64,000 nt of DNA from Apostichopus japonicus (Eukaryota > Echinodermata > Holothuroidea > Aspidochirotida > Stichopodidae). Shown piece by piece: positions 1 through 64,000 of this stretch. Where the stretch lies: the NCBI RefSeq assembly GCF_037975245.1, contig NC_092578.1, positions 15,792,321 through 15,856,320 on the forward strand. The letters are read 5' to 3'. Below the pieces are notes generated by a model. It was given only the letters and a program-made list of their open reading frames with translations, was not told the DNA's origin and searched no databases. The first letter of the stretch is position 1. Each line of letters starts with the position of its first letter. The position numbers and the translations under genes are program-made.

Positions 1-3000
1 ATTTCTTACATTTGGTAAAGGACAACAACCATATTGTCCACTGGAAAGAAGACAACATGTGTTTCCATCTGGACATTCACTTTGTCCTCCTGGACATGTA
101 ACTGTTCCAACAGTGGTTGCTTCAGTCTTTTCAAACCAGGCCATAGTCTCACTTCCTTGACTACATGTGCCTCCAGAAACATCACATGTGTAACCATTTG
201 GACAACAGTGCAGATGGTCTGAGCAGCAAACAGCCTACGAAAGAAGCAGTTATTTACACTGGAGTAAAATATATGTATCAGAAACAAAAGTTTGGATATG
301 ATTTCTAGTAAAATAAAATGACAGTACCACAGGCAAACAGGTTTCCAGTATGTTTTCAAAAAAGCTCATTTGCTACTACCCATACACCTTTCTGCTTTCT
401 AGGATCCCAACGATTTTTTACACAACAAAACTAAGAAGATGGAATTTCAAAATTGTACACAGTGATTCAACTTAATAGAATTAGTCATATTTAGGTATGG
501 AAAGTACTTTCCTATCTTACAGGGAAAGAGTTTATTCTAAAATATTTCCAAAACATCTCATTTTCTGATCATAATCTTAACTGTTGTCTACCCCTTCAGT
601 GATTGTCTTACCAAAACTGAATAAATTATTCTTTAATTCTAAAAAACATGTTTTTTACTTACATTTGGTAAAGGACAACAACCATATTGTCCACTGGAAA
701 GAAGACAACATGTGTTTCCATCTGGACATTCACTTTGTCCTCCTGGACACGTAACTGTTCCAAGAGTGGTTGCTTCAGTCTTTTCAAACCAGTTTATAAT
801 TGCACTTCCTTGACTACATGTGCCTCCAGCAACGTCACATGTGTAACCATTTGGACAACAGTGCAGATGGTCTGAGCAGCAAACAGCCTACGAAAGAAGC
901 AATATTTTACATGTGGAATAAATATATGTTTCAGAAACAAAGTTTGGATATGATTTCAAGTGACAAAAACGACAACACCACAGGCAAACAGGTTTCCGCA
1001 AAATCTCGTTTGCTTTTATTCACACACCTTTCTGCTTTCTAGAATTCCAACGATTTTTTACACAACAAAAATAAGATGCAATTTAAAATTCTGGACAGTG
1101 ATTCAATTTAATAGAATCAGTTACATTTATGTATGGTAGGTTCTTTCCTATCTTACAGGGGAAAAGAGTTGATTTAAAAACATTTCCAAAACATTTCATT
1201 TTCTGATCATAATCCTACCTGTAATCTTTACCTTCGGTGATTGTCATACCAAAACTGAATAAAATAGTATTAAATTCTAATAAACATGTTGTATTTCTTA
1301 CATTTGGTAAAGGACAACAACCATATTGTCCACTGGAAAGAAGACAACATGTGTTTCCATCTGGACATTCACTTTGTCCTCCTGGACATGTAACTGTTCC
1401 AACAGTGGTTGCTTCAGTCTTTTCAAACCAGGCCATAATCTCACTTCCTTGACTACATGTGCCTCCAGCAACGTCACATGTGTAACCATTTGGACAACAG
1501 TGCAGATGGTCTGAGCAGCAAACAGCCTGCAAAAGAAGCAGTTATTTGCAATGGAAGTAAGTATAGGTATCAGGCACAAGTTTATGTATGATTTCTAGAA
1601 AAAATATGACAAAACCACACACAAACAGGTTTCCATCATGTTTTCAATAATTCTCATTCATTATTTTCCATACACCTTTCTGCTTTCTAGGATCCCAACG
1701 ATTTTTAACACAACAAAACTAAGAAGATGGAATTTAAAAAATTTACACAGTGATTCAACTTTATTGAATCAGTTATATTCATGTATGGAAAGTACTTTCC
1801 TATCTTACAGGGGAAAAGAGTTGATTTTAAACTATTTCCAAAACATCTCATTTTCTGATCATAATCCTACCTGTTATCTTTCCCTTCAGTGATTGTCATA
1901 CCTAAACTGACTACAATATTATTAAATTCTAACAAACATGGTGTATTTCTTACATTTGGTAAAGGACAACAACCATATTGTCCACTGGAAAGAAGACAAC
2001 ATGTGTTTCCATCTGGACATTCACTTTGTCCTCCTGGACATGTAACTGTTCCAACAGTGGTTGCTTCAGTCTTTTCAAACCAGGCCATAATCTCACTTCC
2101 TTGACTACATGTGCCTCCAGAAACATCACATGTGTAACCATTTGGACAACAATGCAGATGGTCTGAGCAGCAAACAGCCTACGAAAGAAGCAGTATTTTA
2201 CACTGGAGTAAAATATATGTATCAGAAACAAAAGTTTGGATATGATTTCTAGTAAAATAAAATGACAGTACCACAGGCAAACAGGTTTCCAGCATGTTTT
2301 ACAAAAAAGCTCATTTGCTACTACCCATACACCTTTCTGCTTTCTAGGATCCCAACGATTTTTTACACAACAAAACTAAGAAGATGGAATTTCAAAATTG
2401 TACACAGTGATTCAACTTAATAGAATTAGTTATATTTAGGTATGGGAAGTACTTTCCTATCTTACAGGGAAAGAGTTTATTCTAAAATATTTCCAAAACA
2501 TCTCATTTTCTGATCATAATCTTAACTGTTGTCTACCCCTTCAGTTATTGTCTTACCAAAACTGAATAAAATATTCTTTAATTCTAAAAAACATGTTTTT
2601 TACTTACATTTGGTAAAGGACAACAACCATATTGTCCACTGGAAAGAAGACAACATGTGTTTCCATCTGGACATTCACTTTGTCCTCCTGGACATGTAAC
2701 TGTTCCAACAGTGGTTGCTTCAGTCTTTTCAAACCAGGCCATAATCTCACTTCCTTGACTACATGTGCCTCCAGCAACGTCACATGTGTAACCATTTGGA
2801 CAACAGTGCAGATGGTCTGAGCAGCAAACAGCCTGCGAAAGAAGCAGTTATTTACAATGGAAGTAAGTATAGGTATCAGGCACAAGTTTATGTATGATTT
2901 CTAGTAAAAAATATGACAACACCACAGGCAAACAGGTTTCCAGTATGTTTTCAATAATTCTCATTCATTATTTCCATACACCTTTCTGCTTTCTAGGATC

Positions 3001-6000
3001 CCAACGATTTTTAACACAACAAAACTAAGAAGATGGAATTTAAAAAATTTACACAGTGAATCAACTTTATTGAATCAGTTATATTTATGTATGGAAAGTA
3101 CTTTCCTATCTTACAGGGGAAAAGAGTTGATTTTAAAGCATTTCCAAAACATCTCATTTGCTGATCATAATCCTACCTGTTATCTTTACCTTCAGTGATT
3201 GTCATACCAACTGAATGAAATATTATTAAATTATAATTACATGGTGTATTTCTTACATTTGGTAAAGGACAACAACCATATTGTCCACTGGAAAGAAGAC
3301 AACATGTGTTTCCATCTGGACATTCAATTTGATGAAGATGGAATTTAAAAAATTTACACAGTGATTCAACTTTATTGAATCAGTTATATTTAGGTATGGG
3401 AAGTACTTTCCTATCTTACAGGGAAAGAGTTTATTCTAAAATATTTCCAAAACATCTCATTTTCTGATCATAATCTTAACTGTTTTCTACCCCTTCAGTG
3501 ATTGTCTTACCAAAACTGAATAAAATATTCTTTAATTCTAAAAAACATGTTTTTTACTTACATTTGGTAAAGGACAACACCCATATTGTCCACTGGAAAG
3601 AAGACAACATGTGTTTCCATCTGGACATTCACTTTGTCCTCCTGGACACGTAACTGTTCCAACAGTGGTTGCATCAGTCTTTTCAAACCAGTTCATTATA
3701 TCACTTCCTTGACTACATGTGCCTCCAGAAACGTCACATGTGTAACCATTTGGACAACAGTGCAGATGGTCTGAGCAACAAACAGCCTGCGAAAGAAGCA
3801 GTTATTTACACGGGAAGTAAAATAAATGTATCTGAAACAAAGTTTGTGTATGGTTTCTAGTAACAAATATTACAACACCACAGACAAACAAGTTGCCAGT
3901 ATGTTTTCAAAAATCTCATTTGCTATTACCCATACACCTTTCTGCTTTCTAGGATCCCAATGATTTAGTACACAACAAAACTAAGTAGATGGAATTTAAC
4001 AAATTTACACAGTGATTCAACTTAAAAGAACCAGTTATATTTAGGTAAAGGAAGTACTTTCTTATCTTACAGGAAGAAAAGTTTATTCTAAAATATTTCC
4101 AAAACATCCCATTTTCTGATCATAATCCTACCTGTTATCTTTCCCTTCAGTGATTGTCATACCAAAACTAAATAAAATATAAATAAATTCTAAAAAATAT
4201 GGTTTTTTTCCCTTACATTTGGTAAAGGACAACACCCATATTGTCCACTGGAAAGAAGACAACATGTGTTTCCATCTGGACATTCACTTTGTCCTCCTGG
4301 ACATGTAACTGTTCCAAGAGTGGTTGCTTCAGTCTTTTCAAACCAGGCCATAATCTCACTTCCTTGACTACATGTGCCTCCAGAAACGTCACATGTGTAA
4401 CCATTTGGACAACAATGCAGATGGTCTGAGCAGCAAACAGCCTACGAAATAAGCAGTTATTTACACTGGAGTTAAATATATGTATCAGAAACAAAGTTTG
4501 GATAAAAAATCAAGTGCGAAAAATGACAACACCACAGGCAAACAGTTGCCAGTATGTTCTCAAAAATCTCATTTGCTATTACCCATACACCTTTCTGCTT
4601 GCTAGAATCCCAATGATATTTTTCATTACAAAAATAAGATGCAATTTAAAATTCTGGACAGTGTTTCAATTTTAAAGAATCAGTTACATTTATTTATGGT
4701 AGGTTATTTCCTATCTTACACGGGAAAAGAGTTATTTTTAAACATTTCCAAAACATCTCATTTTCTGATCATAATCATACCTGTTATCTTTACCTTCAGT
4801 GATTTTCATACCAAAACTGACTAAAATATTTTTAAATTATAATTAACATGGTATATTTCTTACATTTGGTAAAGGACAACAACCATATTGTCCACTGGAA
4901 AGAAGACAACATGTGTTTCCATCTGGACATTCACTTTGTCCTCCTGGACATGTAACTGTTCCAAGAGTGGTTGCTTCAGTCTTTTCAAACCAGGCCATAA
5001 TCTCACTTCCTTGACTACATGTGCCTCCAGAAACATCACATGTGTAACCATTTGGACAACAATGCAGATGGTCTGAGCAGCAAACAGCCTACGAAAGAAG
5101 CAATATTTTACGTGTGGAATAAATATATGTGTCAGAAACAAAGTTTGGATAAGATTTCAAGTGACAAATATTACAACACCACAGACAAACAGGATGCCAG
5201 TATGTTTTCAAAAAATCTCATTTGTTATTACCCATACACCTTTCTGCTTTCTAAGATCCCAACAATTTTTTACACTATGAAAATAAGAAGATGGAATTTA
5301 ATAATTATAAACAGTGATTCAAGTTTATAGAATCAGTTGTAGTTAGGTATGGGAAGTACTTTCTTATCCTACAGGTAAAAGAGTTTATTCGAAACTATTT
5401 CCAAAAGATCTCATTTTCTGATCATAATCCTACCTGTTATCTTTACCTTCAGTGATTGTCATACCAAAACTGACTAAAATATTATTAAATTCTAAAAAAC
5501 ATGGTTTTTTACTTACATTTGGTAAAGGACAACAACCATATTGTCCACTGGAAAGAAGACAACATGTGTTTCCATCTGGACATTCACTTTGTCCTCCTGG
5601 ACATGTAACTGTTCCAACAGTGGTTGCTTCAGTCTTTTCAAACCAGGCTATAATCTCACTTCCTTGACTACATGTTCCTTGAGAAACATCACATGTGTAA
5701 CCATTTGGACAACAATGCAGATGGTCTGAGCAGCAAACAGCCTGTGAAAGAAGCAGTTATTTACAATGGAAGTAAGTATAGGTATCAGGCACAAGTTTAT
5801 GTATGATTTCTAGAAAAAATATGACGAAACCACACGCAAACAGGTTTCCAGTGTTTTCAATAATTCTCATTCATTATTTTCCATACACCTTTCTGTTCCT
5901 AGGATCCCAACGATTTTTAACACAACAAAACTAAGAAGATGGAATTTAAAAAATTTACATAGTGATTCAACTTTATTGAATCAGTTATATTTATGTATGG

Positions 6001-9000
6001 AAAGTACTTTCCTATCTTACAGGGGAAAAGAGTTGATTTTAAACTATTTCCAAAACATCTCATTTTCTGATCATAATCCTACCTGTTATCTTTCCCTTCA
6101 GTGATTGTCATACCTAAACTGACTACAATACTATTAAGTTCTAACAAACATGGTGTATTTCTTACATTTGGTAAAGGACAACAACCATATTGTCCACTGG
6201 AAAGAAGACAACATGTGTTTCCATCTGGACATTCACTTTGTCCTCCTGGACATGTAACTGTTCCAACAGTGGTTGCTTCAGTCTTTTCAAACCAGGCCAT
6301 AGTCTCACTTCCTTGACTACATGTGCCTCCAGAAACATCACATGTGTAACCATTTGGACAACAGTGCAGATGGTCTGAGCAGCAAACAGCCTACGAAAGA
6401 AGCAGTTATTTACACTGGAGTAAAATATATGTATCAGAAACAAAAGTTTGGATATGATTTCTAGTAAAATAAAATGACAGTACCACAGGCAAACAGGTTT
6501 CCAGTATGTTTTCAAAAAAGCTCATTTGCTACTACCCATACACCTTTCTGCTTTCTAGGATCCCAACGATTTTTTACACAACAAAACTAAGAAGATGGAA
6601 TTTCAAAATTGTACACAGTGATTCAACTTAATAGAATTAGTCATATTTAGGTATGGAAAGTACTTTCCTATCTTACAGGGAAAGAGTTTATTCTAAAATA
6701 TTTCCAAAACATCTCATTTTCTGATCATAATCTTAACTGTTGTCTACCCCTTCAGTGATTGTCTTACCAAAACTGAATAAATTATTCTTTAATTCTAAAA
6801 AACATGTTTTTTACTTACATTTGGTAAAGGACAACAACCATATTGTCCACTGGAAAGAAGACAACATGTGTTTCCATCTGGACATTCACTTTGTCCTCCT
6901 GGACACGTAACTGTTCCAAGAGTGGTTGCTTCAGTCTTTTCAAACCAGTTTATAATTGCACTTCCTTGACTACATGTGCCTCCAGCAACGTCACATGTGT
7001 AACCATTTGGACAACAGTGCAGATGGTCTGAGCAGCAAACAGCCTACGAAAGAAGCAATATTTTACATGTGGAATAAATATATGTTTCAGAAACAAAGTT
7101 TGGATATGATTTCAAGTGACAAAAACGACAACACCACAGGCAAACAGGTTTCCGCAAAATCTCGTTTGCTTTTATTCACACACCTTTCTGCTTTCTAGAA
7201 TTCCAACGATTTTTTACACAACAAAAATAAGATGCAATTTAAAATTCTGGACAGTGATTCAATTTAATAGAATCAGTTACATTTATGTATGGTAGGTTCT
7301 TTCCTATCTTACACGGGAAAAGAGTTATTTTTAAACATTTCCAAAACATTTCATTTTCTGATCATAATCCTACCTGTAATCTTTACCTTCGGTGATTGTC
7401 ATACCAAAACTGAATAAAATAGTATTAAATTCTAATAAACATGTTGTATTTCTTACATTTGGTAAAGGACAACAACCATATTGTCCACTGGAAAGAAGAC
7501 AACATGTGTTTCCATCTGGACATTCACTTTGTCCTCCTGGACATGTAACTGTTCCAACAGTGGTTGCTTCAGTCTTTTCAAACCAGGCCATAATCTCACT
7601 TCCTTGACTACATGTGCCTCCAGCAACGTCACATGTGTAACCATTTGGACAACAGTGCAGATGGTCTGAGCAGCAAACAGCCTGCAAAAGAAGCAGTTAT
7701 TTGCAATGGAAGTAAGTATAGGTATCAGGCACAAGTTTATGTATGATTTCTAGAAAAAATATGACAAAACCACACACAAACAGGTTTCCATCATGTTTTC
7801 AATAATTCTCATTCATTATTTTCCATACACCTTTCTGCTTTCTAGGATCCCAACGATTTTTAACACAACAAAACTAAGAAGATGGAATTTAAAAAATTTA
7901 CACAGTGATTCAACTTTATTGAATCAGTTATATTCATGTATGAAAAGTACTTTCCTATCTTACAGGGGAAAAGAGTTGATTTTAAACTATTTCCAAAACA
8001 TCTCATTTTCTGATCATAATCCTACCTGTTATCTTTCCCTTCAGTGATTGTCATACCTAAACTGACTACAATATTATTAAATTCTAACAAACATGGTGTA
8101 TTTCTTACATTTGGTAAAGGACAACAACCATATTGTCCACTGGAAAGAAGACAACATGTGTTTCCATCTGGACATTCACTTTGTCCTCCTGGACATGTAA
8201 CTGTTCCAACAGTGGTTGCTTCAGTCTTTTCAAACCAGGCTATAATCTCACTTCCTTGACTACATGTGCCTGCAGAAACATCACATGTGTAACCATTTGG
8301 ACAACAATGCAGATGGTCTGAGCAGCAAACAGCCTACGAAAGAAGCAGTATTTTACACTGGAGTAAAATATATGTATCAGAAACAAAAGTTTGGATATGA
8401 TTTCTAGTAAAATAAAATGACAGTACCACAGGCAAACAGGTTTCCAGCATGTTTTACAAAAAAGCTCATTTGCTACTACCCATACACCTTTCTGCTTTCT
8501 AGGATCCCAACGATTTTTTACACAACAAAACTAAGAAGATGGAATTTAAAAATTGTACACAGTGATTCAACTTAATAGAATTAGTTATATTTAGGTATGG
8601 GAAGTACTTTCCTATCTTACAGGGAAAGAGTTTATTCTAAAATATTCCAAAACATCTCATTTTCTGATCATAATCTTAACTGTTGTCTACCCCTTCAGTT
8701 ATTGTCTTACCAAAACTGAATAAAATATTCTTTAATTCTAAAAAACATGTTTTTTTTCTTACATTTGGTAAAGGACAACAACCATATTGTCCACTGGAAA
8801 GAAGACAACATGTGTTTCCATCTGGACATTCACTTTGTCCTCCTGGACATGTAACTGTTCCAACAGTGGTTGCTTCAGTCTTTTCAAACCAGGCCATAAT
8901 CTCACTTCCTTGACTACATGTGCCTCCAGCAACGTCACATGTGTAACCATTTGGACAACAGTGCAGATGGTCTGAGCAGCAAACAGCCTGCGAAAGAAGC

Positions 9001-12000
9001 AGTTATTTACAATGGAAGTAAGTATAGGTATCAGGCACAAGTTTATGTATGATTTCTAGTAAAAAATATGACAACACCACAGGCAAACAGGTTTCCAGTA
9101 TGTTTTCAATAATTCTCATTCATTATTTCCATACACCTTTCTGCTTTCTAGGATCCCAACGATTTTTAACACAACAAAACTAAGAAGATGGAATTTAAAA
9201 AATTTACACAGTGAATCAACTTTATTGAATCAGTTATATTTATGTATGGAAAGTACTTTCCTATCTTACAGGGAAAAGAGTTTATTCAAAACTATTTCCA
9301 AAACATCTCATTTTCTGATCATAATCCTACCTGTTATCTTTACCTTCAGTGATTGTCATACCAACTGAATGAAATATTATTAAATTATAATTACATGGTG
9401 TATTTCTTACATTTGGTAAAGGACAACAACCATATTGTCCACTGGAAAGAAGACAACATGTGTTTCCATCTGGACATTCACTTTGATGAAGATGGAATTT
9501 AAAAAATTTACACAGTGATTCAACTTTATTGAATCAGTTATATTTAGGTATGGGAAGTACTTTCCTATCTTACAGGGAAAGAGTTTATTCTAAAATATTT
9601 CCAAAACATCTCGTTTTCTGATCATAATCTTAACTTTTTTCTACCCCTTCAGTGATTGTCTTACCAAAACTGAATAAAATATTCTTTAATTCTAAAAAAC
9701 ATGTTTTTTACTTACATTTGGTAAAGGACAACACCCATATTGTCCACTGGAAAGAAGACAACATGTGTTTCCATCTAGACATTCACTTTGTCCTCCTGGA
9801 CACGTAACTGTTCCAAGAGTGGTTGCATCAGTCTTTTCAAACCAGTTCATTATATCACTTCCTTGACTACATGTGCCTCCAGAAACGTCACATGTGTAAC
9901 CATTTGGACAACAGTGCAGATGGTCTGAGCAACAAACAGCCTGCGAAAGAAGCAGTTATTTACAATGGAAGTAAGTATAGGTATCAGGCACAAGTTTATG
10001 TATGATTTCTAGTAAAAAATATGACAACACCACAGGCAAACAGGTTTCCAGTATGTTTTCAATAATTCTCATTCATTATTTCCATACACCTTTCTGCTTT
10101 CTAGGATCCCAACGATTTTTTACACAACAAAACTAAGAAGATGGAATTTCAAAATTGTACACAGTGATTCAACTTAATAGAATTAGTTATATTTAGGTAT
10201 GGGAAGTACTTTCCTATCTTACAGGGAAAGAGTTTATTCTAAAATATTCCAAAACATCTCATTTTCTGATCATAATCTTAACTGTTGTCTACCCCTTCAG
10301 TTATTGTCTTACCAAAACTGAATAAAATATTCTTTAATTCTAAAAAACATGTTTTTTACTTACATTTGGTAAAGGACAACAACCATATTGTCCACTGGAA
10401 AGAAGACAACATGTGTTTCCATCTGGACATTCACTTTGTCCTCCTGGACATGTAACTGTTCCAACAGTGGTTGCTTCAGTCTTTTCAAACCAGGCCATAA
10501 TCTCACTTCCTTGACTACATGTGCCTCCAGCAACGTCACATGTGTAACCATTTGGACAACAGTGCAGATGGTCTGAGCAGCAAACAGCCTGCGAAAGAAG
10601 CAGTTATTTACAATGGAAGTAAATATAGGTATCAGGCACAAGTTTATGTATGATTTCTAGTAAAAAATATGACAACACCACAGGCAAACAGGTTTCCAGT
10701 ATTTTTTCAATAATTCTCATTCATTATTTCCATACACCTTTCTGCTTTCTAGGATCCCAACGATTTTTAACACAACAAAACTAAGAAGATGGAATTTAAA
10801 AAATTTACACAGTGAATCAACTTTATTGAATCAGTTATATTTATGTATGGAAAGTACTTTCCTATCTTACAGGGAAAAGAGTTTATTCAAAACTATTTCC
10901 AAAACATCTCATTTTCTGATCATAATCCTACCTGTTATCTTTACCTTCAGTGATTGTCATACCAACTGAATGAAATATTATTAAATTATAATTACATGGT
11001 GTATTTCTTACATTTGGTAAAGGACAACAACCATATTGTCCACTGGAAAGAAGACAACATGTGTTTCCATCTGGACATTCACTTTGATGAAGATGGAATT
11101 TAAAAATTGTACAAAGTGATTCAACTTAATAGAATCAGTTATATTTAGGTATGGGAAGTACTTTCCTATCTTACAGGGAAAGAGTTTATTCTAAAATATT
11201 TCCAAAACATCTCATTTTCTGATCATAATCTTAACTGTTTTCTACCCCTTCAGTGATTGTCATACCAAAACTGAATGAAATATTATTAAATTATAATTAC
11301 ATGGTGTATTTCTTACATTTGGTAAAGGACAACAACCATATTGTCCACTGGAAAGAAGACAACATGTGTTTCCATCTGGACATTCACTTTGTCCTCCTGG
11401 ACATGTAACTGTTCCAACAGTGGTTGCTTTAGTCTTTTCAAACCAGTTCATTATCTCACTTCCTTGACTACATGTGCCTCCAGAAACATCACATGTGTAA
11501 CCATTTGGACAACAGTGCAGATGGTCTGAGCAGCAAACAGCCTGCAAAAGGAGCAGTTATTCACAGTCGAAGTAAAATATATGTATCAGAAACAAAGTTT
11601 GTGTATGATTTCCAGTAAAAAAAAAAAAGACAACTCCACAGACAAACAGGTTTCCAGTGTGTTTTCAAATAATCTCATTTGCTATTACCATACACCTTTC
11701 TGCTTCTTAGAATCCCAACGATGTTTTAAACAACAAATTTAAGATGCAAGTTAAAATTCTGGACAGTGATTCAATTTAAAAGAATCAGTTACATTCATTT
11801 ATTGTAGGTTCTTTCCTATCTTACAGGGGAAAAGAGTTGATTTGAAAACATTTCCAAAACATCTCATTTTCTGATCATATTCCTACCTGTTATCTTTACC
11901 TTCAGTGATTGTCATACCAAAACTGAATGAAATATTATTAAATTTTAATAAACATGGTGTATTTCTTACATTTGGTAAAGGACAACAACCATATTGTCCA

Positions 12001-15000
12001 CTGGAAAGAAGGCAACATGTGTTTCCATCTGGACATTCACTTTGTCCTCCTGGACATGTAACTGTTCCAACATTGGTTGCTTCAGTCTTTTCAAACCAGG
12101 CCATAATCTCACTTCCTTGACTACATGTGCCTCCAGAAACATCACATGTGTAACCATTTGGACAACAGTGCAGATGGTCTGAGCAGCAAACAGCCTGCAA
12201 AAGAAGCATTTATTTCTATGGAGTAAATATATGTATCAAAAACAAAGTTTGGCTATGATTCCAATAAAAAAAAAATGACAACACCACTGGCAAACAGGTT
12301 TCCACAAAATCTCATTTGCTATTACCCATACACCTTTCTGCTTCTTAGAATCCCAACGATGTTTTACACAACAAAAATAAGATGCAATTTAATATTCTGG
12401 ACAGTGATATAATTTAAAAGAATCAGTTACATTTATGTATGGTAGGTTATTTCCTATCTTACAGGGGAAAAGAGTTGATTTTAAAGCATTTCCAAAACAT
12501 CTCATTTTCTGATCATAATCTTACCTGTTATCTTTACCTTCAGTGATTGTCATACCAAACTAAATGATATATTATAAAATTCTAACAGATATGGCATATT
12601 TCTTACATTTGGTAAAGGACAACAACCATATTGTCCACTGGAAAGAAGACAACATGTGTTTCCATCTGGACATTCACTTTGTCCTCCTGGACATGTAACT
12701 GTTCCAACAGCGGTTGCTTCAGTCTTTTCAAACCAGTTTATCATCTCACTTCCTTGACTACATGTGCCTCCAGAAACATCACATGTGTAACCATTTGGAC
12801 AACAGTGCAGATGGTCTGAGCAGCAAACAGCCTGCGAAGGAAGCAGTTATTTACACTGGAGTAAATATATGTATCAGACACAAAGTTTGGATATGATTTC
12901 AAGTGAGAAAAATGACAACAACACAGGCAAACAGGTCTCCAAAAACTCTCATTTGCTAGTATCCATACACCTTTCTGCTTGCTAGAATCCCAAGGATTAT
13001 TTACACAACAAAACTAAGAAGATGCAATTTAAAATTCTGGACAGTGATTCAATTTAATAGAATCAGTTACATATATGTATGGTAGGTTCTTTCCTATCTT
13101 ACAGGAAAAGAGTTGATTTTTAAACATTTCCAAAACATCTCATTTTCTGATCATAATCCTACCTGTTATCTTTACCTTGGGTGATTGTCATACCAAAACT
13201 GAATGAAATATTATTAAATTATAACAAAGATGGTGTATTTCTTACATTTGGTAAAGGACAACAACCATATTGTCCACTGGAAAGAAGACAACATGTGTTT
13301 CCATCTGGACATTCACTTTGTCCTCCTGGACATGTAACTGTTCCAACAGTGGTTGCTTCAGTCTTTTCAAACCAGGCCATAATCTCACTTCCTTGACTAC
13401 ATGTTCCTTGAGAAACATCACATGTGTAACCATTTGGACAACAGTGCAGATGGTCTGAGCAGCAAACAGCCTGCGAAATAAGCAGTATTTTACACTGGAA
13501 GTAAATATATGTATCAGAAACAAAGTTTGTGTATGGTTTCTAGTAAAAATTTGACAACACCACAGACAAACAGGTTTCCAGTGTGTTTTCAAAAAATCTT
13601 ATTTGCTATTACCATACACCTTTCTGCTTTCTAGGATCCCAATGATTTAGTACACAACAAAAATAAGAAGATGGAATTTAAAAATTTTACACAGTGATTC
13701 AACTTAATAAAACCAGTTATATTTAGGTAAAGGAAGTACTTTATTATCTTACAGGAACAAAAGTTTATTCTAAAATATTTCCAAAACATCTCATTTTCTG
13801 ATCATAATCCTACCTGTTATCTTTCCTTGCAGTGATTGTCATACCAAAACTAAATAAAATATAAATAAATTCTAAAAAACATGGTTTTTTTTCTTACATT
13901 TGGTAAAGGACAACACCCATATTGTCCACTGGAAAGAAGACAACATGTGTTTCCATCTGGACATTCACTTTGTCCTCCTGGACATGTAACTGTTCCAACA
14001 GTGAATGCTTCAGTCTTTTCGAACCAGTTCATAATCTCACTTCCTTGACTACATGTGCCTTGAGAAACATCACATGTGTAACCATTTGGACAACAGTGCA
14101 GATGGTCTGAGCAGCAAACAGCCTGCAAAAGAAGCAGTTATTTACACTGGAGTAAATATATGTGTCAGAAACTAAGTTTGGATATGATTTCAAGTGCGAA
14201 AAATGACAACACCACAGACAAACAGGTTGCCAGCATGTTTTCAAAAATCTCATTTGCTAACCCTTTCTGCTTTCTAGGATCCCAACGATTTTTACACAAC
14301 AAAAATAAGAAGATGGAATTTAAAAATTTTAGACAGTGATCCAACTTACAAGAATCTGTTACATCTATGTATTGGAAGTACTTTCCTATCTTACAGGGAA
14401 AGAGTTTATTCTAATATATCTCCAAAACAACTCATTTTCTAATCATAATTCTTCCTGTTATCTTTCCCTTCAGTGATTGTCTTACCAAAGCTGAATAAAA
14501 ATTATTAAATTCTAAAAAGCACGGTTTTATACTTACATTTGGTAAAGGACAACAACCATATTGTCCACTGGAAAGAAGACAACACGTGTTTCCATCTGGA
14601 CATTGAACTTGTCCTCCTGGACATGTAACTGCCCCAAGGGTGGTTGCTTCAGTCTTTTCAAACCAGGCCACAATCTCACTTCCTTGACTACATGTGCCTC
14701 CAGAAACGTCACATGTGTAACCATTTGGACAACAGTGCAGATGGTCTGAGCAACAAACAGCCTGCGAAAGAAGCAGTATTTTACACTGGAAGTAAATATA
14801 TGTATCAGAAACAAAGTTTGGATATGATTTCTAGTAAATAATTTGACAACACCACAGACAAACAGGTTTCCAGTGTGTTTTCAAAAAATCTTATTTGCTA
14901 TTACCATACACCTTTCTGCTTTCTAGGATCCCAATGATTTAGTACACAACAAAAATAAGAAGATGGAATTTAACAATTTTACACAGTGATTCAACTTAAT

Positions 15001-18000
15001 AGAATCAGTTATATTTGGATAAAGGAAGTACTTTCTTATCTTACAGGAAAAAAAGTTTATTCGAAAATATTTCCAAAACACCTCATTTTCTGATCATAAC
15101 CCTACCTGTTGTCTTTCCCTTCAGAGATTGTCATACCAAAACTAAATAAAATATAAATAAATTCTAAAAAACATGTTTTTTTTCTTACATTTGGTAAAGG
15201 ACAACACCTATAATGTCCACTGGAAAGAAGACAACATGTGGTTCCATCTGGACAAACACTTTGTCCTCCTGGACATGTAACTCTTCCAACAGTGAATGCT
15301 TCAGTCTTTTCGAACCAGTTCATAATCTCACTTCCTTGACTACATGTGCCTTGAGAAACATCACATGTGTAACCATTTGGACAACAGTGCAGATGGTCTG
15401 AGCAGCAAACAGCCTGCGAAAGAAGCAGTTATTTACACTGGAGTAAATATATGTGTGTATGGTTTCTAGTAACAAATATTACAACACCACAGACAAACAA
15501 GTTGCCAGCATGTTTTAAAAAAATCTCATTTGCTAACCCTTTCTGCTTTCTAGGATCCCAACGATTTTTACACAACAAAAATAAGAAGATGAAATTTAAA
15601 AATTTTAGACAGTGATTCAATTTAAAAGAATCTGTTACATTTGGGTATGGGAAGTACTTTCCTATCTTACAGGGAAAGAGTTTATTCTAATATATCTCCA
15701 AAACGACTCATTTTCTAATCATAATTTTTCCTGTTATCTTTCCCTTCAGTGATTGTCTTACCAAAGCTGAATAAAATATTATTAAATTCTAAAAAACATG
15801 GTTTTTTACTTACATTTGGTAAAGGACAACATCCATATTGTCCACTGGAAAGAAGACAACACGTGTTTCCATCTGGACATTCACTTTGTCCTCCTGGACA
15901 TGTAACTGTCCCAAGGGTGGTTGCTTCAGTCTTTTCAAACCAGGCCATAATCTCACTTCCTTGACTACATGTGCCTCCAGAAACATCACATGTGTAACCA
16001 TTTGGACAACAGTGCATATGGTCTGAGCAACAAACAGCCTGCGAAGGAAGCAGTAATTTTACACTGGAGTAAATATATGTTTCAGACACAAAGTTTTGAT
16101 ATGATTTCAAGTGAGAAAAATGACAACACCACAGGCAAACAGGTTTCCACAAAATCTCATCTGCTATTACCCATACACCTTTCTGCTTTCTAGAATCCCA
16201 ACGATATTTTTCACTACAAAAATAAGATGCAATTTAAAATTCTGGACAGTGATTCAATTTAATAGAATCAGTTACATTTATGTATGTTAGGTTCTTTCCT
16301 ATCTTACAGGAGTTGATTTTAAAACATTTCCAAAACATCTCATTTTCTGATCATAATCCTACCTGTTATCTTTACCTTCGGTGATTGTCATACCAAAACT
16401 AAATGAAATATGTTTAAATTATAAAAAAACATGGTGTATTTCTTACATTTGGTAAAGGACAACAACCATATTGTCCACTGGAAAGAAGACAACATGTGTT
16501 TCCATCTGGACATTCACTTTGTCCTCCTGGACATGTAACTGTTCCAACAGTGGTTGCTTCAGTCTTTTCAAACCAGTTTATAATTGCACTTCCTTGACTA
16601 CATGTGCCTCCAGAAACATCACATGTGTAACCATTTGGACAACAGTGCAGATGGTCTGAGCAACAAACAGCCTGCAAAAGAAGCAGTTATTTTACACTGG
16701 AAGTAAATATATGTTTCAGAAGCAAAGTTAGGATATGATTTCTAGTAAAATAAAAGTGACAGTACAGTACCGCTCACATATAACTGGACATGTGTACACG
16801 CACAGAATTGCATAAAAATTATAAACAAGTACAATCGCGTATAAACTCGTTGACAAAAATATTGCCGCGTAGACGCCGCGTAGAGACCGCATATAATCCC
16901 TGTACGAGTTTATACCCAGGAAATGCTATTGTGCTCAATGAATAGGGATTATAGTCGCCGAAAGAATTACTGAGATGTTTGAAACATCCGTTCCTTACAT
17001 CGTAGTTTAAGTTGTTATATTCACCTAGCAGTAAAAGGGACGCAGGTAAAGTGTTTGCCGGCATAGAACTTAACTGGTTTTCGTTTATTGGGTTTCTATT
17101 CAGTGTTTCTTTTCCCCACTTTTTTTTTCAGTTGTAGAGGTTTTGTTCCACGGAGGATAAGTTTACTTTGAATAGTTGGCAACAGTTTGAAGAAATAATA
17201 AAGTATTACTAAGCGTTTCTTGTGTCAATTTTCTATATAATTTACCGTTGGTTCCAACAGAATGAAAAAAAAAAAAAATCCACCAAACAACTTTGAAGCA
17301 GGTTCGGTTGAAAACAAAACATGTTTCTCGTCCGCGCAAGGGGCCTCCTTTTTCCTGATTCCCGAGTCTCTATTTGGATTACAAGAAATCTAAACTATCC
17401 TTAAAAATTATTTTGTAAAGGTTGCCACATCTTCCAAACTAGTATCAGCACATGAAAAGAAGAAAAATGGCCGGCCGTTTTTTTTCAGATCTCAGTACGA
17501 GAAACATGTATTTTATTTGGATAGAACAACTCTTGTTAATGTGGTTAACTTAATTTTTTTCTACCCTAGCTGTATGTCGATTTTCTAAAACCTTCATAAA
17601 AACCAACTTTTTGGAAAATGGATTTTGAAGCTCAGTCAACAATTTAAGAAATGCTTACCATTAAATACTGGCGTCAAACAATACATTTCGTATTTATTCC
17701 AATAAAGATCCACAAAGGATAAAACTGCTAAGTAGAGCTTACTAAAAAGAAATAGAAACTGAATGTTCATGGTCATTTTAAGTATCCAAATACTATACAA
17801 AGAGATCGAGTTCACCGAAACACCCCTTTTCCTTACCACCTGAAGAAAACTGTCTTTTATAAATTATAGTACCTTACAGTACTTTAGATTTGATACAAAA
17901 GTTACTTCTACAACAGCTTCCCAAAATTTGTGTGTGTCGCAATAGGTTAAGTTTTAAACGCGCAGCACAGTACCATTAATAATTTGCATATTACACCAAA

Positions 18001-21000
18001 ATTTACACTCGGCGTCCAGATGGCGGGAAAATGTACCATCATGTTCAATGTGTTGTGTCGTTCCCATGGTGCGATGAACTTGGGCAAGTTCGAATGTCGA
18101 TGACCTACTTATGTTCCGTGACCAATGTCAATGGGAATTATGTGTGTAAAAACTTGGGTTTTTCCACGTGTTATATATATAGAAGTTTTACGTAAGCGGA
18201 GCAAATTTCGGGGCGGCTCGTTGATTGTGAGGAAGCACTTATCTAATTATCAATAGTTGTGCAAAATATCGTAAGGTTTTTCTTCAGAAAATATTTTTGA
18301 CTAGTAATTGGAATCTCAATGTATTAAGAAGTACTGGGTCTAAAGTTCTAAACCTTATCATTTCATTTTGGGGGAAGTCAGATCTTCAAGTGCAAAATAT
18401 TGTATTCTCATTTAAGGTTATCGTGGTTTTCTTGCGAGGTGTATACGGCGTATCTTTCGATGTAGGCTAAGAGGTAGGATCGGCCAAGGCCTACCTAGTT
18501 CTCATAGATTGTTACCTACGTTCAATTTAATGCCTAACGGGAGGAACTCGTATAAATAGTAACAGACTGGGGCACATTGTCGTAATTAATATAGTTTCCT
18601 TGCTAAAGTTTTTGCACTGATGGTATCGATCGTTTGTGCTCCTAGTAGCGCTGTTTTCTTTGTTACTCTTATTCTTATCACCTTAAGTATATGCTAACTC
18701 TGTGGTTGAATATTTTGGAAAGTCATTAATTGGGCTTTGTGCGATACTGAATTTACCGACTCTTTTCTTCATCACAGTTTATTCTAACCCATAGAAGCTC
18801 TGCTATGTAAAGCGGCTGCGAACACACTACGTTTACAGATTATACAAAATTGTACGTCTTTACGCGCGTATAATCCCTATTTAGGGGCACTAGAGCGAAG
18901 CCCTAAGGCGCGTTGACACGGCGTAGACACCGTGTAGAAAGTTGCGTACAGAAACGTATAACATCGTATAATTGCGTAGATAAACTTAGAGTATACGTCT
19001 ACGTGGAGTTATACGTGAGCGGAACTGTACCACAGGCAAACAGGTTCCAGCATGTTTTCAAAAAATTTCAATTGCTATTACCCATACTGCATTCTAGGAT
19101 CCCAACAATTTTGTACACAACAAAAATAAGAAGATGGAATTTAAAAATTTTACACAGTGATTCAACTTCATAAAACCAGTTATATTTAGGTAAAGAAAGT
19201 ACTTTCTTATCTTACAGGAACAAAAGTTTATTCTAAAACATTTCCAAAACATCTCATTTTCTGATCATAATCCTACCTGTTATCTTTCCCTCTAGTGATT
19301 GTCATACCAAAACTAAATAAAATATAAATAAATTCTAAAAAACATGGTTTTTTTTCTTACATTTGGTAAAAGACAACACCCATATTGTCCACTGGAAAGA
19401 AGACAACATGTGTTTCCATCTGGACATTCACTTTGTCCTCCTGGACATGTAACTGTTCCAACAGTGGTTGCTTCAGTCTTTTCAAACCAGTTCATAATCT
19501 CACTTCCTTGACTACATGTTCCTTGAGAAACATCACATGTGTAACCATTTGGACAACAGTGCAGATGGTCTGAGCAGCAAACAGCCTGCGAGAGAAGCAG
19601 TTATTTACACTGGAGTAAATATATATATCAGAAACAAAGTTTGGATATGATTTCAAGTGCAAAAAATGACAACACCACAGGCAAACAGGTCTCCAAAAAA
19701 TCTCCTTTGCTATTACCCATACACCTTTCTTGAATCCCAACGATTTTTTACACAACAAAAATAAGAAGATGGAATTTAAAATTTTTAACACTGATTCAAT
19801 TTAATAGAATCAGTTATATTTAGGTATGGGAAGTACTTTCTTATCTTACAAAGAAAAGAGTTTATTCAAAACTATTTCCAAAAGATCTCATTTTCTGATC
19901 ATAATCCTACCTGTTATCTTTCCCTTCAGTGATTGTCATACCAAAACTGAATAAAATATTATTTAATTCTAAAAAAACATGTTTTTTTTCTTACATTTGG
20001 TAAAGGACAACAACCATATTGTCCACTGGAAAGAAGACAACATGTGTTTCCATCTGGACATTCACTTTGTCCTCCTGGACATGTAACTGTTCCAACAGTG
20101 GTTGCTTCAGTCTTTTCAAACCAGTTCATAATCTCACTTCCTTGACTACATGTGCCTCCAGAAACATCACATGTGTAACCATTTGGACAACAGTGCAGAT
20201 GGTCTGAGCAACAAACAGCCTGCGAAGGAAGCAGTAATTTTACACTGGAAGTAAATATATGTATCAGACACAAAGTTTTGATATGATTTCAAGTGAGAAA
20301 AATGACAACAACACAGGCAAACAGGTCTCCAAAAACTCTCATTTGCTATTATCCATACACCTTTCTGCTTGCTAGAATCCCAAGGATTATTTACACAACA
20401 AAACTAAGAAGATGCAATTTAAAATTCTGGACAGTGATTCAATTTAATAGAATCAGTTACATATATGTATGGTAGGTTCTTTCCTATCTTACAGGAAAAG
20501 AGTTGATTTTAAAACATTTCCAAAACATCTCATTTTCTGATCCTTTTCCTACCTTTTATTTTTACCTTCGGTGATTGTCATACCAAAAGTTTATAAAATA
20601 TCATTAAATTCTAACAAGCATGGGGTATTTCTTACATTTGGTAAAGGACAACAACCATATTGGCCACTGGAAAGAAGACAACATGTGTTTCCATCTGGAC
20701 ATTCACTTTGTCCTCCTGGACATGTAACTGTTCCAACAGTGGTTGCTTCAGTCTTTTCAAACCAGTTCATAATCTCACTTCCTTGACTACATGTGCCTCC
20801 AGAAACGTCACATGTGTAACCATTTGGACAACAGTGCAGATGGTCTGAGCAGCAAACAGCCTACGTAAGAAGCAGATATTTACACTGGAGTAAATATATG
20901 TATCAGAAACAAAGTTTGGATATGATTTTAAGTGTGAAAAATGACAACACCACAGGCAAACAGGTTTAAAGCATATTTTCAAAAATTCTCATTTGCTATT

Positions 21001-24000
21001 TTCCATACACCTTTCTGCTTTCTAGGATCCTAACAATTTTGAAAACAACAAAAATAAGAAGATGGAATTTAAAAATTTTACACAGTGATTCAATTTAAAA
21101 GAATCAGTTACATTTAGGTATGGGAAGTACTTTCTTATCCTACAGGGAAGAGAGTTTATTCGAAACTATTTCAAAACATCTCATTTTCCTGATCATAATC
21201 CTACCTGTTATCTTTCCCTTCAGTGATTATCTTACCAAAACTGACTAAAATATTATTAAATTCTAAAAAACATGTTTTTTTCTTACATTTGGTAAAGGAC
21301 AACAACCATATTGTCCACTAGAAAGAAGACAACATGTGTTTCAGAATCAGTTACATTTATGTATGGGAAGTACTTTCTGATCTTACAGGGAAAAAAAGTT
21401 TATTCTAAAATATGTCCAATACATCTCATTTTCTGATCATAACCCTACCTGTTGTCTTTCCCTTGGGTGAATGTCATGCCAAACTGAATAAAATTTTATT
21501 ATATTTTAACAAACAGGGAGAATTTCTTACATTTGGTAAAGGACAACAACCATATTGTCCACTGGAAAGAAGACAACATGTGTTTCCATCTGGACATTCA
21601 CTTTGTCCTCCTGGACATGTAACTGTTCCAACAGCGGTTGCTTCATTCTTTTCAAACCAGGCCATAATCTCACTTCCTTGACTACATGTGCCTCCAGAAA
21701 CATCACATGTGTAACCATTTGGACAACAGTGCAGATGGTCTGAGCAGCAAACAGCCTGCGAAAGAAGCAGTTATTTACACTGGAGTAAATATATGTGTCA
21801 GAAACAAAGTTTGTGTATGGTTTCTAGTACGAAATATTACAACACCACCAACAAACAGGTTGCCAGTATGTTTTCAAAAAATCTCATTTGCTATTACCCA
21901 TACACCTTTTTGCTTTCTAGAATCCCAACGATTTTTTACACAACAAAAATAAGAAGATGGAATTTAACATTTTAAACAGTGATTCAAGTTGATAGAATCA
22001 GTTGTATTTAGGTATGGGAAGTACTTTCTAATCTTACAGGTAAAAAAGTTTATTCTAAAATATTTCTCAAACATCTCATTTTCTGATCATAATCCTACCT
22101 GTTATCTTTCCCTTCAGTGAATGTCATACCAGAACTAAATGAAATATTATTAAATTCTAACAAACATGGCGTATTTCTTACATTTGGTAAAGGACAACAC
22201 CCATATTGTCCACTGGAAAGAAGACAACATGTGTTTCCATCTGGACATTCACTTTGTCCTCCTGGACATGTAACTGTTCCAACAGTGAATACTTCAGTCT
22301 TTTCGAACCAGTTCATAATCTCACTTCCTTGACTACATGTGCCTCCAGAAACATCACATGTGTAACCATTTGGACAACAGTGCAGATGGTCTGAGCAGCA
22401 AACAGCCTGCAAAAGAAGCAGTTATTTACACTGGAGTAAAATATATGTATCAGAAACTAAGTTTGGATATGATTTCAAGTGCGAAAAATGACAACACCAC
22501 AGACAAACAGGTTGCCAGCATGTTTTCAAAAATCTCATTTGCTAACCCTTTCAGCTTTCTAGGATCCCAACGATTTTTACACAACAAAAATAAGAAGATG
22601 GAATTTAGAAATTTTAGACAGTGATTCAACTTACAAGAATCTGTTACATTTGGGTATGGGAAGTACTTTCCTATCTTACAGAGAAAGAGTTTATTCTAAT
22701 ATATCTCCAAAACAACTCATTTTCTAATCTTAATTCTTCCTGTTATCTTTACCTTCAGCGATTGTCTTACCAAAGCTGAATAAAATATTATTAAATTCTA
22801 AAAAACATGGTTTTTTACTTACATTTGGTAAAGGACAACAACCATATTGTCCACTGGAAAGAAGACAACATGTGTTTCCATCTGGACATTCACTTTGTCC
22901 TCCTGGACATGTAACTGTTCCAACAGCGGTTGCTTCAGTCTTTTCAAACCAGGCCATAATCTCACTTCCTTGACTACATGTGCCTCCAGAAACATCACAT
23001 GTGTAACCATTTGGACAACAGTGCAGATGGTCTGAGCAGCAAACAGCCTGCAAAAGAAGCAGTTATTCACAGTGGAAGTAAAATATATGTAAAAGAAACA
23101 AAATTTGGATAAGATTTCAAGTGCGAAAAATGACGACACCACAGGCAAACAGGTTTCCAAAAAATCTCATTTGCTATTACCCATACACCTTTCTAGAATC
23201 CCAACGATATTTTTCACTACAAAAATAAGATGCAATTTAAAATTCTTGACAGTGATTCAATTTAATAGAATCAGTTACATTTATGTATGGTAGGTTCATT
23301 CCTATCTTACAGGAAAAGAGTTGATTTTAAAACATTTCCAAAACATCTCATTTACTGATCATAATCCTAGGTCTGTTATCTTAACCTTCGGTGATTGTCA
23401 TACCAAACCTGAACAAAATAGTATTAAATTCTAACAAGCATGGTGTATTTCTTACATTTGGTAAAGGACAACAACCATATTGTCCACTGGAAAGAAGACA
23501 ACATGTGTTTCCATCTGGACATTCACTTTGTCCTCCTGGACATGTAACTGTTCCAACAGTGGTTGCTTCAGTCTTTTCGAACCAGTTCATAATCTCACTT
23601 CCTTGACTACATGTGCCTCCAGAAACATCACATGTGTAACCATTTGGACAACAGTGCAGATGGTCTGAGCAGCAAACAGCCTGCAAAAGAAGCAGTTATT
23701 TACACTGGAAGTAAATATATGTTTCAGAAGCAAAGTTTGGATATGATTTCTAGTAAAATAAAATGACAGTACCACAGGTAAATAGGTTTCAAGCATTTTT
23801 ATTAAAAATCTCATTTGCTATTACCCGTACTGCTTTCTAGGATCCCAACAATTTTTTACACAACAACCAGAATGAAAACATTTCATGGTTCCTTGCTGCT
23901 GTTCATTAGTTCCATTCATAGGGAAATTTCTAACAAAGCCCTAATACAACAACAGTAATTTATGCTCACAAACTTTTGTTGCCAAAGTAATGCTAAGCCC

Positions 24001-27000
24001 TGATATCAATTGCAACACACATCAGTGTGTGAAGACTATCTACCATTATCATCATACCAAGTTTGACGAAATTCCGACTAGTAATAGTAGCCAAGTAATT
24101 GCAATTTGGAGTATTTCACGTTTGACCCCATGACCTCATTAATATTCATGAAATGACCACCAAAATCAACATGGTTAATCTACTTACTATGAGCCACCCA
24201 CTCACCAAGTATGGTAATGATTGGTCATTCCCTTGTTGAGTTATTGTGCATACAAACTTTTCATAACGAAATAATGCTAGGCCCCCCTTCCCATATAAAC
24301 ATGCATGATATCAATTGCAACACACATCAGTGTGTGGAGACTATCTACCGATATCAGCATACCAAGTTTGACGAAATTCCAATAAATAGTAGCTGAGTTA
24401 TTGCAACTTGGGAGTTTTTCACGTTTGACCCGTGACCTCATTAATATTTTTTTAACTTTGACCTTGTTTAACTTCGCACACGAAGGTCACACGGGGGTCA
24501 ACCTATTGACATTTATGATCAGAAGGTACCTTTGACATCTGAAAATAGCATCGAAACTGTAAAAATCCCCAAAACATGAAAAGGTCACCAGAGGTCAAAT
24601 TGAAGTCAAGGGTCACCCAGATGCGGGTCAACAAGTGGATTACATTGAAGCAACTCCCAACCTTAACGGACAGTTCGTTCTCAAGTTATCACAAAAATAC
24701 CAGTTTTTTTATCATTAATTGACCTTTGGTGACCTCGGATCACATGACCGTTAGGTTTGAAAATATTCCCCTATACCATTTGCAACTTGTCCCAAAATAT
24801 CAACCGTGTCACACCTTGGAACTGAGAGTAATTGCATTAAATGTCTGAAAATTAACTTTGACCTCGTATAACTCCGCACACGAAGGTCACACGGGGGTCA
24901 ACCCATTGACATTTATGATCAGAAGGTACCTTTGACATCTGAAAATAGCATTGAAACTGTAAAAATCCCCAAAACATGAAAAGGTCACCAGAGGTCAAAT
25001 TGAGGTCAAGGTTCACCCAGATGCAGGACGACAATTGGATTAAATTGAAGCAACTCCCAACCCTAACGGACAATTCGTTCTCAAGTTATCGCAAAAATAC
25101 TAGTTTTTTATCATTAATTGACCTTTGGTGACCTCGGATCACATGACCGTTAAGTTTGAAAATATTCCCCTATACCATTTGCAACTTGTCCCAAAATATC
25201 AACCGTGTCACACCTTGGAACTGAGAGTTACTGCATTAAATGTCTGAAAATTTACTTTGACCTTGTATAACTTTACACACAAAGGTCACTCGGGTGTCAA
25301 CCAATTGACATTTTTGATCGGAAGGTACCTTTGATATCCAAATCTAGCATCAAAACCAAACATTTTCTTTTTCGCCCGTTTTCTCCCAAACTAAGCACAT
25401 TTTTTCTAATGTGACCTTTGACCTTTTGACCTTGGTTTCAAATGTAGTTTGATCTGCTGATTCCAAAAATCAACACGATAAGTCTGTACAGCCATCCTAA
25501 CTCCGACCGAAAACTTTGACCCCATATAAGTTCGCACACAAAGGTCACACAGGGGTCAACCTATCGATATTTATGATCGGAAGGTACCTTTGACATCTGA
25601 AAAGAGCATCGAAACTGTAAAAATCCCCAAAACATGAAAAGGTCACCAGAGGTCAAATTGAGGTCAAGGGTCACCCAGATGTGGGTCGACAATTGGATTA
25701 CACTGAAGCAACTCCCAACCCTAACGGACAATTCCTTCTCAAGTTATCGCAAAAATACTAGTTTTTTAACATTAACTGACCTTTGGTGACCTCAGATCAC
25801 ATGACCGTTAAGTTTCAAAATGTTCCCCTAACCAGTTCACAACTTGTCCCAAAATATCAACCTTGTCGCACATTGGCACTGGGAGTTATTGCAGTTTTAG
25901 TATTTTGGGTTTTTGGACCATAACTGACCTTTGGTGACCTTTGTGGGCACCAAAAACAATAGGGTTCATCTACTCACTATGGGCCACCCACCCACCAAGT
26001 TTGATCATGATCAGTCAATCCCTTGTTGAGTTATCGTGCATACAAGCTAAAGCATCACACACATACACAAACATACAGTACATACACTCACACACACGCC
26101 AACCTGAATACATAGGTTCCTTTGCTTTTAGCAAGGAACCAAAAATAAGAAGATGGAATTTAAAAATTTCAGACAGTGATCCAACTTACAAGAATCTGTT
26201 ACATTTATGTATGGGAAGTACTTTCCTATCTAACAGGGACAGAGTTTATTCTAATATATTTAAAAAACATCTCATTTTCTGATCATAATCCTACCTGTTA
26301 TCTTTACCTTCAGTGATTGTCATACCAAAACTGACTAAAATATTATTAAATTCTAACAAACATGGTGTATTTCTTACATTTGGTAAAGGACAACACCCAT
26401 ATTGTCCACTGGAAAGAAGACAACATGTGTTTCCATCTGGACAATAACTTTGTCCTCCTGGACATGTAACTGTTCCAACAGTGGTTGCTTCATTCTTTTC
26501 AAACCAGGCCATAATCTCACTTCCTTGACTACATGTGCCTCCAGAAACATCACATGTGTAACCATTTGGACAACAGTGCAGATGGTCTGAGCAGCAAACA
26601 GCCTGCGAAAGAAGCAGTTATTTACACTGGAGTAAAATATATGTATCAGAAACAAAAGTTTGGATATGATTTCTAGTAAAATAAAATGACAGTACCACAG
26701 GCAAACAGGTTTCCAGCATGTTTTCAAAAAATCTCATTTGCTATTACCCATTCACCTTTCTGCTTTCTAGGATCCCAACGATTTTTTACACAACAAAACT
26801 AAGAAAATGGAATTAAAAATTGTACACAGTGATTCAACTTAATAGAATCAGTTATATTTATGTATGGGAAGTACTTTCCTATCTTACAGGGAGAAGAGTT
26901 GATTTTAAAACATTTCCAAAACATCTCATTTTCTGATCATAATCTTACCTGTTGTCTTTACCTTCAGTGATTGTCATATCAAAACTGAATGAAATATTAT

Positions 27001-30000
27001 TAAATTCCAACAAACATGGTGTATTTCTTACATTTGGTAAAGGACAACAACCATATTGTCCACTGGAAAGAAGACAACATGTGTTTCCATCTGGACATTC
27101 ACTTTGTCCTCCTGGACATGTAACTGTTCCAACAGTGGTTGCTTCAGTCTTTTCAAACCAGGCCATAATCTCACTTCCTTGACTACATGTGCCTCCAGAA
27201 ACATCACATGTGTAACCATTTGGACAACAGTGCAGATGGTCTGAGCAGCAAACAGCCTGCGAAAGAAGCAGTATTTTACACTGGAGTAAATATATGCATC
27301 AGAAACAAAGTTTGGATATGATTTCAAGTGAGAAAAATGACAACAACACAGGCAAACAGGTCTCCAAAAACTCTCATTTGCTATTATCCATACACCTTTC
27401 TGCTTGCTAGAATCCCAAGGATTATTTACATAACAAAACTAAGAAGATGCAATTTAAAATTCTGGACAGTGATTCAATTTAATAGAATCAGTTACATATA
27501 TGTATGGTAGGTTCTTTCCTATCTTACAGGAAAAGAGTTGATTTTTAAACATTTCCAAAATTAAAATTCTAACAAACATGGTGTATTTCTTACATTTGGT
27601 AAAGGACAACAACCATATTGTCCACTGGAAAGAAGACAACATGTGTTTCCATCTGGACATTCACTTTGTCCTCCTGGACATATAACTGCCCCAAGGGTGG
27701 TTGCTTCAGTCTTTTCAAACCAGGCCATTATCTCACTTCCTCGACTACAGGAACCTCGAGAAGGATCACATGTAAAACCATTTTGACAGCAATGGATCTG
27801 ATCTGGGCAGCAAACCGCCTGAAAAAGTCATCAAAGTGATATCAGATACATCAGGTAGGAACTGGTTGGTGGTTTACAGTCAATTACATTGAATAACAGT
27901 ACACAAACTCAATCTTCACAGTAGGCATTGTGATTTGCAATGACGGCCATAGTCTTAACAGAAAATGAGTAAGTGTTTTTGAGCAGAAATCTTTTTATTG
28001 ACAAGTTCCCTTTTCAATGACCCTGTTTTGCCCCTGCCTCCCTGTTCTCTCCACCCCTGCCCTCTCCCATACCCTCTGCCATCAGTTGTCTTCTTCATCG
28101 TACAATTAGGCATTCATCACCGAGTATACATGCCAATCAGGGTTGACTCATTTTCTACAGCTGGTTCATGTACTGTAATCTGATTTTGTGGGACACACTG
28201 TAATCTGATGCACTGTAATCTGATGTATTGTTATCTGATGTACTGTTATCTGATGTACTGTAATCTCATGTACTGTTATCTGCTGTATTGTTATCTGATG
28301 CACTGTTATCTGATGTACTGTAATCTCATGTACTGTAATCTCATGTACTGTAATCTGCTGTATTGTTATCTGATGCACTGTTATCTGATGTACTGTAATC
28401 TCATGTACTGTTATCTGATGTACTGTAATCTCATGTACTGTAATCTCATGTACTGTAATCTGATGTACTGTAATCTGCTGTATTGTTATCTGATGCACTG
28501 TTATCTGATGTACTGTAATCTCATGTACTGTTATCTGATGTACTGTAATCTGATGTACTGTAATCTCAAGTACTGTAATCTGATGTACTGTAATCTGATG
28601 TACTGTAATATGATGTACTGTAATCTCAAGTACTGTAATCTGACATGCTGTAATTTGATGTATTGTAATCTGATGTACTGTAATCTGATGTACTGTAATT
28701 GGATGTAATGTAATCTCAAGTACTGTAATTTCAAGTACTCAAGTACTATAATCTGATGTACTGTAATCTCATGTATCATAACCTCATGTACTGTAATCTG
28801 ACGTACTGTAATTTGATGTAATGTAATCTGATGTCCTGTAATCTGATGTACTGTAATTGGTTCATGCACTGTTATATCAAAGACTATAATTGGCTCATGT
28901 ACTGTAATCTCATGTACTCATAAGTGTGTGAACAGAAGAAGACCTGCTTAAACTTTTTCCAGTGATTCAATGATTTGGGTCAATCCAAATTTTACAAAAC
29001 TGAATACAGTACAGAGAAGAGCCCTCCAGTCGGGGAAAAATGTCACAATATGTAATAGTGCATGCCATATTGATTTGAATTGCATACAAACTCTTTAATG
29101 CTACATCACAAGCAAAGATTACAGTATTAAGCATCAAATACAGCCAACCAATCACATTAAACCTTTCTTTAGAGAGCTACATGTGTTGCTGTTTTTTTTT
29201 TTTTTCACGTTAATCACTGACCATTCACAGCCCTCTTCGTCATCGCTTGGCAAGGGGCTTGGGTGAATGAGAATTTCATCACTTTTTTTTTATTCCTTTT
29301 TCACCTCTAAATGAACCAGATATATGGCACTCTCAGGCTCTCTCTGTTGACCGCAGGATTTTTGTTTGTGATTCCTAGTTCGGTCGGTACTGGGAGAGAG
29401 CTACATTACAGACATTAGAAAATCTATAAAATCTTCCGATCTTAGAAACTTGTCTTAGGCCGACCCATCATATCATTTGATCCTTGGCACAGGGTCCCCA
29501 TGGGGGGGGGGAGGTGTCTTGGCCCCTGGAGTTCGCACCGGGTTTCGAAACACATCTTTGACATAGATTCCACTATAGGCAAAGGATTTCGGGTCTAAAT
29601 CCTTGTAGAGGTCAAATATTTCTTACATTACGTAAAGGACAACAACCATATCGTCCAGTGGCAAGGATGCAACAAGTGCTTCCATCTGGACATTCGCTCC
29701 TTCTGTCGGGACACATCACAGATTCAACTATGACCGCCTCTGTCTTGCTTACTCCGGCCACAAATACATTGCCCTCCTCCTTGCTACACTGGTCGCCATC
29801 GCAGGAAAACCCTTCCGGACAGCAGTGAGTGTCACAGCATTCCGCCTTGACAAAAAGAGAAGAAGAGCAGATATCCTCACTGTATAATGCTGTGCAAGTA
29901 CATCTATAGCAGAGTGATTGATTGTCTACTGACCCACCTGTTGAACTGTCACTGCAGATCACTTTATTTTCAAGACAGTTGACTCAGAAAATTGGTTTCA

Positions 30001-32464
30001 AATTTTTGTCATTTGCCCTGTGCATTACAGAGTGCTCAGTGGTACAAACTGTATGCACAAATTTTTTTTTTTTTGGGCCATGATCAATCGAGGTCGGTAA
30101 ACTGACAGTTCATTGGCTGGATACCCTCCTTGTCACGTTGAACAACCAATGACGGACGCAGACATACAATATCGAATCGTTGAAAATGGATAAACCAGCC
30201 AGTCAACAGGCAGACTTGGTGATTCCTCGGTACCTACTTTGAATATTTTCTTGAATAACACTGCATGTGGGATTTTACAATTTTCAGCCACTTTGACAAA
30301 ACAAGGTTCCTGCACTACCGTGGACAAACATATCGGGGGGGGGGGCATTAAGTTTAAAATCCAAGCTTTACTTTGACGGTATAAATCATGTTGAATACAA
30401 CCATTTTTAGACATTGACCTCTGTTGACCTTTGACCTCCATTGATAGCAATAAGATCCTTGTACTCACTACAAGGTCAATCTAGAATCCAAGGATGACAT
30501 TCACACAAGCTTTACTTTGTTAGTTATTTGTGTACAAGGTTTTCCAGTTCTTGACCTCTAATTGATCGTTGACCTCCAAGACAGCAAAAATGATTCATGA
30601 ACTCATCTAGGGTTAGATCCACATATAAGTTCAACCGCCATTTACCAAGAAAACCAAGTAAGTCACACACACACACAATTTTTTTGCCTCCGGTAATTCC
30701 AAAGCTACTGTTTGGATTAATATTCAACTATTGCTGCCACAGGAATTAAACTAATATTCACATGACTAGTGGCTTTGAAGATTTTGGGAAACAAAGGAAG
30801 TAATTATAGACCTATTATTAAAAAGGGGAGGTGTTTGGCAAACTACCACATTTTTTTTTAAACTACCTCATCCAGAGGTCAAATTTCTCATCCAGTTTAA
30901 AATAATGAACAACCTCTGTTTTATTTTTATATTTTTTTTTGGTGCAAATTTGAGAATTACTGCAGGAAACTGTGAAACGATAAAGGATAGGAAAATGTCA
31001 TAACAGAGGAAATCAAAAGTGACTTTCAGAAAATTTCTTAACGTATAGCAAAAATTAGTCAAAAGATTGCACTAAAAGATTTTGTTAAGTTTCACAAACT
31101 TGCAACAATATAGATTTGCTGTATAGATTTGAAGTGGCAAATATATATATATATATATATATAAATATAAAAATATATATATATTGCAGTGTTTTATGTT
31201 GTTGTATTATTGGCTTGGGGGGATGGGGTGAGGATGAAGAACGTAATAGAGATTATATCTTGTTAGATGTATCCTGGATTAACCAAATTTGTGATGCCCC
31301 CTCACCCCCCCCCCAAAAAAAATTGGCCATAGTAAAATGACTTGGATTAGAAAAACTTTCGAATACAATGAGTGCTTTCTTTGTATCTCCTGATTAGCAA
31401 GGAATCAAGAAGAAAAGGGGAAAAAAATTATTTAGCAACCAGACTCCAGCCAAGTATGTTCCCCCAATTTGTTATTTCAATCCTTGAGGAATCCACAAAA
31501 TTTCACGATAAAAGAAGACAAAAGTCATTTCTACTTACTTTGGGCAGGGGACAGCAGCCGTATTTGCCATCTGCTTGTGGACAACATGTGTTACCATCTT
31601 TGCAGTAGTACTTTCCACCGCAATGCACATTCTTCGCCACCTCCTTTTCAAACCAAGGCAATTTCTCTGATTCGCTGCTGCAAGTTCCTTCGCTGACATC
31701 ACAGGTGTACCCCGAGGGGCAACAATGTTCTCCATCGGAGCAGCATACAGCCTGCGAAATATTTAGGTACCAAACTGTCGACTGAAGAGCTCTTGCGATT
31801 GGGTTCATGAATTTTGGTCATTCTGACTCAACCAAATCATAGTCACATGCACAGTACGCTCGTACAGTAATCGATTACCCCCTAAAAAAAATCTATAAAC
31901 TAAAGAAAGATCTAAGTGGATAAACCATTGGAGCGGTCATACAGTCCTTTAGCAAGTACAGTATAGTCGAGGGACCTTTCGTGGGAAATTCCAACCAGTG
32001 TAACCTTAGCGATGGAAACCAAGCCAAACTGGATATATATGTTAGTATGTACTGTTACTGTGCAGGACCACAATGTGTTTTACACAAGAGTGAATGCAAA
32101 ATTAATGTTAGAGAAATAATTTAGCGTTCACATTTTGCGTCCATATGTACTAAGCATTTTTCAGGTTTCCTGAAACTTATTTCACCGATAAAATACCGAA
32201 GACAACATGATGCAGTGTACAGGATAAACTACCATGCATTTTTGCTAAATTTGTGCAGCATTTTTTTGCATCGCACTTTGCTACTTGTAAAAGTGAGAGA
32301 GAGTTAGAGAGAGAGAGACTCACGTTAGGTACAGGGCAACAGCCATATCCTCCTGATTCCAGCTCGCAACATGTTTTATTTTGGTCACATCTCGTCTCCT
32401 GGTCGGGACATAAGAGGGACAAAGCGACTGGGAGGACTCCCAGTAGCAAGAATAGTAGCTTCAT
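1..32464 (-). CDS. grn: Progranulin (giant multi-granulin precursor), 3' end beyond window
   Basis: Secreted precursor of granulin (epithelin) peptides. The reading frame is built from exons, each ending in a GT donor and starting after an AG acceptor, all in phase 0. Order on the minus strand: 32324-32464 (signal peptide plus first half-granulin), 31539-31751, 29627-29845, 27594-27818, then 34 near-identical 225-bp exons down to 10-234. Each repeat exon starts with [18 protein letters not shown] and ends with CPDGNTCC...GCCPLPN, so joining exons restores the 12-cysteine granulin pattern C-C-CC-CC-CC-CC-C-C. I count 37 intact repeat exons, that is 37 complete granulins plus one open half, about 2,816 residues. 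Vertebrate progranulin has seven and a half modules, so this is unusually large. Linkers carry a conserved WFEKTEA segment without dibasic sites. The stop codon and 3' UTR are not in the window, and the 5' UTR exon was not located. Family assignment is firm; that all exons join in one transcript is inferred. Confidence 0.92.
10..16671 (-). CDS. grn: Granulin array block C: 25 intact exons, continuing past the left edge
   Basis: Intact 225-bp exons in transcript order: 16447-16671, 15814-16038, 15189-15413, 14537-14761, 13898-14122, 13246-13470, 12607-12831, 11970-12194, 11317-11541, 10364-10588, 9716-9940, 8763-8987, 8109-8333, 7457-7681, 6819-7043, 6166-6390, 5517-5741, 4864-5088, 4217-4441, 3562-3786, 2608-2832, 1954-2178, 1302-1526, 663-887, 10-234. 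All keep the 12-cysteine pattern. Notable variants: 9716-9940 has CLDGN for CPDGN; 15189-15413 is the most diverged ([17 protein letters not shown]). The last donor (gtaag at 5-9) shows that the gene goes on beyond position 1. Three truncated copies (3257-3329, 9410-9485, 11012-11086) lie between. Confidence 0.92.
3257..3329 (-). pseudogene. Truncated granulin exon (no acceptor)
   Basis: The 3' end of a granulin exon, with its gtaag donor, runs normally up to the codons for the second cysteine and then joins abruptly to intron sequence (gatgaagatggaattt). The first two thirds of the exon and its acceptor are gone. Without an acceptor it should be skipped; because all flanking exons are phase 0, skipping costs nothing to the frame. 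Confidence 0.85.
9410..9485 (-). pseudogene. Truncated granulin exon (same breakpoint)
   Basis: This carries the same junction as the copy at 3257-3329: exon sequence ends at cattcactttg and continues as atgaagatgg of the intron. The shared breakpoint shows that a single deletion was later copied by the 6.1-kb duplication. Confidence 0.85.
11012..11086 (-). pseudogene. Truncated granulin exon (same breakpoint, third copy)
   Basis: Third copy of the deletion junction cactttgatgaagatgg, 1,602 bp from the copy at 9410. It retains the gtaag donor but no acceptor. It marks a second, shorter duplication in the array. Confidence 0.85.
16766..19026. mobile_element. Non-autonomous DNA transposon in a granulin intron
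   Basis: A 2,261-bp block of non-array sequence sits inside an intron. Its left end reads agtaccgctcacatataact and its right end, on the opposite strand, agttccgctcacgtataact, a good terminal inverted repeat. The flanking array sequence gacagtac|...|gtaccacagg shows gtac on both sides, a candidate 4-bp target duplication; other array copies have a single gacagtaccacagg. Subterminal regions on both sides share gcgtagac-type motifs. The longest open frames are 81 codons (16819-17064, minus) and shorter, with no transposase motif that I recognise. The superfamily is not determined. Confidence 0.8.
19361..23680 (-). CDS. grn: Granulin array block B: seven intact exons
   Basis: Intact exons in transcript order: 23456-23680, 22823-23047, 22182-22406, 21531-21755, 20636-20860, 19995-20219 and 19361-19585. 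All are 225 bp with cgcag/tgcag/cgtag-type acceptors and gtaag donors. Linker variants alternate between MAWFEKTEA and MNWFEKTEA; 22182-22406 has [11 protein letters not shown] and 19361-19585 has CCLLPN where others have CCPLPN. A truncated copy lies at 21287-21343. The block is flanked by two unrelated insertions, both intronic. Confidence 0.9.
21287..21343 (-). pseudogene. Truncated granulin exon (independent breakpoint)
   Basis: Only about 57 bp of the exon 3' end remain, joined at tgtgtttc to intron sequence (agaatcagttacatttatg). The breakpoint differs from the other three truncated copies, so this is a separate deletion. Confidence 0.82.
23867..26140. mobile_element. Inserted repeat element with internal ~400-bp repeats
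   Basis: About 2.27 kb of foreign sequence interrupts the intron motif cacaacaa|aaaataagaagatgg. The right end agcaaggaacc is the reverse complement of ggttccttgct at 23887-23897, giving 11-bp inverted repeats, though the left one is 20 bp inside the junction. The interior has two copies of a block with caattgcaacacacatcagt (24005 and 24311) and three to four copies of a ~400-bp block starting near actttgaccttgtttaactt (24457, 24855, 25255, 25510), rich in ggtcacc/tgaccttt motifs. No coding frame was recognised. Confidence 0.7.
26378..27256 (-). CDS. grn: Granulin array block A: two exons (27032-27256, 26378-26602)
   Basis: Two intact 225-bp exons, each of 75 codons with the standard cysteine pattern. 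Exon 26378-26602 reads [11 protein letters not shown] and carries [11 protein letters not shown], a Y in place of the usual E before the second cysteine. The block is bounded on the 3' side by the insertion at about 23867-26140, which lies in the following intron and so does not break the coding frame. Confidence 0.88.
27594..27818 (-). CDS. grn: Progranulin exon 4: edge copy of the array, 5' half divergent
   Basis: 225 bp, phase 0-0. The second half (linker [13 protein letters not shown] and [15 protein letters not shown]...CCPLPN) is almost identical to the array exons, while the first half is diverged: [18 protein letters not shown], then [11 protein letters not shown] instead of [11 protein letters not shown]. 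This is the pattern expected at the boundary of a homogenised array, where conversion covers only part of the terminal unit. The intron on its 3' side (27257-27593) is shorter than the usual unit. Confidence 0.88.
27819..29626. other. Granulin intron 3
   Basis: Non-coding intron between the exons at 29627-29845 and 27594-27818. Apart from the minisatellite in its centre it contains nothing that I recognise. Confidence 0.7.
28165..28920. repeat. 15-bp minisatellite (unit like tgatgtactgtaatc)
   Basis: About 50 head-to-tail copies of a 15-bp unit with single-base variants (taatct/ttatct, tgatg/tcatg/tgctg). Copies are regular up to about 28700 and decay towards 28920. Because 15 is a multiple of three, long open frames appear on both strands (for example 28208-28708 plus, repeating LMYCN); these are artefacts of the period and not genes. 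Confidence 0.93.
29627..29845 (-). CDS. grn: Progranulin exon 3: divergent granulin exon
   Basis: 73 codons, phase 0-0, acceptor tttgtcaag, donor gtaaga. It starts [16 protein letters not shown] (two residues shorter between the first two CC pairs than its neighbours) and ends CPDGSTCC...YGCCPLRN. The linker keeps SKTEA but lacks the WF pair. It completes granulin 2 and opens granulin 3. It is separated from the next exon by an intron of 1.8 kb that contains a 15-bp minisatellite. Confidence 0.9.
29846..31538. other. Granulin intron 2
   Basis: Non-coding. It contains a TA-rich microsatellite (about 31139-31186), a G/C homopolymer (31304-31313) and a tgacctttgacct-rich patch at 30410-30590 that resembles the motif of the insertion at 24-26 kb. 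No exon was seen. Confidence 0.6.
31539..31751 (-). CDS. grn: Progranulin exon 2: divergent granulin exon
   Basis: 71 codons, phase 0-0, acceptor cgcag, donor gtaagt. It starts [18 protein letters not shown] and ends CKDGNTCC...YGCCPLPK, with the linker [15 protein letters not shown]. It has the same architecture as the array exons but is clearly older: the second half has [11 protein letters not shown] where the array has [12 protein letters not shown]. It completes granulin 1 and opens granulin 2. Confidence 0.9.
32324..32464 (-). CDS. grn: Progranulin exon 1 (coding): signal peptide and N-terminal half-granulin
   Basis: This 47-codon exon begins at an ATG directly preceded by an acceptor (tttttaccag), so a separate 5' UTR exon must exist upstream. 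It encodes [17 protein letters not shown], a typical signal peptide, followed by CPDQETRC, an NKT glycosylation sequon overlapping the CC pair, and GYGCCPVPN. The six cysteines are the first half of a granulin; the other six come from the exon at 31539-31751. The donor is gtgagt. The GA-rich tract on the intron side (about 32295-32319) makes the longer open frame beyond the donor meaningless. Confidence 0.9.
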
Positions 32465-34892
32465 CTGGTAAAAATGAAAAGAAAAAAAATTTAAAATAAA
32501 AAATTATTTGAAGCAAACTTTACAGATTGACAGGAATTATAAAACAGTTCCTTCCATGGAAATTCAATACACATTTAAACCAGCTTTTCATAGTAAAGAG
32601 GTGTTGCTACGAAATGAAAACATTACAATGCCTTTAAGATTTGACACTTATGAACGTTCCTTTCGATCTTTCTTAGAGTGTGTTTATTCAAATAAAGACC
32701 CAGTTTGTTCTTTTCTCAGTGTGTGGTTTTGCCACAGACTGTCATGAAGAACTTTCCCAAACTAGTTGAGAAAAAAACTGTTATTCGATTCAAATGGTAG
32801 AAATCACAGATTTAATGTTTGCTGCACGCAAAATGCAGAAGACTTGATCAAGTCTAAATACTATATATACAGTATGATGTCATCGAACTACATCTGCTTT
32901 AACCTTTTATCTTTCTCTTTATTTCTTTTAGAATGTTTTTTTTTCCTTTTGTATTTTGGAGATGGCTTTTGCAAATACTGAATCTAAAACATTGAAGCTT
33001 TTTACACATGATCTAAATGATGGTTTTAGTTTCTGTGTCAACAGTGCTGTTAACTTTCTACCTTGAAAATATGAAAAAGAAAGAAAAAAAGAAAAAAAAA
33101 GAGAAATGTGAAAGGTTTTAGATCCTATGACATCACTATGACATCATAGTTCTACAAAATGATGGCTCTTTGAAACTGGGATATCTCCCAAACAGAGCAA
33201 GATTATTCTTAGCTATAATTGGGGGAAGTTCTCTGTCATAGTTTAGTTAAGTTTTGGAGACTGAAGGATCAGGAAGCCTTACAGTAGCTATAATATTTGA
33301 GACCCTATCCGTGTTAGATCAAGGATGAACACCTGCTTATTTCAAGCCTTCTACTCTTCGATTAATTAGTGTTCAGAGGATAACGAGGCAGGGGTGTGAA
33401 TTGGCTCCCATTCCTGCTCTCGGAACGGCCATTTAACGTCCCCATCGGACGGACGAGAGTGTATAATCCCAGCGTCTGACCACTTTCTCAAAATACTGAG
33501 GTACTGTCGGCAAAGGCACCCCATTCGACATTGCTGCAGTGCAGCCATGGGGAACAAAGTTGTTTCAAAACAGAGTGCAGAACAGCAAGTCCTAGCCCCT
33601 TTTTTCCAAGTTACCGACCAGAAATCCCGAATACCAGAAATATAGGATGTTTGGTTTCGTGTCCCCTGACATTTTCTAGGAATTTATATAAACAATTCAA
33701 CATTTTAACTCAAATTTAGAATCTTTTCAATTTAGAAAGTCATTTCTGATGGGAAAACCATAGATTGCTATTGGATGTAAAACCCTCCTTACTATGACCC
33801 GGCCGGGTTTCGAACCTGATTGCTAAGCCTCATTGCTTCAAATGCCACCCACCTTTGTCCACTCGGCCACAGCACCGGTATACATACTTTTCTTTTGCAT
33901 ACCTTTTTTGGCATACCCGATTGCATACTTTGTTTTTGGAACCCGGAAAAACGAAACAACAATGTCAGATTACTTACGGTACCGACCACAGAGCTGCCTG
34001 CCAGTCATAAATTTGGTCGCAAAATTTATTGCCTTTTATGATTAAATTGTCAACAAAGATATAAATGCTTCTAAAATAGGTCTTTCGGTACTTACAGTGA
34101 CAGTACACAATATCGACATTTATTATCAAATATTTGTACAGGAGGGAAACATGTTTTTCTTACTTTATCTGCACAAATACACATTGCATTAACCTGTGTA
34201 GCTCAAATTCATGTCTCTAGTGTCTAGTCTAGGCTAGGCTAGCCCCACGTTACACCTTCAGTCTTACCCTTAGTCCTAGCTATGATCTACTTATTCTAAA
34301 CCGAACTGAATTTAATAGGCCTAGGCTAGTTAGTAACAAATTTCAGAAAATACAGCACTGCAAGCCTTGGCCTAGAAATTAAAGTAGTATATACGGTCAA
34401 CAGTAACACTGTAACAGAGTTAGTCTAAAGCCTTGAAAGTTCACGAAACTGAAAAGTTGAAAGAACAAGTGCAAGCAACAATGCCCTTCTTTACCTCTTG
34501 TTCTTTCTGCATAAGCAAAATAATGTGACTTGCTAGACCTCTTCCATAAAAGTTGGTATGATGTTAGTAAAGACTAAAGCCGGTGTTCCTTGTTCTTGTT
34601 TTGGTGTGTGTAACGCTCTACACTCAAGGATCATGTGCTACAATTTCAACTAGTAATGTACAATGGGAAACAGAAAAATCACATGACTCTGATCTCCTGT
34701 GTTACCAAACTGGTATTGACTTTTTGTGCCAACTGTTATCGGCCAAAAGAATTGTCAGATTAAAAGCACGTTTTGTTTTGTTTCCTTATAAACCCGACTT
34801 TTGGAAACAATGGAAAGGACCTCAAGGTTTGATTGTTTTACTTTATTGTACGAAAATGAAGGAAAGCTGTAAGATAATTATTATTATATGCA
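32465..34892. other. 5' flank of the granulin gene
   Basis: The acceptor immediately before the start codon means that at least one non-coding exon of progranulin lies somewhere here or further right, but no donor stands out. No coding exon was recognised. A tRNA-derived SINE fragment lies at 33797-33876. Confidence 0.5.
33797..33876 (-). repeat. tRNA-derived SINE fragment
   Basis: On the minus strand the segment reads like a tRNA head: A-box tggccgagtgg (33859-33869) followed 42 bases later by a perfect B-box ggttcgaaacc (33806-33816). The intervening sequence does not fold as an obvious complete tRNA, so a SINE head or tRNA pseudogene is more likely than a functional tRNA-Ser/Leu. Confidence 0.6.
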
Positions 34893-35291
34893 GATGGATG
34901 GATGGATGGATGGATGGATGGATGGATGGATGGATGGATGGATGGATGGATGGATGGATGGATGGATGGATGGATGGATGGATGGATGGATGGATGGATG
35001 GATGGATGGATGGATGGATGGATGGATGGATGGATGGATGGATGGATGGATGGATGGATGGATGGATGGATGGATGGATGGATGGATGGATGGATGGATG
35101 GATGGATGGATGGATGGATGGATGGATGGATGGATGGATGGATGGATGGATGGATGGATGGATGGATGGATGGATGGATGGATGGATGGATGGATGGATG
35201 GATGGATGGATGGATGGATGGATGGATGGATGGATGGATGGATGGATGGATGGATGGATGGATGGATGGATGGATGGATGGATGGATGGAT
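34893..35291. repeat. (GGAT)n microsatellite, about 100 perfect copies
   Basis: 399 bp of uninterrupted gatg/gga tetranucleotide repeat. Open frames of MDGW or IHPS repeats on both strands are trivial consequences of the repeat. The perfect length suggests recent expansion. Confidence 0.98.
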
Positions 35292-35536
35292 CATAGTTCC
35301 TCCCCTACACCCACCCTCATGTATCATTTCATTACAAGTTTCTGTGGGCGAAAACCTTGAGATATACGGTTCTCAAAAGCCTGATCACCAAACACACACT
35401 CACACATCCACCTATTGGTTGGCGTGTAACATAGAGGTTCATGATGCTTTCAGCATTGCTTCTTTTATTGACATGTATTGACATGTATGTAAATACAGCT
35501 CGATAAGATAAATCTACCATGAACCGGTTGTGATAT

Positions 35537-35968
35537 TTTGCAGACTGCAGACTGTCGCTGAGAACGGGATTTTACAGACTTGGATTTGTATCATACAACA
35601 TGTAGTATTTGACGATAAAAAGAAACTTAGGGGGAAACGACAGAGACCATGGATTGCTATGGGTTCGGTCGGGCTGACATTTTGATGACGTATTTGGTCG
35701 GAAACAAATCTCAGTCGACGCAGCCTAGGAATATCGCGTGTATACTGTGGTGAACGGTATAACTAGGCTAGTTGGTTTTCTACAAAATGTGAGCGGCAAA
35801 AAATGTGTTCAATTCAGGTGTTGTTTCTTCAATTTTTTGAGTATGCTAGGCAGTACTTAAAGGCGTAAGGGAACCCCACCCAACCCCCCAACCCCACCAA
35901 ACCACGGCCGGGCCCAGCCCGACACCCACCCCCGGTTGCAAATTCCAAGTCAGTCTGCAGTCTGCAAA
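35537..35968. mobile_element. Short element with perfect 18-bp terminal inverted repeats
   Basis: The left end tttgcagactgcagactg (35537-35554) is the exact reverse complement of cagtctgcagtctgcaaa (35951-35968). The 432-bp interior is non-coding with a C-rich stretch. A clear target duplication is not visible. This fits a non-autonomous DNA transposon (MITE); the family is not assigned. Confidence 0.7.
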
Positions 35969-36198
35969 TTACCACAGCCGACTATAAACTATTCCGATAG
36001 TCAGTTAACACCGTGGAATGCTAACAAAACATATATTGTTATCATTGTGTACGGTTACAGAAGCCAACTGATCTGTCAACCGTAAACCTCAAACAAGTAC
36101 CATCTACAACTTCACGTGACTGATTTCAACTGCCAAGGAGGGCGATTTTCATTGGATATACACGAGTTGCGTGGATGGGATATAGTGACCTGCATATG

Positions 36199-36201
<3 letters not shown>

Positions 36202-36281
<80 letters not shown>
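36202..36281. repeat. (TA)n microsatellite
   Basis: About 40 ta repeats. Open frames of alternating I and Y across it are artefacts. Confidence 0.95.
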
Positions 36282-36285
<4 letters not shown>

Positions 36286-37364
36286 CATAGACACACCGTG
36301 GTAAAAGTTATGTACATAACGTTTCTCTGGTATCCGTTAGTTCAACACTTTCGGATCCAACCTGGGGGCAATGAACCGCATTTGAACCGCCCTATTGCAA
36401 CGCGTCTGATGACACCAGAACCGATTCAACAGCTATAAGAATATATATGTACACGGTGTAACGTGTACATTATTTATGCATGTTCTTTAAACGACTTGTG
36501 GTAAGCATAATAATAAACCTCTATCACATGTCGAAATGTCCAGCCGGTTTGATGATTTGTAAGATTACGTCATGTCCGTCCTGTTATTGTGATTCCCGGA
36601 ATGAAGTCATATATAGGGCAATATATAGCCCATGCATGTTTGATAATGATTTATTGCCGTGTGTCAGTGTGTTGGTATATATGTTTCTTGGCAATATATG
36701 GTATGGGCAGTATCACGTATGATACCTGTATAATAGTCTATTCTTGGTAAGATCGCAGAATTATAACCTAAACGTGGACAATAATTTGTCAAGATTCCAA
36801 AAAAGAACGAAACATGAGATTTTAAAAGAGGCACCTGAAACAAAGAACACATGATCATTTTTCATTTATATATAGCTTCAACTGTGTTTAATCATATCAA
36901 CGTATAGTATTTAACGGAATTTTATATTGTGTTGGTATAAGATATATGATCAAGTTATAACATCGAAATAAATTAGTGATTTCAATTGTGGGAAGGACCC
37001 CTATATCTCACAGCAACGAGAAATAACTTTACCAATTGGTAGATAGATGATTGTGCCATTGTAGGGATCGAACCAAGTTTTTGGAAAATCGTTCCTTTGG
37101 CAAACAAAATTTCTCAAACAACGAGATGAAACTATAGTCATTTTGATGAACTAATATATTTTGTTATCCCAACTATTGAATGCAAATTGCATTATTGATT
37201 GACCATCTAATGATCGCAAAGATTTCTTGTAATTTTTGTCCGAACAATTCGCAAGAAAATAATGCGATCACAAAAATGAATAACATAAATAATCAAAATC
37301 GTTGCACTATTAATTGTCTTGGCTTTGATTGTGAGCACTCAAAACCATAGAGTTATACATATAA

Positions 37365-37365
<1 letters not shown>

Positions 37366-37426
<61 letters not shown>

Positions 37427-37431
37427 ATATA
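37366..37431. repeat. (TA)n microsatellite
   Basis: TA repeat with one interruption (attta), followed by four cata repeats. Confidence 0.93.
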
Positions 37432-38899
37432 ATACATACATACATACATTATATGCATTATGCACATTTTGATACGTATTGAACCTTTTGAGGTTGAGGC
37501 CGGACGGGACTGAGAGGGGAGAGCTAGAATGGACACAGACGGGCATCGGGGTCAATTAGGGGTCACGTAGAAATATGGGATAAAAAATAATGTAATGGCC
37601 ATTTTCATGAAGACTTCAAAAAGTCGGCCCCTGTGACATGATTGTCGGCCCAGTTCTCGACTCCATAGGGTCTGAAGTGAGTTTTGCAAAATTGGTCGGT
37701 ATTCTCTCTGCACGAAGTAGTTCCATCTAAGGTCATGCGGTTGTTAAAACCACAAAGTACGCTAGAACCTTTAGTGTTTTTTTTAAATTATAAATTATTA
37801 CTTTATTAAATTTTAGCAGAGGTGAATGACAACTGAATACCCCGAGGTTACATAGTTCAGTATAAACGCTTTTTGCATATGAGTATCAGTGACTATTATT
37901 TGAATTTCTAGCATAACTTGGGCCCAATTTTGATGACCTTTATAGAATAAGTATTAATAAAGCTATACAAATAGTTTTAATTGTTTTTTGTTTTTTTAAT
38001 TATTATGGTACTATGGTTATTGGATGTAAGTGATATCTTCAGCTTTCATAAGTACTTATTCTTGTTTTATTTTTACTCTTGTTTTTCTTGCAACCATGCA
38101 TGAATATAGGAAGTTTATGTGATCATTTTCAATTTCAGACAACAATGCCAACAGGTGGACTGAATGAAAGTTCATTAGTAAGCAAAGCACGAGAGTGAAA
38201 ATGGTTTCACTATTCTTGATACATGGAAACTAAACAAATACATTTTCTTTTTCGATTTAAAAAGAAAATTCCAAATTAACCAATATATATTATAGTGCTC
38301 GATTATTTATTTTATGATATACAGTGTCTCCTTCCTTGTGTTATTATTGCTGAGCATGGTAAATAGAAACATCGTTATTTCGAACTTACAAGCCAATTTC
38401 ACTTTGTGTTTCATTTGTTATGGCAAGTCTTTGGGTGTCATGTCAAGGGACGAGGGAGCCGAGGAAGAGGGGGGGGGGTACGTGCCCCAATTTTCAATTT
38501 TTTTTTAAACACATCAAACATGAGATTCTGTTAAAAATTAGAAGTGCCACTTTTGGAACTAAATTTTTCTATTAAAAAGGTTCCCTCTAATTGTTACAAA
38601 ACAAAAAGAAAAAATGATCTTTTGTTGAAAAATTAAGCAGAAAAAAAAAAATTGAAATGAAAAGAATTTCCATTTATAACTTTCACATACTGGAATTTAT
38701 GCTACAGAATGCACAGAGAATCCATACAATTAAACAGTTTTTAAGTAACTCCTCAAAATGAAGGTTACATTCTCCACTACCTCTCGAAATTTGTGCCTAG
38801 TCCACTCACAGCCATCACAGCCATCACAGTCGATATAGGATTAGGAGATGCTAACATTGGCAAACTACTGCCAACCACCATCACCCCCCCCCCCCCGCC

Positions 38900-39274
38900 C
38901 CAGTGGCGGAGCTAGGGTATTGGTAAGAGGGCGAGAATGGTCTGTAGGGGCGCTTTCGACACTATCTAAGCGGAGCGCCACCACAGGTTGGTGCGGAGCG
39001 TACAGAATTTTTTGAGTAAAGATACTCCCTAGATCGCCGGAAATGACCTTTCCGGGCCTTGCTTATTTGCAATAAATAGCTGTTAGAGCATTTTGTCAGA
39101 AAATTACACCAACAAAATGTGACAAATATCAATAGGTAGATGAGAGCGCAATAAAAAAGTCAATAATCGCGAATAAGTAAAAAGTGGTAAAAGCTGAAAA
39201 GGGCGCCAGCAGTCCAATTGAGTCCGTCGGGGGGGGGGCATCCGGCCACTGACTGTATGGACACTCCGCCACTG
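38900..39274. mobile_element. hAT-like non-autonomous element, CAGTGGCGGAG ends
   Basis: It begins cagtggcggagctagg and ends ctccgccactg, matching inverted ends. The interior contains atctaagcggagcgccacca, a core shared (in either orientation) with the elements at 40205, 43162 and 49601. No target duplication is visible in the C-rich flanks. Confidence 0.6.
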
Positions 39275-40204
39275 ACCCCCTACCACCCTCCCGAGCCTGA
39301 ACGAAGGCTGAGTTAGTGAGGTTTGCTCGTAACATTTTTTAATTTAGGGGTGGTGATCGAGGCAAGGAGGCAAAAAGACTTGTTATAAGTTTAAAGGTAG
39401 AAGTTTTTAAAAAGTACTTTCTTGGAGGTCTTTACTCTCCAAATTGTTCTCAGACATTGTTAAGTAACACACAAGATGACTGAATGTCTCAGTGAGGAAA
39501 ATTTCCTTTAAGGTTGTGAAAACAGTTGTGAAAACAGTTTAAGAATTAGGACCAAAGGTGACCATATTTGAATATCTAGGATATTTGGGGCCAATTCAGG
39601 ATACCTTTAAGGACAGTTCAATTGAACCGCGAAACTCAGCCAAACAATATGACCTTTCTTGTCAAAGTTATAACTAATTGTCTATTATATACACAATTTT
39701 CACAATATGTTGAAATGTGTGACCTATTAGGATTATAAAATTATGATCTAAACAAATTCTTCTTCTTCTTCTTCCTCCTCCTCCTCTTCTTTCCTCTACA
39801 CGCGAACTCATTCCTTCAGACATCATAACAAATCTCTGAGAATATCATCAGTTTTCTTCATTTCCATGCATTTGCAGTTGTGTTGTATATATAAAGATAG
39901 AATTATATTTATTTATATTGTTTTGATGTTTATTACAACAGCATGTATTATTATTTTCAGAATGTACGTGTTCCCATCACGTGTTCCTGCTAGCATGCAT
40001 GCGAGACTGTATGCTTTCGTTTCTAAGAATAGGTTCTGGAATTTTCCATGAGAAGCACCTTGTTCAATGCACAGGAAATGGGGACAGTCATACGATATCT
40101 GACATAAATACCAGTCCAGGTAGTATTCTGATGTAACTTTCACTTTCAATGGCGACCGAATATACATGTAGCACCCCTAATTTGTTTGTTAATGTATATA
40201 AATA

Positions 40205-41080
40205 CAGGCGCGTATCCAGGGGGGGTTGGGGGCGCGCGCCCCCCGGGTAAGAAAAAGAGGAGAGAAACAAAAGAGAGAAGGAAAAAGGGGAAAAAAGGGG
40301 GAAAGAAGGGGAGGAAGGAATGGAAAAGAAAAAGAAGAAAGAGAAAAAAAGGAAAAAGGAGGGAGTAGAAAAAAAACGGCAAGAAACCGGGAAGTGTCAG
40401 AGAACAGGCACGCGTCCCCACCATTATCCAAGACTGATTTGCGCCCATGCTCCACACTGTCGATGTGTGTAGTGTTCGGTTTCGGAAATATCTGGATTTT
40501 TTTTATTTCCTTCAACGAAGTTTTATAGTAGCCGTTTGAATTTTCGAAAATTCCCTGACCAACATTCTTCATCATACTTCCCTCTACTCGTGCAATTTTG
40601 ACCGGTCTGTTAGGGGTTGAAGGTGGTTTGTCTATATTGGTTGTCCATAGATGAAATTTTGTGCAACATTATGGGTATGTTTTCAAGTGAATTTAATCAC
40701 AAGAAATGTGAATTTTCAAGTTCTGAACAAATAATGGGCTTAAAACTTTGAATAATGGAGCTGAAGGGTATTGTGGGCCACGATGTAGAATCACCTACAT
40801 AAGGAATGATCCACAGGAGATGCGAAGAGGTCGAACAAGATGTGTGACTGGTGACAATCTTCAAAAAGGTTATAGATGAGAAAAACTATTTGGAAATACT
40901 TGGTTCTCAGGCAAAAGTGTACATCTGGTTGGTCAGTTATCAAGCCCGAGACGTGCCATTTCCGGTGATCAGGGGGTATCAAAACCAGAAATTTTCTTGT
41001 ACGCTGCCCGCCAACCGATGGTGGCGCTCCGCTTAGATAGTAATTCGCGCCCCCCGGGTTAGAAAATCCTGGATACGCCC

Positions 41081-41083
<3 letters not shown>
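40205..41083. mobile_element. hAT-like non-autonomous element, CAGGCGCGTATCCA ends
   Basis: It starts caggcgcgtatccagggggg and ends tcctggatacgcccctg, an imperfect inverted repeat. Near the right end lie ttttcttgtacgctgcccgc and tggtggcgctccgcttagat, the core of the element family. A purine-rich stretch (about 40245-40390) gives low-complexity Lys/Arg-Lys frames that are not genes. It is inserted in TA-rich sequence, so target duplication cannot be judged. Confidence 0.65.

Positions 41084-41164
<81 letters not shown>
41084..41164. repeat. (TA)n microsatellite
   Basis: TA repeat directly abutting the right end of the preceding hAT-like element. Confidence 0.93.
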
Positions 41165-41167
<3 letters not shown>

Positions 41168-41263
41168 GGTTGGTTGGCGTCTATCTTGGCGCAGAGTGCT
41201 CTATGTCCGGTGGACAGAGCGGAATATATGTTGAGACTAGTTGAGACTAGTGGAACACTAGTA

Positions 41264-41306
41264 GTTGTAACTCAGAGTTTCACGCGTTGAGCTATCATCA
41301 GACAAC
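41264..41306 (-). ncRNA. Type I hammerhead-ribozyme-like sequence
   Basis: On the minus strand the 43 nt contain, in order, GTTGT, the core CTGATGA, a 13-nt segment, the core GAAA, a CTCTGAG mini-hairpin and TTACAAC. GTTGT pairs with ACAAC (stem I), and ACT/AGT closes a 3-bp stem III with a CTG loop, placing a cleavable T before stem I. This is the layout of hammerheads with minimal stem III known from Penelope-like retroelements. The segment where stem II should form pairs poorly, and a second CTGATGA lies 25-30 nt upstream on the same strand, so it is probably a decayed or duplicated copy. Activity is not claimed. Confidence 0.55.
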
Positions 41307-41330
41307 TCTTGTCTGATGAGCGATCATCAG

Positions 41331-41333
<3 letters not shown>

Positions 41334-41425
<92 letters not shown>

Positions 41426-41524
41426 GTATGTATATACGTATATATATATATATGTGTATATGTGTACATATATATATACATATATATATATATACACACA
41501 CACACATATGTGTATGTGTGTATG

Positions 41525-41556
<32 letters not shown>

Positions 41557-41580
41557 TATATATATATATATTTATATATA
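41334..41580. repeat. Compound TA/TG microsatellite
   Basis: Alternating ta runs with tgtg and caca interruptions. All I/Y/C-rich frames across it are spurious. Confidence 0.93.
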
Positions 41581-41944
41581 CTAACGAAAAATTATCGAAA
41601 GAAAAACTCGACAGGTTTTTTTTTGGTTATTATTATGTACAATCGTTGTTTGTAACAAATATAGAAATCTGTTTATATACATAGATTACACTAGTTAACG
41701 CTAAATACATAGGACTTTCAAAGTCATGTCGTTAATATCTTCCTTAAGCATGATTACAAAATTAACTCCGTTTTACGTGAATGTACGATAAGGTAATTGT
41801 AAATGTTAAAAAAAAAATTAAAAAAAATTCAGAGACAGAGAGCGATAAAGAGAAAGGTGGGTGGAGAGGGAGAGAATTTACATTTCGAGGGCGCTATGAC
41901 CGAAAAGCTCCACAGATCTATTAAAAGCACTGGGAATTTCACCG

Positions 41945-44763
41945 TCAGACGGCTTGACATCGCATGTGATTTTGTCCATTCCAGTACCTATTGGACGGTG
42001 CTCTTCTGTTGAAAACAAGGGAACAAACAGAAAATTTGATTACGAGATTCCGACAAATCAATAATTATTGGGGAAAAAAGCGTAAACAATTTTCCTTTGC
42101 AAGTTATATACGTTAAGTATATCCAATTGATTTTTATAAAGGTGTCGCAAAATAAAAAATAGTTGTTAGAGGTGCTTGGGGTTGTCAAATTGTGCTTACA
42201 GCCATTACTAAAACGTCAGCTAATTGTTACCCATGCAGTAAATTTTCAACAAGTGTTTTACTGCCGTGTACTGTAATAGTAGTTATAGGCACACTGAGAC
42301 ATTTAATTGTAATTCTTTCAATAATCCACTAAAGGCTGGGAACAGTTTTGAGGATCAAAGCAACTAAGATAAGTACGTTTGAAGGCGTCGAAGCAAGTTT
42401 TGGCGTGCTAAAACCTTGGGGCCAATACCGATGAGTTTAAATTTCTCTCACCACAATACACTTGCATAGAAATTATTTTTGTTTCAGATTTGAGGTATAT
42501 TAACCATTAACACGTATCTTCAAAACAGTTTTCAAAACAAGCATTCGGTTAACCTACCACATCATTAGAAGGCCTTGTACAGTTACCTAGGCTAGCCCAC
42601 TTTGCACATGAAGAATGTGGCCTGAAACTGTAACTGTGTGTCAAATTACCTCATCAGGCTAACTAACAATTAGCTAAAATGAAACTTTTTTGACCCATCG
42701 AGAAAACAAAGAATATATAGCCTGCAATTTGGTAAATACTTCAATGTTTTGTGATTGTAATAAAGAAAAAAATGTTATAAATGTAATGATGAACTGACCC
42801 ATTTGGCCTTCTATGGTGTTGAACCAATCTACATACAAGACTTGCGTCACAGGGACATATGCTGTCAATAACATATTCAATCCCTCCTTCCGGTACGAAA
42901 CATTTAGCTCCGACTTGTAACTTTGCTTTGCAGATGGATTCTCCATGCTGTTTAGCACAGCACTGGCTATCGCCACAATCCTTATCGCTCCGACATCGAG
43001 CCCCTGTTTAAAATAAGGAAGCATAAACAATTCAATATCTTCCGAAATTTCCATATACAATCAAACAAGTGAAATAGTCTCCCAACAGGCCCAGAAATCA
43101 AAATGTATGGTTTTGGTCCAGTGACTGAGCTATATGTGGGGGGGGGGGTGTTGGTGAGAAGCAGGCGCGTAGCCAAGGGGAGCCGCGCCCCCCCCCCCTT
43201 GAGCATATTTTTTTTTTAATGTTTTTATGATATCGCTAGTATTTTCAAAAGAGAAAATGCTCAGATGCAACTTACAAGGCCTGGGAAGTGCCATTTCCAG
43301 CGGTCTGGGAGGCATTTTCAGCCAAAATTTTCTTGTACGCTTCGCGCTAATCATGGTGGCGCTACGCTTAGATAGTTTGCAATGCCGAATCTACAGTTTC
43401 GCCCCTCCCTTGGCAAATTCCTGGCTACGCGCCTGGTGAGAAGTTGAACGTTGGAACAATTGTATTTAACTAAGTCCATACCATACGGCAACCCCTTCCC
43501 CCCCCCCTCTCCCCGCCCACCCACCCGCACATTATAGAGCCCAGGATAAATACTTGCACTAATCACCCTGCGGGAAAATGACTTCCGTCATAAAAGGGAA
43601 TGAAATTCAAGGGATAAAAAAATATGATCTTTGAAATTTCGATAATAAAAAAATGAAATAAACTTAGTATTAACAAAATATGCTTTCCTAGCTTCTTCAC
43701 GAGACAAAGTTATTGTTGACATTGAATGACGTATCCATTGCAGTAATTTCATCCCTACAAAAGAAGACTCTTTGACCTATATAGATTTTCAATCGAGGAC
43801 ACATGACAAACTTTCAGACAACGGCAAAGCTGTCTACTTTCTAGTCGTAACATATCCTTGGAAGAGTATGTTACATATGAAACTATTGCCTTGAAAACAT
43901 CAATCATGGTAAAACATCAACCATCACAACTGATGATTGTAACAAAAGATACAACTAAGTCAGACAAACGTATTAGTTCTCACTTCTGAGCTCCTTGCTT
44001 TACAAATAGGTGCTGAGCTTTTCAGAATCAATCTGAACTTCTGCCATTCAAACCACGTCAATCAAATAAACACAACAATGATTGACAACGCCATTCTGAA
44101 TGCCCGTTCTCCGGGGTAACACATACTCTCTCTCACTGGGTGGGCCAGTTCTGCGACAGAATCCAGACAGCTAACCTGTAGTGTGTCGCCTGAATTTAAG
44201 GATGCGGTCTTAACTTAGACTAGACCTACCATTTTCGTTTTGACGTTTACAATTATCCATAAAATAAGAGTTATGGCCCAAGTAAGAACATAGAATGCAT
44301 TTCCCGACCCGCTTTAGCTTCACAGTAGGAAACTCGTCGCAAAACTGGCATCAACAGCATGTACGGCGCCTATACTTTGCGCCTACCATTCATGTCATAT
44401 GCAAATATATATATATAGTGACAATAGTGGGTTGAAAATAAAATCTACATGACGCTTGCTGTCAGTTAAGGTGCATCATGAAAGATCCCCTGTAGGGTCT
44501 TTGCTTGTCAGAGAAATCATTCCTACAGAGCAAATATTTCACGTGTCAAAATTTCAAGAGAATTATATATTTTGAAATTAGATCTATAGGCTCCCTGTTT
44601 TGAGGAAGTTATTGATTTGGTAAAGACAGCATGCCTGATGCTAAGGAATTTTAACTGTCTAGTTGGGGGAAAATGACCGACCTTTCATGCTTACGTGTTG
44701 CGTACGCGGCTCTCGTGTTTAATTTCCCAAAAACTTTGCAGAGATCTTACAATACAGCTGTCA

Positions 44764-44852
<89 letters not shown>

Positions 44853-47743
44853 CATTACATATATATATATATATAAACATATGTATATACATTACATATG
44901 AATGGTATGTGTAGGCCTACTTACCAAGCATGCCTTCAGCTATTGCTGTCTGGCAGGTCCCGAACCTACAGTGAGTTCCTCTTGTACAGTGTCCATCTCG
45001 CCTACAAGGTTCGCCAACAGATTTGTGACGCCTGCACCCACCATAATGTAAATCACAGAATAACCCTTTACCACATGATTTATCGCGGTCACATGGAACC
45101 TGAAATGTAACAAAATATGATCATACACCGAAGGGGATTGCACATACACACACACACACACACAAAATAAACTTATGTAATATATTTGAATTAAGAAGGA
45201 TGTTGGATACAGAGGTAGAAGTTACACTACTCGGATATCATGTGTGAATTGTTCATATTGACTTCCTGACCCCGTTTCCATCTTCCTTCACGAAAAGAAA
45301 AAAGCATTGTTCGGAACAATTTCCAGTGCCAGCAATAACGTTAATTGTTTGCCCAGAATTTGATAAAATAAAATTATCATAAAGATTTGTGAGTGCTGTC
45401 AATCAGCAAAAAAAGAAGTCAAACCTATTCGAAATGTCGAATTCAAAATTTTTTGAAAAGTTATTTTATTTCGAAAATGTTTTTTCCTTTCCTATATCCA
45501 AGAGGAAAAGAATGCGGAGTGTAAACAAAACGCTTCCGCGGTCAAAACAGTAAAAAAAAAAGAATATAAAAATGAGGAAATAAATTCAAAGAGAAAGATA
45601 GAACATGAAAGACAACTTTTAAATTCAAAAGACATTTATGACAGGGACGATTGAGGTAATAATTCAGCTATATACCTAAAAAATTGTGTGGTTTTACGTA
45701 TCATAAAATATATGTCCTACAAATTACGAGTGGTGTCACTCTTTGTGGTGTTAATATGTAAGCTATATACATGCTTGACCTCACCCTGTCTTCTGACTAT
45801 CTCTATAATAGTACAGTCTGTATATTTGTGAATTTGGCTTGGACTACATTAGACCGTGGTTTTGTCAGTTAAGCTTTCAGCAGACGCCAACCAAAATGTT
45901 TATCAAATCTCGCTAATCATTACACTGGATTTGAAATAAAGAGCATGGACGAATTGAAACAGAGGTATCGCCATCAAACAACACTCTTACATCCATTTTA
46001 GTGATGTACTCCTTTGCCTACCCTCCACCCCCCCCCCCACTCCATGTAACGTGCCAGGATGCAGTGGCGTCGCCAATGGGGGGGCTGGGGGAACGTGCCC
46101 TCCCAAAAAAAATCGTGCCCCCCCCCCAAATGCGATTTGTAGTGTTTAAAAAATTACTCAAAAACTCTTTTCCAAAGGACGAAACGTATTATGTTCTTCA
46201 GTAAAACTTCTTTCCACCGACAATCACAATACCAGTTGTTTTCTCACTAACAAGGTCACAGAGGCCCCGGCGTGAATCACTAGTGCTTAAACTTCACTAC
46301 TATACCCTACATGACTTTCAATTTTCATTTTTGGTATAACTTTTTATCCGCCTCAATTAAAAACATAAATATCAGACAGACTAAGCCCGAAAATTCTTGA
46401 ACATAAAGTTACTTCAAGCTGCAAAATATAGCACCAGATTGCATCTAAGGACCCTCAATTAATAATGAAAAAAAGGGGGCACCCCTCCCCTTAGAACCCT
46501 CCCCCGGGACGGCATTCACAAATAAACACGGTGCCCCCTAAGTAAGTGCTGTGTCCTCCCTGTGCTCCCTCCTCCCAGGTGGAATCTAGGTTCCTTTTGA
46601 CCTTATTTACTTCTTTCCTATAATCTATGACAACTGGTTCTGATTTGTGGAATTCTTTACCAAATACAATTCAAAATTCTGTTACGATAAATTCTTTCAA
46701 GAAAAACTATTGGCGTTTTCTTACTAACCACATAGCTTCGTCTCTGCTCCTTTGTTAAGTTTTGGCATTGCTTTGAAACTCCTTCTGTTGTTAACTCCCC
46801 TCCCTCCCAGCCCCCCCCCCCCCCGCCCCTCCTCCTTCCCACTTCTTTCTTTTGGTAACCAGAATTTTCATAAGTGTTCCGTCCTCTCTGGTTTCCTTTT
46901 ATTTCAGTGACAAAGTTATGTTTCTGTTTACCTCATAAATTTCATATGTTTGCTATTATAGTACGAGGGGGGGTGGGGGGGTGGCGGAGGAGTGCGATGG
47001 AACAACAAGACTTTATCTTTCTTCGGTTTCCATGGTATGGGTTTAAGTTTATTCTTTAAATAAATTCGCGCTTGTAATTCCTGCAGCTCTTCATTTTTAC
47101 AAAACATACTCGTCAATAGAAGATTACAATTCATCAAACCAGGGCATCCTCTTAGAAATTTCACGTAAGTGGAAAATATTGAGTGAGTGATTAACTTATT
47201 GAATTGAATCAATTTTAACATTTCATAGCTATCATTTGTTAATCGCATGCAAGACAGCAAATTGGCAAACAATAACACCCATTGCCTATTATTTAAATTA
47301 TCATTTAAATTAAACTTTTGCCGTATATCAAAGACACGTATAAAATGTGTAAATATCAATAATTAATCGCATGCCAAACGTAAGTTGGAAGAGTTCACAT
47401 TGGGGGAGGGGGTTGTGTTTTGGGGGCTTAACTTGCAGTACACTGTTCTTTTGATTTGTGCACTGAATAGCATGAAATAAATAAATAAAACATGGATAAT
47501 AAAACCAACTCAACCTGATTTGAAGTAGATATATTTTATACTTACAATATTAACATTCCTTACTGTATCGTTGACTCGATTTTCCTGCGTGTTTCGTGGA
47601 TAGATGTAGCTCCCCTCCTCTGCCCCATCATTCTGCGATTCTGGGTGTGGGCCCGACCAAACCAGAGGCCACATATAGGCCCACGTGGACCTTTGTAGTG
47701 ATGTCACGAAGATGATGAAGAGTAAACATGTGCAAATATTCAT
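41945..47743 (-). CDS. Dickkopf-like secreted protein, four exons
   Basis: Spliced model: 47546-47743, 44925-45099, 42799-43003, 41945-42005, all with GT-AG borders and matching phases (0, 1, 2), giving 212 residues. Exon 1 encodes signal peptide [15 protein letters not shown] and a linker. Exon 2 holds a first cysteine-rich domain with eight cysteines ([32 protein letters not shown]). Exons 3 and 4 hold a second domain with ten cysteines, including [24 protein letters not shown] and a last MRCQAV before TGA. Two cysteine-rich domains, with a ten-cysteine colipase-fold C-terminal one, is the Dickkopf layout; family members modulate Wnt signalling outside the cell. Which Dickkopf subtype, or a related DKK3-like secreted protein, is unresolved. 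The last short exon is chosen because it supplies the tenth cysteine; without splicing exon 3 would run to a stop at 42741 with an implausible tail. An ATG 22 codons upstream at 47809 is rejected since an acceptor (gcttttcag) lies between. Confidence 0.72.
43162..43435. mobile_element. hAT-type non-autonomous element with 8-bp target duplication
   Basis: 274 bp bounded by caggcgcgtagcca and tggctacgcgcctg (14-bp inverted repeats) and flanked by gtgagaag on both sides (43154-43161 and 43436-43443). The CAG terminus and 8-bp duplication are the hAT signature. It lies just upstream of Dickkopf-like exon 3, in the intron. Confidence 0.82.
43444..44924. other. Dickkopf-like gene intron 2 (remainder)
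   Basis: Non-coding; a compound (TA)n microsatellite occupies about 44769-44876, close to the donor of exon 2. Nothing else was recognised. Confidence 0.6.
45100..47545. other. Dickkopf-like gene intron 1
   Basis: Non-coding, with C-rich homopolymer runs and a partial cagtggcgtcgcca sequence at about 46062 that resembles the hAT-like ends found elsewhere in the window. The open frame at 46928-47359 (minus, 143 codons) has no recognisable domain and ends in a C/G-homopolymer-derived proline run; I do not call it. Confidence 0.55.
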
Positions 47744-49359
47744 GTTTAGGCTTAGTACTGAAAAGCACGCACGAAATGTGGTCAAATTAGGATGAAAAAA
47801 GTATTCCAACGATGCGAAAGTTGATTTGTTTAATTTTTCTGATACAGGTATAGATCTGGTATTGAAGTAAGAAGGCCTACACTTTCAAGGCGCGATGCTG
47901 TCTAGACTGAAGTTGGTAGAAAGTCAAACAAGGTATAAATACCTAAAATATCAAACCACGTGAGATTTTGACGATAATCAGGGTCGACAGCTAAGACGCA
48001 TAATCCATAATGTGCTCTCCGAAGACAGTAAATACCTTTCTGGGTACCTTTTGTGTCCATTTTTGACGGACAGCTCATTACATTGAAATACACAACAGCT
48101 TAATTGGGATTTGGACCAATCACATCAGAGTATCCGTTGTCAATCAAGGGTGCATAGCACTCATTAGGCTGGTATTGTTGACACGGATTTGAATAGAGAA
48201 GGCGTGGAAGTCTTCGGCTTAGCATTGTCCATGTAGACGCGACTGACACTAAATGGAGTTTGACGTTTCGATGATTTGCCAAGTTTTCTTGAGATTGACG
48301 GCTAGCTCTCCTGCCGAGGAGATCGGGGAGAACTATGTAAACAATCTCCGGGGTGGCATCCAACAGACTTTAGTCATGTATAGCAACTATTGACTTGTAT
48401 GTAGTAAAACAAGTTAGCTAAACAAATCGATAATGCTGGTTTCTGATCACTTTATACCCCAGAGCTTGAACACCTCAGCATTTACACAAACGCGAGCTAA
48501 ATATTTAAATATTCACATTTTAGTTTTCTGAGAAGAACCATATTTTTTTCTAATAAAGACTGCAAACCTTATACTTATACAATAAATTTCAGAACAATGT
48601 GGTTTCATCACATCGTTCAGATCGCTGCAAGAAATGAAGTTATAGGGTGTTCAATTTACCATAATGGAATTGGCAGGGGGGGGGAGGGTGTGGTTAGAAA
48701 TATAAAAAACAGGTATGACTTCCATTATCAGGCTGATTGTCGATTGGTCGCGTATGAGAAATTCAGTATCGATTGATCGAATATAAGAAATGTGCTTCGA
48801 TAATATCACACCAACGTTTGTTTGCTTAGCTAATAATATGAATTGCATTTTAGCTCCACTTGAGTTGGATACGTATAGCTTCTCCGATAGCTTGTTCAAT
48901 CAAATTTGAAAATATCTTTGAAAGTATAATTCCAGATGGCTGTGGTATTTGAAACTTTCTGATGATGCGAGGGAACCTTTTACAATTTCAGATAAGAAAT
49001 TCTTCCAAAATCATCTTCAAGATTTAATTCTTCTGTCACTTTATTCCTTCTCTTTTTTCCAAAGGAAATAAAAGGTAGGTCGAGGCTATACCGTTCTTTG
49101 CATGAATATATATATTTAGTAAATTGATCTCTTCCCAAAGAGATTAATTTAAGAGTTAATTTATGCATTCTCCTTTCAAATATCATACAAGTATCCCGGC
49201 AGTCTACTCCTCTATAAAAGTGTGGTTCTACACAATCATTCATGTCTTCAACAATCACTGAACACCACTCACGTCTAACTCAAAGACTGCTTCCAATTAC
49301 AGTCGTGTCTGTCTAAACCGCAGCAACGCGTTATACAACAATTGGAAGGCGGCTAAATA
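47744..49359. other. Flank upstream of the Dickkopf-like gene
   Basis: No supported gene. Minus-strand open frames at 47902-48093, 48100-48363 and 48980-49258 have mixed composition and could be fragments of a decayed element, but no motif was recognised and no splice model joins them. Confidence 0.4.
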
Positions 49360-49587
49360 CTTTTTAAGAAAAGTCACCCAGGAAAGAACCTGGGCACGAA
49401 AACCAAACAACCGAACAACTGATCCGCTCTCAACCCCAGTTCCCCTTGCATCGAGACTGTGACTGTGTGATCATCGTCAGGTGTGTGTCACTGCAGGGAG
49501 TTACATAACAACTCCCTGGTATCACGATACCCCTAGTGAGGGAACATAATGCTACACACGATCTTAGCCAAGAGGCCGAGAAGCGAT
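49360..49587 (-). repeat. Repeat with a U2-snRNA-like 5' end (SINE-like or U2 pseudogene)
   Basis: On the minus strand it starts ATCGCTTCTCGGCCTCTTGG followed by CTAAGATC, almost the invariant 5' end of U2 snRNA, then diverges after GTGTGTAGCATTATG. Two strong hairpins follow (GGTATC/GATACC and GGGAGTT/AACTCCC), with no Sm site seen. The downstream part (about 49360-49470) recurs in decayed form at 50475-50600, so this is a dispersed repeat rather than a lone U2 gene. Confidence 0.6.
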
Positions 49588-49600
49588 CAAGGCGGCTATA

Positions 49601-49884
49601 CAGACGCGTCCCCCCCCCACACCCCCACCCCCCCCCCTTGAGCATATTTTTTGTATGTTTTTATGATATCGCTAGTAATTTCAAGTTTAGATGCAACTTA
49701 CAAAGGCCTGGGAAGTGCCCATTCCAGCAATCTGGGAGGCATTTGCATCCAAAATTTTCTTGTACGCGTAGCGCCAACTCATGGTAGCGCTACGCTTAGA
49801 TACTTTTTAATGCCGAATCTACGGCTCTGATAGTTTGTCTTCAAGTTCCTCCCTTCCTTTGGCAAATTCCTCGCTATGCGCCTG
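49601..49884. mobile_element. hAT-type non-autonomous element with 8-bp target duplication
   Basis: 284 bp, starting cagacgcgtc and ending atgcgcctg, flanked by cggctata on both sides (49593-49600 and 49885-49892). The interior (ttgagcatattttttgtatg, gatatcgctagta, tggtagcgctacgcttagat) is the same family as 43162-43435. It landed 13 bp from the U2-like repeat. Confidence 0.78.
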
Positions 49885-50474
49885 CGGCTATACAATCAGT
49901 CGATGTTGTGTCAACGAAGTCAGAAGACACAACGATGCTCTTGTCTTAAGGCGCGCCCTCACGTATAGTTCTGGAATGCAAAGCATTGTGATGGTCATGT
50001 GATGCGATGTGATGAAATCATGTAATACTTTACACATGTTGTCACAGTTTCGTTCCCGCGAATAGTGATGTCACAGAGCGAGATACAGTGATATGTGTGC
50101 AAGAGAAACGGAAGAAAAGTACAACACACTTTTAACTTTTTTTTAGTTAATTTTATTTTTAATGTTTAGTTCAAACAAAAGTATCAAAAATATACTGCTT
50201 TGTTCAAAAAACAAACATGATAACAAAAATAAAAACAAATGAAAAACATAATGAAATATAGAAAAAAAAAGTTTCGTTAGTTGTTTGAGGTGAGAACGTG
50301 TATTGTGTCGCCAGTTGTTTGATCAAACGTTTTTGTAGCAACGAACTGCAAAGGTCCGCATTCAGTTGGACAGTTTCCACATGCAATCATGTGATATTTA
50401 TACTTGCGCATGATAGAACATTGTTGATGTAATATGTGACGTCATCCTTCATGCGGCAAAAAGGATACTTTTCA

Positions 50475-50600
50475 AGAAAAGTCACACAACTGAAAGAGCC
50501 TGGGTACGAAACGCAAATATCTTTGTTCCACTCTCAAACTCAAACCCAAACATTGAGACTATAGTAACCATGTGATCATAATGGTTGTTGCGTCGAAAAT
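50475..50600 (-). repeat. Decayed second copy of the U2-headed repeat body
   Basis: Shared segments with 49360-49470 include aagaaaagtcac, gagcctggg(t/c)acgaaa and (c)attgagact followed by a tgtgatcat motif. The U2-like head is not recognisable here. Confidence 0.5.
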
Positions 50601-51306
50601 ATTTTTACAATGGGTGACACTGTACTACACAGAAGCCGACCGACGTTCGCTTTTTACTATTACATGTGTAATGATTTTTCTCTCGTTTATGTAAGAGGAC
50701 TATTGGTCTGGCAATTAACCTGACCAGTTAATGGTCATACCCACTTCAGCCCAGATATTTCTATGCAAGTGAGGATAGACATCTCAACTTTTTGAAAGTA
50801 ACTTATACTTCATCGATAATTTATTCATATGTTGTGACTGTATATTACTACATAATACATGAATTGCAGAATGTATTTTCTTGGCGGGAGTCGCTATGAC
50901 AACCACAACCTGTATGTTTAAATGTACTACCGCCCGTCATGGAGACATATAGTATTGTAGTCTATTATTAATAAAGTAAAAGTATAGGAACATTAAAATG
51001 ATCAATTAAGAGAATGCAAAATACAAACTAGCAAATATTGAAACAACAAAACTTGATACAAACAATTTTACCAAAACCACTCACGACTCGGATTGCACAA
51101 TATATATTGTGATAACATAAGAAAAAACTGAATTAATATCCTGTTCTCTTTGACACAATCTTGTAGTGATATTTAGCTCCTTTTTTTTTTGGAGATATAT
51201 ATGATATACGATAAACTGAAAAATAACAGTATGTGCATGTACGGATTTGCTAATATTTAATGGTAGATTCAAAAAGTTTCATTTTTACTACTATGACGAT
51301 TCATAA
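50601..51306. other. Intergenic
   Basis: AT-rich sequence between repeats. No gene or repeat was recognised. Confidence 0.5.
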
Positions 51307-51961
51307 ACTGATGACTAACGATATATCACGGTTTGTATGTTATGGCTTCACCACTGGAAGTATTCAAAACTGATGACTAACGATATATCACGGTTTGTAT
51401 GATATGGCTTCACCACTGGAAGTATTCAAAACTGATGACTAACGATATATCACGGTTTGTATGATATGGCTTCACCACTGGAAGTAATTCAAAACTGATG
51501 ACTAACGATATATCACGGTTTGTATGATATGGCTTCACCACTGGAAGTATTCAAAACTGATGACTAACGATATATCACGGTTTGTATGATATGGCTTCAC
51601 CACTGGAAGTATTCAAAACTGATGACTAACGATATATCACGGTTTGTATGATATGGCTTCACCACTGGAAGTATTCAAAACTGATGACTAACGATATATC
51701 ACGGTTTGTATGATATGGCTTCACCACTGGAAGTATTCAAAACTGATGACTAACGGTATATCACGGTTTGTATGATATGGCTTCACCACTGGAAGTATTC
51801 AAAACTGATGACTAACGATATATCACGGTTTGTATGATATGGCTTCACCACTGGAAGTATTCAAAACTGATGACCAACGGTATATCACGGTTTGTATGAT
51901 ATGGCTTCACCACTGGAAGTATTCAAAACTGATGACTAACGATATATCACGGTTTGTATTA
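51307..51961. repeat. 62-bp minisatellite, about 10.5 copies
   Basis: Unit starts actgatgactaacgatatat, followed by cacggtttgtatgatatggc and ttcaccactggaagtattca. Copies differ at only one or two bases (cgatat/cggtat, gtatgt/gtatga, an extra a near 51487). Decayed relatives of the unit continue to about 52160 (acgacatatct, acgatatatgatac, gacatatcacgg). It lies between the Dickkopf-like and integrin genes. Confidence 0.95.
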
Positions 51962-53910
51962 TCTTCACCCTTTTGCATTAATTTTAGCGCTGATGTAATT
52001 CACAACTGAAGACAAACGACATATCTCTGTTGGGATTAATTTTACAACCAACATAATTCATAACTGACGATATATGATACATCATGCACGGTTTGTAATA
52101 TTTGTGCGACGGGTATAATGTATAACAGACGATCAGTGACATATCACGGTTTTGTGGGAGGGTGGGGGGGGGGGGTTGTAATCGGTTTCACCTCTTAGTG
52201 GCATTATGACATCACTTATTGTAAAAATTAATGACATCCACAATTTACTACAAAAATTACTTTAACAATAACTTTAGCCAAAATATACTGAAATCACCAA
52301 TTTTGTCTCAAAAACTCAGTTTAAATTGATTATTGTAAAGAGAGGAAAAAACTGACCGTACTTTTCTATTTCTTGCTTTCTAACTTGTTATCAAAGAATA
52401 CTGGTTTCGGTTATTTTGTAAGTTGTTATTTATAGAATAAGCTCCTTTGAAACCTACGATGTTGTTTTTGGTAAATATAATCCGTCATCATTGTAGTTTA
52501 GTTATCAAACTATATTGACGTTACAACAGTTTATGACGTCACGATCACTTATGACGTCACAAAATAACCGCAAAACTATAGTTGTAACAGACGATTAACA
52601 AATTACCGCCAAATATTATATACAAGGCACAGAATTATTTTCTTCAGGGTTAATGTTTAACTAATTCCTCTTTTTTTTAACTTTTTTTTACGATTTTGGA
52701 ATAATACAAAAACGAAGTAACTGTTACATAAAACTAATAACAAACATTAAAGACTCTAATGAATTACATTTTACAACTTGTTAAAAGATCAAAAATATTT
52801 ACAAATACGATGAAAAAGAATTCCTAAATAAGTTTCATACTATTTCCTGTCTCTTGTTAAGTCATAGTTCCAAAGGGGTGGCGGTATGCACAAACTCAAT
52901 TGGGATATGATGAAGAATGTTAAAATTAACTGTTATCAGTTCTCCTTCTATAGCTATACCGCTTTTTAATATTATTGTTTTTTTTTTATTATTCTATTGT
53001 TTTTTGCAAAATAAACAAAGAACAAAATTTTTGCGGTAAATCGATATAAATGGCTGGACTACTTAGTCTAGCACGCAAACTATTAGACCAGTTCCACAGA
53101 CAAAGTTTAAAAGGGGAAAGAACAGACAAGTTTTGGCTTCTAATAACAAATGGATTTAACTTAGCATTTAGGCTTACACTAAAAAAGGTTGACCTTATCG
53201 CCAATTTAGCCTTAAAATAACATTTCAAATATTTAACACAATTTTAAGGTGAATATCTTGAAAATGGAAAAGCTATCGGAATATAAAAAAACACTTACAT
53301 TATTTATGTTTTTAAAATTTTAATTATTCTGCATAAATTCTACGTTTGAGAAGTATCAGTAAACAATCGTTGTTGTTTTTTTCCCAGGTAAATCTAACTC
53401 AGATATCTGATGTCAACTGTAGATTACTCATGTTTGCCCCGGTTATCGGTATACCGTATATGCACTATCGGTATATCGGCCGGTAGTGGCATCGGTTAAG
53501 TTTGCATCAACTTCCGATCGATATTGTTATTTTACAATAACAAAACACAAAAATTGATATTTTTCTCTGGTCTAGCTTCTTCATATTTGAAATAATGTTT
53601 GATCAGAGAGACATTTATATAAAAATTATCGATATCGATAGATATTGGCAATCTACGTTTATTGGTTATCGATGAAAAGCCGATATCCCGTGCAATACTA
53701 TCGATTACTACAGTTGCAGGGAAATCTTTTCCCTCTGTTCTTGTTGTTTCTTTGTTTCTTCCGCTCTTTGTTGCGGTTTGTATTGTTCTTATTGTTTATT
53801 GTTACGTCTGTCCTCATAATTTTCCCGAATATTGCAACTATTATAAAGACAATTTTCGCTCTTGTTGTTCATCCTTCGGATCCATAAAAAATATTATATT
53901 ATAGGTGTAT
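51962..53910. other. Intergenic 3' of the integrin gene
   Basis: No gene was recognised. A tatcggtat-rich patch (about 53438-53700: ggttatcggtataccgt, atcggtatatcggccggt) resembles the one at 61024-61150 in an integrin intron and is probably a degraded DNA-transposon fragment. Open frames near 53645-53904 overlap it and are not called. Confidence 0.45.
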
Positions 53911-53916
53911 TTTATT
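53911..53916 (-). promoter_or_regulatory. Candidate polyadenylation signal of the integrin gene
   Basis: aataaa on the minus strand, about 196 bp after the integrin stop codon. No nearer canonical signal was noticed. Use of this site is inferred. Confidence 0.45.
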
Positions 53917-54111
53917 TCTATTTCATGCATTTCCTTATAGTACCACTCTCAACATCTTTAAGATAGTCAGTAAAAAAACATTTCACCATTGTTTTCCGAC
54001 GTGTGAGGTTGCCTCAAACAGAATGAAGTTGTGTGTCTTACTATAACCGATCGCAAACGGGGATGTGACACTGTTGAATATTCATTTTCAACCCTGTTTA
54101 ATATTCATGAT

Positions 54112-54165
54112 CTATTTGGTAAAAAGGTCTTCTTCTCCGATTCTCTTTCTCTTGAAGAATCCAAG
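54112..54165 (-). CDS. Integrin cytoplasmic-tail exon (GFFKR)
   Basis: 54 bp: 17 codons and TAG after acceptor ttctatcatag. It reads LGFFKRKRIGEEDLFTK. GFFKR is the membrane-proximal motif that contacts the beta tail and holds the receptor inactive. It was too short to be seen as an open frame and was found by searching for the motif. The tail is shorter than in most vertebrate alpha subunits. Confidence 0.92.
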   Translation of the reverse strand, partial: LGFFKRKRIGEEDLFTK

Positions 54166-57100
54166 CTATGATAGAAAAAAAATCCAAAAGACGAAATTAT
54201 TGTATAGAATATTGCTAATTTGTTTAGCAAGTTACTAAAATATTACAAAAGTGACATTCATCTCTTTCTCTTTCAAACCAAATTTTGATTGTGGTGCTAA
54301 TTAGTCTAATTATCACCCAGTTTTTTTGTCAGAAGTACAGAGCGTTATTTAAAATAAGATTGCAAATACCCAAACTAAAAGTTCTTCTAACTCCGCCCCC
54401 TGATGAATATTAATTAGCGAGTAGCTAATAACAGCCAATCCTCAGGCAATGCAATTTACCACATTAAAACTTGTCTTGAGAGATGAAAAAAACTTGAGGT
54501 ATTGGTACTAATAAATACTTTCGATCCGAAGATTTTTTATTTTCAATATTAATATATCATATAAACAAATTAAAATAGGCCTATGTGAGGCGTGACACAA
54601 CACTTTTGTCGCGTGACTTACCTTCCAGGCTGTGAGTATGAGACAGGAGAGAACAATGAACCCGAGTAGAGCAGCAAGCAGGTACGCCCATATCGGGAAG
54701 GGGTCTTTGACGTAACTGATCGAAGATTCAGGAAGAGCCTTGGTCATAGCCTGAAGGAAAAGAACAACAAAATGTTATTTGTAATTACAGGAGATTTAAA
54801 GCAGTCTATTGCAGTTCTGTAAAAGGGATAAAGATCGGGATGAAGAAACCATTCATGAAATTTATCATCAACTCGAAAAAAAAAATGGTTGCCGAGAAGA
54901 TTTTGTTGTAGTCAAGTGGATAAGAAATATATATAGTATTATGTTGAAAAGAAATGGCTTAGTGTATGGTTTGCCAGTGTATGCGTTACGTATACGGTTA
55001 CGTTTGTGTTGATTTTTCTTGAATACTAGGAAAAGAAAGAAACCTATTCAACATATTACGTTATCTATTTCCCGATCAGTATGTGCAGTGTTGAAGCTGG
55101 AAACAAGATATTCATGCAAATAAAATTATAACGAATCTTGTACACTCCGAATATAAATTTTAAAATATTTTCCAAAAAAAAAAGGGTAAGACATCAAATC
55201 TTTCCACACCCAAAATGAAATGTGATGTTGAAAACAAAACCACAACCCCCTCCCTCTCCCCCCCCCCCAACAATGAGGAATTACTTACGGTTGCTGTGAA
55301 GGGCGCCGGTAATGTGTTGCCTATTGTATAAACCGATCTGGTAACTTTCATGGTCGCGGTAGAAGATATGATCCAATCACTCGGCGGAATATTGTTCTCC
55401 AATACCTAAAATATAATCAAGTATTTACAGAAAATAACTTACAATTGATATTTCACAGTTTTATAATGGTCAATAAGAATCCCCTGGCATGCATATGGAA
55501 GTTAAAATGTTAACTTTGTAAGACCAAGTATACATTTCTTGGGTATTATTGAGTATTAAAAGAAGCCGTATTTCCCTTTGCGGGTAAATGTGTTCACACA
55601 AAAATTATGTTTGCAATACAAAGACAAAGGATCATTGCATATTGATCACTGCTCACAGTTTAATTAAATTTTTTCTTCAATGCACCGGAAGTACAAAAAG
55701 TCATAAAAGTAAGTTTGGTACATTGTGCACACTTTTTATTTGTCGATGTTTGATGAATTTTACAAGATTATAAAATAATCCTTGTCAAAACTATGTAAAA
55801 ACGACATTTGAAAGTAACGCAATAAAAACCACCACATAACACAAATTGATTAAAAAAACAAACAACCACATACAAATCCATTTTCTCTGATGGAGTGAAA
55901 GCTTTTTGAAAGATATATCCCATAATGCAGTTCTCATTCTTGTAACATGTGTTTAGAACGAATGCGAATTTTAAATACCTTTGTTAACGTTTGCAACCAT
56001 AGTCTAGATCGAATGCTCAGTACAATAGGCTGATCATTCCCGCCTAGCTTTTCGAATCTACACGTAATTTCTACACATTGGCCAGTCCTGCAGTCAATCG
56101 TAACCAGAGGTTGAGGGGTTGGTTGATCATCATTCATAGGGTCATCTTCATCCAATTCCCGTGATGCTCGATGATTCTCAATAATCTTCTCCAGAGTATT
56201 GTTTTGGTTCAATTCATCGTCGTCTATAAGCTGTTTAAAGAGAAATGTAAGCCCCCCAAAAAGAGGGCAAGAATTGGGTCAAAAGTGTTTTTTTTTTTTT
56301 TTAAACGGGATTCATGTATTTGCAAAGCGAAATATATGCTTTACAAATTTAGCTCCGTGCAGCACAAGAATTTTGTTTTTGTACATTAGTTAAGGACCTA
56401 CGGATAAGGGGAGATAAGATAGGGGACGACAGGAAGGGGGGGGGGTGGGGGCTACTCGTGGTTGACCCTGCCGCCATGCGTACATGCGTTGTTGTTTTGG
56501 GTTCTTTTTTTTTCATTTCATTTACCTCTAAATGTCAGGGACACGACAAATATTGTTCAGTTCGGGTATTTTTCATTTTTCTCTCTATTATAGAAAACCA
56601 ACCACTTCCAAATATGGAAAGTAAACTGTTTTTTCTCTAGATTAATTCAACAAAAAAATATCAAAAATATCAAACGTTAATATGGAGTACCATCCTTCAT
56701 TGTTATGGTATACCTATAGCTATAATAAGAGCCATGAATAACTCACCTTCAGATTTTTGGGGTTAAGTTCACCGTCCGGTACGTCACATTGTCCCACACT
56801 GGGGGTAACACTGGTCAAATATAGTAAATAATCCCTCTCATCGGTGTACATCGGCCACTGTAAAGTCAACTTTAATGCGCCTACGTCACTTGGACCTGAA
56901 TTTTGAAACTGTTTTGTCGAGAGAGAAACAGGAGAAAGCGATGATAAAATTAAGAAACAGAATTACTGTAAAAAACTGTAACACTATACCAAACATATAC
57001 AATTGCGCTAATGTGTTAAGTTAAAAGGAGATTAACACGAATTATGTTTTAAAAACAGGGTTATAAGCATAGGCGTAGGAGGCGGGGGGGGGGGGCTGCA

Positions 57101-60100
57101 CCCCAACCAAATATTTTTGTGAAAATTCGGGCAATATGCTGATAATTTTTTGGGCACCTACTGAAAGAAAAATAAATTGCAATGTGTTTTTCAATGGTTA
57201 AACTTCTATTATTATTATCCTAATTATTGTAACGACCTCCCAAAAATGATAACCAATATGGAAGGGTAATAACACGGCAAATGATTGTATGTAATTGGCA
57301 TGCGATGTAATAACCCATGCAAGCCTATATGATATGCACATTAACATGTTTGAACGCGAAAAATTTTGGTTATATTTTTCGGGCAAGTCGTTACAGCCCC
57401 CCCCCCCCCAAACAAAATTGGGCTCCTACGCCCTATGGTTATAAGCATACTTTTTTGTGAATTCCAACACACTTCTACAATCTGGATATATTATTTACAA
57501 AAATTTTGACATTGCTTATGAATAATTATTATAACAGACAGAAAATGTCTGTTTATCTACATTTTAAGAAAAAAATGAGTTTGCATTAAAACAAGAGGAT
57601 ATTGTATACCAGTGTATAATGGAAAAAAATGTATTTAAAGATAAAAAAGGTTCATTATCTAAATATCTATCTTCGTATTGTGTGTTATGTTCTTACAAAC
57701 GGAGCTCAATTAATAACAAATAAATAATATTTGGGGTATATTTGGGTAAATTCAAATGTTTGTAAATGTTTTCTGTTGATCAAAGAAAGGATTCGAAGTA
57801 AATAATGGATGGAAAATATATATTCGAGAGCATGCGTTGCTCAACCTGTATAAATCTGTATTTGATAATGTGAAGAAACCACAATCACCAAACGCCTGAT
57901 TCGAATTCTTTTTATAAGCCCAGATTGGGACATTTTGTTACCAACCAATTAACCCCCATGCATAAGATTAAATTTAAAATTTTATTTCATATCAAAATAT
58001 ACTATTATAGTATAAAAAATGAAAAAAAACAAACAAAGGCAATATATTGACCCATAATTAATTTTCCTTGCAAATCAATATAATTTCGAAATATAAACTT
58101 ACAATGTAGAAGTGAATTATTTCCTCGCCAACATCCTGCTCTCTGCTGGCGTTTGGAAGTAAGGTAAAGTTGGTGGTATACACAGACTGACCAGGATTAG
58201 AGTACCTGTAGGTAAAAGAAAAGGAGGTATAAAAGGGCCACTGATGTAACTGGTCATTTGGGGAGGGGGCCTCTTGTTTAGGAACCCGGTGGCTAGAGAA
58301 CTTGTGAGTAAAACCCCATTGGAATTGTCCTCCTCTGCATGGGGAACAGTCCAGCCACCGGAACTCTTTTTATTTTTACTTTTTCATTTTTTTATTATTA
58401 TTATTTTTGTTTTCTAGGGCATATCCCGGCAGGGTGTGTTTGCCAGGTCTGGGGCAACCTGCCATTATTATTATTTTCCCTAAATAGCTCCTTTCTTTCT
58501 TAAAGCTTCCAAATGTTTGTACTGCTTGTCTTCAACCTCATTTGTTACTTTATAATGCTCAATTGTCTGTTTTCCATCAAGAAAAAAGAAGCTCCATTTT
58601 ACCTGCAGGGGCCGTGTCATTTGTCAGAGTTGGAGTGAGATGGGGTGGGGGGTGAGGGGAGGCAATTCGGGGAAAGTGGTACAGTACTAGAAGTGCTATA
58701 GGTCTTAGTGAGAATTAGTGATAGTTTTCAGAGGCTTCAGATATTTCCCATGCCATTTGCTTGATGTTTTTGTGATTCAGTTGAAGGTAACTGAACTAAA
58801 GCGGTTGAATGATCTACTTCTGGCAACTTGTTAGTCAGTTGGTTTAGCCGTTGCAAATACTGTAAATCTGGTTACGTTAAGAACAACATACCCGGGCGTA
58901 TTAAGGATTCTTAATATACATATATGTAGCTGCAGGATTGAACTGTGGTTTTAATAGGAAAGGGGTACAGTTCCCGTTGAAGATACCAACTTATCATATA
59001 TGGTGGTAGCGGTGGTGGTGGGGGGAGGGGGAGGGGGGTGGGGGAATATAGGAGACATATATCAATGTTGTTACATATTTTAAAACAGCTATCTGCAGAA
59101 TATACTACCAGTATATATATGTATTACTCGTAAAAAAAATGAAATGAAAGCATCCAATTCGACAGAATAGCATATTTTGGCCTTAAAATACGAAAATGTA
59201 TAGAAATTGAAAAAAAGAAAAAAAAGAAATTGTGACAACTTACCCAAAGAATTCAAGTGTATAGTTGATATTCACTGGCATAGATATGTTGTTGATATTA
59301 TCACTCAGAGTCTCGACCGCGTCTAGGTTTGAACTGTCAAATTATTTAGAGATGACAGAAAATTGGTTGGAAATTTGAATTTCACCTTGATGAACATTAT
59401 AAGTACGTATACGCCATAGAAGGAGGACGTGAATGAAATGAGGTCTCTTTCCGTGTCCAATGCAATTTTACAAATGTTGTCCCTGTCTGTTTAAATCGTA
59501 ATTTTGATTAAATATACAGAAATCGAGCCCCCCCCCCTACATAATGTTTTACCCTTATTGCAAACCTTCCTCTTCCTCCCCACCCCCCAACCCCGCCCAA
59601 CAAAATAAACCCCTCTCCTACTGCAATAGAATCCTGAATCCACTCACATATACACTATTGGATTCTTATCTCAGCTGATGAATGGGTGCTGTAAAATAGT
59701 ATACTACAAATCCAACAACTTTACAAATGCTAAAACACCGTTAGTAGGTCTGTTAAATAATTACCCCCCCCCTCACCCCCCCCCCCCCTCTCCGCCTCCC
59801 GAAGTCCCTCCACTAAACTAATATATATTGACAGGAAGTTGCTTTTTATATCATTTTCAAAGTTGACATAATTATTTGAATCTTACCTGTTCCCTAAGAA
59901 GTGGAGTTCCAGATATTCGTTCACTTTGTCTTCCAAATTAATCTCAAAATGAAGTCTGAAGGGAACCTAAAAATTAACAATTTTACGTTACAAAATTAAA
60001 TGGAGATAGGGGAAAGGGGGGGGGGGGAAACCCTGTGGTTTTCTAAACTTTTTTTTTGTCAAATTGGTGGAGGAAAGAAGGAAATGGAAATAATTTGGCT

Positions 60101-63100
60101 AATATCGAAGAAGAGACGTAACGATATAAGGCATCGATTATAAAATGTTCGAACTGTTTATTTAATTTCGAATAGGATTACTTTATCATTTTACTTTTTA
60201 AATCTATTTTTTTGTCTTCTCTAACTTAAATATTATAATTTGATTTACATTGGTTCACTATCTCACTTAGAAAGAATGAATCAAAAGACAAAGCTATCCC
60301 AGATCTGGTTAATATGGAGACGCGCTTAGTTGCCAAAAAAAAATCTACCTAAAGAAACATTTCACTATTATCCCTCCAACTGATCATGCGCAAATTGGAA
60401 TCGTATATGAGTTTTTGAGAACGAGACAATTGATTATAACTTTTTTAAATTCTAAAATTGGTTGGCTGATGTTCTTCTAAATTTATGAAATATGGATAAA
60501 ATGGTTTTCAAAACTCATTTGTATCTCGTAAATATAAATGCTCTGGGAAGTTAACCTACTAAAAATTAGACACTGAGGGCTATGACACTTGGCCAAGTGA
60601 TTTTACAACGTGTTTGGTTCTCGGGGTCACGTGACTTTTTCCGGAGCTACGTCACGCACTTTTGCAATTGAAATTATGAAAACAGAGAACGATCTTAATT
60701 AAAAATACCCCCACCATTTTTTGGTCATATCAGTCATATGATCTTGGGCAATAACGGCTCAATTTAAACTTAAATTATATACTTTTAGTTATTATCATTT
60801 ATCTTTTTCAAAATCAATCAGCCATTTTCCCCTTAGAAATTTGTAACTAAATGACACAAAAATGTTGGGTAAGGAATCAATGAAAAACAGAACAACTTAC
60901 TCTATAGTTTGCAGGGACAGGATTTCCAACGTTGCATCTCAAATGTATATCGTCTGCTACATGCGCTTGTTCTTCACACTCAACTAGTACATCCTGTAAC
61001 AGTAAATGAAAACCTCAAAATTAGTGTTGCACCGATTATCGGTATTTATTCATCGGTACGATAATGGCGATATTGGCGATAATCGGCTTGATAGCGGTAT
61101 CGCTAAAGTTTCCATCATGCAACTTCAGATATTTGCCGTCCGATATTGTTAGATTCATATATTTGTTAGATTCATATATAACTTCAAACTTGGGCAGGTG
61201 TTTTTTTTTACAAATTGGTGTCAGAAATAATGTTTATAGAGCCTAGCTTAATTAAATTGTATTTTTAGAAATTTTAATATAAAAAAATAGTATCAGAAAT
61301 ATACCCCCCCCCCCAAAAAAAAAGGAACAGAAAAGAGATGTGATTTTTATGGAATATTAAAATGAGACTTACACTGCTAAAACTTTCGACTTGAATAAAG
61401 GAGACACCTGCCGGAACGCCTGCATGAAGCCTGGCCTCAAAGGCCTCATCACCGTTATTCTGAAAGTCGACATCAACTATTAGCATTTCGCTCTTACCAA
61501 CGACGACTTGTTGAAGATCACTGGCAAAAGAATGGAAGATTAATGTATATGTCGTCCAGTTACAGAGTTGTTGACGATTGACAATTCATAATCATGGACG
61601 TTAAATATGAATGTAAGAGACTGACTTCGGTCAGCTTGCGGCTTTGATAAGCCAACGAGGCTTCTTCGCGAGGTCTTGCTTGCAGGAGGATCTAAAATAC
61701 ATACATGCACATATACATACATACAAGAGAACAATTATGTCCATTATGGTGAAAAGATTGACGTCACAATGATTAACCAATGACGTATCTGTATATATTT
61801 GGGGGTGGGGAGGGAAGGAAAGGAGGGATGGAAGGAGAGAAAGGCGCCTCGGAATACATACGAGGGAATTAGTTAATCAGCCACAAATTTAATTTCAAGA
61901 ATTTTGACAGGTTTAATCGCTGCTGAAAATAGCAGGGAGTTTATAATTCGAGGTGGTAAGACCATTGAAAATTAAAGTTTTAAAAAGAGTGGAAAGATTG
62001 ATTATGCGTCAACTATAGATGTGACTTACTGGATAGTGTCAATTCTAATGTCCGGTAAGCATCGTGCGTTACTGCAATTCTTTAGAAGTGCAAGCTGTTA
62101 AGAAGAAAAGCAAACTTGAAATAGATCAATTTGAATAGGGTTATTTTTCTAAGTAATTATAGTATTAATATATATGTTCTAGGTATTAATAAAATTTCAA
62201 TTATTGATTTTGCTGGTATCATATATAAAGATATACTCTTTAATTCTTTAACGGTTGAAACTCCACCCAGCTCTCATTGTTGAGATACCCTTTGTTAATA
62301 TATGAGTGGTTCCTGTTTTTATACAAAACTACCCATAAATGTACAGATACCTTTCATCAATATACAAAAGGAGAATGTTTCTGAAGGAAAGGCTTTGTAA
62401 TTATACACCCACAGTCTATCAAACAACAGAAAGTAATTGTTTCTCTACATAAAAAACTGTGACTGTACAAAACCTTTTGTACAATTATTAATTGGTACTG
62501 TCATTTTACGAGATAAATTGAGGGTGAGCGGACACCTTGTGTAGGTAAACAATGCATAATTGTAGTTGTACAACAAAGTCTCTGGAGACTAATTGACAGA
62601 GACACTGCTGTAAATTTACAGAGATTTTTTTTTAACAGTGCAGAGTGTCTGATAATGATCACAAACGGTGAAGTGAAAATCAGTCGTCTCATCAAAATGA
62701 AATGTTAGCTCTTCTATAGAGTGAAAGCACTGTTAGAGCCCAAATTGACAATAAACTTCAAACGAATTTGGCCATTATTGCACTTCTTGATTAACCCCAA
62801 AAATAATTATTACGCACGTTAGCCCGGGCTCTCATCTTAAAGTGCATGCATGTATGCAGGCCCGTCTAATTGCCTGTAAGATCACACCTCAGAATAAGAC
62901 AGCAAACTTCGCAGCCTTTACCGTTTTAATTTTTCATGGTATAGTCTATAATTACATACCTGTTCCGTGACGAAAGAACCTTCCGGTAAAATCGGCAATA
63001 AATCTCCAGCTTCACGATTAATATCATCCCTCGAAAGATCATAGCTGAACTTGAACACGACTGGTGAAAGTTTATCTCGGATAATTTTCTTAGGAACAGA

Positions 63101-63509
63101 ATGACAAAGATAAATATAAGCGTCATGTCTTGTCACGTGACTGTCATGTGCAGGGGCGGATTCATGGAGCGGGGGTTTCTTATGTACCGCTATGTCGGTG
63201 GTACTTTCAGTATCTACCGATATCTTACTACGATAACTAAACATCCATTCGAAGAGATAAAATCTTGGGATTGTTTTTCTACACGGGTTAATTAATTACT
63301 TTGTTACTTATCATAGCTTTACGTTTTTTTTATGCAAATGAAGTTAAATGTATTTACCTCGATATAAGCGTTATAAGTTACACAATCTTGGACTCCTTTA
63401 GTCAAATCTGTATTCCAGGTAAATTGTGATAAAGACTGGCCTTTTTGCAGAATAAATGCCCTTGATGACACTCTCTTCACTGAATCAAGTTGAAGATCAA
63501 ATGCAAATG
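54112..63509 (-). CDS. Integrin alpha subunit, C-terminal 13 exons (5' part beyond window)
   Basis: Cell-surface adhesion receptor subunit. Exons in transcript order: 63358-63509, 62960-63088, 62030-62094, 61373-61520, 60901-60993, 59887-59966, 59244-59333, 58103-58205, 56747-56908, 55979-56230, 55289-55405, 54622-54750, 54112-54165. All borders are GT-AG and all phases match, giving 523 residues. The order fits the thigh and calf domains: SRAF and RDKLSPV (thigh), NCSNARCLPDI, FEARLHAGVPAGVSF, LRCNVGNPV (calf-1), HFYI/FQNSGPSDV and LQWP (calf-2), IRSRLW, then PIWAYLLAALLGFIVL (membrane helix) and LGFFKRKRIGEEDLFTK before TAG. N-glycosylation sequons (NIS, NYT, NFT, NAS, NNT) are present. The FG-GAP propeller and integrin start codon lie to the right of the window. 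The short tail and a furin-like site suggest the alphaV/alpha5/alpha8 type, but the ligand group cannot be settled from this half. Confidence 0.93.
54622..54750 (-). CDS. Integrin transmembrane exon
   Basis: 43 codons, phase 0-0. A short extracellular stretch (ALPESSISYVKDPFP) leads into a hydrophobic helix of about 23 residues, IWAYLLAALLGFIVLSCLI, ending TAWK at a gtaagt donor. Tryptophan at the outer boundary and W-K at the inner boundary match integrin alpha subunits. It is spliced to the GFFKR exon at 54112-54165. Confidence 0.92.
55979..56230 (-). CDS. Integrin exon with acidic loop and furin-like site
   Basis: 84 codons, phase 0-0. The first half is an acidic, disordered-looking insert (LIDDDELNQNNT ... 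ELDEDDPMNDDQ) with RASR just before ELDED, an R-x-x-R pattern of the kind cleaved by furin-like proteases between heavy and light chains of many alpha subunits. The second half returns to the calf-2 fold: CRTGQCVEITC, then VLSIRSRLWLQT. Cleavage is inferred from position and motif. Confidence 0.85.
56909..58102. other. Integrin intron
   Basis: Non-coding apart from the inverted-repeat element at 57072-57436. Confidence 0.6.
57072..57436. mobile_element. Short element with GGCGTAGGAG ends and ~13-bp direct repeats
   Basis: It starts ggcgtaggag and ends ctcctacgccctat; the flank ggttataagcata is present on both sides (57059-57071 and 57437-57449). The interior is non-coding, with G- and C-homopolymers close to each end that could pair. 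The long direct repeat is unusual for a DNA transposon, so the exact ends may be a few bases off. Confidence 0.68.
58206..59243. other. Integrin intron
   Basis: Non-coding; a short inverted repeat (ccggtggct at about 58289 and agccaccgg at about 58352) and a G-rich run at 59019-59043 are the only features noticed. Confidence 0.5.
59967..60900. other. Integrin intron
   Basis: AT-rich, non-coding. Nothing was recognised. Confidence 0.5.
61024..61150. repeat. Fragment of a gtgttgcaccgat-type DNA transposon
   Basis: The segment starts tagtgttgcaccgattatcgg and is rich in atcgg/cgata motifs, like the ends of many hAT-like elements. No matching opposite end was found, so this is a fragment. A similar patch lies at 53438-53700. 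Confidence 0.4.
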
Positions 63510-64000
63510 CTAACATAGGGGAGAAAGAGAGTAACAATACACAATATTATTGTTTTCCTTTATTAAAGTTGACAACTTTTAACATAGGAAATCATTTTGC
63601 ATTATATATATAAAAATAAAAATAATAATAATAAAAAAAATAAATAAATAAAATTAAAAAAAAAAAATCATTTTTATATATTATAATAATAATATATTTT
63701 TCATTATAATCTTGCAGTTTGTATTGATTCTTTTACGTGTTTTGCGGTTTGTTTGTTTAGTAGAAATTATTTGCTGTTATAGGCTACTCTCGCCGGGTCT
63801 AAGAAAATTCAATGGAGAATAACCTCGTTATACTTCCACGCATCAAGCCCACCGTTAGCCCTCCCCCCTCCACCCTACCCTTCACCCGGACCCCATCAAT
63901 GTGATAGGAAGTCAACAGAAGCATTAAGCAATCCTAAATAACTGGGAATTATTTGGTGCGCCATCAGTTGTTGTGGTAAAGTACTTATGAAGCCATTTAG
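63510..64000. other. Integrin intron running to the window edge
   Basis: AT-rich sequence with an A/T-only stretch at about 63600-63700. No further exon was found; the beta-propeller part of the integrin must lie beyond 64000. Confidence 0.5.

Follow-up and report, generated by a model that had tools for sequence, protein, structure and literature searches.

Progranulins with many modules

Mammalian progranulin is composed of 7.5 granulin modules, some of which are split into separate N and C exons, and it possesses a sortilin-binding tail. The first exon of the mammalian gene encodes the signal peptide and an N-half, and CN exons are present (Table 2 of Palfree et al. 2015, PMC4527844); the sea cucumber gene described below shares both features. 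The same report describes tandem near-identical granulin modules as a recurrent feature. For example, the near-identical modules of Aplysia and oyster progranulins are derived from split N, C and CN exons as here, with 13 modules in Aplysia as compared with 47 in the sea cucumber, and Branchiostoma floridae (amphioxus) progranulin is reported to possess "greater than 30" modules. In amphioxus (B. floridae and model P0241), one module type is repeated tens of times between other modules, and the sea cucumber gene has the same arrangement. However, the amphioxus repeats lie partly in large nc exons (PMC4527844), whereas each unit of the sea cucumber array is one 225-nt CN exon.

Long granulin chains were also found among protein models. 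Among the matches listed (120 of 948 plus 120 of 243), at least 13 of 240 proteins reach 30 modules or more by pattern, a count that takes in isoforms of one gene. In the matches listed, the pattern gave 41 modules in Hydractinia, 39 in Lineus longissimus, 39 in Patiria miniata, 37 in a Branchiostoma hybrid and 34-37 in Haliotis; Branchiostoma hybrid model P0241 (4,635 residues) has 57. The Hydractinia, L. longissimus and P. miniata chains resemble the present one, although they come from other phyla or classes and are known from protein models alone, and two of the three models are named otherwise (SCO-spondin-like, fibrillin-2-like). Holothuria leucospilota granulin (P0124) shares the WFEKTEA linkers, and its end modules match modules 1, 44 and 47 of the A. 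japonicus precursor, but it has fewer modules, 28 versus 47 by a pattern that is inexact (P0124 contains 32 Pfam stretches). Proteins P0123, P0125, P0130, P0137 and P0161 are granulin chains filed as SCO-spondin-like, notch 2-like, fibrillin-2-like or zonadhesin-like.

Because giant progranulins are present in several phyla, some under different names, the mammalian protein with its 7.5 modules is a poor standard of comparison. The initial annotation of this DNA had measured the locus against seven and a half granulins: its module count stood, and its surprise was overstated, given more than 30 modules in amphioxus and 30-57 in the models. A categorically new status was ruled out by the amphioxus report and the giant models in several phyla. 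With 47 modules, the A. japonicus protein is large, but it is neither a record nor a new kind. A literature search (titles and starts of abstracts) found no A. japonicus paper on the present gene among the papers listed, and the word "granulin" is absent from the main texts of the sea cucumber genome papers searched.

Structure of the gene

The window, that is, the whole stretch of 64,000 nucleotides that was analyzed, corresponds to C18:15792321-15856320. When the window was searched with one array exon, 35 full-length matches of 225 nt were obtained on the minus strand, located from 10 to 27818, and all of them were open. An AG acceptor precedes every one (35/35). GT donors were confirmed within the window for 34 of the 35, and the donor of the last, at the window edge, was confirmed with flanking DNA. 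Upstream of the array, there are three more coding exons. These exons are listed below, where coordinates are window positions and (-) denotes the minus strand; array exons A1 to A35 are from the array-exon search, and P0129 is a database model.

34495-34512 (-), coding part of the upstream exon of P0129 (MQKEQE, 6 codons), just ahead of a GT donor; optional N-terminal extension
32324-32464 (-), ATG/signal exon (sn), signal peptide and N-half of module 1; AG before the ATG, GT donor
31539-31751 (-), exon 2, C-half/N-half, 213 nt
29627-29845 (-), exon 3, C-half/N-half, 219 nt
27594-27818 (-), array exon A1; C-half divergent, N-half array-type (edge of the homogenized array)
27032-27256 (-), array exon A2
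26378-26602 (-), array exon A3
23456-23680 (-), array exon A4
22823-23047 (-), array exon A5
22182-22406 (-), array exon A6
21531-21755 (-), array exon A7
20636-20860 (-), array exon A8
19995-20219 (-), array exon A9
19361-19585 (-), array exon A10
16447-16671 (-), array exon A11
15814-16038 (-), array exon A12
15189-15413 (-), array exon A13
14537-14761 (-), array exon A14; P0129 passes its donor and stops in the intron
13898-14122 (-), array exon A15
13246-13470 (-), array exon A16
12607-12831 (-), array exon A17
11970-12194 (-), array exon A18
11317-11541 (-), array exon A19
10364-10588 (-), array exon A20
9716-9940 (-), array exon A21; opens one copy of the 9-exon block
8763-8987 (-), array exon A22
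8109-8333 (-), array exon A23
7457-7681 (-), array exon A24
6819-7043 (-), array exon A25
6166-6390 (-), array exon A26
5517-5741 (-), array exon A27
4864-5088 (-), array exon A28
4217-4441 (-), array exon A29
3562-3786 (-), array exon A30; opens the other block copy (nine exons, repeating about every 6,155 bp)
2608-2832 (-), array exon A31
1954-2178 (-), array exon A32
1302-1526 (-), array exon A33
663-887 (-), array exon A34
10-234 (-), array exon A35, the last in the window; A36-A40 and six C-terminal exons lie beyond

In the window, the signal exon and 37 intact phase 0-0 exons amount to 2,816 codons. To reach the gene end, 40 kb of DNA on the left side was added. In this region, five more array exons (A36-A40) are followed by six divergent C-terminal exons with a stop codon. 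The gene runs 11.4 kb past the window and stops at window position -11434 (C18:15780886). The joined model extends from C18:15824784 down to 15780886 (44 kb) and contains 49 exons, 40 of which form the near-identical array. All acceptors are AG (49/49), all donors are GT (48/48), and all exon lengths are multiples of three (49/49), giving a single open frame of 3,559 residues. A chance or pseudo-exon origin was ruled out, given that the 49 exons join in one frame. The initial annotation had proposed one progranulin gene with at least 37 granulin modules, built from a signal exon and 37 intact phase 0-0 exons, with a precursor of more than 2,800 residues and a continuation past the window. The exon count proved exact, and the remaining proposals were borne out by the complete gene, which encodes 47 modules. 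Thus, the locus is a real gene for a long growth-factor precursor with 47 granulin modules, although not a gene of a new kind.

In the scheme of Palfree et al. (2015, PMC4527844), nearly all exons are of the half-module types sn, cn, n and c. Near the gene end, one intron lies inside an N-half and is followed by an nc exon. The C-terminus of the precursor is SKKLK, in which the mammalian sortilin-binding tail is not obvious. The joined model gives a complete base-level description of one of the larger progranulins, and the database model is shorter than the open frame.

Granulin modules and linkers

All 47 modules fit the 12-cysteine pattern, and the 3,559 residues include 565 cysteines. There are 18 distinct module sequences among the 47, and a single sequence accounts for 20 of them. 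The one array-exon frame tested matched Pfam Granulin (PF00396) with E=1e-11. The best match to solved granulins had an E value of 2.6e-17, and the sequence matches granulin A (2jye). In P0129, which spans residues 1-1241, Granulin is the only Pfam domain, and the remainder of the precursor is made of granulin modules by pattern. The first exon encodes a hydrophobic start, a putative signal peptide as judged by eye. Because the protein is a chain of 12-cysteine modules with matches to Pfam Granulin and solved granulins and is encoded by half-module exons, it belongs to the progranulin family. A profile search of the assembly (35 contigs, 671,581,487 bases; 110 candidates scored) gave at least 46 Granulin matches, all within C18:15780943-15824080, and no second granulin gene was found among the matches listed.

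By analogy with the progranulin family, the precursor is most likely secreted and/or routed to lysosomes, and cleavage in the linkers would free dozens of near-identical 6-kDa granulin copies. As in multi-copy peptide precursors, many copies per precursor might provide a higher dose of one peptide per transcript. Taken as a whole, the explanation that we propose, namely a single progranulin gene in which a block-duplicated array with homogenized exons encodes a multi-copy granulin precursor, has a probability of about 85% in our estimation.

The motif WFEK is present in all 40 array exons, and the neighboring linker residues vary. The 11-residue linker peptide that the initial annotation had singled out is found in only 20 of the 40 array exons; its WFEK core is what all of them have in common. 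Of 3,024 linkers (fetched proteins and the present one), 1,220 contain the short pattern [EKRTAS]Kx[PSTEA]A, as compared with 58 of 3,024 shuffled linkers; it should be mentioned that this pattern was picked after inspection of the linkers and that the proteins are related, so that the counts are not independent. A W-x-E-K-x-x-A linker motif recurs in sea cucumber, starfish, amphioxus, molluscs and a turtle. This motif might be a processing or binding site.

Transcript forms and start sites

P0129 (named "uncharacterized protein", Apostichopus japonicus) consists of MQKEQE, residues 1-1241 of the precursor without any difference, and a 34-residue tail. It joins the signal exon, exons 2 and 3, and A1-A14 (17 coding exons from the first on) in order, passes the donor of A14 and meets a stop 34 codons into the intron. 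As a database model, P0129 is consistent with a single start and with splicing in order, and it is also the main evidence for shorter forms. The initial annotation had named few-exon transcripts and start exons within the array as observations that would speak against one long precursor. On the first point, P0129 uses 17 exons in order, and its end after A14 makes a shorter form possible. On the second point, ATGs contiguous with an exon were searched in the 450 nt upstream of each exon, and in-frame ATGs were found directly upstream of 4 of the 49 exons (5-19 codons). None of these was convincing, and no signal-peptide-like start was seen by eye among the four.

Transcripts could mostly use part of the array, through intronic ends or exon skipping, and yield shorter progranulins of variable length. 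We consider this idea possible but rather unlikely. The intronic stop of P0129 is what it predicts, skipping of any exon leaves the frame unshifted, and AATAAA is present in many array introns. However, P0129 skips none of its 17 exons, its end may stem from limitations of gene prediction, AATAAA should be common in introns that are AT-rich, and the C-terminal exons are still open.

Growth of the array

The 9-exon block A21-A29 is repeated as A30-A38 with a period of about 6,155 bp. The two copies differ by 43 mismatches and 9 gaps over 6,150 aligned bases (0.7% divergence). Two of the nine exon pairs have two differences each, and the other seven show none. At an offset of 6,156 bp, 7,755 bp can be aligned with 97.1% identity. 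The 2017 genome paper (PMC5638244) puts the heterozygosity of A. japonicus at 1.59% from k-mers and at 0.73% from SNPs, and terms the SNP value an underestimate. Because the divergence of the block copies does not exceed these values, the duplication is very young and perhaps polymorphic, or else the assembler placed two haplotypes in tandem. The initial annotation had suggested selection or drive for copy number, or a recent or ongoing expansion. Of these, it is the expansion that the tandem block supports, although the divergence of the block, being no more than allelic, calls for caution.

If one block copy is the second haplotype, the unit count is inflated and the true gene has 38 modules. 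We regard this as improbable, although the 0.7% divergence, the seven identical exon pairs and the published heterozygosity are all compatible with it. The HiFi reads of the assembly (mean 14.7 kb, 64x; PMC10344927) are slightly longer than two block copies, and the similarity at the 6,156-bp offset exceeds one period, as predicted for an array. Neither the read length nor the offset alignment settles the choice between 47 and 38 modules.

Four truncated exon relics were found in introns of the array, and two array introns contain inserts of about 2.2 kb.

21287-21342 (-), truncated exon relic, last 56 nt of the unit, intron after A7
11012-11086 (-), truncated exon relic, last 75 nt, intron after A19
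9411-9485 (-), truncated exon relic, intron after A21
3257-3331 (-), truncated exon relic, intron after A30
23900-26140 (no strand assigned), insert of about 2.2 kb, intron after A3; 400-bp internal repeats at 24452-25356; edges approximate, by eye
16770-19030 (no strand assigned), insert of about 2.2 kb, intron after A10; imperfect inverted-repeat arms at 16941-16970 and 18852-18881 (80%); edges approximate, by eye

The relics after A19, A21 and A30, three of the four, have one breakpoint in common. Therefore, one deletion seems to have been copied along with its block. The two inserts are probably mobile elements. The relics might suggest that most array exons are themselves decaying, unspliced remains of a once smaller gene. 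This is hardly credible, since the frame and splice sites are intact in 40 of 40 full array exons, the cysteine pattern is retained in 47 of 47 modules, and pN/pS in the modules is low (see below).

Each unit of the array is a single 225-nt exon flanked by phase 0 introns. Gain or loss of such units therefore leaves the frame open, and copy number can change by tandem duplication of unit blocks, as seen in the 9-exon block and in the relic that seems to have been copied with it. Single-exon units, a recent block duplication, relics and a near-neutral intron clock make this locus a convenient site for the study of module-number change and of the likeness of repeated exons.

Likeness of exons and divergence of introns

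Seven of the 39 array introns were excluded for odd length, and diversity was measured in the 32 units with ordinary introns. Diversity is 0.143 (95% 0.127-0.159) in introns and 0.031 in exons. The relatedness of the exons barely tracks that of the introns. The mean exon distance is 0.8% where introns are less than 2% apart, 2.5% where they are 2-5% apart and about 3% in all higher bins. Exons that are far more alike than introns, with relatedness that hardly follows them, suggest homogenization at the scale of the exon. We propose that gene conversion at the scale of the exon, together with selection on the granulin fold, maintains the likeness of the exon copies, and that introns drift. With moderate confidence, we consider this combination a likelier cause of the exon likeness than selection alone.

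Selection on the protein and on silent and splicing sites might nevertheless produce the likeness without exon-scale gene conversion, an alternative that we hold to be quite possible but do not favor. The modules do look constrained. Across the 40 exons of the array, pN and pS are 0.029 and 0.066, respectively; without A1, the ratio pN/pS is about 0.22 for the C-half, 0.27 for the N-half and 0.94 for the linker (pairwise means, no significance test), and the linker as a whole is not constrained despite its invariant WFEK. The diversity of twofold sites (0.052, 27 sites) is close to that of intron transitions (0.062), which also favors selection alone. In contrast, diversity in the 32 units is 0.036 (0.013-0.063) at third positions of invariant codons and 0.022 (0.004-0.045; 29 sites) at fourfold sites, and silent sites are invariant in excess: 47 of 57 third positions of invariant codons (Fisher p about 1e-9) and 24 of 29 fourfold sites (p about 6e-6), as compared with 159 of 403 intron sites, in tests that treat sites as independent. 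This excess speaks for gene conversion.

The comparison of exon and intron distances points in the same direction. Their correlation is 0.065, far below the 0.575 obtained with random intron columns of equal change (0 of 2000 as low) and the 0.46 obtained with linked intron blocks (1 of 359 as low). Discordant pairs were also found. The exons of A20 and A24 are identical, and their downstream introns are 17.9% apart; the downstream introns of A31 and A34 are only 1.6% apart, yet the exons have seven differences, all within 53 nt. On the side of selection alone, the number of variable exon sites is small, so that their history could be obscured by repeated hits; exons and introns have the same four-gamete fraction (0.21 and 0.19); and the exon ends are weakly linked to the neighboring intron halves (0.20, p 0.02, and 0.15, p 0.05, by Mantel test). 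Also on this side, the exon in Mantel tests with 25 units retained a weak link with the upstream intron (0.12, p 0.035), as compared with 0.03 for the downstream intron (p 0.34), and the upstream and downstream introns gave 0.50 with each other.

No gradient of diversity towards the exon was seen by eye inside the introns. This result argues against ordinary conversion tracts, which might leave one. A stricter form of homogenization would be confined to exons: exons would overwrite one another with edges near the splice sites while introns diverge freely, through conversion that ends at diverged introns or, in the boldest version, is templated by spliced RNA. We find this form very doubtful. 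If it were true, one gene would keep dozens of peptide copies uniform.

Modules in other echinoderms

The nearest module of each module was determined in seven echinoderm models. It lies in the same protein for most modules of A. japonicus (40 of 47), Holothuria (23 of 28), Patiria (35 of 39), Diadema (27 of 28) and Lytechinus (22 of 24), but for fewer in Amphiura (16 of 27) and Antedon (8 of 16). Modules 4-42 of A. japonicus are closer to each other than to any Holothuria module. The best matches of modules 1, 44 and 47 are Holothuria modules 1, 27 and 28, respectively, and modules 2, 3, 43, 45 and 46 have no clear pairing with Holothuria modules. This distribution fits the idea that conserved ends surround a center that would be homogenized within each species.

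Neighborhood of the gene

In human, integrin alpha and FAM171 genes are located near GRN. In A. japonicus, an integrin alpha gene is next upstream of the progranulin gene (window 54508-63295, minus strand), in which Ig_2 and Ig_3 are above the Pfam cut-off and Ig_1 is below it. The progranulin contig carries all 16 Integrin_A_Ig_3 matches found in the genome. In moray eel model P0243, granulin is joined with PF10577, which we take to be a FAM171 family. A cysteine-rich frame at window 42741-43007 (minus strand) has weak, below-cut-off similarity to Dickkopf/prokineticin. The window also contains satellite-like arrays at 28197-28857 (15-bp unit x 44.5), 34893-35291 (GATG x 99.8, no mismatch) and 51299-51959 (62-bp unit x 10.6, 98%). 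Near the 5' end of the gene, a tRNA-like stretch, perhaps a SINE, was noticed by eye at 33730-33890 (minus strand).
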